A DNA stretch of 38,168 nucleotides from Anaerolineae bacterium (lineage in GTDB: Bacteria; Chloroflexota; Anaerolineae; Anaerolineales; E44-bin32): positions 1-38,168 of the forward strand of contig JAUWHR010000090.1 in NCBI GenBank assembly GCA_030605795.1. Direction: 5' to 3'. The notes beneath the pieces were generated by a model. That model saw only the letters and a list, made by a program, of their open reading frames with translations. It had not been told where the DNA came from and made no database searches. The translations under genes and the position numbers were made by a program. Positions 1 to 38,168 of the stretch are shown here, piece by piece; positions within the stretch are counted from its first letter, which is position 1; the number at the start of each line of letters is the position of its first letter.

Positions 1-264
1 CCTAAAACGGGCGCACACATCGGTGCGCCCCTGCACCTGATAATACAATGGTTTAAGACCATGACCACCAACGCTTACATCCGTGGCGTCAAGCAAAACA
101 GCTGGACCCCGTTTCCAGGCAAACTGTGGCAGCGCAACTACTACGAACACATCATCCGCAACGACGATGAACTGAACCGCCTCCGCAACTATATCGCCAA
201 CAATCCTATCGGTTGGGAATTGGATAAATACCACCCAGGACAAGCAAAGAAAAGCGGGTCGTGA
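1..264 (+). CDS. REP-associated tyrosine (Y1/IS200-like) transposase, C-terminal part, cut by the window edge
   Basis: The frame is open from base 1 to the TGA at 262-264, so the ATG at 61 is internal and the 5' part, with the HUH motif and catalytic tyrosine, lies outside the window. The visible 87 residues carry the family's C-terminal signature: an IRGVK segment, LWQRNYYEHIIRND, ELNRLRNYI and NNPIGWELD. This family (TnpA_REP) is a domesticated IS200/IS605-type single-strand transposase that acts at REP palindromes. A REP-like palindrome lies directly downstream at 324-400, which fits. Whether the full gene is intact cannot be judged here. Confidence 0.85.
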   Translation, partial: PKTGAHIGAPLHLIIQWFKTMTTNAYIRGVKQNSWTPFPGKLWQRNYYEHIIRNDDELNRLRNYIANNPIGWELDKYHPGQAKKSGS

Positions 265-323
265 GGGGGCACGGACCACCTTGCGACCCGCATGTCAAGC
301 ACCAGCAAGCTCCAAAATAAAGT

Positions 324-400
324 AGGGGCGACCGGGTCGGGAAAATCACCCGACATCTTCGACCGGGGAAATCACCCGGCATCTTCGACCGGTCGCCCCT
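324..400. repeat. REP-like palindrome with internal direct repeats
   Basis: AGGGGCGACCGG at 324-335 is matched perfectly by its reverse complement at 389-400. Between the arms are two near-identical copies of about 27 bases, each built around ATCACCCG and CATCTTCGACC. The unit lies just 3' of a REP-type transposase and could be a substrate for it or fold as a hairpin at the transcript end. The rest of 265-473 shows nothing else. Confidence 0.65.
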
Positions 401-473
401 GCTGGTTCTTATGGATTATCCCCCCGAAAAGCAGGGATGCTTGGCGAACCACCCCTACACGATGACTATAATT

Positions 474-1172
474 TCAACCGCTCTGAGTCCTAGCGGATAA
501 ATAGCGAGCAACCAGGAAAATCAGTATCGCCTCGACTAACGTCAAGAAAACAACGTAGACGAAAGTATCGCGCCAGAATCTCTCCGGGTAGAGGCGGATG
601 AAGGTATCCGAATAAGGAAAAATCCAGGTGCTACCCTCAAAGAAAATCCTATGGAAACCCACGAACAGTACGCCGAAGGCAAAAAACACACCAATCGAAA
701 AAACCACCATCAGGATAAGCGTCCCCCGTGCGCCAACCATCAAGCCTTGGAGTGCAACATATGCCCCCCCAACTTTCCATAGCACTAAGATCAGCAAAAT
801 GATGAAAATAAAGCCAGCTCCCCACACTTTCCATACAACTTGCATGAGGCGTTTGACATCATCCATATGCTCCAGCTCACGCTCGTTGTGCATTGGCGAT
901 CCGTCTTCCAACCGCAAACCATCAAAGTACTCCAACCCATCCTCGTTTAATAAATATTCGATATCAATAGAAGCCCAATATAGGCGATCTTCCAACGAGA
1001 AACCGTAACGATCCTGCGGAAAGCCGGGTAGATTGTACTCAATTTGCACCCAACCCTTGGCGGTGAGGATCAAGATCCGTACGCTTGTCAGGACGATGAC
1101 AATGGGCAACAGAACGAGCAGGATACTAGTTGCCATTTTGATCCATACTGAATGCTTGTCAGTTGATGTCAC
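474..1172 (-). CDS. DUF1461-family integral membrane protein
   Basis: A 232-residue protein with an N-terminal membrane helix (about residues 14-34), an extracytoplasmic-looking loop, then several more helices. The block FHRIFFEGSTWIFPYSD followed by RLYPERFW is the hallmark of the DUF1461/TIGR01906 family, whose function is unknown. The start is GTG at 1172, supported by AGGAG six bases upstream. It begins 13 bases after the preceding minus-strand gene ends, so it is the last gene of that operon. Residues 50-110 are charged and probably outside the membrane. Confidence 0.75.
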   Translation of the reverse strand: MTSTDKHSVWIKMATSILLVLLPIVIVLTSVRILILTAKGWVQIEYNLPGFPQDRYGFSLEDRLYWASIDIEYLLNEDGLEYFDGLRLEDGSPMHNERELEHMDDVKRLMQVVWKVWGAGFIFIILLILVLWKVGGAYVALQGLMVGARGTLILMVVFSIGVFFAFGVLFVGFHRIFFEGSTWIFPYSDTFIRLYPERFWRDTFVYVVFLTLVEAILIFLVARYLSARTQSG

Positions 1173-1185
1173 ATTCCGCTCCTGT

Positions 1186-2754
1186 TCAGCGCAGGATATC
1201 TATATTCCCACCAAGTATGAATTGGATAGCCATCGCATTTGTCAATTGCTCGATTGGCGCCCAGTCGTCAGTGAACACCATATCCGAAGTCGGTGTTGGC
1301 TGTAGATTTTCAATCGCCCTTTGAATCACATCCAGCAAGACTAACGGCGCACCCTCGCTTTCCAATGATAGTTGGTTGACCACCAGGTTCTCAGGACGGG
1401 TCGACTGGACGGTACCGTAGATGATGGTGTTGAATGTGTCTGGAACATCGACCACATGAACCGAAGTGAAAACAGATCCGATGGTGCCTACCATAGCTTC
1501 TATCAAGCGCCGATCCTTCGGCGTGCGCCCAACGTTTACTACCACTACACCATCCTCTGAAAGATGATCAGCGACCTCAAGAAAGAATTCTCGGGTTGTC
1601 AAATGCCACGGAATGTATGGCAACCTGTAGGCGTCTACGCCTATCACGCTGTATACATGTTGGCTATGCGCAAGCCCCCAGCGTCCATCAGCGACAATGG
1701 CGTTCAGGTTGGGCTCGTTCATATCAAACAACAACCTTCCGACCGCCACAATCTCTGGGTCGATCTCCCAACCATCGATCGGAATCGGCCCGAACACCTG
1801 GGTGTATTGCTTGGCAATCGTACCCGCCGCTAAACCAACCAGCCCGAGACGTTCTACGCTCTCCAACCTCACTGGCGGTGGATTGAAGAAAGGTGCAGCT
1901 AAGAAATAGTCCCATGTCCCATATGTGACCTTTAAATCTGGACCATAGACGGAGTGTATACCCTGCCCTTCATTCAGTAACAGATATCGTATGGAGCCAT
2001 CACTTCCTTCAATTACCTGGATATAGTTATAAGCTGACTCGGTTTCAAAAATCTGCCCCGCGCTTGCCTTCACCGGACCGGTTAAAGTTAATGCAGCGAG
2101 AACGAACAGTAACCCAGGCATCCACAAGTGTCGCAACGCTGATCGCCAATCCTCCAATCCTAAACCAAACAAGGATACTGTCAGCAGCCCCAGACTAAAG
2201 GCCATAAAGGTCCGAGCAGTACCAATTGCAGGGATCAACCATAGAACTGGTAGAAATGTGCCTATTATTGAACCGAGGGTAGAAATGGCATAAATCCGAC
2301 CTGAAATCCGGCCCGCATGATCGGTATGAGTGATGGCCAGTCTGATGGCAAAGGGTGAGATACAACCGAACAAAGTGATAGGCAAACTAAACAAGATCAA
2401 CACTGCAAAAAAGGAACCCACCATGACGGCTGAGTCAAATTGCTCGACCGCTTCGACTGCCCTCAGCAGTACTGGCCGGGCGATAATTGGCACCAGTCCA
2501 GCAGTAAACGCCCCCCAAGCAAGCAATCGATAAAATGTCCCTTCATAGGGCGAACGATCTGCCCACCGGCCACCGATAAAATATCCGGCCGTCAGATACA
2601 CCAGGATCAAACCAATGATATTAGCCCAGACAATATTGCTGGTCCCAAAAACATTCCCTAGCAGACGGGAAGCTGATAACTCAATCGCCAAGGTGGTCAT
2701 GCCAGCAGTGAATACAGCTACAGTTAATAGGCTACGCTTTAAAGTGCGCTTCAA
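1186..2754 (-). CDS. Fused MFS-like / spermidine-synthase-like membrane protein
   Basis: The N-terminal half has about eight hydrophobic helices and begins with the family pattern MTTLAIELSASRLLG. The C-terminal half is a Rossmann aminopropyltransferase-like domain with a glycine-rich loop (LVGLAAGTI), an acidic residue after the next strand (DGWEIDPEIV), VADGR, and VDAYRLPYIPWHL followed by TTREFF. These features match the fused-MFS/spermidine-synthase group. Real polyamine synthesis is not demonstrated for most members, and a transport or other transfer role is possible. I take the TTG at 2754 as the start because AAGGAGG (2769-2763) lies eight bases upstream. Upstream in-frame codons reach 2778, but that reading would put the ribosome site inside the gene. 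It is linked to the DUF1461 gene by a 13-base gap. Confidence 0.75.
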   Translation of the reverse strand: MKRTLKRSLLTVAVFTAGMTTLAIELSASRLLGNVFGTSNIVWANIIGLILVYLTAGYFIGGRWADRSPYEGTFYRLLAWGAFTAGLVPIIARPVLLRAVEAVEQFDSAVMVGSFFAVLILFSLPITLFGCISPFAIRLAITHTDHAGRISGRIYAISTLGSIIGTFLPVLWLIPAIGTARTFMAFSLGLLTVSLFGLGLEDWRSALRHLWMPGLLFVLAALTLTGPVKASAGQIFETESAYNYIQVIEGSDGSIRYLLLNEGQGIHSVYGPDLKVTYGTWDYFLAAPFFNPPPVRLESVERLGLVGLAAGTIAKQYTQVFGPIPIDGWEIDPEIVAVGRLLFDMNEPNLNAIVADGRWGLAHSQHVYSVIGVDAYRLPYIPWHLTTREFFLEVADHLSEDGVVVVNVGRTPKDRRLIEAMVGTIGSVFTSVHVVDVPDTFNTIIYGTVQSTRPENLVVNQLSLESEGAPLVLLDVIQRAIENLQPTPTSDMVFTDDWAPIEQLTNAMAIQFILGGNIDILR

Positions 2755-2958
2755 CCAGATCTCCTCCTTACACATCACGAAGTAGTAGGTACTTGTTGAA
2801 AAATGGTCGGCGAACTGAACACCGCATCCAACGACTAATTACAGCGGATTAGACGCACGGGTATCCCTGGCCAGCTGCCTTCAATAGACACACCCTACTC
2901 GAGAAAACTCCACCGTAGTCTATCATACCGCTCACTCGTACTCAGCCCAGAGAGATCT

Positions 2959-4053
2959 TCATCTGTTGAGTAAGATCACCAGCAATGGTATCCAAAAAAG
3001 CCCGTAGTTCAAGGTCTTCTTCTGACCTCGACTGGCGGCGAAAAAGACTACCGCTAAAACCAACCCGGTGGAGAAACGAAGGAGGCTCAATGGTTCGCGA
3101 AAAGTTGAGAAGGGAAGGAAGACGATTAGCAAGCTGTTGAACAGCAGCGCCCAAGGCTCTGCCTGCCGCCAACTTTGGCGGATGGTTTGCCACCCGGCAA
3201 CCACCCCCCAGATCGCTGGTAATACAACCGTAGGCCCAAATACAACCGCGAACAACCCAAGAACCATCATATTGACTTGCCCAATGCGCCACAACCCCAT
3301 GAATGGAATCCACTCGAAAGATGTCGCCATCGCCCCGCCGCTTCCCAATCCTGGCGAGCCGAATACACGCCATAACCAGACTTGCCATCCGGCGAAAGCC
3401 AGACCACTCGCAGCTAACCCAGCGATAGATCCCGAGTTATCCTTGTCCAACAAGTCCGCAAGCAAGGCTGCACCCCAAAAAGGCAAGCTGGTTTCCTTCG
3501 AAAATAGTGCCAGCCCTAGAAAGATTGCCCCAAGTAAGCGTCGCCCGCGACACCGAAGGAGCCAGCCCACCGCAATCAACGCGTAAGCCAATGGCTCGTG
3601 CATTTGCAGCCCAACACCAGCTATCAACCCAACCCATAGACCGTAGATTAGCCCATACCCTCGCCAGAGGCGGCGCTCCGCTAGCAGTTGAACCACAGCC
3701 CAGGTCCCGATCGCATGAGCTGCCAAGTTCACCACTAAAAGCGCCCATGGAATTCCATTGGCCTCTCCCCCAACCAACGACCGGGCTAGGATCGGATATA
3801 GAATACGCTGATAACGATAAGCTGGAACGTCGAGACGTTCTACGACGGAATGTGGATCCGGATCGACTGCAATGTAGTAGGCGAACTGCCCATCGTACCC
3901 CTCGCTCCCATCAGGGTCACCTTGTGCATAGCGCGACCCCAGCTCGGCAAGGACCATCGGATCCCAACCGCCGGCCGACATCCGCCAAAGAGCATAAGCA
4001 GTGGCAACACCGAATGCGACGAGCGCCGGCCAGATTGTCTTTAGTCGCGCCAT
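2959..4053 (-). CDS. AZOBR_p60025-like cell-surface glycopolymer formation membrane protein
   Basis: A polytopic protein of about 364 residues. After the first helix it carries SEGYDGQFAYYIAVDP and LDVPAYRYQRILYPILA, the conserved loop of the AZOBR_p60025-type family, thought to build surface glycopolymers and resembling GT-C glycosyltransferases. The remainder is alternating hydrophobic helices. The reading frame is open to 4086, but that start would overlap the upstream YfhO-like gene by 46 bases. I use the ATG at 4053 (MARLKT), which overlaps by 13. Tight coupling to the YfhO-like gene suggests the same pathway. The 204 bases after it, before the next gene, show nothing recognisable. Confidence 0.65.
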   Translation of the reverse strand: MARLKTIWPALVAFGVATAYALWRMSAGGWDPMVLAELGSRYAQGDPDGSEGYDGQFAYYIAVDPDPHSVVERLDVPAYRYQRILYPILARSLVGGEANGIPWALLVVNLAAHAIGTWAVVQLLAERRLWRGYGLIYGLWVGLIAGVGLQMHEPLAYALIAVGWLLRCRGRRLLGAIFLGLALFSKETSLPFWGAALLADLLDKDNSGSIAGLAASGLAFAGWQVWLWRVFGSPGLGSGGAMATSFEWIPFMGLWRIGQVNMMVLGLFAVVFGPTVVLPAIWGVVAGWQTIRQSWRQAEPWALLFNSLLIVFLPFSTFREPLSLLRFSTGLVLAVVFFAASRGQKKTLNYGLFWIPLLVILLNR

Positions 4054-6311
4054 AATCGCCATCCGACTATTGACAATGATAACCATGCCGCTAGACTAAG
4101 GAAGCCTCCAACAGTAAAGAGCGCGGGTCGATAACGAAACTCAACCTGGTGTTCTCCGGGGGGAACCCACACCGCACGAAAGAGGTAATCTGCTCGGTAG
4201 AGTGTCGTTGACACGTCACTTACCATCGCCTCCCAACCTGGATACCAGGTGTCTGAAAGTAGAAGCCAGGTCCCTTCTGGCGCATGAACAGTGACCAACA
4301 CTACACCCGGATCCGATGTCTGATTGAAAAGAGCCTTGCCCTCTCCAGAACCGATCGGCGGAGGCTGCTGGAATACACCTTCCAAGACGACTGTCTGAGT
4401 GGGCTCAAAATCGGGTGCAGTCACCAGCAAAAGCGCCGCCTCAGGTGAAGACGCAACGATGGCCTGAGGGATCATTCTTAACCTGGATGCGCCGGGGACC
4501 GGCTCATAATAAAGGTTGATGTCTTCTGAGGGGTCAATAGAAGCCTGCCAACCGACATCCATCAATGCCAGGAGTTTCATTCGCTGAACATCTGGTAGCG
4601 CTTCAACCGTCTCCAACCATATTACATATCGATCAGGTAGGATTGGGTCAAAGTTGTTTGCCGAGGGTATACCATCCAGAAGTGGTGTATTAGGTAGACC
4701 CGAGTCACGAATATCACTCCAATCGAGTACCGCATGAAAAGTGTCAAATCGATGAGTTCGCTCGTATTTAAACTCATACTCCACATCAGGTGCCATATAA
4801 ATCCGGTGTTCGTAACCCACGACATCTACCAATTGACTTTTCCCTTGAAATACCTCTGTTGGTACTGTCGGGTTTAGGCCTATGCCAGCGACCACTAAGT
4901 CAATCAGGATTACCAATCCAGAGAGGGATATCCATATCCATGAGAATCGAGCAGACCCGCGTAAAGTCAGCACCCCGGTGATGAACATCCACAATCCGGC
5001 AAATACGAAAGCGCGCACGAAGCTAGGTTCCACTCCCTCTATCAACGATGACCCCAACCAAGCTGCGAAGCCGACCACTCCTGCCCCGACAGTGCCAAGT
5101 CGCGTCCAATACAGGGATCGGCCAGAAGGTTCACGCCAGGTTTCTGCGCCTATTGCCGCCAGCAATGACAGCGAAAAGACCAGGATCAGGTTCCATCGGG
5201 TTGGCGCCTGGAAAAGATCAAATGAAGGCACATATTGAAAGAGAATAAGAAAGATGGGAGAATTTTTGCCAAGAGCGAAGACCAAAGCAACGGTGGAAAG
5301 CACTACCAGAAGACGACTGAGCCGGCTATGTTCTCCTTGACCACGAAAGCTCCTCCAGATCGCTCTCAACGCCAACAGGAGGGGCAAAACCCCGATATAA
5401 ATTGCGTCTTCCCAATAATTCCCAAAACCCCAATAATCTCCAGTCGCTGGATTACCGAACAAATCTGGCATCAGCAACCCCAGGAGCCGCCAGGGCCAGA
5501 AGGAGTAGGTTAAAACAAACTCCGGATCGAGCGCGGCAGCACGGTGGGATTGGGTGAGGTACTCCACCGTCGGAAGCAATTGAACGGCTGACAACGCGAA
5601 TGCTAATACTCCAGCGCCAATCAACCCTGCCCCCGTACGCCAAAGTCCCTTCCACCCCTTCAACTCAATAGCTCGCCACCCTCCCCAAAAACAACCCAAT
5701 AGGAGCGTGTACCAGGCGGTCTGAGCATGGCCAGCCAACCATTGAAGAGAGAACGCCAAGCTAAGCCACAACACGGCCTTTACGGCGCTCTTACTCCACC
5801 CCTGGCTGGCAGTCTGCTTTGTCATGCGGTCGACCGCCACTACAATCCAGGGCAACCAGGCAGCGGCCGCGTTAATGCTCAGAAACCCCCCACGTGCTAC
5901 AAGATAACCCGATAGACTGAATGACAATCCAGCCACAGCCTGCGCCAGAGGTCCTAGCCTAAGGTTGCGGGCAACGACAATCATCCCGTAACCGGCCCAA
6001 ATTAGGTGTAGCACCATCAGCAATCCGTGACCCCACGCAACACCAGTGAGGATCAATAAGATATTAGGAGGATACAAGAGCGCAGATTGATAGTTTGCCA
6101 AAAGCGGGGCTCCCATGCCGAGCATTGGATTCCACAATGGCAAATAACCCTGGCCTAAAGTATTCAGTGCGAATTGTCGCCAGGGGACAAACTGTAAGAG
6201 CGGCGTCCCCCAGAATAGCGCTTCGGCGCGTATGAGCATAGGCCCGAAAAGTATCAGTGGGCCTAGCGTGACAAGAATCCAAGGGAGACGTTTGATTTGC
6301 TTTGTACTCAT
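4041..6311 (-). CDS. YfhO-like polytopic membrane protein (copy 2 of module B)
   Basis: A protein of 756 residues with many membrane helices and a C-terminal soluble domain. The N-terminal loop LPLWNPMLGMGAPLLA with NYQSALLYPPN is typical of YfhO-family GT-C-like proteins, and the C-terminal segment WYPGWEAMVSD then VPPGEHQVEFRYRP is the usual end of that family. YfhO proteins are implicated in glycosylating teichoic acids or surface lipids, and the substrate here is unknown. It is homologous in design to the gene at 7989-10148: both share LPLWNP, PPN(W/I)L and a C-terminal YPGW block. It follows the 6400-7992 gene by 88 bases. Upstream of the ATG no good ribosome site is visible. Confidence 0.8.
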   Translation of the reverse strand: MSTKQIKRLPWILVTLGPLILFGPMLIRAEALFWGTPLLQFVPWRQFALNTLGQGYLPLWNPMLGMGAPLLANYQSALLYPPNILLILTGVAWGHGLLMVLHLIWAGYGMIVVARNLRLGPLAQAVAGLSFSLSGYLVARGGFLSINAAAAWLPWIVVAVDRMTKQTASQGWSKSAVKAVLWLSLAFSLQWLAGHAQTAWYTLLLGCFWGGWRAIELKGWKGLWRTGAGLIGAGVLAFALSAVQLLPTVEYLTQSHRAAALDPEFVLTYSFWPWRLLGLLMPDLFGNPATGDYWGFGNYWEDAIYIGVLPLLLALRAIWRSFRGQGEHSRLSRLLVVLSTVALVFALGKNSPIFLILFQYVPSFDLFQAPTRWNLILVFSLSLLAAIGAETWREPSGRSLYWTRLGTVGAGVVGFAAWLGSSLIEGVEPSFVRAFVFAGLWMFITGVLTLRGSARFSWIWISLSGLVILIDLVVAGIGLNPTVPTEVFQGKSQLVDVVGYEHRIYMAPDVEYEFKYERTHRFDTFHAVLDWSDIRDSGLPNTPLLDGIPSANNFDPILPDRYVIWLETVEALPDVQRMKLLALMDVGWQASIDPSEDINLYYEPVPGASRLRMIPQAIVASSPEAALLLVTAPDFEPTQTVVLEGVFQQPPPIGSGEGKALFNQTSDPGVVLVTVHAPEGTWLLLSDTWYPGWEAMVSDVSTTLYRADYLFRAVWVPPGEHQVEFRYRPALFTVGGFLSLAAWLSLSIVGWRLWRD

Positions 6312-6399
6312 ACTAAGTCATTAATCGCGATTGGCGACCATAAGATCAAATTCTACCGTCGTTTACCAGAACCCTCCCTCAAATGATATGACCGATACC

Positions 6400-7992
6400 T
6401 CATGGAGAGTGCAGTACCTGATAGATCTCATACTCACTTTGTCCATAGATCAGGGTCAGGAAATCGACACCTGCTGGATCCCACGAACCCAATTCCCGCT
6501 CATGTGGACCGTGCCACACATAACCGATATCTTTGTCGTGGATGAAATCGATCCTTTCCTCGTCTGACATTTCATCGTCATAGAATGCACCCACAATAGA
6601 CGACATGGTTTGCAGATCCGCACTCTCAGGTCCATGACCGATAACTACTCGAACAGGCGCCCAAGCCGGCAGAGCATTCCCGCTTTCAAAAGCCGCCATC
6701 ACCAGTGATCCTGGTTCAACTTCACCGCTCAACCATTGGATAGCTTTAATCTCATCGGCAGGTCGGAATGACGGCTCCATGGGCGTCAGCGCTACACCGA
6801 AGCCGCCTGCCACGAGCATCAGGCTGCTGGGTAGCGCAAGTATCAGAACCGCCCACCCAATCCAGCGATCCAGACGGGTCTTCTTCAAGCTCCAAACCGC
6901 AAAACCTACTGCACTTAGAGTAACCAACGCTACCCACACTCCATCCGGCAGTCGACGTTGAAGGTTGTGTGGTGCATAAGCCAACGCGGGGAAAGCCAAT
7001 ACCCATGTCACCAGGAGCAGCCCACAATTGTCGCCCTCACGAGCAAGTCGCCACCCCCCAAGCAAGGCCGGCAGGGCGAGCAATCCATAACCAACGGCAT
7101 AGTGTACCGGATGAGGTGAGAGGATGCGATTTTGAGTCGTCCAAATTTGTAAAAATGGGTCCCAGAGAAAAGCAATCGCCAGGTAGACCATCATCGGCAA
7201 AGGAATCACAACTGCTCGCAACGCGGCTCCAAACCACGGCAACCAACTCCGCCATCTCCGGCGAATAAGCAGAACGCTAAACAGGACTACCTGGTGAATG
7301 GCAATAACAGCATAAGCAGATATGACCGCAAGGGGTTGAACCAGAGTGAGACCCAAGAAGCATGCACCGGCCATCCAACCCCGACGAGTAGACTCTGGCG
7401 ACCGGAGGTAATTGACCAACCCGATAAGCAACAGCGCTCGCGCCAGAACGAGATGAGGTAACCCATAGAATGCGAGAAATCCAAACGTTTCAGGAGAATA
7501 AAAGTCGAGCGGCAGGCTCCCTAGCAAGTCCGATTTCCCTAAAATAACCAATAACCATCCTAAACCGCCTCCTGCGGTTGCCAGTACAGTAGCCCAACGC
7601 CGCCATCTCTCCGAGCGCACGAAAAGTGAAATGAATTGGTAATTAGCTATAACGGCCAGTGGGGTAGCAATGACCCGTAGAAGATGATATAGAGCCACCA
7701 ATTGCTGGTGAAGCTCAACGCCTGCCGCGAGCTTCCCCAGTAATAAATAGGGGAGAAACGCAACTACTCCTCTCTGCTGGAGGCTTGTGTACGGCGTCCG
7801 AAATAACCATTCACCCTGTGATCCAAGCAGCATTTTGGCGATGTAGGAATTTCCATCTTCTACGCCAAACAAGAAGCCTGTAAAATGCCATTCATCGCCC
7901 TGGATAGCATATCCCAGGAGATATGGGAGAGTGGTTATGGCGGCCAGAAAAAAAGCATAAGCCAGACACCAGTTCCGTTCGCGCCTGGTCAT
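6400..7992 (-). CDS. Polytopic GT-C-like membrane protein (copy 2 of module A)
   Basis: A protein of about 530 residues with roughly a dozen membrane helices. An early extracytoplasmic loop has EDGNSYIAKMLLG followed by WLFRTPYTS, closely matching DGFSYLAKMRQG and WLFHLPYAP in the gene at 10145-11722. The two are paralogues, and both end with a short soluble domain finishing EIYQV. GT-C-like glycosyltransferase function is an inference from topology and neighbours. The start is the ATG at 7992, which overlaps the TGA of the upstream gene (ATGA, four bases). Longer upstream frames to 8046 lie inside that gene. Confidence 0.65.
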   Translation of the reverse strand: MTRRERNWCLAYAFFLAAITTLPYLLGYAIQGDEWHFTGFLFGVEDGNSYIAKMLLGSQGEWLFRTPYTSLQQRGVVAFLPYLLLGKLAAGVELHQQLVALYHLLRVIATPLAVIANYQFISLFVRSERWRRWATVLATAGGGLGWLLVILGKSDLLGSLPLDFYSPETFGFLAFYGLPHLVLARALLLIGLVNYLRSPESTRRGWMAGACFLGLTLVQPLAVISAYAVIAIHQVVLFSVLLIRRRWRSWLPWFGAALRAVVIPLPMMVYLAIAFLWDPFLQIWTTQNRILSPHPVHYAVGYGLLALPALLGGWRLAREGDNCGLLLVTWVLAFPALAYAPHNLQRRLPDGVWVALVTLSAVGFAVWSLKKTRLDRWIGWAVLILALPSSLMLVAGGFGVALTPMEPSFRPADEIKAIQWLSGEVEPGSLVMAAFESGNALPAWAPVRVVIGHGPESADLQTMSSIVGAFYDDEMSDEERIDFIHDKDIGYVWHGPHERELGSWDPAGVDFLTLIYGQSEYEIYQVLHSP

Positions 7993-10148
7993 CGTCGCAC
8001 CCATAAAATCGCCAAGGATAGCAAAGCAAACAGCGTAGTCCCGCACCCAAGGAAAACGGTCTTGGGTTGAAAGCTGAACACCACTTCATGATCGCCTGAA
8101 AGAAGCGTTACACCCCGCAGAAGGTTATCAACCAGATGCCCCTCGGTCTGAATACCGTCGACTGAAATCATCCACCCTGGGTAATCCACTTCGCTCAGCA
8201 CCAACAAACCCGGACCTCGCGCGTGAATCGTAATCCGGTTCGGCGTCCAGTCCACCGATTCAACCGGCCTCCAACTGCTCGACGGTTCTCCGGATAGCTC
8301 CTCGACCCAGGCACGAGGCCGAGCCATTTCATTGCGGTAGACATAGACACCCTCAAGCCTATCCTGAAGGTGGATCCCCGGTGTATCAACCGGATACTCA
8401 GAGACGATGTATCCGATATTTAGCCGCCCCAACATAGCCGGCTCCAGATCAACCCCCCATGGTCGATCTGGCTCGCCAGAGGGAAAAGGTGGCAGAGTCA
8501 CGCTGTAATTATCCGGCGAGAAGCCGGTGGAAGAAGCCATATAATCGCGATAGGCTTTTAATTGAAGAGGGTTTACACCATCCGCCATCTCTAAACTTTT
8601 CTGCACCGCTGTCGCATATGGCAGGCTGTACGATGGGGAATACAATCTCCATGTTCCCACCTCTCCCGCCAGCGATTCTGCCAACACAGCCCGTTCATCA
8701 AGTGATGTACTGCTGGGACGCACCTCCAGCAATTGAGTATCGATCCACATCAAATCTACTATTACCAGTAATACCCAACCCAGCGCGATGATATTTCTCG
8801 GTAACCGGTGAGCGAACGATAGCAGAGCCCAAAGTGCGGTTAGAAACGCCAAGACATAACCCCCGAGCATAAGTGCTGATATTGTCCTGGTTAAAGACCA
8901 AATACCACTGATCAGTAGGATAACGGCGGACATAAGCCCAATGACGGCGAGTCTAATTTTTTTTACCTCAGGCGGATCGTGGTCGCCCGTAAGGACCCAA
9001 TCCAGGCCACGCCCAGCCATAACCGCCGCGCCAAATGAAGCCATGAAAAGGATCCGTGGCGGCACACGTAGCAAGCCCGACCCCGGGATGATTTTTGTAA
9101 ATAGAGCATAAAGTGGCGTTTGATCGCCTAATGAAAGAAGCCATGCTCCGACTATGATTGCCGACCAAAAGCCGGCTTCAGGCGCTCGTATCAGCACAGC
9201 CATGAACGCCAAGCAACACACCGTCATGCCGAGATAGACCATCCACTCCGGTTGAGAGACTTGGGGAAGAATCACGCCGAGGATTTGTGACCCGGGGAGT
9301 GAAAGCGTCGTCTGATCTCCAATTGATATACTCCATCGGGTTGAGAGCGGTAGAAACTCAAGTAGAGGCAATGCCAGGCACGCTACCATTGCCGACGCGC
9401 TGGTTCCAGTAACCGCACCAGCCTTCAACAATCGGCGCCATGCTGGCCATGACCAATTACCCCCCTGCTCTCTATGAATATAAACAGCACGTCGAAGTCC
9501 ATATACCAGAGCCAACAGCCCTGCTGGCAACGCCCAGCGAGGGTCCGCCAGGGCAACTACGCCCAAAGTAACCCCGGTCAACGCACTCCACCGCAGCCAT
9601 CCACCGCTCCTACCGCACACCTCATCCACCATCCGACGGGTGGTTAACACGACCCATGGGGTCCAACTGACGGCACAGACTAGACCCAAATGCCCCAACC
9701 CGATGTGGGCTAAGAATTTAGGCGTCCCGCTGAAAGCCAGAGCAGCAATCCATCCTCCGACCAACCCAACCCCCTCCGTCCTCATCAGACGCCTGGTGCC
9801 CCAAGCCGCCCATGCCAGATGGAGCCAGAAAAGCAGATTGAACGCCAGACTTATTGGTATCACCAATGTCAACCAATTCGGTGGATACCAAAGACCAGAG
9901 AGAGGATCCGCAGCGAAAGGACCGCCGCCAAGAGTAGTTGGATTCCATAACGGAATCTGACCCCACTTGAAAATAGACTGCCGTAGAAAGAAAGCATTGG
10001 GCCAATGGGAAATGAGTAGATCGGAGTAGCTAGCCCCACGCCAGAACGGGAAGCCGTCGGGATCGGGAATAAGCAGCGCCAACAATAAAGTTGGGATCAG
10101 AAGTGTGAGGAGTGAATCGAGTAATCGACGGCGTAAACGGACAGTCAT
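7989..10148 (-). CDS. YfhO-like polytopic membrane protein (copy 1 of module B)
   Basis: A protein of 719 residues. The N-terminal loop has LISHWPNAFFLRQ, then IPLWNPTTLGGGPFAADPLS and LWYPPNWL, the YfhO-family signature. Many membrane helices follow, then a C-terminal beta-rich domain with VLSEVDYPGWMISVDG and HEVVFSFQP. The start ATG at 10148 overlaps the stop of the upstream gene by four bases and its own stop overlaps the next start by four bases. The three genes are therefore almost certainly translationally coupled. Substrate unknown; surface glycan or lipid glycosylation is the family-level expectation. Confidence 0.8.
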   Translation of the reverse strand: MTVRLRRRLLDSLLTLLIPTLLLALLIPDPDGFPFWRGASYSDLLISHWPNAFFLRQSIFKWGQIPLWNPTTLGGGPFAADPLSGLWYPPNWLTLVIPISLAFNLLFWLHLAWAAWGTRRLMRTEGVGLVGGWIAALAFSGTPKFLAHIGLGHLGLVCAVSWTPWVVLTTRRMVDEVCGRSGGWLRWSALTGVTLGVVALADPRWALPAGLLALVYGLRRAVYIHREQGGNWSWPAWRRLLKAGAVTGTSASAMVACLALPLLEFLPLSTRWSISIGDQTTLSLPGSQILGVILPQVSQPEWMVYLGMTVCCLAFMAVLIRAPEAGFWSAIIVGAWLLSLGDQTPLYALFTKIIPGSGLLRVPPRILFMASFGAAVMAGRGLDWVLTGDHDPPEVKKIRLAVIGLMSAVILLISGIWSLTRTISALMLGGYVLAFLTALWALLSFAHRLPRNIIALGWVLLVIVDLMWIDTQLLEVRPSSTSLDERAVLAESLAGEVGTWRLYSPSYSLPYATAVQKSLEMADGVNPLQLKAYRDYMASSTGFSPDNYSVTLPPFPSGEPDRPWGVDLEPAMLGRLNIGYIVSEYPVDTPGIHLQDRLEGVYVYRNEMARPRAWVEELSGEPSSSWRPVESVDWTPNRITIHARGPGLLVLSEVDYPGWMISVDGIQTEGHLVDNLLRGVTLLSGDHEVVFSFQPKTVFLGCGTTLFALLSLAILWVRR

Positions 10149-11722
10149 GGCATGACCGCCTGGTAGATCTCAACATTGCCAGATTGAAAAACAAGGGGTA
10201 ACCCTTCAAGCCATGTTGGTCGACCAAGCGCTCGTTCACGCTGGCCATAGAAGATAAGGTCAACACTCTGATTGGACAGCAGGCGCCTTCCATCCTCGAT
10301 CGAACCATCCCAGGCGTAGATCGACTCGACTAAGGCTTTCTGGGTATCAGCGTCTGGCGTCTCAAAGGGGTGACCATAAAGCACTCTCACGTCGGCAAAT
10401 ACAGGAAGTCTATTGCCAGTGTCCGGGGCGGCCAAGACCAGTGCTTGTCGTGGCGCATGCTCCCCCAACCATTGGTAGGCATCAAGCTCGTCTTGGAGGT
10501 GGACTACAGCCGGCTCACCAATCCGAACACCTGAAAGACCTGCGCTTACAACGATCAAATTGGAGGGGACAGATAGGATGAGAACTACGACAAATACTAT
10601 TCTTAACCAAGAACGAGATCGAACAAGCCTTTCGAGGCCCAACGCAGCTAAGCCGGCCAAGGGAAAGAACAGGCCCAGCGTCAACCTTCGTTGCAAACTA
10701 AAGGGGGCATAGAGCAAGATCCCATTACTGACGACCCAGGCCAGCAGTAAACGACCCCCAGGTTGACGGGGTGGCCAAATCGCTGCGGCGCCGGCAATAC
10801 CCAAAATGAGGATCAAACCATACCCGAAGATATAGTTCAACAGGGGGGGAGATGGGGTAATATTTTGAGCTGTCCAAGCCGCCAGCACCGGATGGGTCCA
10901 GGTGAGCCAGAGGTCGTAAATCAACCAGGGTAAAGTACCGACCATAAGGGCCAAGGTAGATAGAAGGCGCGGGCGCTGATTAGACCATAGTGAGGCCACT
11001 CCACTTCTCCAGCCCTGCGAATGTAATTCCCAGGCCAGCCAAACTAAAAGAGTTACCATTAAACTCACGACGGAGAAGGGCAGCACAGCCCCAAGGAGAT
11101 TCCCACAAATAAAAGCAGCCAGAAGACGCAGTCCCAAGCGCCCATTGCCTAACACCGATAGTACGCCGCCTAGGATAGCCGCTGCCGCAAGCGGGAAGTG
11201 AGCATTGGTATAAGCCGTGAGGAATGGGATCGACTCAGGGATCAGTAGGTCGCTAGCCTGAATACCGAAGGGAATTGCAAGCCACCCTAGACCGGAACCG
11301 AACAGGGTGAGGAGAAAGGCAATCCATGTCACCCGACTTTCCGACAGCGTCCGTTTAAAAAAAATGAACGCCAGCATAAACATGACCACCGCTGCCAGGA
11401 ACCGAGCCACGTGATAGACGGTCAGCAATGGTAGACCGAGCCAACTTGCCACATGTCCCAGGAACAAGTAATAAACGTACACAAAAGTTCCCGGACCAGG
11501 CTCAGGGGCATACGGCAAGTGAAAGAGCCATGATCCATCAGCACCCTGACGCATCTTCGCCAGATAGCTAAATCCGTCCATTGGATTGATCAAGAATCCA
11601 TTAAAAACCGCTGGTTTGTCTAGTCTACTTGCTAGAAGGTATGGAGCCAATGCAGCCCCAGCCACAGCCAGGCACAGTACAAGCGCTGAAATCCATTCAA
11701 CCCGGTTCTTCATCGATTGCAT
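10145..11722 (-). CDS. Polytopic GT-C-like membrane protein (copy 1 of module A)
   Basis: A 525-residue protein with about a dozen helices, paralogous to the gene at 6400-7992 (shared DG-SYLAKM and WLFH/RTPY loops and a common soluble tail ending EIYQAV). It is the first gene of the seven-gene minus-strand operon. The start is ATG at 11722 or the nearby ATG at 11713. Neither has a clear Shine-Dalgarno, and a TAAAAT box sits immediately upstream of the second, so a leaderless start is possible. It diverges from the zinc-ribbon gene across 72 bases. Confidence 0.65.
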   Translation of the reverse strand: MQSMKNRVEWISALVLCLAVAGAALAPYLLASRLDKPAVFNGFLINPMDGFSYLAKMRQGADGSWLFHLPYAPEPGPGTFVYVYYLFLGHVASWLGLPLLTVYHVARFLAAVVMFMLAFIFFKRTLSESRVTWIAFLLTLFGSGLGWLAIPFGIQASDLLIPESIPFLTAYTNAHFPLAAAAILGGVLSVLGNGRLGLRLLAAFICGNLLGAVLPFSVVSLMVTLLVWLAWELHSQGWRSGVASLWSNQRPRLLSTLALMVGTLPWLIYDLWLTWTHPVLAAWTAQNITPSPPLLNYIFGYGLILILGIAGAAAIWPPRQPGGRLLLAWVVSNGILLYAPFSLQRRLTLGLFFPLAGLAALGLERLVRSRSWLRIVFVVVLILSVPSNLIVVSAGLSGVRIGEPAVVHLQDELDAYQWLGEHAPRQALVLAAPDTGNRLPVFADVRVLYGHPFETPDADTQKALVESIYAWDGSIEDGRRLLSNQSVDLIFYGQRERALGRPTWLEGLPLVFQSGNVEIYQAVMP

Positions 11723-11758
11723 TTTACGCTGAGGTACAGTCTTGCGCCATGACCTACC

Positions 11759-11788
11759 TTGCCCTGATAACCCTATAGCATCTATAAT
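11759..11788 (+). promoter_or_regulatory. Sigma-70-type promoter of the zinc-ribbon/NACHT operon, probably leaderless
   Basis: TTGCCC at 11759-11764 and a perfect TATAAT at 11783-11788 are separated by 18 bases. The ATG of the zinc-ribbon gene is at 11795, only six bases after the -10 box, with no Shine-Dalgarno. Transcription would start at or next to the A of ATG. Confidence 0.6.
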
Positions 11789-11794
11789 CGCAGC

Positions 11795-12496
11795 ATGAGT
11801 CGCGCTTCAAGTCTCTACTCCCTGCAGATACTAGATCTTAAACTTGAAAGCAGCCGAGAACGGGTTACAGAGATCCTGGTGATTCTAGAAGATGACCAAG
11901 AGATTATACGCTGTCGTGAGATGTTGGAGAAAACAGAGGCAAAGCTTAAAGACGCCCGAGCCCTGAATTCCAGAGCTGAACATGTCGTTGCTTCTCAGAG
12001 AGCTAAGATCGAACAGACAGAGAAGACGCTATATGGTGGCACAATACGGAACCCCAAGGAACTCCAAGATAGACAACAAGAGGCTGAATCACTCAAACGC
12101 TACCTCATGACGCTTGAAGATCGCTTATTGGAGGTCATGATTCAACTCGATGAAGCGCAGCAGGAGTGGGATACAGCAAGTGAGAACCTCGCTCGAGCGG
12201 AAGATATTCGGACAACGCAACATAAGGATCTCAACCAGGAACGTGAAGGGCTTTTGGAAAGTATCAATCGCATGGATGCAGAGCGTGAAGCAGCCCTGGC
12301 AAATGTGGATCAACAGGATTTGTCGCTCTACGAAGACCTTAAGCAACGGTTCGGCGGTATAGTCATCACCCTTGTTCAAGCAGGCAACTGTGGCGCCTGT
12401 GGATTTGGTGTGGCACACTCCGTGCAGCAATCAATCCGGAGCGGCAGCAATTTGATCCGCTGTGATCAGTGCGGCAGAATCCTTTATGCAGGATGA
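11795..12496 (+). CDS. Coiled-coil C4-type zinc-ribbon protein
   Basis: A 233-residue protein. Residues about 10-180 are charged heptad-like coiled coil, including LYGGTIRNPKEL, a conserved loop of this family. The C-terminus is a zinc ribbon with four cysteines: C199, C202 (CGAC), C223 and C226 (CDQC), ending GRILY. This is the widespread zf-RING_7/CdsZ-type family, proposed to bind nucleic acid or act as an adaptor. Here it precedes the NACHT-HEAT gene by only a few bases, so the two are co-transcribed. The first two-thirds could be a dimerising stalk. Confidence 0.85.
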   Translation: MSRASSLYSLQILDLKLESSRERVTEILVILEDDQEIIRCREMLEKTEAKLKDARALNSRAEHVVASQRAKIEQTEKTLYGGTIRNPKELQDRQQEAESLKRYLMTLEDRLLEVMIQLDEAQQEWDTASENLARAEDIRTTQHKDLNQEREGLLESINRMDAEREAALANVDQQDLSLYEDLKQRFGGIVITLVQAGNCGACGFGVAHSVQQSIRSGSNLIRCDQCGRILYAG

Positions 12497-12502
12497 CCGT
12501 TG

Positions 12503-14938
12503 ATGCTAGATTTTTTAACTGGGATCTTTGGATATCGCTTCGATTGGCCGGAACTCTTCGCCGGCATGCTCGTCGGGGTCGTATTGGCTTGGGCTCTGGC
12601 TCGTATGCGTCCAATCCTCAACTGGCTCATGGAGTTTTTCCGAAAACAGGCAAGGGTCGTTGGCGAACGTTTGGCAACCGCCTCCACCAACCGTTACCAA
12701 GTGGAATTGCTCACTCGGGCGCAAACGATGCACTTGGCAAATCCGATCTTCGTCCTCGACGAGGTAGTCATCCCACCTCACCTGCTTGCCCCTCCCCAAC
12801 CCGCTGACCCTCAGCAGGAAGAACCCGCGCCTGAAGACACGCTCTCCGTGGTGCCCAACCTTCCTGATTGGACTTACTTGTCGGGGGTGTATAGCGCCCC
12901 AACGATTTCTCTCGCCGATGCGTTGTCCAACGGCGCGAACTTGATGATCACCGGACCACCTGGGAGCGGCAAAACAACCGCATTAGCTTATTTGATGATT
13001 CGATGTCTCCTCAAAGAGCCTGAGGCTGGAATAACAGCCGAGTTGGTGCCAGTGCTGATCAATGCCACAGACCTGAAAATAGACCGACGCTCCGAGAAGG
13101 ATCCTCTCAATCCTCTGATCGCAGCTGCCCAACGAACAGTCTCTTCGGGACTGGCTTCTCGCCTTCCTGGCTACCTGCGGCCGCAATTTCGACAAAGCCG
13201 TGCTCTGCTTCTGCTGGATGGTCTGGACCAAATGACACCGGAGGAGTTATCCCCCATCGCCGATTGGCTCAACCACCTACAAAAGGATTTTCCTGGCAAC
13301 CGCATCGTAGCTGCTGGACCTGTCTTTGGCTATGACGGGATATCTCAGGCTGGGTTGACCCCAGTGTCGATCGCGCCCTGGTCTGAGCACGATCAGCGCT
13401 CATTTCTCTCCCGCTGGGCGGTATCCTGGATGCAGTACGTCGTCCCGACCCTTCCCAAGAAACGCATCGGGGACCTCGACCCGGCGTTGATCACCGGCTG
13501 GTTGATCGGTGTGATACGCGGTTTAACCCCGCTGGAACTCACGCTGCGCACATGGGCAGCATATGCCGGTGATATACGGGGTGCAAGAGCGGTCGACAGC
13601 TTAGAGGCCTATATCACCCGTCTCCTTTCGCGCAATGAGCTCCAACCAGCCGAAGCGGCTGCGTTGACCTGGATCAACGAACGCCAGGGATCTGTCGCTG
13701 AGCGAGCTCTGCGACGTGGCACCCCGGTGGACAATCTGGTAGAAGCCGGGATCCTGGTACGGCGCGAAGGGAAAACGATGACCTTTACCCATCCCTCGGT
13801 AGGGTCCTACTTGGCGGCGCGAGCGATGACCGAAATAGGTCTTTCGGAAGCAGCCATGCAAGCCGGTTGGGGACCAGCCGAAACAGCGATGGGTTACTTT
13901 GCAGCCATGGGGGATGTCACTGAGGTGGTTACAGACTATCTAAAGGAATCTGACGATCCCTTAGAATTAAACCTGTTGACCTGTGCGCGTTGGATGTGGG
14001 AGGCTCCAGCCAAGTCGCCGTGGAAGGCTCAATTGTTACGGGCGCTGGCAACCGTCGCCAGCGAACAGGAAAGGTCCTACGGCCTGCGATTGCGAACGGT
14101 ACACGCGTTAGCGAAAACCAATGAACCATCGATGGCTATTCTATTTCGTCGATTACTGGGTTCTGATGAGCTCAGCAGCCGGGTACTTGGAGCGCTTGGA
14201 CTTGGCGGATTAGCCGACGAGGAATCGATCGAAATACTACTGGACACCGTAAATCAGGATCGCAGCCTACACGTCCGACAGGCAGCGTGTCTGGCGTTAG
14301 CGGCGATTGGCACCGAACCCGCCCTGGAGGGATTGGGAAGAGTCCTTCTGGAAGGCGACGAAGCCGTGCGATTGGCAGCCGCCGAATCGCTCGCAATCCA
14401 TCCAGACGAGGGATACAGTATGCTGCGAGATGCCAGTGAACACGAAAACCTGCTGACCCGTCGCGCGGCAGTCTTCGGTTTGTCTCGCGTCCCAGAGGAT
14501 TGGGCATTAGACATCCTGGACCGGATGCAGATTGATGACGATCAGTGGGTAGTGCGTGGTGCGGCCGCAGAGAAAGTTGATCGTCGCCGGGACCCGCCAT
14601 GGAAGGTCTATCCTCAAGTTCAAGAAATATCAGAATTACCATGGCTGATTGAATTCGCCGCTCAAGAGGGTCTAGGTGTCGTACCTGGTCATGCTTCGCT
14701 AGAGATGCTCAGACGCGCCATCACTAAGGGAAAACCGGAGGAAAAAATCGCCGCCCTGGAGGCTATTGTTTGGGCTGGCACAGAGGAACTTGGACTTGAG
14801 TTATACCAAGCCCTGTATGCTTCAGAACCCTACCTGCGCGATGCCGCCTTCGAAGCGCTTTGGCGATTAAGGGCGGCTGGTATTGAATTACTTCCACCGG
14901 ATCAATACGGTTTAGAGCAAACAATTCCCCCATCCTGA
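12503..14938 (+). CDS. Membrane-anchored NACHT-type STAND NTPase with C-terminal HEAT repeats
   Basis: About 811 residues. One membrane helix near residues 18-36 is followed by a proline-rich linker, then the NTPase core: Walker A GPPGSGKTT near residue 152 and Walker B LLLLDGLDQM near residue 236, a NACHT-like D-G-x-D arrangement. A helical region follows, and residues about 540-690 hold repeated HEAT-like units (for example EAVRLAAAESLA, HVRQAACLALAAIG). Architecture fits STAND signalling ATPases, many of which work in defence or signalling. No effector domain is visible, so the membrane helix may be the output. The start is ATG 12503 or TTG 12500, both served by AGGA upstream. The last 53 codons recur as a remnant at 28727. 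Confidence 0.8.
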   Translation: MLDFLTGIFGYRFDWPELFAGMLVGVVLAWALARMRPILNWLMEFFRKQARVVGERLATASTNRYQVELLTRAQTMHLANPIFVLDEVVIPPHLLAPPQPADPQQEEPAPEDTLSVVPNLPDWTYLSGVYSAPTISLADALSNGANLMITGPPGSGKTTALAYLMIRCLLKEPEAGITAELVPVLINATDLKIDRRSEKDPLNPLIAAAQRTVSSGLASRLPGYLRPQFRQSRALLLLDGLDQMTPEELSPIADWLNHLQKDFPGNRIVAAGPVFGYDGISQAGLTPVSIAPWSEHDQRSFLSRWAVSWMQYVVPTLPKKRIGDLDPALITGWLIGVIRGLTPLELTLRTWAAYAGDIRGARAVDSLEAYITRLLSRNELQPAEAAALTWINERQGSVAERALRRGTPVDNLVEAGILVRREGKTMTFTHPSVGSYLAARAMTEIGLSEAAMQAGWGPAETAMGYFAAMGDVTEVVTDYLKESDDPLELNLLTCARWMWEAPAKSPWKAQLLRALATVASEQERSYGLRLRTVHALAKTNEPSMAILFRRLLGSDELSSRVLGALGLGGLADEESIEILLDTVNQDRSLHVRQAACLALAAIGTEPALEGLGRVLLEGDEAVRLAAAESLAIHPDEGYSMLRDASEHENLLTRRAAVFGLSRVPEDWALDILDRMQIDDDQWVVRGAAAEKVDRRRDPPWKVYPQVQEISELPWLIEFAAQEGLGVVPGHASLEMLRRAITKGKPEEKIAALEAIVWAGTEELGLELYQALYASEPYLRDAAFEALWRLRAAGIELLPPDQYGLEQTIPPS

Positions 14939-15077
14939 GATGTTGTCTCGGTTAAGGATTTGCCCTTTTCGGTTATCTGGGGATTTGTCCCCCAGGGAAA
15001 CCCAGTTGTGGGGTTGCGCTAAATCTGGGTATATGCTGAAGTCAAACGGCTAGTTAGGGTGTCATTCACTCGGAAAA

Positions 15078-15107
15078 AACCACTCCCGCTATGGGGTGTT
15101 TTGCGTT
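15078..15107. terminator. Bidirectional hairpin terminator between convergent genes
   Basis: CACTCC and GGGGTG form a stem around CGCTAT, preceded by a run of A and followed by GTTTTGCGTTTT. It lies between the 3' ends of the plus-strand NACHT gene and the minus-strand HNH gene and could serve both. The rest of 14939-15188 has two weaker GC hairpins without T-runs. Confidence 0.5.
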
Positions 15108-15165
15108 TTGTTGGCGGGATTCTGTTGCGACTTGCTAGTTTATACAAGAGAGTAGGTAACGCTAC

Positions 15166-15180
15166 GCGAGTGGCTAAGCC
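15166..15180 (-). repeat. Degenerate attC end closing the distal cassette
   Basis: GCGAGTGGCTAAGCC resembles GGCGAGTGGTTAAGCGGCC at the corresponding edge of the attC at 16251-16517, with one change in the core (GCTAAGC for GTTAAGC). It lies nine bases 3' of the HNH gene, where an attC is expected. I cannot see the partner core site, so it is a half-site at best. Confidence 0.35.
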
Positions 15181-15188
15181 GACAACAA

Positions 15189-16214
15189 TCAATCGCTTCG
15201 AGGGATAGGCTTTCCCATCACATAATCCCATAAGCAATCGTGAATGGCAATTTTGGTGCATGCGATTGGGATATAGATGAAAGCATTCTGTTCTCCAAAT
15301 TCAGCAAGCTTGGCGCGGAAATTGGGCATTCTTGAATGAACCAGACTTCCGAGAACTGCAGGGACGAATTGAAAAGGAAGCCTTATCTGATATCGCAGGA
15401 AGCTAATCTGAAGATGGATTTTCTCATCTTCACGACCCGGAATAACAACACCAATATCAGGATCACCGAACGGATTCTCCGAATTGTCTACCACCAGGAC
15501 GTCATCTGACTCGGGGAATACGAGAATATCAGCATCTCTATAAAGGGATTGAAAAATGTAGTCTCTTACAGGGTTGATTGCTTCTTGGAAAACATATCTA
15601 TAGCCCAGAGAAAAAAAAGCAAGTAGATATGCAGAAGTAATCCACCCTGAACGCGCCAATTCATGTTTTACACGCCTGTAGGGGTGGATCATCAGTGGAA
15701 ATTTCTCGCCAGCATCTACGAGCGAGCGAAACCGTGTTTCTTCTTTTGGGTTATTCCGAGCCCACTGCCTACGTTGCCTATCAATCTCGAAAGTGATTTT
15801 TCCTCTTACTACATCCTCTTGACGCAGAGTAAGCTTGGCTTGTATTTTGATAGGCTCTTCACCGGGACCTCTTGTTACAAGTACTATCCTTTCACCAAAA
15901 AGCTCGCCAGTTTCCTCTCCCTCCCGTAGCTTCTCAAATTCCTGAGCGTGCTTATCGCCTCGGCTCCCAGCAGTTGAATTGCACTTGTTGCACAATAGCA
16001 CATGTTGGTGATTTGCTAAGTCTCCCTGACCACGTTCTCGAATCACTGAAGGCCATACATGGGCAATAGACAATAAAGCATTATTAATATCTGCGAGATG
16101 GAATGCCCCGAAGCATATAGGACAGACAAAGTAACTCTCAAGCCCTGGGAATACAGATGACAGGTCCTGAGAATGGGAATTGAAGAGGCGTTCAAGGTAA
16201 GTCGCAGAAGGCAC
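15189..16214 (-). CDS. HNH-family nuclease-like protein (cassette gene)
   Basis: A 341-residue protein. The N-terminal 90 residues form an HNH/zinc-finger nuclease module: C31 and C34 (CPIC), AHVWP with H52, LANHQH (68-71), C75 and C78 in LCNKCN, then GSRGDKH. The remaining 250 residues are not recognised and contain one hydrophobic stretch. The start is GTG at 16214, with GAGGGG eight bases upstream. The gene starts about 40 bases after the attC core at 16251 and ends near a degenerate half-site at 15166-15180, so it fills one cassette. A restriction or defence role is plausible but unproven. A homing or generic DNase role is the alternative. Confidence 0.7.
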   Translation of the reverse strand: MPSATYLERLFNSHSQDLSSVFPGLESYFVCPICFGAFHLADINNALLSIAHVWPSVIRERGQGDLANHQHVLLCNKCNSTAGSRGDKHAQEFEKLREGEETGELFGERIVLVTRGPGEEPIKIQAKLTLRQEDVVRGKITFEIDRQRRQWARNNPKEETRFRSLVDAGEKFPLMIHPYRRVKHELARSGWITSAYLLAFFSLGYRYVFQEAINPVRDYIFQSLYRDADILVFPESDDVLVVDNSENPFGDPDIGVVIPGREDEKIHLQISFLRYQIRLPFQFVPAVLGSLVHSRMPNFRAKLAEFGEQNAFIYIPIACTKIAIHDCLWDYVMGKPIPRSD

Positions 16215-16250
16215 GACAGTGTCCCCTCATTTGAAAAGAATGGTTGGCCG

Positions 16251-16517
16251 GCCTAACGTTTTGAGCTGAGCGGCCCGATTTCAACCTCGTCATGGAGCTC
16301 AAGCCTTTCACAAATCCGCCTGCTGGCCGGGTCCACGCCAGCGAGAGCCTGTGTAAAAAGCCCAAAATTTTTCGACAACACGGGACAGCGCCACACTTTT
16401 CATGCATATTTTGTTGTATTAAGGGAACTGACTCCCATTTTTAATCACTTTTCGGCGTTTTCCTCCCACCGATTATCTTTTCGCCGACTTTTTACACAGT
16501 CTGGCGAGTGGTTAAGC
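16251..16517 (-). repeat. attC site carrying a 151-bp insert
   Basis: Plus-strand GCCTAAC (16251-16257) and GTTAAGC (16511-16517) are perfect matches to RYYYAAC and GTTRRRY. The inner left motif TTTTGAGCTGAGCGGCC is shared with the other attC sites. It separates the 792-residue fusion gene from the HNH gene. At 267 bp it is too long for its siblings, but removing the MITE-like insert at 16349-16499 leaves 116 bp, in line with them. Confidence 0.7.
16349..16499. mobile_element. MITE-like element with perfect 12-bp terminal inverted repeats
   Basis: CTGTGTAAAAAG (16349-16360) and CTTTTTACACAG (16488-16499) are exact inverted repeats enclosing 151 bp of non-coding sequence. It sits in the loop of an attC. 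No target duplication is obvious. A related end (TTCACACAG followed by TCTGGCAAATGGTTATGC) is at 30263-30289, again inside an attC. Confidence 0.6.
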
Positions 16518-16548
16518 GGCCTTTAATGAAGGGGATTCAATACGTCTA

Positions 16549-18927
16549 TTACTTTTTTAGTGACCAATACATATCGATCTCAGGACCCTCAAGTAATACC
16601 GTTTTATTGCCTCTTCGAATGAAGAATTTGTTACATAGATACTGCTTAGAGTCAGCTGGCTTCACAGTAATTAAGCAGAGGTCCTTTTCTTCTAAGTTTA
16701 GCCTCGAAATCTCAACTAAATCAGCATCTAGCACATAAGGACTTATTCGGTTCTCGATAAAGTTAAGAAGTTTCTGGTAGTAACCATCCCATTCGTCTTT
16801 TCCATATTCGGAATCAACACCATATGCAATCTTGGAGTTAATCATAGGGCAATCCGATAATTTATCCTCGAAAACCTTTTCATATCTCATTTTCTCGAGA
16901 ATACCAACAAGCACATCGCCGCCTTTAGTATTTAGAAATGCAACAATGGTTTTCAAAACACCCTCATCGGGTAGTTCGCTTGATATTTCGAATTTTCCGT
17001 CACCAAGTAGGTATCGATCGATATCAAGTCCTACCGACCCTTTAAACTCCAGTGTTTCGCTCTCCTCTCTATCGATGTAGTAATTTACTCCTTTTCTTCT
17101 CTTTTCAAACCTATCCTCTGATCTTAGTGACTCCTCAAATTTCTCAAGCCAGATGGATCTGAATCCAATATTCGCGTCTCTTATTATCCTTGACAATTCC
17201 AATCTCACTTGGCGGCTCTTCTGACTTGCCCCCCCTGCACCTCGATAGGCATTAATCTTATCCTCGTCAGCGTCTAGTAAGTGAATGATAAGGGGCTCAA
17301 GAAACTTGAAGATTGCTGATCGATAACTTTTAATGCTTTGCAACTCGGACTTAGATAAGTTACATTCAACAATATCCCTAAGAATGCCAGTGAGGACTAC
17401 AAATCCTGCATTTGTACGTATGTAGTGATCATCTCCCGCCTGCCATTCTTCCTCTAATTCCTCTTTGATTAGGTTATAAAAGGCGCAAATACGCTCAGTG
17501 GCAAACTCGATACTTTCTTGATATGTGCCATTAAACAGAAGCCCCTCTCCCTTTGATATTAATTTGTGTCTTTGTATAGTAGTGCACACTGAAGTAAGTG
17601 TCAGATTCCCATCATTTTGCTCTTTAGGGATATAAATCTGATTCCTAAATGGAGATGAATCCAACTGATTTAAATTTTTTGCAATCCTGGAGATAGCATA
17701 AAGCTCAAGTTCTTTATCAACCTTAGAGTCAATATAAAGGTCTTCATATAGATCCCATAGAAGGTTAGCTTCAATGGATTTTTGGTTCTTGTTAATGTCA
17801 ACAAACATCTTTGCCTCAAGGCTGATATCCTCATCAACAAAGGCAACTACCGGTAGAGTCTCAGAAAATTTCTCATGAGTATCTGCATATCCATAAAGAC
17901 GATGTTGACCATCAACGATCCATGCACAGCCGTAATAAGGAGGCAGAGTGATGGCAACTGGGCGCACATTCTGCTTTAATTGTTCTATGTGCTTCTTGTC
18001 ACCTAGGATCTCCTTCTTATGAAGCTTTCTTTGAAAATTAACGATTATTGCTCCAGGAAAGAAACCTCCGTCTTTAATGAAACTCTCAATCTTTCGAAGC
18101 CTAGATTTCTTGAGCATCCTTTGATAACTGTCAGATAATCTTAAAAAACTTGATTCACTTGATCTATGATGAACAAAGGCGATTTTTAATAGATCCTCCG
18201 GAGCAAGTACCAATGTGTAATAGGTATGACCACCCATTTTCGATTCAAGCGCTGGCACTTTTAATTCGAAACCCTTTATCTTCTTCCCAAGAAATATCCG
18301 ATTATAGATTTGATACTTGGCCCCCTCACCTGCAAGATTCGCGAGATCTTGGAGGGCCATAAGATCATATTCATCCCAACATATGAATCCAGCATCATCA
18401 GCATCAATCTTGTCATTGTCAGCCCAAATGATATTTTCAGTAGCAATAATGTGAACGAATTTCAATGAACGAACACCGATTAATCTACGAAGAGAGTTCC
18501 CGATTCTTTTCTTGTTCCCAGATAATTCAGCAATGTCCTTTCGTAAGCTTTTCTTACCAAGCGTCTCCCGTGTTTTACATTCAATAACAAAAACAATGTC
18601 ATCATCAATTGCAAGGACATCGATTTGTTTTGTCTTTTTAACTTTATCAACATCTCTAATTAGGATCGAAAATCCAGCAGACGATATCTTATCGGCACCT
18701 AGTTCAAAAAACAGCATCCATACTTTATCCTCCAGCTGCCTGCTAAGCTTCTTATCCTTGCAAATATGCTTGACTGTCTTGAATTCTCGTAGCAAATTCC
18801 AACCTTCTGGGATTTGACTATCTATCGGTATGGATTTTTTTAGACGGCTCTTTTTCCTTTCTTTATATTCGAAATCTAGCTCATCCTCAGCTAGCAGGGA
18901 ACCTTGGACAAGAACTTTTTCTGCCAT
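16549..18927 (-). CDS. PD-(D/E)xK nuclease - DGQHR (DndB-like) - AlbA_2 fusion protein (cassette gene)
   Basis: A 792-residue, three-part protein. Residues about 65-160: a nuclease-like fold with D103 (QIDVLAID) and E116-x-K118 (VIECKT), matching PD-(D/E)xK. Residues about 230-400: a DGQHR domain with YQRMLKKSRLRKI, FFPGAIIVNF, DGQHR at 339-343 and INKNQKS at 378-384, as in DndB-like and other modification or restriction associated proteins. Residues about 611-792: an AlbA_2/Schlafen-type domain with ETLEFKG near 627 and FLNTKGGDVLVGI near 664. ATG 18927 has AGGAAAGG upstream. It fills the cassette between attC sites 16251-16517 and 18991-19088. The sequence is AT-rich compared with the flanking operons. 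I do not know a characterised protein with this exact order. A defence role is the best inference. Confidence 0.75.
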   Translation of the reverse strand: MAEKVLVQGSLLAEDELDFEYKERKKSRLKKSIPIDSQIPEGWNLLREFKTVKHICKDKKLSRQLEDKVWMLFFELGADKISSAGFSILIRDVDKVKKTKQIDVLAIDDDIVFVIECKTRETLGKKSLRKDIAELSGNKKRIGNSLRRLIGVRSLKFVHIIATENIIWADNDKIDADDAGFICWDEYDLMALQDLANLAGEGAKYQIYNRIFLGKKIKGFELKVPALESKMGGHTYYTLVLAPEDLLKIAFVHHRSSESSFLRLSDSYQRMLKKSRLRKIESFIKDGGFFPGAIIVNFQRKLHKKEILGDKKHIEQLKQNVRPVAITLPPYYGCAWIVDGQHRLYGYADTHEKFSETLPVVAFVDEDISLEAKMFVDINKNQKSIEANLLWDLYEDLYIDSKVDKELELYAISRIAKNLNQLDSSPFRNQIYIPKEQNDGNLTLTSVCTTIQRHKLISKGEGLLFNGTYQESIEFATERICAFYNLIKEELEEEWQAGDDHYIRTNAGFVVLTGILRDIVECNLSKSELQSIKSYRSAIFKFLEPLIIHLLDADEDKINAYRGAGGASQKSRQVRLELSRIIRDANIGFRSIWLEKFEESLRSEDRFEKRRKGVNYYIDREESETLEFKGSVGLDIDRYLLGDGKFEISSELPDEGVLKTIVAFLNTKGGDVLVGILEKMRYEKVFEDKLSDCPMINSKIAYGVDSEYGKDEWDGYYQKLLNFIENRISPYVLDADLVEISRLNLEEKDLCLITVKPADSKQYLCNKFFIRRGNKTVLLEGPEIDMYWSLKK

Positions 18928-18990
18928 TAATCGCCTTTCCTTTCTTCAATACTATAAAATGAAACAAGTAACTTGATTTTCAAACTGGCC

Positions 18991-19088
18991 GCATAACGTC
19001 CTCGAGATGAGCGGCCTGTACTCAACCTCGGCATGGAATTCTAGCCATGCACAAACTCGCCAGAATCTCGGGTCACGAGTGGTTATGT
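18991..19088 (-). repeat. attC site
   Basis: GCATAAC (18991-18997) and GTTATGT (19082-19088) bound 98 bp with the shared inner motif CTCGAGATGAGCGGCC and CTCAACCTCGGCATGG, the latter also seen in the attC at 16251. It lies 50 bases 3' of the AAA ATPase gene and upstream of the 792-residue fusion gene, as expected for a cassette boundary. Confidence 0.7.
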
Positions 19089-19137
19089 AGCCATTTTCTT
19101 TGCGTTCAATGAATATACCTTTGAGCAATGAGAATCC

Positions 19138-20433
19138 TCAAGCAACGGACTCGGCCGTCGAATTCTTCTCAATCGAGGTTTCTAGCACAGATGGATCTGT
19201 GGTGTAGAACTTAATCCAAAGAGCGAAGCCTTTGTGTTGAAGCCGATAAATGCCTCTAGTTCCCTCTTTCGAGAGAATGATATACCTATCGCGCAAAGCT
19301 TTAATGGCATTGGATAGAGTGGAATCCTTACCCTTGAATTTGGCTCGGATATTCTTCTTAGATACCCAGTCATCAAGATTGTCAGCCATGATGCGAAGGA
19401 CTTGTCGGTAGCTATCCTTCTGAATCTTGTTGTAAAAGTTATCCCGATAATAGCGGTCACCAATGAGCTCGAGGGCGCCTCCTACTCCCAATGCTCCTTG
19501 GACTACATCATCGCGATCAATAAGATCATCTTGATCAGCTGCAAATGCTGAATAACCAAATTGCTGGATGAAGTGATGATAACCTTCTGAGAACGCCACC
19601 AAAAAATAACGGGCTTCATCATTGATCTGGGTTTGCTCTTCATTGTCCTCGTTCGCTTTTTCTATATACCTATCTATTACCTGGATGACTTCGTCATTGG
19701 TAAGCCGCCCCAACTCGAGGTGTTCGAATAGCCTAAGAGAAGACGGATGGCTCTCTCTGAGCACATTTCGCAATTCTGACAGACCAACTAACCCGACCAT
19801 TACTCTATCGCATCCTCGCCTTTGCAACCGCTCCAATAGCAACTTAAAGAATGACCCAAGATCGAGGGCTCTAGAGGCGTTGTCAGCCTCATCGATTAGT
19901 ATCAGAACACCATTGTAGTGCGCATTAAAAAGCTCCATACCCTGGATTTGGCTACATACTCTTTCGACAGTTTCCGCCAAAGAATAAGCAAATCTCTCAA
20001 GCAATGTTTCATCGGGCTTGGAACCGTCAGCTGGGCTTATTCGAAATCCGCTTACCTCAAGACGCTGGAGAAAAGACCAGGTGTCAGATAAGAATTTTCT
20101 CGCCTTCTCTGAATTACCCAATTCCTTCTCTAGCCCCAGCTCTATTTTCTTTACGAGCCCCAATTGGGTTGTATTCTGATCAATGTCGGTATCTATAACC
20201 AAGAAATTGAATTCGTTTTCATTGACGGGGATCTCTCCCCTCGCTACAAAGCCCAGGTAATTCATGATTGATGACTTACCAATGCCTCTTTCACCGGTAA
20301 TGAGGAAATTTGAGGGTTGCCCGGACCTCGTCTGGAATAAATACGATTCGAGCCTTAATATTTCATTCAGCCGACCTACAAACATCCCGGGGTTGACAGG
20401 GTAATTCGGATTGAATGGGTTAATTTTTGGCAT
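19138..20433 (-). CDS. AAA/ORC-CDC6-like ATPase with C-terminal winged helix (cassette gene)
   Basis: A 431-residue ATPase. Near the N-terminus come NPFNPNYPVNPGMFVGR, then Walker A GERGIGKSS (47-55) and Walker B VLILIDEAD (176-184), a sensor-like strand (RVMVGLVGLSEL), and a C-terminal winged-helix region around residues 335-400. This is the layout of archaeal-type or Cdc6-like AAA proteins, also used as regulators or defence ATPases paired with nucleases. ATG 20433 has AGGAGA eight bases upstream. An attC follows its stop at 50 bases. A degenerate attC at 20664-20767 may separate it from the next gene pair, giving it its own cassette with a 230-base leader. Confidence 0.75.
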   Translation of the reverse strand: MPKINPFNPNYPVNPGMFVGRLNEILRLESYLFQTRSGQPSNFLITGERGIGKSSIMNYLGFVARGEIPVNENEFNFLVIDTDIDQNTTQLGLVKKIELGLEKELGNSEKARKFLSDTWSFLQRLEVSGFRISPADGSKPDETLLERFAYSLAETVERVCSQIQGMELFNAHYNGVLILIDEADNASRALDLGSFFKLLLERLQRRGCDRVMVGLVGLSELRNVLRESHPSSLRLFEHLELGRLTNDEVIQVIDRYIEKANEDNEEQTQINDEARYFLVAFSEGYHHFIQQFGYSAFAADQDDLIDRDDVVQGALGVGGALELIGDRYYRDNFYNKIQKDSYRQVLRIMADNLDDWVSKKNIRAKFKGKDSTLSNAIKALRDRYIILSKEGTRGIYRLQHKGFALWIKFYTTDPSVLETSIEKNSTAESVA

Positions 20434-20663
20434 TGCTCGAATCTCCTAATAATAAGATATCACCATATCTGCTGGTTTCAACTAGGGATTACATGGAATT
20501 AATTCTATACAGTACCCCATTCGGGCGGGTAAAAGCGTATGCGTGATAGTTTACCAATGCTCAATACTATCGTGTTTATATGATGTTATTCTGTGTGTTG
20601 AAATATCCCTACAAAACTGATCCCATCGACGTATCCTAGACTTGACAGCCTGGCCGCTACCAG

Positions 20664-20767
20664 GCCATTCATTGAGCTGATAGCGGTTCCAGTCAATCTG
20701 GATGAACGATCAAGCCCAGTCAAGCTGGATGGAGGACTGGACGAGCGGTCTGCTGCAGTGGCTTAGG
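20664..20767 (-). repeat. Degenerate attC-like site
   Basis: GCCATTC then GAGCTGATAGCGG at 20664-20693 resembles GCCTAAC with GAGCTGAGCGG of the other attCs. GCAGTGGCTTAGGAGCC at 20755-20771 resembles GCGAGTGGTTAAGCGGCC. The span is 104 bp and sits 15 bases 3' of the 355-residue gene. Both core sites have lost the AAC/GTT triplet, so it is probably inactive. The remainder of 20434-20781 shows nothing else. Confidence 0.4.
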
Positions 20768-20781
20768 AGCCACACAAATGA

Positions 20782-21849
20782 TTATTGATCGAAAAATTTT
20801 GCGACTTCTTGATCTGTCTCTCTTGTGGCGGCTGACAGATCGAAAATCGCACAAATCCCCCCACTCTCCCCACGATAGTCCTTATTCTGTTCAAAAACCT
20901 CTAGTAAGCTATATTCAGTTCTTTTCGCAATTGCTACAATCACTTTTCTAACGAATGACTTTTCTTGGTCTGCACCTAACACATACAGTCTTTCAATGTC
21001 ATTATTTGCATGGTAAAGGGCCTTATTAACATAGGTATCGACACGTCGCCATGGCATGGGTTGCGCAACAAGAAGGAAACCATAGCTCGAGATCTCACTC
21101 TTCCTATCCCACAGCTCATCGGGAGAATTTGGATATTCATTAATGAAGGAAGCTATATGATTAACGATTTCCCTCAGTTCATCAACGATTTGACTTCTTA
21201 GAGGAGAATAACGGACTCTCTTGGCTAGGTCAGCAACTTCACGAATATATACACCAGTGAAATAGCCTCGACTATCCATAGTGCTATAGTGGCCCAGATA
21301 GTAGGCTATTTCTTCGTCAACTTCAATCGCCGTGTCTAGATATCGTCTTTCGAAGTCACTTAAGGCGTAAGGATGTCCTTTCGAGATTGTCCGTCTTGAA
21401 AGTTGCAGAACAGCAGCTTTCCGTGGCAAATGAGGTACTACCTCTTTAATCCCCCGAAACATCGCCTTCTTAAAAAAGTAGTAGATGCCGTTAATTAGGT
21501 TTTGATCTTGGTCATCAAATGGCCTGATCCTTAATATCAATTCCTCCTCTTCAAGCTCATCAGGTGTCTCTTCATGGACCCAATCTATCTTAGCCTTACT
21601 TATCCAGCCAACTGGCAACTCCTTTTGTAAGTATGAGACTGAATTATTAACTACTTCTTCGATATTGCTTGCTATTGCGCGCTTCTCTAATGCTCGGTGC
21701 TTCAAACACCCAGCAATTGATCTGTATACATATGACCTAAAAGAATTCAGCTTAGGAATAACGTCGAATAACAGCTTTAGAAATGCTAGAACTGGAACCG
21801 TTGCACCAATAAATGCAAATATATCTTTGAGTGAGATTCCAAAAATCAT
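20782..21849 (-). CDS. Unknown membrane-anchored protein, first-helix type (cassette gene)
   Basis: A 355-residue protein not recognised. A hydrophobic helix near residues 8-28 is followed by a basic stretch and then a mostly helical, charged soluble region, suggesting a cytoplasmic domain held at the membrane. No catalytic motif is visible. ATG 21849 has AGGAG nine bases upstream, overlapping the stop of the 87-residue gene that precedes it by 12 bases, so the two are translated together. The pair lies between the attC at 22162-22264 and the degenerate site at 20664-20767 and is likely one cassette. Confidence 0.65.
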   Translation of the reverse strand: MIFGISLKDIFAFIGATVPVLAFLKLLFDVIPKLNSFRSYVYRSIAGCLKHRALEKRAIASNIEEVVNNSVSYLQKELPVGWISKAKIDWVHEETPDELEEEELILRIRPFDDQDQNLINGIYYFFKKAMFRGIKEVVPHLPRKAAVLQLSRRTISKGHPYALSDFERRYLDTAIEVDEEIAYYLGHYSTMDSRGYFTGVYIREVADLAKRVRYSPLRSQIVDELREIVNHIASFINEYPNSPDELWDRKSEISSYGFLLVAQPMPWRRVDTYVNKALYHANNDIERLYVLGADQEKSFVRKVIVAIAKRTEYSLLEVFEQNKDYRGESGGICAIFDLSAATRETDQEVAKFFDQ

Positions 21850-21861
21850 CAGCTATAGCTC

Positions 21862-22125
21862 CTACTCTAATTTAGAGATGCATTCGGCGTTGGAGCAAAT
21901 AACATGGATCATTTCATCTCTGCGTAATAGACCCCACAAGTTATCCAAAGTGATTACTACATCACAATGCATGCATGTAAGATCCCCCTGTTCTATTCCG
22001 TCATAAATACGAAGAGACTTGAGTAATCTTTGCAAATCCTCTTCGTGAACAACCTTTATATGTGTCCTTCTGAAGAGGTATCGCAGAGAAAGTAGGAATC
22101 TCTTTATTCGCTCCAGCAAGCTCAT
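21862..22125 (-). CDS. Small CxxC-type putative zinc-binding protein (cassette gene)
   Basis: An 87-residue protein with a basic N-terminus (SLLERIKRFLLSLRYLFRRT) and a C-terminal pair of cysteine motifs, CMHC and CSNAEC, spaced about 27 residues apart, likely a zinc knuckle. ATG 22125 has AAGGA six bases upstream and begins 37 bases after the attC core at 22162. It is coupled to the membrane-anchored 355-residue gene. Function unknown; an adaptor or antitoxin-like partner is possible but unsupported. Confidence 0.65.
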   Translation of the reverse strand: MSLLERIKRFLLSLRYLFRRTHIKVVHEEDLQRLLKSLRIYDGIEQGDLTCMHCDVVITLDNLWGLLRRDEMIHVICSNAECISKLE

Positions 22126-22161
22126 CTTATATCCTTGTTTGCGCTAGAGTAATGCTATTCT

Positions 22162-22264
22162 GCCTAATGGTGCGCGAGATGAGCGGAACCCCCAAGGTGC
22201 GTTGCGCCAAAGGTACAAAAGCGCCGCAGTGGGGCGAAGCGCAGACCCCGGTTTCTTGTTGACG
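22162..22264 (-). repeat. attC-like site
   Basis: GCCTAAT (22162-22168) and GTTGACG (22258-22264) bound 103 bp. The inner segment GCGAGATGAGCGG matches the shared attC motif. One core is off consensus (T for C at its last position). It separates the mini-HNH gene from the 87/355 gene pair. Confidence 0.55.
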
Positions 22265-22326
22265 ATGGCGGAGACCCTTCGAAAAAGCCCTACAGAGATT
22301 GCACCACAACTTTGGCAACCATACCC

Positions 22327-22557
22327 TCAGCGCTTGCCGTATGAGCGGGTATTCCTGTGGCAAGTAACACACATAGCCGTCAGGTTGCCCAAGTGATCTC
22401 CTCCACCAGCGGACCTATGATGCGCATGCCAAGCTCCTCGCAGCTTGTGCGGGCATCTTGAACCTGCCCTATGATGCGAGCAGACGCGCATTCTACACTC
22501 GCAACGTCCTCTTGCTCTTTCAAAGAGCTTCTGTCGTGTTTCTTCTGAAATTGCCAT
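22327..22557 (-). CDS. Mini HNH nuclease-like protein (cassette gene)
   Basis: A 76-residue protein that is nearly all HNH module: RGRCECRMRVC, HHRAGSRCPH, WHAHHRSAGG, then GDHLGNLTAMCVTCH and a basic tail. The paired cysteines and HH...GN...CxxCH order fit an HNH zinc-binding fold. ATG 22557 has AAGGAG upstream. It is the first gene after recombinase remnant R1, whose stop is 100 bases upstream, with a GTTAAAC core site between them. It ends about 60 bases before an attC, so it is the most proximal cassette of this zone. Confidence 0.65.
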   Translation of the reverse strand: MAISEETRQKLFERARGRCECRMRVCSHHRAGSRCPHKLRGAWHAHHRSAGGGDHLGNLTAMCVTCHRNTRSYGKR

Positions 22558-22621
22558 TTTTCTTCTCCTTCTTACAGCAGTCAGCGATCGATGCCACTAA
22601 ATTTTTAATAGTCGAAATCAA

Positions 22622-22628
22622 GTTTAAC
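22622..22628 (-). repeat. Candidate attI-like or attC core site after recombinase remnant R1
   Basis: Read on the minus strand, GTTAAAC (a perfect GTTRRRY) lies 28 bases after the recombinase stop and 64 bases before the ATG of the mini-HNH gene. It parallels the GTTAGAC site after R3 at 33142. A seven-base match alone is weak; the position is the evidence. Confidence 0.35.
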
Positions 22629-22656
22629 CGCCACCTGAAGGTTGGAGAGATTTTCC

Positions 22657-23075
22657 CTATAGCTCCTCCAGCTCCATCCTCGCGACCGCTACCTCCAGAT
22701 CCCACTCGATTGGTTTGGTGTAACGGGCAGTGCTATCAACCCGTTTAGGACCTATGAGGTGCTTTACCGTCACCAGGTCAACCCCCTTGTCAAGTATGCT
22801 TCGAACGAAGGCGTTCCTTAGAACATGATGGCTGCATCGCGTTTGCTACCATGCATCTGAACCACCCGCAGCAGCCGGTGGTAGAGTCTCTCATCAAGCG
22901 ATCGGGGAGCTCTTGGCAGTTCTCCAAGATTTCGCACTCGAACCGGGTTCTCCTTGATGTGGCCCTCTTGGATGGCCCAGGAGAAGTAAGCCCTAAGCGA
23001 CGACTGGCGCCGGTTTATCGTGTCGAGCTTACTTTGATGAAAGTACATGGCACCCAACTTCGCCAAAGCCACCAA
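22657..23075 (-). pseudogene. Tyrosine recombinase remnant R1, internally deleted
   Basis: Residues of the core-binding domain (KLGAMYFHQS, INRRQSSLRAYFSWAIQEG, ENPVRVRNLG, APRSLDERLYHRLLRVV) read cleanly to RDAAIM. The sequence then jumps into the region that encodes HVLRHTFARS in copy R4, with a frame loss, so the Box I arginine and the catalytic lysine region are deleted. The C-terminal end with ARYTKP remains. The stop is TAG at 22657-22659. It is closest to R4, and homology continues upstream to about 23302. Confidence 0.8.
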
Positions 23076-23302
23076 TTCTCACAGTTATTGTATCGCACCG
23101 ATCTCAAGAAATCCTGAGTGAGTGGGATTATACATGCCAACATACTGGAGTTCTGAGCCATTCTCGAGAAATGGTACTGATCTTCAAATACTTGAAAATA
23201 AATTCACATCAAACTTGGATAGGGCCAATCCAGAGGTAATAATCAACCTATAAAGACTGAAAAATGCTCCTGGGACTTCATGGAGCGCTCTGTCGTGCGT
23301 CA
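22851..23302 (-). repeat. Long direct repeat shared with 37551-38006
   Basis: The recombinase N-terminal part plus about 185 bases of 5' leader is present twice in the same orientation, with scattered substitutions and small indels. The leader contains the near-perfect palindrome CCATTCTCGAGAAATGG (23158-23174). No gene is visible in 23118-23302. Confidence 0.75.
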
Positions 23303-23322
23303 TCTTCCCTTAAGCCGATTCT

Positions 23323-23712
23323 CTACCTGTGTTTAACGGCACCGCGATATCCCAGCCAAGTATAAAATGCGATAGCAAACACACCTATTACAACTGACCA
23401 AGGAAATCCCAACCCCCTTGGCACACGCCCCACCATTTCGGAAATACCAACAAGGGCAACCATAGTGAAAGTGGTAACCACTCCTACAATGATCCAATCT
23501 CTCTTTGTACTAGCCATCAACTCTCGGCCTGTTGTTAGTCTGAGCGCAGTGAAGGTAAAGAAAATGCCAAGGACAATAAGCCCCAACACCGTCATGAGCT
23601 GGCGGGCACTCAGACCAAGGGGTTCCCTGACAAGAGCAAGGAACATAAACGCTATATTACCTAGCGCTATGGCCCTTATTATCTCTTGCAGCAAGATTCG
23701 TCTCAACCTCAT
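23323..23712 (-). CDS. Small membrane protein with four predicted helices
   Basis: A protein of about 129 residues, not recognised. Four hydrophobic helices are visible: around IIRAIALGNIAFMFLALV, LMTVLGLIVLGIFFTFTA, WIIVGVVTTFTMVALVG and WSVVIGVFAIAFYTWLG, with a basic N-terminus. I choose the ATG at 23712 because AAGGAG lies six to seven bases upstream. The frame extends to 23748 without a ribosome site there. It sits alone between remnant R1 and the lipid-headgroup operon, with no attC nearby, so it does not look like a cassette gene. Confidence 0.6.
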   Translation of the reverse strand: MRLRRILLQEIIRAIALGNIAFMFLALVREPLGLSARQLMTVLGLIVLGIFFTFTALRLTTGRELMASTKRDWIIVGVVTTFTMVALVGISEMVGRVPRGLGFPWSVVIGVFAIAFYTWLGYRGAVKHR

Positions 23713-23895
23713 GACTCTCTCCTTATCTATACCCAGCTTATCATACATTACGCCAGGAACTGATGCCTACTCAGAAATCGGTGGGACTGGCGAACTGTCC
23801 AGGTCTTGGTATGTCGCTTGCGAACGCTCTCCCTTGATTGCAACGCTTTCTTACCTCGCCTGATGACCTTCAGTAGCCAGAAAGTCACCCATCAG

Positions 23896-23932
23896 TAACA
23901 AGCGGCCAAGTGGCCGCTTGTTCTTTTCTCAC
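23896..23932. terminator. Hairpin terminator after the CDP-alcohol phosphatidyltransferase operon
   Basis: AACAAGCGGCCA and TGGCCGCTTGTT form a 12-bp perfect stem with a two-base loop, followed on the plus strand by CTTTTCT and preceded by A-rich sequence for the minus strand. It lies about 60 bases 3' of the minus-strand operon. The rest of 23713-23993 shows nothing. Confidence 0.6.
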
Positions 23933-23993
23933 CTAATGGCAATTTGAGGACTGGAGCTGGAGGCCAAGTCCACGGACAAGCCGTTCCTCCCAT

Positions 23994-25268
23994 CTACCCT
24001 TGACGCCCGACAAACCCCCGGTCTGCCCGCCGCAGATGCAAACCAGCACGCATGGCGTACACGATGCCCGTGATCACAGCATGTAGTGCCATCGCCACCA
24101 GCGCGTAGAATGGCCGACCAAAGACGACGCCCAGCAACATATAAATGGAGTAGATGTTACGCCGGCCATCAAATCGACGGAAATGGCGATCGAACGGAGC
24201 ATAATCGGCCAGCGTAATGCCCATCACTTGGCGAAACTGCATGGAAACGTGTCGGGCGAAGGAATCGAACAGCAACATCATAAAGCCGACCGCCAGCACA
24301 GCCAGCGATGGCCACAACCTGTAGGCCGCCCAGGTATAGGCGATGTACCACGATTGCTCGTAAAGGAGATCGAAGGAGTGCTCCAACTGCCCTAACCGGG
24401 TCGCCAACGCCTTAACCCGGGCCAGCTTGCCATCTACGCCGTCCATGACGTTGACCACGAGAGCCAAAAGCACTGCCGGCCCCAGCCAACCCAGGAGAAA
24501 TAACCCACTGACGGTAAAACCCACTAGGCTGGTTATCACCGTCATCTGGTTGGGCGTGATAGGGGAATCGGTCAGGTGAAGGGTGAGCCAGTTCTCCAGG
24601 GGGCGGTTTACATACCAGGCCAGCACGTCTAGCGTCCGTTTCTGGGCACCAATCACCAGGGCGCGCTTGCACCGCCTGGCATCTGCATCGGACGTCACCG
24701 CGCACCAGAAGGGCTCCACGTGCCGCCGCACCTCTGCCACATAGAGGTCCGATGGCTTAACGTCCATGACTTTCACTGCCGGTAGGCGCATCAGGCCAGC
24801 CGGCCAGGTCAGCGCATCAGCATCGGCGGCTAGCTTTTCCAGATCGGACCGGGTCAGGAATGCAGCCCCAGCATACCCCCCTTCCAATAATGGGCTACCG
24901 GTCTTCTCGTCACCCAGGAGAGCAGTCGTACCCGCCGCAACCAGGCTCTCTAACAAGGCGCCCTCGATCACATAGTGAGCCTCAACAATGAGCAAGTTAT
25001 CCTCGGTCGCCTCAAGACACGCCTTCAGAGGAAAGTCAGCTTCACTCGGAGCTGTCAGATAGCTCACCTGTACGCCCAGCGAGGCCAGATCGCCAACAAC
25101 CGACACGATGCTCGGCTGATCTTGGGGACAAACAGTCAGGATGGCCTGCCGCCAATCATACATTCGCAGAACCTGCAACTGGCGGCGAATGAGGGGCACG
25201 CCACATACCGGTCGAAGGGCCAGCGGAATGCCTCCCACTCGCCGATGGGTCAAAATCAACACTTGCAT
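23994..25268 (-). CDS. CDP-alcohol phosphatidyltransferase with a degenerate nucleotidyltransferase-like N-domain (DIPP-synthase-like)
   Basis: About 424 residues. The N-terminal 230 residues look like a nucleotidyltransferase fold whose signature is eroded: the usual GxGxR loop is replaced by THRRVGGIP. The C-terminal part is a membrane CDP-alcohol phosphatidyltransferase with D276, D279-G280, A283-R284 and G293. After G293 it reads QLEHSFD, so the third canonical aspartate is H297 and D300 is shifted by one. The arrangement resembles the bifunctional IPCT-DIPPS enzymes that make di-myo-inositol phosphate or inositol phospholipids. The separate active cytidylyltransferase upstream (seven bases away) probably supplies the CDP-alcohol. 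The ATG at 25268 is preferred over 25274 because AGAGGG is then six bases upstream. Confidence 0.75.
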   Translation of the reverse strand: MQVLILTHRRVGGIPLALRPVCGVPLIRRQLQVLRMYDWRQAILTVCPQDQPSIVSVVGDLASLGVQVSYLTAPSEADFPLKACLEATEDNLLIVEAHYVIEGALLESLVAAGTTALLGDEKTGSPLLEGGYAGAAFLTRSDLEKLAADADALTWPAGLMRLPAVKVMDVKPSDLYVAEVRRHVEPFWCAVTSDADARRCKRALVIGAQKRTLDVLAWYVNRPLENWLTLHLTDSPITPNQMTVITSLVGFTVSGLFLLGWLGPAVLLALVVNVMDGVDGKLARVKALATRLGQLEHSFDLLYEQSWYIAYTWAAYRLWPSLAVLAVGFMMLLFDSFARHVSMQFRQVMGITLADYAPFDRHFRRFDGRRNIYSIYMLLGVVFGRPFYALVAMALHAVITGIVYAMRAGLHLRRADRGFVGRQG

Positions 25269-25281
25269 AACCATCCCTCTT

Positions 25282-26010
25282 CTAGCCAGCTATCAGCGCC
25301 CTACGGCGTAACACAGAGCTAGCGTATCGCAAGTCATCCGGCGTGTCCACATCCAGCCAAAATGACCCCGAGACGTCACATGTGCCTAAAGGATCGCCAC
25401 TGGCTATCATATGTCGCACAGCGCGGGTTATTGAACAGGGGCCATCGTGCAGGCAGATGGATATGTTATGAAAAATGCGTGGGGTAAAGAAAAAAACGCC
25501 GGTATCAAGCGCGTTAAACCGCACCAGATCTTTGCCAATGTATACAACAAAACCTTTCTCATCCACCCAAACCTTCGTCGCGTCACTGATCTGCGTAAGG
25601 GCGTGAGCCCGACGATCCATACAGAGTATGTGGCTACGTCCGGCGCAAGCGAGCAGACTCTCTAGAATGGCGGTTGAGATCATGTGATCGGCCATCGAAA
25701 CGACAAAAGGTTCATTTTGGACAAAGGGCTGGCTGGCCAGGAGAGAGGTCGCGTTTCCCTGCCGGTAGTGTACATTGGGCAGATACTGGATGCTAATGCC
25801 ATACCGGTTTCCATCGCCTAGGTATTGCCGCAGCAAGTGGCCCTTGTGCCCTGCCACCACACCCAACCGGTTGAAGCCGGCCTGAACGAAGGCTTCGATG
25901 GTATAGTCAATCAGCGGCCGTCCCAACACTAGCACAAGCGGTTTGGGAAACTCACGCGTCAAGGATTTCAACCGTATGCCAGCTCCTGCAGCAAGAATCA
26001 CACCTTTCAT
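25282..26010 (-). CDS. Inositol-1-phosphate cytidylyltransferase-like sugar/alcohol nucleotidyltransferase
   Basis: A protein of 242 residues. Signature residues: LAAGAGIRL (6-14) and K23 in PKPL, nucleotide binding; MADH at 106-109, metal and substrate binding; SDATKVWVD near 142-150; IGKDLVRFNALDTGVFF around 158-174. The DAT and NAxDTG blocks are typical of inositol-phosphate cytidylyltransferases (CTP + inositol-1-phosphate to CDP-inositol), with LicC-like choline-phosphate enzymes the nearest alternative. I choose ATG 26010, which has AGGAGGGG directly upstream, over the frame extension to 26043. It is the first gene of a two-gene operon with the phosphatidyltransferase. Confidence 0.8.
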   Translation of the reverse strand: MKGVILAAGAGIRLKSLTREFPKPLVLVLGRPLIDYTIEAFVQAGFNRLGVVAGHKGHLLRQYLGDGNRYGISIQYLPNVHYRQGNATSLLASQPFVQNEPFVVSMADHMISTAILESLLACAGRSHILCMDRRAHALTQISDATKVWVDEKGFVVYIGKDLVRFNALDTGVFFFTPRIFHNISICLHDGPCSITRAVRHMIASGDPLGTCDVSGSFWLDVDTPDDLRYASSVLRRRALIAG

Positions 26011-26040
26011 CTCCCCTCCTTGTTCTAGTTGCCAGGCACA

Positions 26041-26070
26041 CAAAAGAAGCCGGGCTTGCGGCCCAGCTTC
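26041..26070 (-). terminator. Leader hairpin with U-run upstream of the cytidylyltransferase operon
   Basis: On the minus strand GAAGCTGGGC and GCCCGGCTTC pair (one mismatch) around CGCAA and are followed by TTTTG. It sits 30 bases upstream of the ATG at 26010. It could be a terminator for lost upstream sequence or an attenuator in the operon leader. No riboswitch fold is recognised. Confidence 0.45.
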
Positions 26071-26763
26071 CTAATCCAACGAAGGGTCTCGGCATTAGGT
26101 AGCGGTCTGCGCATTCGCTGTTGAGTAGGTCTTCGCCTTTCAATGCGGTGCGTTCGACGTCCCCACTTTACTGACCTTTTTGCCTTACGCTATGAGGTTT
26201 GCTGGCAGGCTTGAGAGAGAAGACTCTCCAGCTCGTCGCAATGAGATTTCCCCCACAAATTGATTCCTCGGCTCCCTTGTTGAGGATTCGCCTGGGCCCT
26301 GCAGTGTATGCATTATTGATATCGCTTCGACTGCTCGTTACCTATTATACAACCACATTCTCTGACTTCTGTAAATCCATTGATAATGCAACCGATGCTT
26401 GGGCTAGCGCCCCCCTCCGGCTCCAGATCTTGATTGCAACCAAATTCCCTATAGGAGGTTTAGGGTGCTACCCACTGATCCACATCACTAACACAAGCCA
26501 GGATATAGCGATCCACGTGGCGACGGTGCAGTTCAGCAAAAGCAGACGGTGATCGTTTTGCTCTATGGGTAAGCACATCGTCCTCTATGTCTGCCAGCTC
26601 AAATTCCCCCCCTTGAGAGGTCAAGTCCTAGATTTGCTGTAAAAACAACAGCATGAATCAAGCTGAACGGCGGAGAATCCTTCCCGAATCAGACACCTGA
26701 GTGATTTTTGGCCATATCGATGCCATCATTTTGGCATAATGAGAACGATCTGTACTTATTAAC
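26071..26763. other. Intergenic region with no supported gene
   Basis: The region separates two divergent units. It holds a plus-strand open frame (26199-26552) with no family resemblance and no convincing ribosome site, so I do not call it. No attC, hairpin or repeat stands out. Confidence 0.5.
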
Positions 26764-26791
26764 TTGAGTTTAGAGTATAATTGACTATAAT
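26764..26791 (+). promoter_or_regulatory. Promoter of the TM-helix repeat protein gene
   Basis: TTGAGT (26764-26769) and TATAAT (26786-26791) are 16 bases apart. A second TATAAT at 26776-26781 overlaps the spacer. The leader to the ATG at 26889 would be about 90 bases. Confidence 0.5.
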
Positions 26792-26888
26792 TCGGAGGAC
26801 AGGTCGTCAACTTACTACCAGGGGACACTCAATTCTTCCGCAAGCATATCCGTACAGCTATACAATATATCGAAAGGAGAGAAACTGG

Positions 26889-28400
26889 ATGCCAGAGCTA
26901 ATACAGCAATTCCTACAAACCTTATGGAGCTACCTACCCAACGCGCTAGGAGCCCTCGCAATCCTAGTCGGGGGTTGGCTGGTCGCATTATTTGTGGCCG
27001 CCATCGTACGGCGCGTGCTCAGACGGACCACGATTGATGATAGGATTGCCGCTTTTATCTGGGGCGAAGAGGAAGTAAAAGCTGGTCGCATCGATATCGA
27101 ACGTTGGGTCGGAAAGGCTGTCTATTACTTGATCATGTTATTCGTGATCGTCGCCTTTCTACAAGCATTCAACCTAACCATCGTAGCTGAGCCGATCAAT
27201 CAGCTTCTGAACCAGATCCTTACATATCTCCCCCTGTTACTTGGAGCTGCTGTCCTGTTGCTTGTAGCATGGGTCATCGCCAGCGGGCTCAGATTTATCA
27301 TTTTTCGGCTTTTGAAGGCAGCAAAATTAGATGAACGCCTATACAGCCAGGCCGACATTGAGGCACCCGAGCAAATTTCTATAACCAACACAATTGGCAA
27401 TGTTGTTTATTGGCTGGTGTTTTTGCTCTTCTTGCCGGCAGTGCTGGACGCGTTAGGCCTTCAAGGATTGCTTGGCCCAGTCCAGAGCATGGTGGACGAA
27501 ATCCTAGGTGTACTACCAAACATCTTAGGAGCCGGGCTGATTCTGCTGGTTGGTTGGCTAGCTGCACGCATCGTGCGCAAGATCGTCACCAACTTGTTGG
27601 TTGGCGTTGGCGTGGATCGCCTCGGAGATCAAACTGGATTGGCAACCGCACTGGGTGACCAGCAACTATCAAAGGTGATCGGCACGATTGTCTACGTGCT
27701 GATCCTCATTCCTGTGGCGATCGCCGCTCTGAACGCCCTACAGATTCCGGCAGTATCGGAGCCAGCCTCCCAGATGCTCACCACCATACTTAACGCCCTG
27801 CCAGCCATCTTTGGCGCTTTATTGCTGATAGGCATCGCCTACTTCGCAGCTAGGCTCGTGGGTACCTTTGTGACCAACGTCTTGAACGGAATTGGATTTG
27901 ATAGGGTGTTGAGCTGGATCGGTGTAGGCGGCGAAGTTGCCGAGGGACGAAGGACACCATCCGAAATCGTCGGCTACCTAGTCATCGTCGCGATCATGTT
28001 CTTCGCCGTAATCGAAGCTGCAAACATGCTTGGCTTCACCATTCTGGCGGACCTGGTCTCCAAATTACTGGTGGCAGCAGGTGGCGTTCTGCTGGGCTTG
28101 GTAATTTTCGGCCTGGGCTTGTACCTGGCTGGGCTTGCACACCGAGTGATCCGTGATGCTGGCGGCTCGCAAGCCCACATCCTTGCGCCTGTAGCTCGTA
28201 TCGCCATCACTGTGTTCTCTGGCGCCTTGGCCCTTCGCCAAATGGGAATCGCTGAGGAAATTGTCAACCTGACCTTTGGGCTCTTGCTTGGCGCAATTGC
28301 TGTGGCAGCGGCACTAGCCTTTGGTCTTGGCAGTCGCGAAATTGCATCACGCGAGCTCGAGCGCCTGCTTGAAAATCTGCGACACACGGAGCAAGAATGA
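26889..28400 (+). CDS. Conserved TM-helix repeat protein (mechanosensitive-channel-related, PF05552 type)
   Basis: A 503-residue membrane protein made of at least four similar units of about 110-120 residues, each starting with a pattern such as QILTYLPLLLGAAVLL, VDEILGVLPNILGAGLIL or LTTILNALPAIFGALLLI. Each is followed by a small-residue-rich helix, a basic stretch and a short D-R turn (DDRIA, DERLY, VDRLG, FDRVL). This is the conserved TM-helix repeat found next to or within MscS relatives, but the MscS beta domain is absent. The ATG at 26889 has AAAGGAGAG eight bases upstream; the frame extension to 26781 crosses the promoter. It is a single-gene unit ended by a terminator. Confidence 0.75.
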   Translation: MPELIQQFLQTLWSYLPNALGALAILVGGWLVALFVAAIVRRVLRRTTIDDRIAAFIWGEEEVKAGRIDIERWVGKAVYYLIMLFVIVAFLQAFNLTIVAEPINQLLNQILTYLPLLLGAAVLLLVAWVIASGLRFIIFRLLKAAKLDERLYSQADIEAPEQISITNTIGNVVYWLVFLLFLPAVLDALGLQGLLGPVQSMVDEILGVLPNILGAGLILLVGWLAARIVRKIVTNLLVGVGVDRLGDQTGLATALGDQQLSKVIGTIVYVLILIPVAIAALNALQIPAVSEPASQMLTTILNALPAIFGALLLIGIAYFAARLVGTFVTNVLNGIGFDRVLSWIGVGGEVAEGRRTPSEIVGYLVIVAIMFFAVIEAANMLGFTILADLVSKLLVAAGGVLLGLVIFGLGLYLAGLAHRVIRDAGGSQAHILAPVARIAITVFSGALALRQMGIAEEIVNLTFGLLLGAIAVAAALAFGLGSREIASRELERLLENLRHTEQE

Positions 28401-28540
28401 AGACTGACCCATGAGGAACACCAAATGACGGGTGGGCAGAATCGCCTGCCCGTCACTTCACCAACTCGACTCATTTATGCATAGAATCAATTGGGCGCCT
28501 GGATCTTTGCGAGCACAAAGAGCGCGCCCAGCAATCTAAA

Positions 28541-28587
28541 GCCCCCCGCACTAAGCAGCCCCCTGCAGACGGGGGGCGAATTTTCTT
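28541..28587 (+). terminator. Rho-independent terminator after the TM-helix repeat gene
   Basis: GCCCCCCG (28541-28548) pairs perfectly with CGGGGGGC (28570-28577), followed by GAATTTTCTT. An alternative stem GCCCCC/GGGGGC uses the nearer arm. A second GC-rich inverted repeat (TGACGGG...CCCGTCA) lies just after the stop at about 28426-28455 without a T-run. Confidence 0.65.
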
Positions 28588-28726
28588 ACTTGATTAGACT
28601 CTGATAAAGTTCTACCCTTCGTTCTCCATCGCACCTAACCTCAGTTTACCTTATGGTCTCTCTCGCCGGGGCCACTACTCTACTGGTATAAGGATACTCC
28701 AGATTGCAATGTGGCGAGTCAAGGCT

Positions 28727-28894
28727 TGGGCTGGCGTAGAGGAACTAGGACTTGAGTTATACCAAGCCCTGTATGCTTCAGAACCTTATCTACGCGATGC
28801 CGCCTTCGAAGCGCTCTGGAGACTACGGGCGGCTGGTATTGAATTACTTCCACCGGATCAATACGGTTTAGAGCAAACAATTCCCCCCTTATAA
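28727..28894 (+). pseudogene. Remnant of a second NACHT-HEAT NTPase gene, 3' end only
   Basis: Bases 28727-28887 align without gaps to 14771-14931, the end of the NACHT-HEAT gene. I count 10 differences in 161 bases. Eight are synonymous, and the other two change one codon (ACA to GTA, T to V). The last 70-odd bases are identical. The frame ends with a TAA at 28892-28894. The mostly silent differences mean the source gene had been under protein-level selection. Nothing of the rest of the gene is visible upstream; the upstream flank up to the terminator at 28587 is unrelated. Confidence 0.85.
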
Positions 28895-28916
28895 AAAGGA
28901 TTTGACCTCAGTTTCT

Positions 28917-29585
28917 CTAAGTGATCGATTGAACCTGTGTAATGACGATCTCCCGGAACATCTCCTCTTCCGTGTCTCTCCAGTTTCCGGACCAGTCTAT
29001 CTTGAGAAGTATTTCAGCTTGGTAATCATTCTCTGAGTAAAGGGATACCTTGATACCGTAAGATCCTGGTTTAAAGGCGTTGGTCTGAAAAAATGGACTT
29101 CTGTAGAGGTCGAGAAGAAAGCGAAGGCCATCACTTTTAGTCCCAGGTGCATCATAAATGGAATCTTCATCTAACCTTTCTTGAATGTGCTTTGAAGGAA
29201 TGTTGCCGACATTCCATAATATTGGGCGTTTTGGAGTTATATCAATGTAACGTGGGTTTTTGGGGTCGAAGCGTAGATTAACTGGAAAGAAATCCTCTTG
29301 CTTTTTCGGCTTCCCAGAAGCGTCATGAAACCAGAGTTCCATTATGACTGCTTCGACCTTCCTTGCCGTGGACTTTCCTTCATTTACTACCTGAAAATGA
29401 AAGTCGAATACCGGTTCCTTCAGGTCAGGTTCTTGTTTAAAGTATCGCGAAGAACGACGGCTCATTGGCTGGTCATGGATATAGGAAATCTTGAGCTTTG
29501 GAGCGAGGTATTTTCGCTGTAGTAGCCATACTACATACGGAGCAACAAACGCAGTGATCACGAGGACTAGTTCGGAAACGGTCAT
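28917..29585 (-). CDS. Unknown membrane-anchored protein (cassette gene)
   Basis: About 222 residues, not recognised. The N-terminus has one membrane helix (LVLVITAFVAPYVVWLL), followed by a soluble domain rich in strands, with FDFHFQVVNEGKSTARKVEA resembling an extracytoplasmic or Ig-like beta fold often annotated as hypothetical. ATG 29585 has GGAGGGG three bases upstream. It begins 34 bases after the attC core at 29619-29625, as cassette genes do. Its 3' side has no attC and instead abuts the NACHT remnant 22 bases away, so the distal cassette end has been lost. Confidence 0.6.
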   Translation of the reverse strand: MTVSELVLVITAFVAPYVVWLLQRKYLAPKLKISYIHDQPMSRRSSRYFKQEPDLKEPVFDFHFQVVNEGKSTARKVEAVIMELWFHDASGKPKKQEDFFPVNLRFDPKNPRYIDITPKRPILWNVGNIPSKHIQERLDEDSIYDAPGTKSDGLRFLLDLYRSPFFQTNAFKPGSYGIKVSLYSENDYQAEILLKIDWSGNWRDTEEEMFREIVITQVQSIT

Positions 29586-29618
29586 TTTCCCCTCCAATTC
29601 TATTCAGGACCGGATTTC

Positions 29619-29708
29619 ATCTAACTGCTTAGAGCTGAGTGGCACCGCAAGGTCCCTTCACCTGGTTTTCACCCAGCAGTTGGCACCAGTTCCAGCGAGA
29701 TGTTATCG
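29619..29708 (-). repeat. attC site
   Basis: ATCTAAC (29619-29625) and GTTATCG (29702-29708) bound 90 bp, with the inner motif TTAGAGCTGAGTGGC. The stop codon of the 3'-most gene of the preceding cassette (TAA at 29703-29705 on the minus strand) lies inside the core site. Confidence 0.7.
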
Positions 29709-30038
29709 GGCGGCAAATCCAAGGACCCCGAATCGTCTACCTCCTAAGGGTTCTATCTCAATCCTTGGCGGTCTGCCTTTGGACCATGGAGCAAGCCGAG
29801 TGGCAATTAGCCAGTGCCCAATATCCTTGTTTATGAGCTCGCGACAGCGACTGTCCCAAAACGACTTCTTGGCCACATTAATCTCTACCTTAACCCAATG
29901 ACCTCGATAGGGAAGCTCTAGTATTATCGACTTCCAGCGCTTGCTGAAGTACGCATCCCGATCGGCAGGCGCCAGCTTCAAACCATAGCCCGCACCGGAT
30001 GGACTGTGCTTTCCATTGTTCCACGCTGTCGCGATCAT
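29703..30038 (-). CDS. Conserved small protein of unknown function (cassette gene)
   Basis: About 111 residues. The blocks NNGKHSPSGAGYGLKL, DRDAYFSKRWKSI, FWDSRCRELINKDIGHWL and LAPWSKGRPPRIEIEPLG-RRF form a pattern I recognise as a widespread single-domain hypothetical family, without a known function. I choose ATG 30038 over an upstream TTG at 30047; neither has a good ribosome site. Its stop lies inside an attC core site, a classic cassette arrangement. The 5' side leads within about 90 bases to recombinase remnant R2. Confidence 0.6.
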   Translation of the reverse strand: MIATAWNNGKHSPSGAGYGLKLAPADRDAYFSKRWKSIILELPYRGHWVKVEINVAKKSFWDSRCRELINKDIGHWLIATRLAPWSKGRPPRIEIEPLGGRRFGVLGFAAR

Positions 30039-30124
30039 TGATCTCAAACCTGTCTGCCGTCCGATACTGGATATCTGGAATCAAATCTTTATATCTTCCC
30101 TCTTTGGGGAGTTTTGCTGAAATC

Positions 30125-30229
30125 TCAAATCTCCTCCAGCTCCAGCCTCGCCACCGCAACTTCTAGATCCCGCTCGCTGGGTTTGGTATAGCGCGCTGTG
30201 CGCTCAATCCGTTTGTTACCCATGAGGTG
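30125..30229 (-). pseudogene. Tyrosine recombinase remnant R2, C-terminal end only
   Basis: About 34 codons remain, reading HLMGNKRIERTARYTKP, SERDLEVAVARLELEE, then TGA at 30125-30127. They match the end of R4. The catalytic tyrosine (ARYTKP) is kept and everything upstream is gone. Upstream it runs straight into an attC edge with a MITE-like end. Confidence 0.75.
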
Positions 30230-30262
30230 TTTTTCTCTTACTTTTCATCTTTTCATTGAATT

Positions 30263-30289
30263 TTCACACAGTCTGGCAAATGGTTATGC
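30263..30289 (-). repeat. Partial attC with MITE-like end
   Basis: TCTGGCAAATGGTTATGC at 30272-30289 matches TCTGGCGAGTGGTTAAGC of the attC at 16517, and the adjacent TTCACACAG resembles the insert end there. GTTATGC (30283-30289) is the core. It is 17 bases 3' of the 389-residue nuclease gene. The other half of the attC is missing: remnant R2 takes its place. Confidence 0.55.
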
Positions 30290-30305
30290 GGCCTGCAAAA
30301 TTAAA

Positions 30306-31475
30306 TCATTTCGATTTTCCAAATCTAATCCTTTCTATTCTTTCGAGTAGTAAGGACCAAAAAGAAGAATGTTTGTTTTGGAATTCTTTAAGATCAGAGA
30401 GATCCAGGACCACACAAATACTACCGTCTTCGTGAAATGATTTCCGAATAATACTTCTTGCCGATTTTTCGTTTTCCACTGTTCCGGTCACGCCCAGTTT
30501 TGAAAAGATTACTCCAAATCTAACATGCGTAAGTCTCATCCGATAAAGAAAGTATCCTACCTCTTGAACGCCAATCTTCATGTCCCAATTCTTACATTCA
30601 ACAAGAATATGTCTACCAAGAATTTCAACTGTGGGATCGCTTGTTCTTTTCAAGTTCCTAACTACGATATCGGTTTCGAAGGTATTGAATTCATCAAGCA
30701 AGTTCCTTCGTGGACTCCAAGCAGGTATTAGCATAAATAAATACGTTGCTAAATCTTCTAAGATTTCCCCCTTCTCTTTTGAGGATGCATGATCAACATC
30801 GACCAATGAAAGTAATGAGTTGTAATAAGGCAATGAAAGTGGGTATTCCTGAAGTAAGGAGTCTTGGGCAAACAGATGAGATGATTCTGGAGCTTGTAAC
30901 GCGAATTTTATAAGAATATTCTCTGCGTATGCTTCCGGTCTACTCCAGTCTTTTGATGAATTATTTTCAACAATCGTAAGATTGTTCTTAGCAATCTTAT
31001 TAAATAGCTTCAATTCTTCCGAGGCAATTCCAAAAATTGTGACGAGTGCTTGCTTACCAGCCCCTCCCCCTTTTGAATGTCCTCCAAGAATATCGTCTGC
31101 CTGTGTAAGAAGCGCCCATCTTATCGCGGCCCCATTGTCCCCATGTGATAGATACAGTTTGGAAAGATAGTACCCAAGGCCAGCGCGATAGATCCTTTGA
31201 TTATCTTCTCTCTGAATTCTCCCAAATAGATCCCAGGCAGAGAACAACAAAGATTGAGAAGCCGCCAGGTATCCATTTGCTAGGAAGAGATTTGAGACAC
31301 CTCCATATGCATTACAAGCATCCTTAGCTTTATTTAATTCCCTGGGATCGTAATCCTCGCCTGGATTGCAAGCCTCCTCCAGAATTGATCTTGCTTTATC
31401 GAGAAAATCAATTGGATCTAATTCATACTTCCCATATTCATTGAAGATATTTTGAATTCTATCTATTGGTTTCAT
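30306..31475 (-). CDS. Helical-domain plus PD-(D/E)xK nuclease-like protein (cassette gene)
   Basis: A 389-residue protein. Residues 1-230 are helical and TPR-like in look (LANGYLAASQSLLFSAW, GLGYYLSKLYLS). Residues 235-389 form a restriction-endonuclease-like domain: E239 in the first helix, D269 in FETDIVV, and E293-x-K295 in ILVECKNW, followed by a helix-strand pair GVIFSKLG. This is the D...ExK motif of PD-(D/E)xK enzymes of the Mrr/REase-like type. The start is ATG 31475, with AAGGA close upstream. It starts 21 bases from the attC at 31496-31585 and ends 17 bases from an attC core. The target and partner are unknown. Confidence 0.7.
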   Translation of the reverse strand: MKPIDRIQNIFNEYGKYELDPIDFLDKARSILEEACNPGEDYDPRELNKAKDACNAYGGVSNLFLANGYLAASQSLLFSAWDLFGRIQREDNQRIYRAGLGYYLSKLYLSHGDNGAAIRWALLTQADDILGGHSKGGGAGKQALVTIFGIASEELKLFNKIAKNNLTIVENNSSKDWSRPEAYAENILIKFALQAPESSHLFAQDSLLQEYPLSLPYYNSLLSLVDVDHASSKEKGEILEDLATYLFMLIPAWSPRRNLLDEFNTFETDIVVRNLKRTSDPTVEILGRHILVECKNWDMKIGVQEVGYFLYRMRLTHVRFGVIFSKLGVTGTVENEKSARSIIRKSFHEDGSICVVLDLSDLKEFQNKHSSFWSLLLERIERIRFGKSK

Positions 31476-31495
31476 GGATCCTTCTCAAATAAGCC

Positions 31496-31585
31496 GCATA
31501 ACGGCTCCGGGCTGAGCGGCCCGGCAAGACTCCGAGCGAAATCAAAGCCGGTAGCGCACCAGGCCCGCTCAGCCTGATGTTGGGC
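31496..31585 (-). repeat. attC site, the most symmetric in the window
   Basis: GCATAAC (31496-31502) and GTTGGGC (31579-31585) bound 90 bp. The inner arms GGGCTGAGCGGCC and GGCCCGCTCAGCC are inverted repeats offset by a few unpaired bases, the expected attC hairpin. It lies between the 218-residue and 389-residue genes. Confidence 0.8.
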
Positions 31586-31614
31586 GGATTTATTAATCGT
31601 AGAAAATTTATTGC

Positions 31615-32271
31615 CTAATCTTCCCAATCGATTTTGAACTTTCTTGTTGCTCCTTCTGATAACTTGATTGACAAATATGCCTTCATTGGACCATCTGGCC
31701 AGAAGCGAGGAGTTAATTGATTGTGAACCTTGGTCAAGCTCCAGGATGTCTTAGTACTTACTTCTACTTCGTTCCCCATAGCGTCAGTAATAACCTCCGA
31801 CATGGCACCGGCTCGCAGATATCCATGAGCATAAACAATATTTGTCATGACGCTTGATATCATATCTGCTTCGTTATCACATCTTGGAGATGTAATGGCA
31901 AAATGGGCGGCGACTTTATGGCGATAAGATGTGACCCGTGGAATAACTCTTTTTACATATCCATTGATGAACTTCGTATCCTTGCTTACTAACCAGCCTG
32001 TCAAGCGTATATAGTTGTATAGAGACACCGCATACCATTGGAACGCACATGACAACCAATCTGTAGGCAAACCCTTTAATACGCCATCAACGACTCCAAT
32101 CAATGTATTGTCTTTTCTTGCTTCTATGCGAGCTTGCCGTTCTGCTGCCGCCACAGAGTCATACAGCCAAAACAATCCCTGACTAATTCGTGATAGGGTC
32201 ATTTGGGCATCAAATAAGTAATCCTCGTCATCAGCAATCAACCTTAGCTTCTCAACATGATCTAAGATCAT
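31615..32271 (-). CDS. Unknown soluble helical protein (cassette gene)
   Basis: A 218-residue protein not recognised, mostly helical. No metal-binding or nucleotide motif stands out; there is an Arg-His pair in SYRHKVAAHFAI (around residue 125), which in some families forms an active or structural site but is not diagnostic. ATG 32271 has GGAGG four bases upstream. It starts about 60 bases after the attC at 32330-32453 and ends 30 bases before the attC at 31585, so it fills a single-gene cassette. Confidence 0.6.
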   Translation of the reverse strand: MILDHVEKLRLIADDEDYLFDAQMTLSRISQGLFWLYDSVAAAERQARIEARKDNTLIGVVDGVLKGLPTDWLSCAFQWYAVSLYNYIRLTGWLVSKDTKFINGYVKRVIPRVTSYRHKVAAHFAITSPRCDNEADMISSVMTNIVYAHGYLRAGAMSEVITDAMGNEVEVSTKTSWSLTKVHNQLTPRFWPDGPMKAYLSIKLSEGATRKFKIDWED

Positions 32272-32329
32272 ATCTCCTCCAAAAAGAGCTTCGATGATTT
32301 GATGATTAGGAGCAATTAAGACATAATCG

Positions 32330-32453
32330 GCCTAACGGTCGTGAGCTGAGCAGCCGTGGTTCAAACCTTATATTGCTCTCCGAGCATCCCTATCATATAA
32401 CCTGGACTAGATTTCACCCAGCATCCCCGGTCGCCCCCTACGAGAGGTTAGGC
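32330..32453 (-). repeat. attC site with perfect core sites
   Basis: GCCTAAC (32330-32336) and GTTAGGC (32447-32453) are perfect consensus and reverse complements of one another. The inner motif GTGAGCTGAGCAGCC is shared. At 124 bp it is the longest uninterrupted site. It lies 10 bases 3' of the 175-residue gene. Confidence 0.75.
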
Positions 32454-32463
32454 AGCCAATTCA

Positions 32464-32991
32464 TTATGGAGCACGCTCTGAGTTTTGCACGTCTTTAACG
32501 GATCTGGACATCTCGGTTACCACCACCCGAAAAGCCTCTTCCTGACTTCGAATTTGCAGATCATTTATAGTGCCCGAGGTCTTGTTTGGTATCTCTGTGA
32601 CGGGATAGCAAGTTCCAAGACCACTCGCTTGTATGTGATTCCAGAACTCAGGCGGTGGTCTGACTGACCTACCTGGCCAATCTCCATGCTGGACGAGGCA
32701 ACCACTGGGGAGAGGCTCATCACCGATAAATGCGAGACCAAGTGGATGTTGGTCAATCTCGCGTTTCTTGTCATCAACACGATTTATATTGGCCATATAG
32801 TAGGCCACTCCGCCAGGCCCGCCCGACGCGAGTATCAAGACACTGTCCGACTTGTCCAGCACGACCAAGGGGAACGTGGGCATAAGTTCTCCCAGTTGGC
32901 TCGGTTCAATAACAGTGAAGTTACCTTGCTGGCAGGTTTCATTCCACTTCTCTCTGTCAATTTGTGATGTATCGAACCAGTTGAATTTCAT
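32464..32991 (-). CDS. Unknown protein (cassette gene, downstream partner of a 38-residue ORF)
   Basis: A 175-residue protein, not recognised. It has a mixed alpha/beta look, a GGPGG turn (around residue 57) and a central hydrophobic block (FPLVVLDKSDSVLILA). ATG 32991 follows directly after the TAA of the 38-residue upstream ORF (TAAATG), so the two are translated as a pair. It ends 10 bases before an attC. Together they make the most proximal cassette of the second zone. Confidence 0.6.
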   Translation of the reverse strand: MKFNWFDTSQIDREKWNETCQQGNFTVIEPSQLGELMPTFPLVVLDKSDSVLILASGGPGGVAYYMANINRVDDKKREIDQHPLGLAFIGDEPLPSGCLVQHGDWPGRSVRPPPEFWNHIQASGLGTCYPVTEIPNKTSGTINDLQIRSQEEAFRVVVTEMSRSVKDVQNSERAP

Positions 32992-33108
32992 TTATTTATC
33001 CCTTGTCTGAACATCGAAAAGTCTCCGGAACGCGTCTCGATCAAGTGGCTGACCTCCCAGCCTCTCATGAATATCCCGTCGGACGTATGACTGACCCCTC
33101 GCAAACAT
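32992..33108 (-). CDS. 38-residue ORF with an HNH-protein N-terminal-like motif
   Basis: The frame MFARGQSYVRRDIHERLGGQ continues for 18 more residues to TAA at 32992-32994. GGAGG lies five bases upstream of the ATG at 33108, and the stop abuts the start of the next gene. The YxRRDIHxxxGGQ pattern resembles, from memory, the N-terminus of a family of HNH-containing restriction-type proteins, but the nuclease part is absent. It may be a trimmed remnant or a real small peptide. The GTTAGAC core site lies 33 bases upstream. Confidence 0.5.
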   Translation of the reverse strand: MFARGQSYVRRDIHERLGGQPLDRDAFRRLFDVQTRDK

Positions 33109-33141
33109 AAATCCTCCAACTCATTCACTATGACGCTGGAC

Positions 33142-33148
33142 GTCTAAC
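33142..33148 (-). repeat. Candidate attI-like or attC core site after recombinase remnant R3
   Basis: On the minus strand GTTAGAC is a perfect GTTRRRY, 60 bases after the R3 stop and 33 bases before the first cassette gene. The intervening sequence is recognisably similar to that after R2 (shared GAGAT, AAAAC, GGGAAGAT and ATTCCAGATAT blocks), and contains the short hairpin CCTCGCTGAGG. Confidence 0.45.
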
Positions 33149-33208
33149 TCGTGAATATCTGGAATTAATTCCGGGCATCTTCCCACCTCAGCGAGGTTTT
33201 TGGTAATC

Positions 33209-33617
33209 TCAGATCTCCTCCATCTCCAGCCGTCGTACTGCGACTTTCAGATCCTGTTTACTTGGCTGAGTGTAACGGGCGGTGCTATCAATCCGCTTAT
33301 GACCCATAAGTTACTGGACTGTCACCAGGTCAACCCCCTTGTCAAGTAGGCTTCGAGCGAAAGTATGCCTCAAGACATGAAGGCTCACACTGTCAACGTT
33401 TGACAAACGAGCATACCTTTTTAACGACGTCATAAACGGCCGCGTCGGTCAGGCCGTTTCCTCGCTGGCCTATGAACACGTGCAGGTCATCGATCTCCAG
33501 CCCCTCGGCAAAATACGCCTGAAGCACCCGACGGGCATCCAGGTTGAGGGGGATCTCTCAGTATCGGTGTCATTTGCCTGAGCGGATAATCACCTTGCCC
33601 TGTCACCTGGCCATCTC
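33209..33617 (-). pseudogene. Tyrosine recombinase remnant R3, catalytic half
   Basis: Covers the region from before the catalytic lysine to the end. Recognisable in copy order are GKVIIRSGK, EIPLNLDARRVLQAYFAE, HVFIGQRGNGLTDAAVYDVVKK. Nonsense codons are present at 33558-33560 and 33570-33572 and a one-base length change around the T-run near 33420 breaks the frame, after which the Box II region is damaged. The stop is TGA at 33209-33211. The TGA at 33558 is in the same codon as one in R4. Confidence 0.75.
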
Positions 33618-34231
33618 TATTCCTCCTTAGTCTGTTCGAATGGTGTTACCTGTATTTGGTCATTAGTAAGCGAGAGTACACGCATCTGAAGTGAAGCAAC
33701 CATAGTTTACCTAATGGGGGCTTAAGAAACCCTGAACATCAGGCGGTAGGATTATATCAAAGTTGATTAAAGTCGCTGAAGCTGTGTGTGAGGATGATTT
33801 GAAGTCGAGCAGATTTCTATTAGAGTACCTGAATATCCAAGTGTTTTGACATAGTTAGGATAGCATATCACACTGGTCAACACGCATTCCGTGGGCAAGG
33901 TATATGAGAAAGATACCAAGCGAGGGTCAAGTGAGGGGTGTTTATGTTATTGTGGGTTTGGATTGACCAGGCCCGCCCATAATGCAGGCTTTGGTCTTTT
34001 TTATGGGCACGGTGGTGAATCTACTACAAAGGTGGGGGGTTGGCAAGTTGACAAGTGTCGATATTCTTACAAATTATTAAGTATGAACACCTACTCTCGT
34101 TGCGGCTTAGTTCCAAAGATAGTATTCGGGAAGCGCTTTTTAAGTGATGTGGGTTCGAATTTGATACTGATTTTCCACACCCCTTTGACAAACCTATCGT
34201 TAGACTCTCGAAACCCATGATTACAGCGAAA
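33618..34231. other. Intergenic region with no supported gene
   Basis: An open frame on the plus strand (33891-34220) lacks any family resemblance. No attC-like pair, hairpin or repeat is convincing; an isolated GTTAGAC at 34199-34205 has no partner. Confidence 0.45.
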
Positions 34232-34843
34232 TCACCCTTTTATTTTGCCGCTAGAAGCTGGAGGGGCCTCCGTTCGCTTTGTTAGTGTTGGTCGTAATGA
34301 GGGGAGAGATCGTTCAGCCAACTTCCGCGCATCACTTTCACTCATTTGGGCTGCTGAAGCCGTCTCCCAGATGGATCTCACCCAGGGTTCAAGGTTGCTC
34401 ATACTCTCCTGTGAGGCAGAGAGCCTACTAATCATTTCCCCGTCCCTTGTGTAAAGCATTTCTCTCGATTTGTCAAACCGGTCTAGTACTGTATTGACAC
34501 GACCAAGGAGATCATCGGAGCTGAAGGGCTTGATTATGTAGTCAGATGCGCCAGCCTGGAATCCCGCAAGTTTGTCATCCGTCATCGACTTGGCCGTGAC
34601 CATGATGATAGGTATCTGTTCCAGAGTAGGATCACTGCGGAGGCGTTGCGCGAACTCCAAACCATCAAGATCAGGCATCAGCACATCAAGCAGGATCAAG
34701 TCGGGGGCTTCGGCATAAGCCTCAGTAAGACCCTGCACGCCACCACTTGCAGTGGCTATTTCGTACCCGTCGCGCTCCAGGACCAGGCCAAGGATCTTCA
34801 GGACGTTGATATCATCATCTATAATGAGAATCTTCTTTTTCAT
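34232..34843 (-). CDS. Response regulator with receiver domain and short C-terminal tail
   Basis: About 203 residues. The first 120 form a CheY-like receiver: acidic D9-D11 cluster, phospho-acceptor D53 (LILLDVLMPD), T83 and K105 in VTAK and IIKPF. The tail (about residues 125-203) is helical and Ser/Thr-rich, without a recognised DNA-binding or enzymatic domain, so output is probably through protein contacts. ATG 34843 is preceded by AAGGA at 11 bases; a TTG at 34852 is an alternative. No histidine kinase is visible nearby, so it is an orphan. Confidence 0.85.
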   Translation of the reverse strand: MKKKILIIDDDINVLKILGLVLERDGYEIATASGGVQGLTEAYAEAPDLILLDVLMPDLDGLEFAQRLRSDPTLEQIPIIMVTAKSMTDDKLAGFQAGASDYIIKPFSSDDLLGRVNTVLDRFDKSREMLYTRDGEMISRLSASQESMSNLEPWVRSIWETASAAQMSESDARKLAERSLPSLRPTLTKRTEAPPASSGKIKG

Positions 34844-35133
34844 ACGACACAATTTCCTTTAAGACTTCAGCCCTCACTATTACGAAGTCTAGCACGGACA
34901 CAGACCGGAATCAAGGATTACCAATTGCCTAAGCAGTTTGCTTGTTGGCGCAAAACAGGTTTCCCGGGAAGAGACCGAGGCTGAACGAAGCAATCCGGAG
35001 GAGGCGCTGAACAATACAGTCCCCAACCTGCTACAACTAGGACGATATCCGCATCCCTTCGAGAGATTGTAAGAGTCCTCAGATCTTGACTCCTTTCCCA
35101 CTATCCTCCAAGTCTAACAACGCACCATGATAC

Positions 35134-35697
35134 TTAGTACGTTTCCTCAATAAATACTTCCGCTATAACGTTTGCAATACCCACCGTCTGTTTGAGGTAG
35201 TCGACCAACATTCTCTCCGAGACAAAAACTTCAGGATATGGAACATATATACGAGGCCTGAATTTAGTCAGAAGCGGGAGGACATTCCAGGAGTGGGTAG
35301 GTTGCTGGCTTGTTTGACATATATTAAAGGGCCCAGCCCTGGGGAGCATTGGGGCCAACTCGTCCTCAATCCATCGTGAACAGTTTTTGAAGGATCGGAT
35401 GCTATCAAGATCAAATACTATGACATTAATCTTCTTTAACTGTTCAATCCTATTCTGATCTGTGTCCGTAAAATCAATTTCCTCCACAAAGAGACCATAG
35501 CCATATTGTCGAATATCATCAAAGAACCAGTTGAGATCATTTGAAAGCCGGACCACTACCTCGTTGTTGATCTTGTTTTGGATCTGATCGAGTGTCTTAC
35601 CCCTGGGAGGAAAGAGAATGGTGTTCAAATCCGCAGATGAAGCTTCGTCGATCGAACTGGCTGTAAACACGATGGTACGAATGTAATTTTGCATCAT
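35134..35697 (-). CDS. Unknown soluble protein, partner of the upstream membrane protein
   Basis: About 187 residues, not recognised. It is mixed alpha/beta, with a conserved-looking block FDLDSIRSFKNCSRWI and RIYVPYPEVFVSE near the end. I choose ATG 35697 with AAGG six bases upstream; a TTG at 35709 would overlap the upstream stop by four bases (TTGA). Either way the two genes are almost contiguous and probably act together. The 281 bases after it, before the response regulator, hold nothing supported except a lone GTCTAAC at 35112-35118 without a partner. Confidence 0.6.
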   Translation of the reverse strand: MMQNYIRTIVFTASSIDEASSADLNTILFPPRGKTLDQIQNKINNEVVVRLSNDLNWFFDDIRQYGYGLFVEEIDFTDTDQNRIEQLKKINVIVFDLDSIRSFKNCSRWIEDELAPMLPRAGPFNICQTSQQPTHSWNVLPLLTKFRPRIYVPYPEVFVSERMLVDYLKQTVGIANVIAEVFIEETY

Positions 35698-35705
35698 TGA
35701 GACCT

Positions 35706-36557
35706 TCAAGCAGCAATGGAACTCTGATGATTTATCAGTACTTGTAATTGCTCCTTGACTCCGGGGAAGGTTGATTTGTAGTGTCCCCTAAACGTCTCAG
35801 CTACATGTGTAGTATTAACGTTTTGATAATCGTCAGTTCCACAGAGGAAATGTTGTTTAAATAGGTTTGCAAAGGTGTCAATGTCACCGATGATATTCTC
35901 CATCTCTTGGATTCCCCACGGCGTCTCGATTGCTCTATATGTTGCTAGCCCTTCTCTCAAATTCGACAAGTGAGAGAGACATTCTTCAATTACCCGCCAT
36001 GAAACTCGCCCAGGTCTCTCTATGCGCCCTGCTAGGATAACGAACTGTTCGAATTCTACCCTGGCTTCAGTATAGTCTGGATATGGGAGACGCAATAGTC
36101 TAGCACTGTAGTCCGGAAGCCTCCACCCAAGCCCTAATAGAGCAATAAGAGCCATCAAATATGACACCCATACTCCACCGGGGCCCCACTTGAAATCAGG
36201 TATCTGCCGCAGTACCCCGAATTCCAGCAATGTCGCTATGCCTAGGAAAAGGACTGCAGAAATGAGAACCCTGCGCCATCGATATTTAGAAAGGAGGTAA
36301 GCCCGAGCAACCATCGAGTACACATTATTCACATATAGAGCAGTAAGGACTACACTGAGCCATGTGCCAGCAACCAAAGCTAGAGGGTCTCCTTCGGAGA
36401 GTTGGGTATAGAGGAGGATCAAGGGATTATTGTTAGTGAGGGATGTGACATATAGAACCGCGGTTGCAGTAGCAATTGGCAGAACAGGCAGCCATATGGC
36501 ATGTCCCCGCTTGAAGAGAACTAATGAGTCAAGTCCCCTATGGAGCCGCTCGATCAT
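35706..36557 (-). CDS. Unknown membrane protein with about four to six helices and a cytoplasmic tail
   Basis: About 283 residues. Hydrophobic segments include AIWLPVLPIATATAVLYV, LVAGTWLSVVLTALYV, VLISAVLFLGIATLL and WVSYLMALIALLGLG, then a soluble C-terminal half of about 120 residues rich in acidic helices. No family is recognised. The frame extends to GTG 36572; I prefer ATG 36557, which has AGGTGAG about ten bases upstream. It is joined to the 187-residue gene. Confidence 0.6.
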   Translation of the reverse strand: MIERLHRGLDSLVLFKRGHAIWLPVLPIATATAVLYVTSLTNNNPLILLYTQLSEGDPLALVAGTWLSVVLTALYVNNVYSMVARAYLLSKYRWRRVLISAVLFLGIATLLEFGVLRQIPDFKWGPGGVWVSYLMALIALLGLGWRLPDYSARLLRLPYPDYTEARVEFEQFVILAGRIERPGRVSWRVIEECLSHLSNLREGLATYRAIETPWGIQEMENIIGDIDTFANLFKQHFLCGTDDYQNVNTTHVAETFRGHYKSTFPGVKEQLQVLINHQSSIAA

Positions 36558-36572
36558 CTTTTGGTCGCTCAC

Positions 36573-37056
36573 CTCTCAGCGGTTTCTCAACATCCCAGAA
36601 CAATCGCTAGGTGAAAGTCAGATTATACAATGAGGTAGTACTTCTACCCTACTCATATTTAGAATACCAGTATATTGTGCAACAGTATCAGTGAAAGTTT
36701 AGGACTTTATCACAATAGATGCTATCAATACCGGCTATCATCCGGTTGTCGTGCACGACGTCGGCCTGCTAATAAAAAACGGACATCACTTCACCGGTCT
36801 AGAAGAGCAGTAGATTCTTTGTCGCAACCAAGGAAGCTTGATAACGGCGAAAGTGTAAGTATATTACTCGATCACAGCGTAATTCAAAAGATTATCACCG
36901 ACAACGAGAACACCCGCGTGCGTTTCAATAGGGCATTGGTCCGCGATGCAGAAGCCAACGAATTAAGGCACGGCTAGAACGTAAGCAATTTAAAGTGCAT
37001 GCTCCTGTATGTTTTGGGCCCTGCTTTTCCTTTCGATATCATATTGAGACTAGCTT
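36573..37056. other. Intergenic region with no supported gene
   Basis: Only short open frames without ribosome sites or family resemblance are present. No paired attC core sites are seen between recombinase remnant R4 and the membrane gene. Confidence 0.45.
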
Positions 37057-37779
37057 CTATACATCCTCCAACTCCAGCCGCTCGACCGCGACTTCGAGAT
37101 CCCGCTCGCTTGGTTTTGTGTAACGGGCAGTGCTATCAATCCGCTTATGGCTTATAAATTGCTGGACTGTCACCAGATCAACCCCCTTGTCAAGCAGGCT
37201 TCGGGCGAAGGTGTGCCTCAAGACATGTGGGCTCACCTGGTCAACGTTTGACAAACGAGCATACTTTTTTACGACGTCATAAACGGCCGCGTCGGTCAGG
37301 CCGTTTCCTCGCTGGCCTATGAACACGTGCGGGTCATCGACCTCCGGCCGCTCGGCAAAATACGCCTGAAGCACCCAACGGGCATCCAGGTTGAGGGTGA
37401 TCTCTCAGTATCCGCGTCCTTTGCCTGAGTGGACGATCACCTTGCCCTTACGCTTAGACATCTCAATATCTGAGGGCTAAAGTCTGCACAGCTCACCAAC
37501 CCGCAAACCCGTGTGGCGCAGCAATTGGATGATGACTGCATCGCGTTTGCCATCATGCATCCGAACCACCCGCAGCAGCCGGTAGTAGAGTCTCTCATCA
37601 AGCGATCGGGGAGCTCTTGGCGGTTCTCCAAGATTTCGCACTCGAACCGAGTTCTCCTTGACGAGACCCTCTTGGATGGCCAAGGAGAAGTAAGTCCTAA
37701 GCGACGACTGGCGCCGGTATATCGTGGCGGGTTTGCTTCGATGAAAGTACCTGGCACCCAACTTCACCAAAGCCACCAA
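37057..37779 (-). pseudogene. Tyrosine recombinase R4, most complete copy, broken by two nonsense codons
   Basis: One continuous frame of about 240 codons with only two in-frame stops, TAG at 37477-37479 and TGA at 37405-37407. Visible parts: core-binding domain (INRR-like IYRRQSSLRTYF), Box I arginine in TGLRVGELC, lysine region HSGKGRGY, HVLRHTF (H-x-x-R), ISHKRI and tyrosine in ARYTKP, all the catalytic positions of a tyrosine recombinase. There is no IntI-type additional segment between Box I and Box II. The first 40 or so residues expected for the family are missing or lie behind stops. It is minus strand, like the cassettes. Confidence 0.85.
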
Positions 37780-38006
37780 TTCTCACAATTAGTATATCGC
37801 ACCGATCTCAAGAAATCCTGAGTGAGTGGGATTACATATGCTAACACTCTGGATTTCTGAGCCATTCTCGAGAAATGGTACTGATCTTCAAATACTTGAA
37901 TATAAATTCACATCAAACTTGGATAAGGCCAATTCAGAGGAATAATCAACCTATAAGACTGAAAAACGATCCTGGGGCTTCGTTGAGCACTCTGGCGCGC
38001 GTCTAT
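37551..38006 (-). repeat. Long direct repeat shared with 22851-23302
   Basis: Includes the recombinase N-terminal region and about 185 bases of leader with the palindrome CCATTCTCGAGAAATGG (37862-37878). Similarity ends near 38006; the remaining 160 bases to the window edge show nothing recognisable. Confidence 0.75.
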
Positions 38007-38168
38007 TTCATGTTTCCGACGAAAACCCAACGTTTTCCCGAGCAGCGCTGCTCCTGAGATATTAATTTGACCTGAACGGCGCTCACGTCTAAAATAACCA
38101 CGGCGTCATTAATACTCTCCGTAATACTACCCCCAATGGTAGCCGCACGCCTTGCATTTGTATTGATA

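What the first reader, a model, noticed from the sequence alone, without database searches (positions are those of the whole stretch)
15166..33148. Integron-type attC cassette array of at least five good sites on one strand
Paired RYYYAAC...GTTRRRY cores 90-125 bp apart occur at 18991-19088, 22162-22264, 29619-29708, 31496-31585 and 32330-32453, plus a disrupted site at 16251-16517. Degenerate or half sites lie at 15166, 20664 and 30283. The inner arm GAGCTGAGCGG is shared. Each site lies 10-60 bases 3' of a minus-strand gene and 20-60 bases upstream of the next, the classic cassette spacing. No IntI gene is present in the window. Cassette arrays are known mostly from Proteobacteria, so one in this background, loaded with nucleases and unknowns, deserves attention.
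Basis: partly seen in the sequence, partly recalled or inferred. Interest (0 to 1): 0.88.

Follow-up and report, generated by a model that had tools for sequence, protein, structure and literature searches.

The report
Chloroflexota integron cassettes lacking an integrase
This stretch of a Chloroflexota genome holds real integron gene cassettes left without their integrase; integrons are already known in this phylum, but one recombination site here was broken by a small transposon whose relatives appear to insert almost only into such sites, which seems undescribed.

Summary
The observation largely holds. A covariance model trained only on attC sites next to a true integron integrase in a same-genus genome finds five window sites, all on the minus strand: 32330-32453, 31496-31585, 16251-16349, 29622-29705 and, weakly, 18991-19088. 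The listed site 22162-22264 keeps only its 3' half. The window is an entire contig of a Chloroflexota MAG; its sites form two short CALINs (attC clusters without integrase). One cassette (32330-33055) recurs at 96% identity on another contig, with similarity ending at the cassette boundaries. The genome's only recognisable IntI sequence is a 42-residue remnant beside another cassette on contig C93; about half of the sampled relatives carry IntI. Integrons in Chloroflexi have been reported since 2008, so the array is a new member of a known kind.

The 'disrupted' site 16251-16517 is an attC split by a 158-bp MITE. Its relatives, including a 1.64-kb IS1182-family insertion sequence, sit between R'' and L'' of attC sites: 12 of 15 well-matched ends have attC-like sequence upstream, against 0.3% of random positions. 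An attC-specialised IS1182 group seems undescribed and is the most novel part.

The parts
32330..32453 (-). attC site, about 124-nt class
   Evidence: model R1 48.4 bits, E 5e-13; second copy on contig C77
32464..32991 (-). cassette gene, 175 aa, no known family; the whole cassette is about 32330-33055
   Evidence: 96.4% identical copy on C77 over 729 bases; no Pfam match; 29% identical relative in G010
31615..32271 (-). cassette gene, 218 aa, no known family
31496..31585 (-). attC site, 90-nt class
   Evidence: model R1 40.2 bits, E 2e-10
30306..31475 (-). cassette gene, 389 aa, weak Mrr-type nuclease match
   Evidence: PF04471 E 0.005, below Pfam's cut-off
30230..30291 (-). attC R'' half followed by the left end of the MITE, then fused to a recombinase fragment
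29703..30047 (-). possible cassette ORF, 114 aa; its stop codon lies inside R'' of the next attC
   Evidence: no Pfam match
29619..29708 (-). attC site, 90-nt class
   Evidence: model R1 26.2 bits, E 4e-6 over 29622-29705
28917..29597 (-). last cassette gene of the upper cluster, 226 aa, no known family, no attC after it
22162..22190 (-). attC 3' half only (degenerate L' and R')
   Evidence: sequence; no model hit
19138..20433 (-). cassette gene, 431 aa AAA_16 ATPase
   Evidence: Pfam E 6e-12
18991..19088 (-). degenerate attC site
   Evidence: model R1 15.4 bits, E 0.009 in the window; + strand folds with the R box paired
16549..18927 (-). cassette gene, 792 aa: NERD-like, DGQHR/DndB-like and Schlafen AlbA_2 domains
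   Evidence: DpdB E 6e-23; DGQHR 141 bits
16251..16517 (-). attC split by a MITE: R'' 16511-16517, then L'' to R' in 16251-16349
   Evidence: model R1 26.9 bits on 16251-16349
16346..16503 (-). 158-bp MITE, inverted ends AGACTGTGTAAAAAGTC / AGCCTGTGTAAAAAGCC, flanked by CTCGC on both sides
15189..16214 (-). cassette gene, 341 aa, no known family

Best explanation
The window carries two short clusters of integron gene cassettes (CALINs) in a Chloroflexota MAG, derived from an integron whose integrase is not in this contig. From established integron biology: each cassette is a gene (rarely two) followed by an attC whose bottom strand (here the + strand) folds into a hairpin with extrahelical bases; an integron integrase (IntI) recognises it and recombines at the G^TT of R', so cassettes are gained, lost and moved. 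Shown here: the attC family with covariation, an intact IntI with the same attC family in the same genus, a cassette present at two loci with ends at the recombination points, and an IntI N-terminal remnant beside a cassette on contig C93. Inferred: these clusters are relics, now fixed or mobile only if an IntI acts in trans. One attC was split by a MITE of an IS1182-family element that inserts between R'' and L'' of attC sites; loss of function of that site is inferred.
For: Model R1, trained only on 10 IntI-linked G001 sites, hits five window sites, all on one strand. Own genome: 12 hits at E below 1e-3 on seven contigs. 30 of 61 genomes searched have hits, up to 41 per genome. Structure on the G001 sites: 91% of cells paired, covariation 0.27 against 0.09 in shuffles, pairing collapses when slid by one column. 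On 14 sites of the own genome: 86% paired, covariation 0.25 against 0.13 (alignment fitted to the model). G001 IntI scores 458 bits for TIGR02249 (cut-off 265) and aligns with IntI1 through the IntI-specific insert and the catalytic residues; its array runs divergently from it. 29 of 61 genomes have IntI over the cut-off. Cassette duplication: 96.4% over 729 bp between the R' cores. IntI remnant on C93 next to a gene plus attC.
Against: The site at 18991-19088 is weak and 22162-22264 is not complete. The first cassette of the upper cluster (boundary about 33055) is not preceded by an attC or a recognisable attI. Roughly 22.7-28.9 kb is not cassette DNA. The MAG is 81% complete in 98 contigs, so an intact IntI could be missing. 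No recombination was tested.
Confidence: 0.94

Rival explanations
1. The clusters belong to a complete, active integron whose integrase lies in an unassembled part of the genome and which still shuffles these cassettes.
For: The genome is only 81% complete; G001 and G004 of the same genus carry IntI.
Against: Both clusters end inside the contig, with about 5 kb of non-cassette DNA on the side where attI and intI should be. Several sites are decayed. The only IntI piece found is a 42-residue remnant on C93.
Confidence: 0.2
2. The palindromic sites are ordinary intergenic hairpins (terminators or REP-like repeats), not recombination sites.
For: Single-site folding z-scores are modest; a bare palindrome scan is not specific.
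Against: They fit a model built from IntI-linked sites in another genome, covary in both boxes, and one marks the end of a duplicated cassette.
Confidence: 0.02
3. The tyrosine recombinase pieces in the window (37064-38003 and others) are the decayed integrase of this array.
For: They flank both clusters and match the tyrosine recombinase part of TIGR02249 weakly.
Against: Matches are to the general catalytic region only and skip the IntI-specific insert (profile positions 175-236 are not covered); the best relatives outside are 33-40% identical and mostly lie in genomes of other families; scores are far below the IntI cut-off.
Confidence: 0.03
4. The 158-bp element in the split attC is not an attC-specialised transposon; it is part of a few attC sites that were copied together with their cassettes.
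For: Some copies may be copied together with their attC (16454-16522 and 30226-30294 share R'' and element).
Against: Genes upstream and attC sequences differ between copies; internal parts fall into several unrelated subfamilies while the ends and the position stay the same; five loci found by transposase alone show attC flanks in four clear cases and one probable case.
Confidence: 0.12

Closest known systems
CALIN (cluster of attC sites lacking integron-integrase; IntegronFinder, PMC9024848)
   Same: At least two attC sites under 4 kb apart, same orientation, cassettes of mostly one gene, no IntI nearby.
   Different: Chloroflexota host; one site carries an attC-targeted MITE; IntegronFinder's own attC model could not be run here.
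Sedentary chromosomal integrons of Chloroflexota (phylum listed as host in PMC2426708 and PMC8618304)
   Same: Same phylum; related IntI and attC families in the same genus.
   Different: No intact integrase in this genome; cassettes are scattered over several contigs.
IS1111-attC insertion sequences (Tetu and Holmes 2008; Post and Hall 2009; cited in PMC11187229)
   Same: Insertion at one fixed position of attC sites.
   Different: IS1111 elements use a DEDD transposase and a guide RNA; the element here has inverted ends and its full-length relative an IS1182-family DDE transposase.
IS1272 of the IS1182 family (PMC5678879)
   Same: Same transposase family (NF033551); IS1272 targets inverted repeats (stem-loops), as an attC is.
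   Different: IS1272 replaces arbitrary inverted repeats without target duplication; here the target is one specific place in attC and CTCGC is found on both sides.

Membership tests
Integron cassette array (CALIN) | attC sites with R and L boxes and extrahelical bases | tested here: met
   the extrahelical A (column 23) is invariant in the G001 set
Integron cassette array (CALIN) | at least two attC sites, same orientation, under 4 kb apart | tested here: met
   32330, 31496 and 29622 in one cluster; 18991 and 16251 in a second (one weak, one split)
Integron cassette array (CALIN) | genes between the sites, same strand, close spacing | tested here: met
   genes end 10-49 nt before their attC (one overlaps R'') and start 20-63 nt after the previous attC
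Integron cassette array (CALIN) | cassettes move as units bounded by R' cores | tested here: met
   one cassette at two loci, 96.4% over 729 bases; one case only, and its 5' junction in the window lacks an attC
Integron cassette array (CALIN) | recombination of the attC bottom strand by IntI | not testable with these tools
   needs an attI x attC assay
Complete integron | intI gene and attI next to the array | tested here: not met
   no IntI over the cut-off in the genome; only an N-terminal remnant on C93
IS1182 family, attC-directed group (proposed) | IS1182 transposase in a full-length relative | tested here: met
   L142: NF033551 292.7 bits, cut-off 270, over the larger of two ORFs into which the frame is split
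IS1182 family, attC-directed group (proposed) | fixed position between R'' and L'' of attC | tested here: met
   12 of 15 ends against 0.3% background; transposase loci 4 of 5 clear, 1 probable
IS1111-attC | DEDD transposase of the IS1111/IS110 type | tested here: not met
   the full-length relative encodes an IS1182-family DDE transposase

The most novel reading that the evidence does not exclude
A group of IS1182-family insertion sequences and their MITEs in Chloroflexota is specialised on integron attC sites. It inserts in one orientation between R'' and L'', probably by recognising the attC hairpin or its conserved CTCGCTGGAG arm, and thereby disables the site and freezes the cassette.
Probability: 0.8. 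Interest if true: 0.6.

Novelty: new member of a known kind. Interest (0 to 1): 0.45.

Why it matters
It adds a well-supported set of cassettes and attC sites from a lineage where integrons are little studied: in this Anaerolineae-like group about half of 61 sampled genomes have integron integrases and about half have attC sites of this family. Beyond that, a DDE-transposase element group dedicated to attC sites would be a further kind of attC parasite beside IS1111-attC elements and group IIC-attC introns, with a different chemistry. Its insertions would offer a natural record of which attC sites are exposed as hairpins, and a way by which cassettes become fixed.

Tried and rejected
Rfam gathering search: no hits. 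Bare R''/R' plus L''/L' palindrome scan: not specific. Single-strand folding of single sites: weak z-scores, uninformative alone. A 'split' IntI in G004 abuts runs of N at both pieces, so it reads as an assembly gap and not biology. Window tyrosine recombinase fragments as decayed IntI: rejected, since the IntI-specific insert is skipped and scores are low. PADLOC matches only the DGQHR protein among the cassette proteins. A 3-kb element-bearing stretch shared between G000:C22 and G026:C274 (96.8%) was not used as evidence of transfer because it may be bin contamination. No structure prediction of unknown cassette proteins was made: no close alignment was at hand.

Full report
WHAT THE WINDOW IS. 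The 38,168-base window is the whole of contig C69 of a MAG (2.66 Mb, 98 contigs, 80.8% complete). The phylum is inferred: IntI-bearing contigs of its family- and order-level relatives coincide in length and match with public Chloroflexi/Anaerolineae MAG records (for example MGNI01000085.1, 19,368 bases, for G015; JAPUGV010000279.1, 6,210 bases, for G017; PLND01000098.1, 37,972 bases, for G027).

THE OBSERVATION. Short heptamers prove nothing here: RYYYAAC is not enriched, and a palindrome scan finds nearly as many sites in shuffles. I therefore looked for an independent yardstick. In the same genus, genome G001 has an unmistakable integron integrase (TIGR02249 458 bits, cut-off 265; the IntI-specific insert aligned with IntI1). 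A divergent row of attC sites lies on the other strand, between single genes. Ten of those sites were aligned. The canonical layout (R box, unpaired spacer, L box with two extrahelical bases, stem) fits: 91% of cells are paired, seven pairs change on both sides, covariation is 0.27 against 0.09 for shuffles, and pairing falls to 26-41% when slid by one to three columns.

A covariance model from these ten sites only was run on the window. It returns five sites, all on the minus strand: 32330-32453, 31496-31585, 16251-16349, 29622-29705 and, weakly, 18991-19088. Over the whole MAG there are 12 sites at E below 1e-3 on seven contigs. Thirty of 61 genomes have sites, up to 41 per genome. On 14 sites of this genome pairing is 86% and covariation 0.25 against 0.13 (that alignment is fitted to the model and leans to it).

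CASSETTE BEHAVIOUR. The unit 32330-33055 (a 175-aa gene plus attC) occurs again on contig C77 at 96.4% identity over 729 bases. On one side the similarity ends at R' (GTTAGGC); on the other it ends inside the R' of the preceding C77 attC. On the window side the sequence upstream of 33055 is unrelated and contains no attC, so this junction is unusual and unexplained. Genes end 10-49 nt before their attC (one overlaps R'') and start 20-63 nt after the previous one. The cassettes encode a 792-aa protein with NERD-like, DGQHR/DndB-like and Schlafen AlbA_2 domains, an AAA_16 ATPase, weak Mrr and HNH nuclease matches, and unknowns.

WHERE THE INTEGRASE WENT. No IntI over the cut-off exists in the assembly. 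On contig C93 a remnant of the IntI N-terminus (42 residues, 43% identical to G001 IntI) reads away from a gene plus attC on the other strand, the arrangement expected of an integron platform. In the window both clusters end inside the contig, and about 5 kb of non-cassette DNA lies on the side where attI and intI would be. These are therefore CALINs rather than the cut end of an integron. Whether another IntI exists in the missing part of the genome is open.

THE DISRUPTED SITE. Site 16251-16517 is an attC with a 158-bp element between R'' and L''. The element has inverted ends (AGACTGTGTAAAAAGTC, and AGCCTGTGTAAAAAGCC at the other end) and CTCGC on both sides. Searching relatives for the end sequence with no attC core in the pattern gave 15 distinct copies with at most one mismatch. 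Twelve of the 15 have at least 8 of 12 matches to GCCTAACNACTCG immediately upstream, against 0.3% of random positions in the same loci (the final G is shared by the search pattern, so one of the twelve positions is not independent). Longer relatives carry an IS1182-family transposase: in the 1,639-bp copy on G002:C170 the larger of two ORFs scores 292.7 bits (cut-off 270), the frame being split in two. Of five transposase loci found by protein search, four have clear attC sequence at the element end or ends that are present (R'' in two, L'' in one, both in one) and the fifth is a probable case. Among 400 genomes of the order the end occurs in nine genomes of this family and three others, one of them (G216) again after an attC-like R''. 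IS1182-family IS1272 is known to target stem-loops (PMC5678879), and IS1111-family elements are known to target attC (PMC11187229). The held literature shows no paper on IS1182 elements targeting attC (the one paper with many attC mentions only lists IS1182 in a table); that is absence from one library only.

WHAT IS KNOWN. Integron integrases were reported in Chloroflexi in 2008 (PMC2426708), and Chloroflexota are listed among integron hosts in 2021 (PMC8618304). CALINs are common and can arise by loss of intI, rearrangement or off-target insertion (PMC8618304, PMC9024848). The array is a new member of a known kind. The attC-directed IS1182 elements look like a new variant of a known kind (attC-targeting mobile elements).

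SHOWN AND INFERRED. Shown: the attC family, strand bias, covariation, cassette duplication, the IntI remnant, and the non-random position of the element. Inferred: hairpin recombination by IntI (established for attC in general), loss of function of the split attC, relic status, and hairpin recognition by the IS1182 transposase.

Noticed in passing
window 16346-16503 and 30230-30276; G000:C77:59205, C22:7123, C14:46484, C93:28690; L142 2122-3760: IS1182-family element and MITEs sitting between R'' and L'' of attC sites, in the same orientation; candidate attC-specialised IS group.
   Followed up: yes
window 37064-38003, 33216-33620, 22664-23301, 30068-30226: Four degraded copies of one tyrosine recombinase (not IntI), with no close relative in the other same-genus genomes searched; they lie beside or within both cassette clusters.
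   Followed up: partly
window 14770-14931 and 28726-28887; 22825-23301 and 37529-38003: The 3' end of a HEAT-repeat gene and the recombinase fragment recur at a spacing of about 14-14.7 kb, one on each side of each cassette cluster: looks like an old tandem duplication whose cassette content then diverged completely.
   Followed up: partly
window 33000-33130: The 5' boundary of the duplicated cassette reads GGGAGGTCAGCC where the C77 copy has R' GTTAGGTCAGCC; in the window a short ORF (MFARGQSYVRRDIHERLGGQ..) runs through the junction.
   Followed up: partly
window 16549-18927: Unusual cassette protein joining NERD-like, DGQHR/DndB-like and Schlafen AlbA_2 domains in 792 aa; possible phage defence.
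   Followed up: partly
window 12500-14938 (+): 812-aa protein with weak NACHT/STAND-type ATPase matches and clear HEAT repeats next to the lower cassette cluster; possible defence gene.
   Followed up: no
G000:C93:26744-28072: IntI N-terminal remnant (42 aa) facing away from a cassette gene with a weak Mrr match and its attC: decayed integron platform.
   Followed up: partly
L040 1556-10308 and window attC sites: attC sites of this genus fall into two length classes, about 90 and about 124 nt.
   Followed up: no
L236 639-3642 (G000:C22) and L101 (G026:C274): 96.8% identity over 3 kb between MAGs of different genera: bin contamination or very recent transfer.
   Followed up: no

Follow-up and report, generated by a model that had tools for sequence, protein, structure and literature searches.

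For GmrSD and DndB-like proteins, DGQHR and DUF262 domains have been proposed as readers of DNA modification (PMC4619093), and DndB, in which the DGQHR motif is present, regulates phosphorothioation in Salmonella (PMC4507180). A ParB-HEPN (Swt1) fusion, Saro_3948, was listed in 2013 (Anantharaman 2013, PMC3710099). HEPN and Schlafen RNases have been proposed as backup suicide effectors in restriction-modification-like systems (PMC3710099, PMC12839542), including, for Schlafen RNases, a backup role in BREX loci (PMC12839542). Finally, integrons are known to house anti-phage genes, and the defence systems they carry tend toward reduced size (2025 review, PMC12409362).

Here we describe a 792-aa protein encoded on the minus strand (16549..18927, ATG start) of the window, that is, the whole stretch of 38,168 nucleotides analysed, a contig from an Anaerolineae bacterium. 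It represents a rare form of a restriction-linked protein that is widespread in bacteria, with a Schlafen tail in place of the usual RNA-cutting HEPN tail. An earlier note on this DNA had read the domain order as PD-(D/E)xK - DGQHR - AlbA_2. Profile matches and modelled folds bear this out, with a ParB/Srx-like central part, a nuclease fold at the N-terminus and an AlbA-like fold at the C-terminus. Structure prediction of both ends thus gave neither of the two outcomes that the note had named as refuting it, a missing nuclease fold or a C-terminus unlike AlbA. The three-domain architecture is well supported; the function is one that we infer.

The N-terminal PD-(D/E)xK domain (residues 4-211; 18295..18918, minus strand) is matched by sequence profiles at sub-threshold level only (NERD, Hjc and Card1_endonuc, residues 83-132), and its identification comes from an AlphaFold2 model. 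This model, built from a 59-row alignment, is confident for the core up to about residue 606, and over the nuclease domain mostly consists of blocks with pLDDT > 90. Structure comparison aligns the domain with AF1548 (1y88; Z 12.4, rmsd 2.2, 118 aligned) and with the Card1, Can2 and Cdn1 nucleases (Z 9-10). The nuclease motif D103...E116-x-K118 (18574..18621, minus strand), already singled out in the earlier note, is well conserved among the 59 aligned proteins: D103 is found in 58, E116 in 55 and K118 in 50, and all three together in 49. Both the core fold and the D...(D/E)xK motif that define the PD-(D/E)xK superfamily are therefore present, and the domain is a predicted DNase of the Card1/Can2/AF1548 type.

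The central DGQHR module (residues 222-521; 17365..18264, minus strand) is recognised by TIGR03187 (E 4.9e-41, 141.3 bits against a curated cut-off of 58.85, residues 226-519), and the DGQHR motif itself (residues 339-343; 17899..17913, minus strand) is invariant in 59 of 59 aligned proteins. The model of residues 228-384 matches the ParB/Noc N-domain (Noc 7ng0, Z 8.0; ParB 7bnr, Z 7.9). Nucleotide binding is a property of ParB-fold proteins, and Noc/ParB CTP structures are among the fold matches of the module, which by analogy may bind a nucleotide too. The DndB family PF14072 also matches the protein (E 1.5e-12, above the gathering score), and a link of this part to DndB had been suggested before. 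One alternative account would make the protein a regulator rather than an effector, either a DndB-like nucleotide-sensitive repressor or an accessory of some modification system; DndB, with its DGQHR motif, regulates phosphorothioation in Salmonella (PMC4507180). We hold this to be very improbable, given that the protein scores 22 bits with the DndB equivalog TIGR03233, whose cut-off is 328, that no other Dnd genes occur among the scanned neighbours, and that two further nuclease-type domains share the 792-aa chain. The DpdB equivalog NF041060 likewise stays below its cut-off (77.7 bits against 300), and Dpd genes are equally absent from the scanned neighbours. On the TIGR03233 score and the lack of other Dnd hits among the scanned neighbours, an identification of the protein as DndB was ruled out, and the suggested link is not upheld.

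The C-terminal SLFN_AlbA_2 domain (residues 622-778; 16594..17064, minus strand) matches PF04326 with an E value of 1.4e-11 (45.4 bits against a gathering score of 25.3). An initial model of this end suffered from an alignment in which HEPN rows were mixed with AlbA_2 rows. Remodelled on a domain-only alignment with other AlbA_2 domains, it reached a mean pLDDT of 77.6 and a pTM of 0.78, and matched DIP2311 (3lmm; Z 12.0), the DNA-binding/tRNase domain of SAMD9 (Z about 11, 10.9) and SLFN5, SLFN11, SLFN13 and SLFN14 (Z about 9), against Z <= 4.5 for unrelated folds. The Schlafen segment matched by the model is the C-lobe, which bears the E205/E210/D248 triad of rSLFN13 (PMC5862951). By alignment only, E622, E627 and E678 (16894..17064, minus strand) fall on these three positions and form a putative acidic triad whose third residue is E, not D; E678 also aligns to a D of other AlbA_2 domains. 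At the same positions, the two AlbA_2 relatives described below have E/E/E and E/D/E, the D belonging to L025. Some AlbA_2 domains bind nucleic acid without cleaving it, and the earlier note had envisaged just this role when it described cleavage, sensing and binding as joined in a single gene. The fusion stands, but the domain is probably more than a binder: its modelled Schlafen/SAMD9-type RNase fold, together with acidic residues at the triad positions, marks it as a candidate RNase with a putative triad, one that probably cuts RNA.

A genome-wide scan returned 170 relatives, of which the best 80 were kept. Bacteria and archaea commonly carry the nuclease-DGQHR core with a HEPN tail: of the 57 full-length relatives lacking AlbA_2, 56 have an RX4-6H motif within their final 110 residues (about 20/57 in shuffles), and Pfam HEPN_Swt1 is called in 19 of 59 rows. 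The window protein has no R-x(3-6)-H motif in residues 561-792, where AlbA_2 is found instead. Among the best 80 of 170, the AlbA_2 end is kept in two relatives only, with identical domain order and from other phyla: L023, from Aminicenantes, is 56% identical to the window protein over 792 residues without a gap, while L025, from Fidelibacterota/Neomarinimicrobiota (8989-11339), is frameshifted into two ORFs (8989-10101 and 10185-11339). In Chloroflexota, the window protein was the sole AlbA_2 member among 301 genomes at E 1e-6. The previous impression that this domain order was uncharacterised thus holds for the Schlafen C-terminal effector, which is new, and fails for the core, which with a HEPN tail is common. 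Sequence searches returned no relative of solved structure for the core profile or for the C-terminus.

In a core tree, a quick one with SH-aLRT support only and a midpoint root, all three AlbA_2 proteins fall together in a single starred clade (SH-aLRT 99), itself nested in a starred group of 11, the other members of which are archaeal, CPR and WOR-3 proteins with HEPN ends. Since the AlbA_2 proteins are a single clade among HEPN-ended ones, the simplest account is that the C-terminal RNase was exchanged once, HEPN for Schlafen, a direction that the midpoint root leaves unproven. If this reading holds, the exchange of RNase folds in one slot would suggest that the slot is an effector position. 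An origin of the AlbA_2 form in phages or plasmids was considered and rejected: a scan with a two-member profile found no relative on viral contigs, and the C-terminal 185 aa had no relative on plasmids. The core profile matches 10 viral contigs.

The neighbourhoods of the relatives connect the family to restriction. Next to the family gene, 49 of 86 loci have a gene for a D12 (Dam-type) N6-adenine methylase, on the same strand in every case and mostly with an overlap of a few bases; these proportions are not a census, since the loci represent the best 80 of 170 by score. Tight, mostly overlapping operons of a HEPN-ended DGQHR nuclease and D12 are seen in L029, L034-L044 and L055-L100. Three more of the 86 loci have an MT-A70 methylase instead, and DpnII is present in L042, L075 and L092, accompanied in L042, and by clustering in L075, by a second methylase in the classic two-methylase arrangement. 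A radical SAM gene is found in 15 of the 86 loci, nine of which also have a GHKL ATPase. The two form a cluster beside the large DGQHR gene in L020 (8347-12616), L021 (8482-12705), L033 (11423-14620) and L072 (11358-15533), joined in plasmid pNL1 (L020), an Agrobacterium plasmid (L021) and L072 by a small DGQHR gene; this cluster is possibly an undescribed nucleic-acid modification system. In the filamentous Pseudomonas phage PfAC19 (L022, 2974-3978), a DGQHR-domain gene adjoins a repressor gene. Eighteen of the 86 loci, including the three AlbA_2 loci, have none of these partners.

No D12 methylase was found among the scanned neighbours of the window gene or in its genome (80.8% complete). 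With no methylase beside the AlbA_2 members and no D12 in the host, the restriction link of the AlbA_2 form is one drawn from its relatives. A missing methylase was rejected as a mark of this form, as the nearest HEPN-ended proteins also have no D12 neighbour. A PD-Lambda-1 defence gene (E 3e-179) lies upstream of the closest AlbA_2 relative, that of L023, with its end about 520 bp away. A gene without an accompanying methylase also suits a type IV-like restriction enzyme, in which the DGQHR module would read modified or unmodified DNA, as proposed for the DGQHR/DUF262 readers of GmrSD and DndB-like proteins (PMC4619093), the well-conserved D103/E116/K118 site would be the sole nuclease, and AlbA_2, with its imperfect Schlafen-type triad, would merely grip nucleic acid. 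This account is unlikely, though to be taken seriously: in the relatives the position of AlbA_2 is taken by a HEPN domain, and 56 of 57 retain the HEPN catalytic motif, a sign that the slot is for an RNase enzyme; the fold modelled for AlbA_2, moreover, matches the Schlafen lobe in which the RNase resides.

The gene had also been assigned to a mobile cassette, and it does lie between two attC-like sites that share its strand (19088-18991 and 16517-16251). The upstream site (18991..19088, minus strand; R'' ACATAAC, R' GTTATGC at 18997-18991) ends 64 nt before the ATG. The downstream site (16251..16517, minus strand; R'' GCTTAAC, R' GTTAGGC) begins some 30 nt beyond the stop codon and is split by a MITE-like insert read from the sequence (16349..16499, minus strand), with terminal inverted repeats CTGTGTAAAAAG. 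A second copy of the insert end lies at 30247-30270, beside an R''-like box near 30290, and elements with the same ends appear to occupy a similar place in attC-like sites of the window and of L014, as if targeting them. Matches to the boxes and pattern place two further sites in the array of the gene (31496..31585 and, with GCCTAAC / GTTAGGC, 32330..32453, both minus strand). The consensus half-site, a pattern derived from these very sites, matches 6 places across the genome, 4 of which share one strand of this contig, against none for the reversed control, and with <= 3 mismatches gives 3 sites in the window against 0.04 expected. As single-strand folding of the sites was not clearly better than that of shuffles, the attC assignment is founded on boxes, repetition and position. 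This arrangement, an ORF between attC-like sites in a common orientation, is that of an integron gene cassette. Since no integron integrase (TIGR02249) scored over the cut-off in the genome, 80.8% complete, the setting is best called a cassette cluster without an integrase.

Neighbouring cassette genes, both on the minus strand, encode an AAA_16 ATPase of 431 aa (19138..20433; PF13191, E 5.6e-12) and a weakly HNH-like protein of 341 aa (15189..16214; HNH_5, E 0.07, below the cut-off). A cassette-like ORF at 30306-31475, directly after the attC-like site 31496-31585, has a weak Mrr-type PD-(D/E)xK match (E 0.0047), and an 812-aa NACHT/AAA protein with HEAT repeats is encoded on the opposite strand (12500-14938). 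Similar tyrosine recombinase relics, several with stops, lie among the cassettes at 22711-22839, 33263-33430 and 37105-37572. Such broken recombinases, the MITE-like insert inside the downstream site and the lack of an integrase over the cut-off would all suit a decaying passenger in a graveyard of gene cassettes, functionless in its present host. We find this improbable for a gene whose 792-aa frame is intact, which shows gap-free 56% identity to a gene of another phylum and which keeps most of its catalytic residues.

Three domains with modelled folds, most active-site residues kept, kinship with the HEPN-tailed family and an attC-flanked position are direct results. Our reading of them, about evenly balanced against all other accounts, is a defence effector that stands alone, is borne on a cassette and descends from a restriction-linked DNase-ParB-HEPN family. 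The DGQHR/ParB-fold module would bind a nucleotide and probably scan DNA or clamp onto it. On meeting foreign or wrongly modified DNA, its presumed trigger, it would license both effector domains: the Card1/Can2-like domain would then cut or nick DNA and the Schlafen-type domain would cleave RNA, with tRNA the likeliest target, thereby blocking infection or shutting down the cell. That a DNase and an RNase-type domain flank the sensor, and that most relatives have an adenine methylase next to them, favours a sensor-gated dual effector, which would both attack DNA and shut off translation. Against it stand the absence of a methylase beside AlbA_2 members, the imperfect triad, a possibly binding-only AlbA_2 and the frameshift in one of the three members (L025). 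More tentatively, and with the balance somewhat against it, the DNase-ParB core may serve as the sensor in a widespread but undescribed family of defence proteins with an exchangeable C-terminal RNase slot (Swt1-HEPN or Schlafen), usually accompanied by a Dam/DpnII-type adenine methylase. This would be a restriction system that carries its own RNA-cutting suicide arm, and the Schlafen form found in the cassette would act alone, without a methylase. If true, one polypeptide would unite attack on DNA and on RNA with nucleotide-gated sensing, and one RNase fold would have been swapped for an unrelated one at an identical slot, a testable case of restriction coupled to abortive infection. The gene would, in addition, be unusually large for a single-gene defence cassette when set against the size-reduced systems of integrons (PMC12409362).

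A search of the openly accessible literature found no description of the Schlafen version or of the D12/DpnII link. Comparison with known systems delimits what the window protein adds. Like DndB and DpdB, it has a DGQHR domain with a ParB-like fold, but it falls far below their equivalog cut-offs, is fused to two nuclease-type domains and has no Dnd or Dpd genes among its scanned neighbours. With Card1 and Can2 (CARF-PD-(D/E)xK) it shares the nuclease domain fold (Z 9-10), whereas no CARF sensor is recognised in it and a ParB/DGQHR module takes the sensor place. It resembles the Schlafen/SAMD9 RNases (SLFN13, SAMD9) in the modelled catalytic-lobe fold and in the acidic residues at aligned triad positions; in contrast to them, its AlbA_2 is a single C-terminal lobe on a DNase-ParB core, with E as third triad residue and no helicase part. 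The pNL1 protein of L020, homologous to it over residues 7-600 at 30% identity, is probably the Saro_3948-type ParB-HEPN fusion. Proteins of that type share its DGQHR/ParB-fold core, N-terminal region, C-terminal RNase-type domain and a restriction-modification context in the family, whereas the window protein ends in a Schlafen-type AlbA_2 and has no methylase or radical SAM partner. The ParB-HEPN fusion was already known (PMC3710099); the novelty of the window protein lies in the swap of its C-terminal effector.
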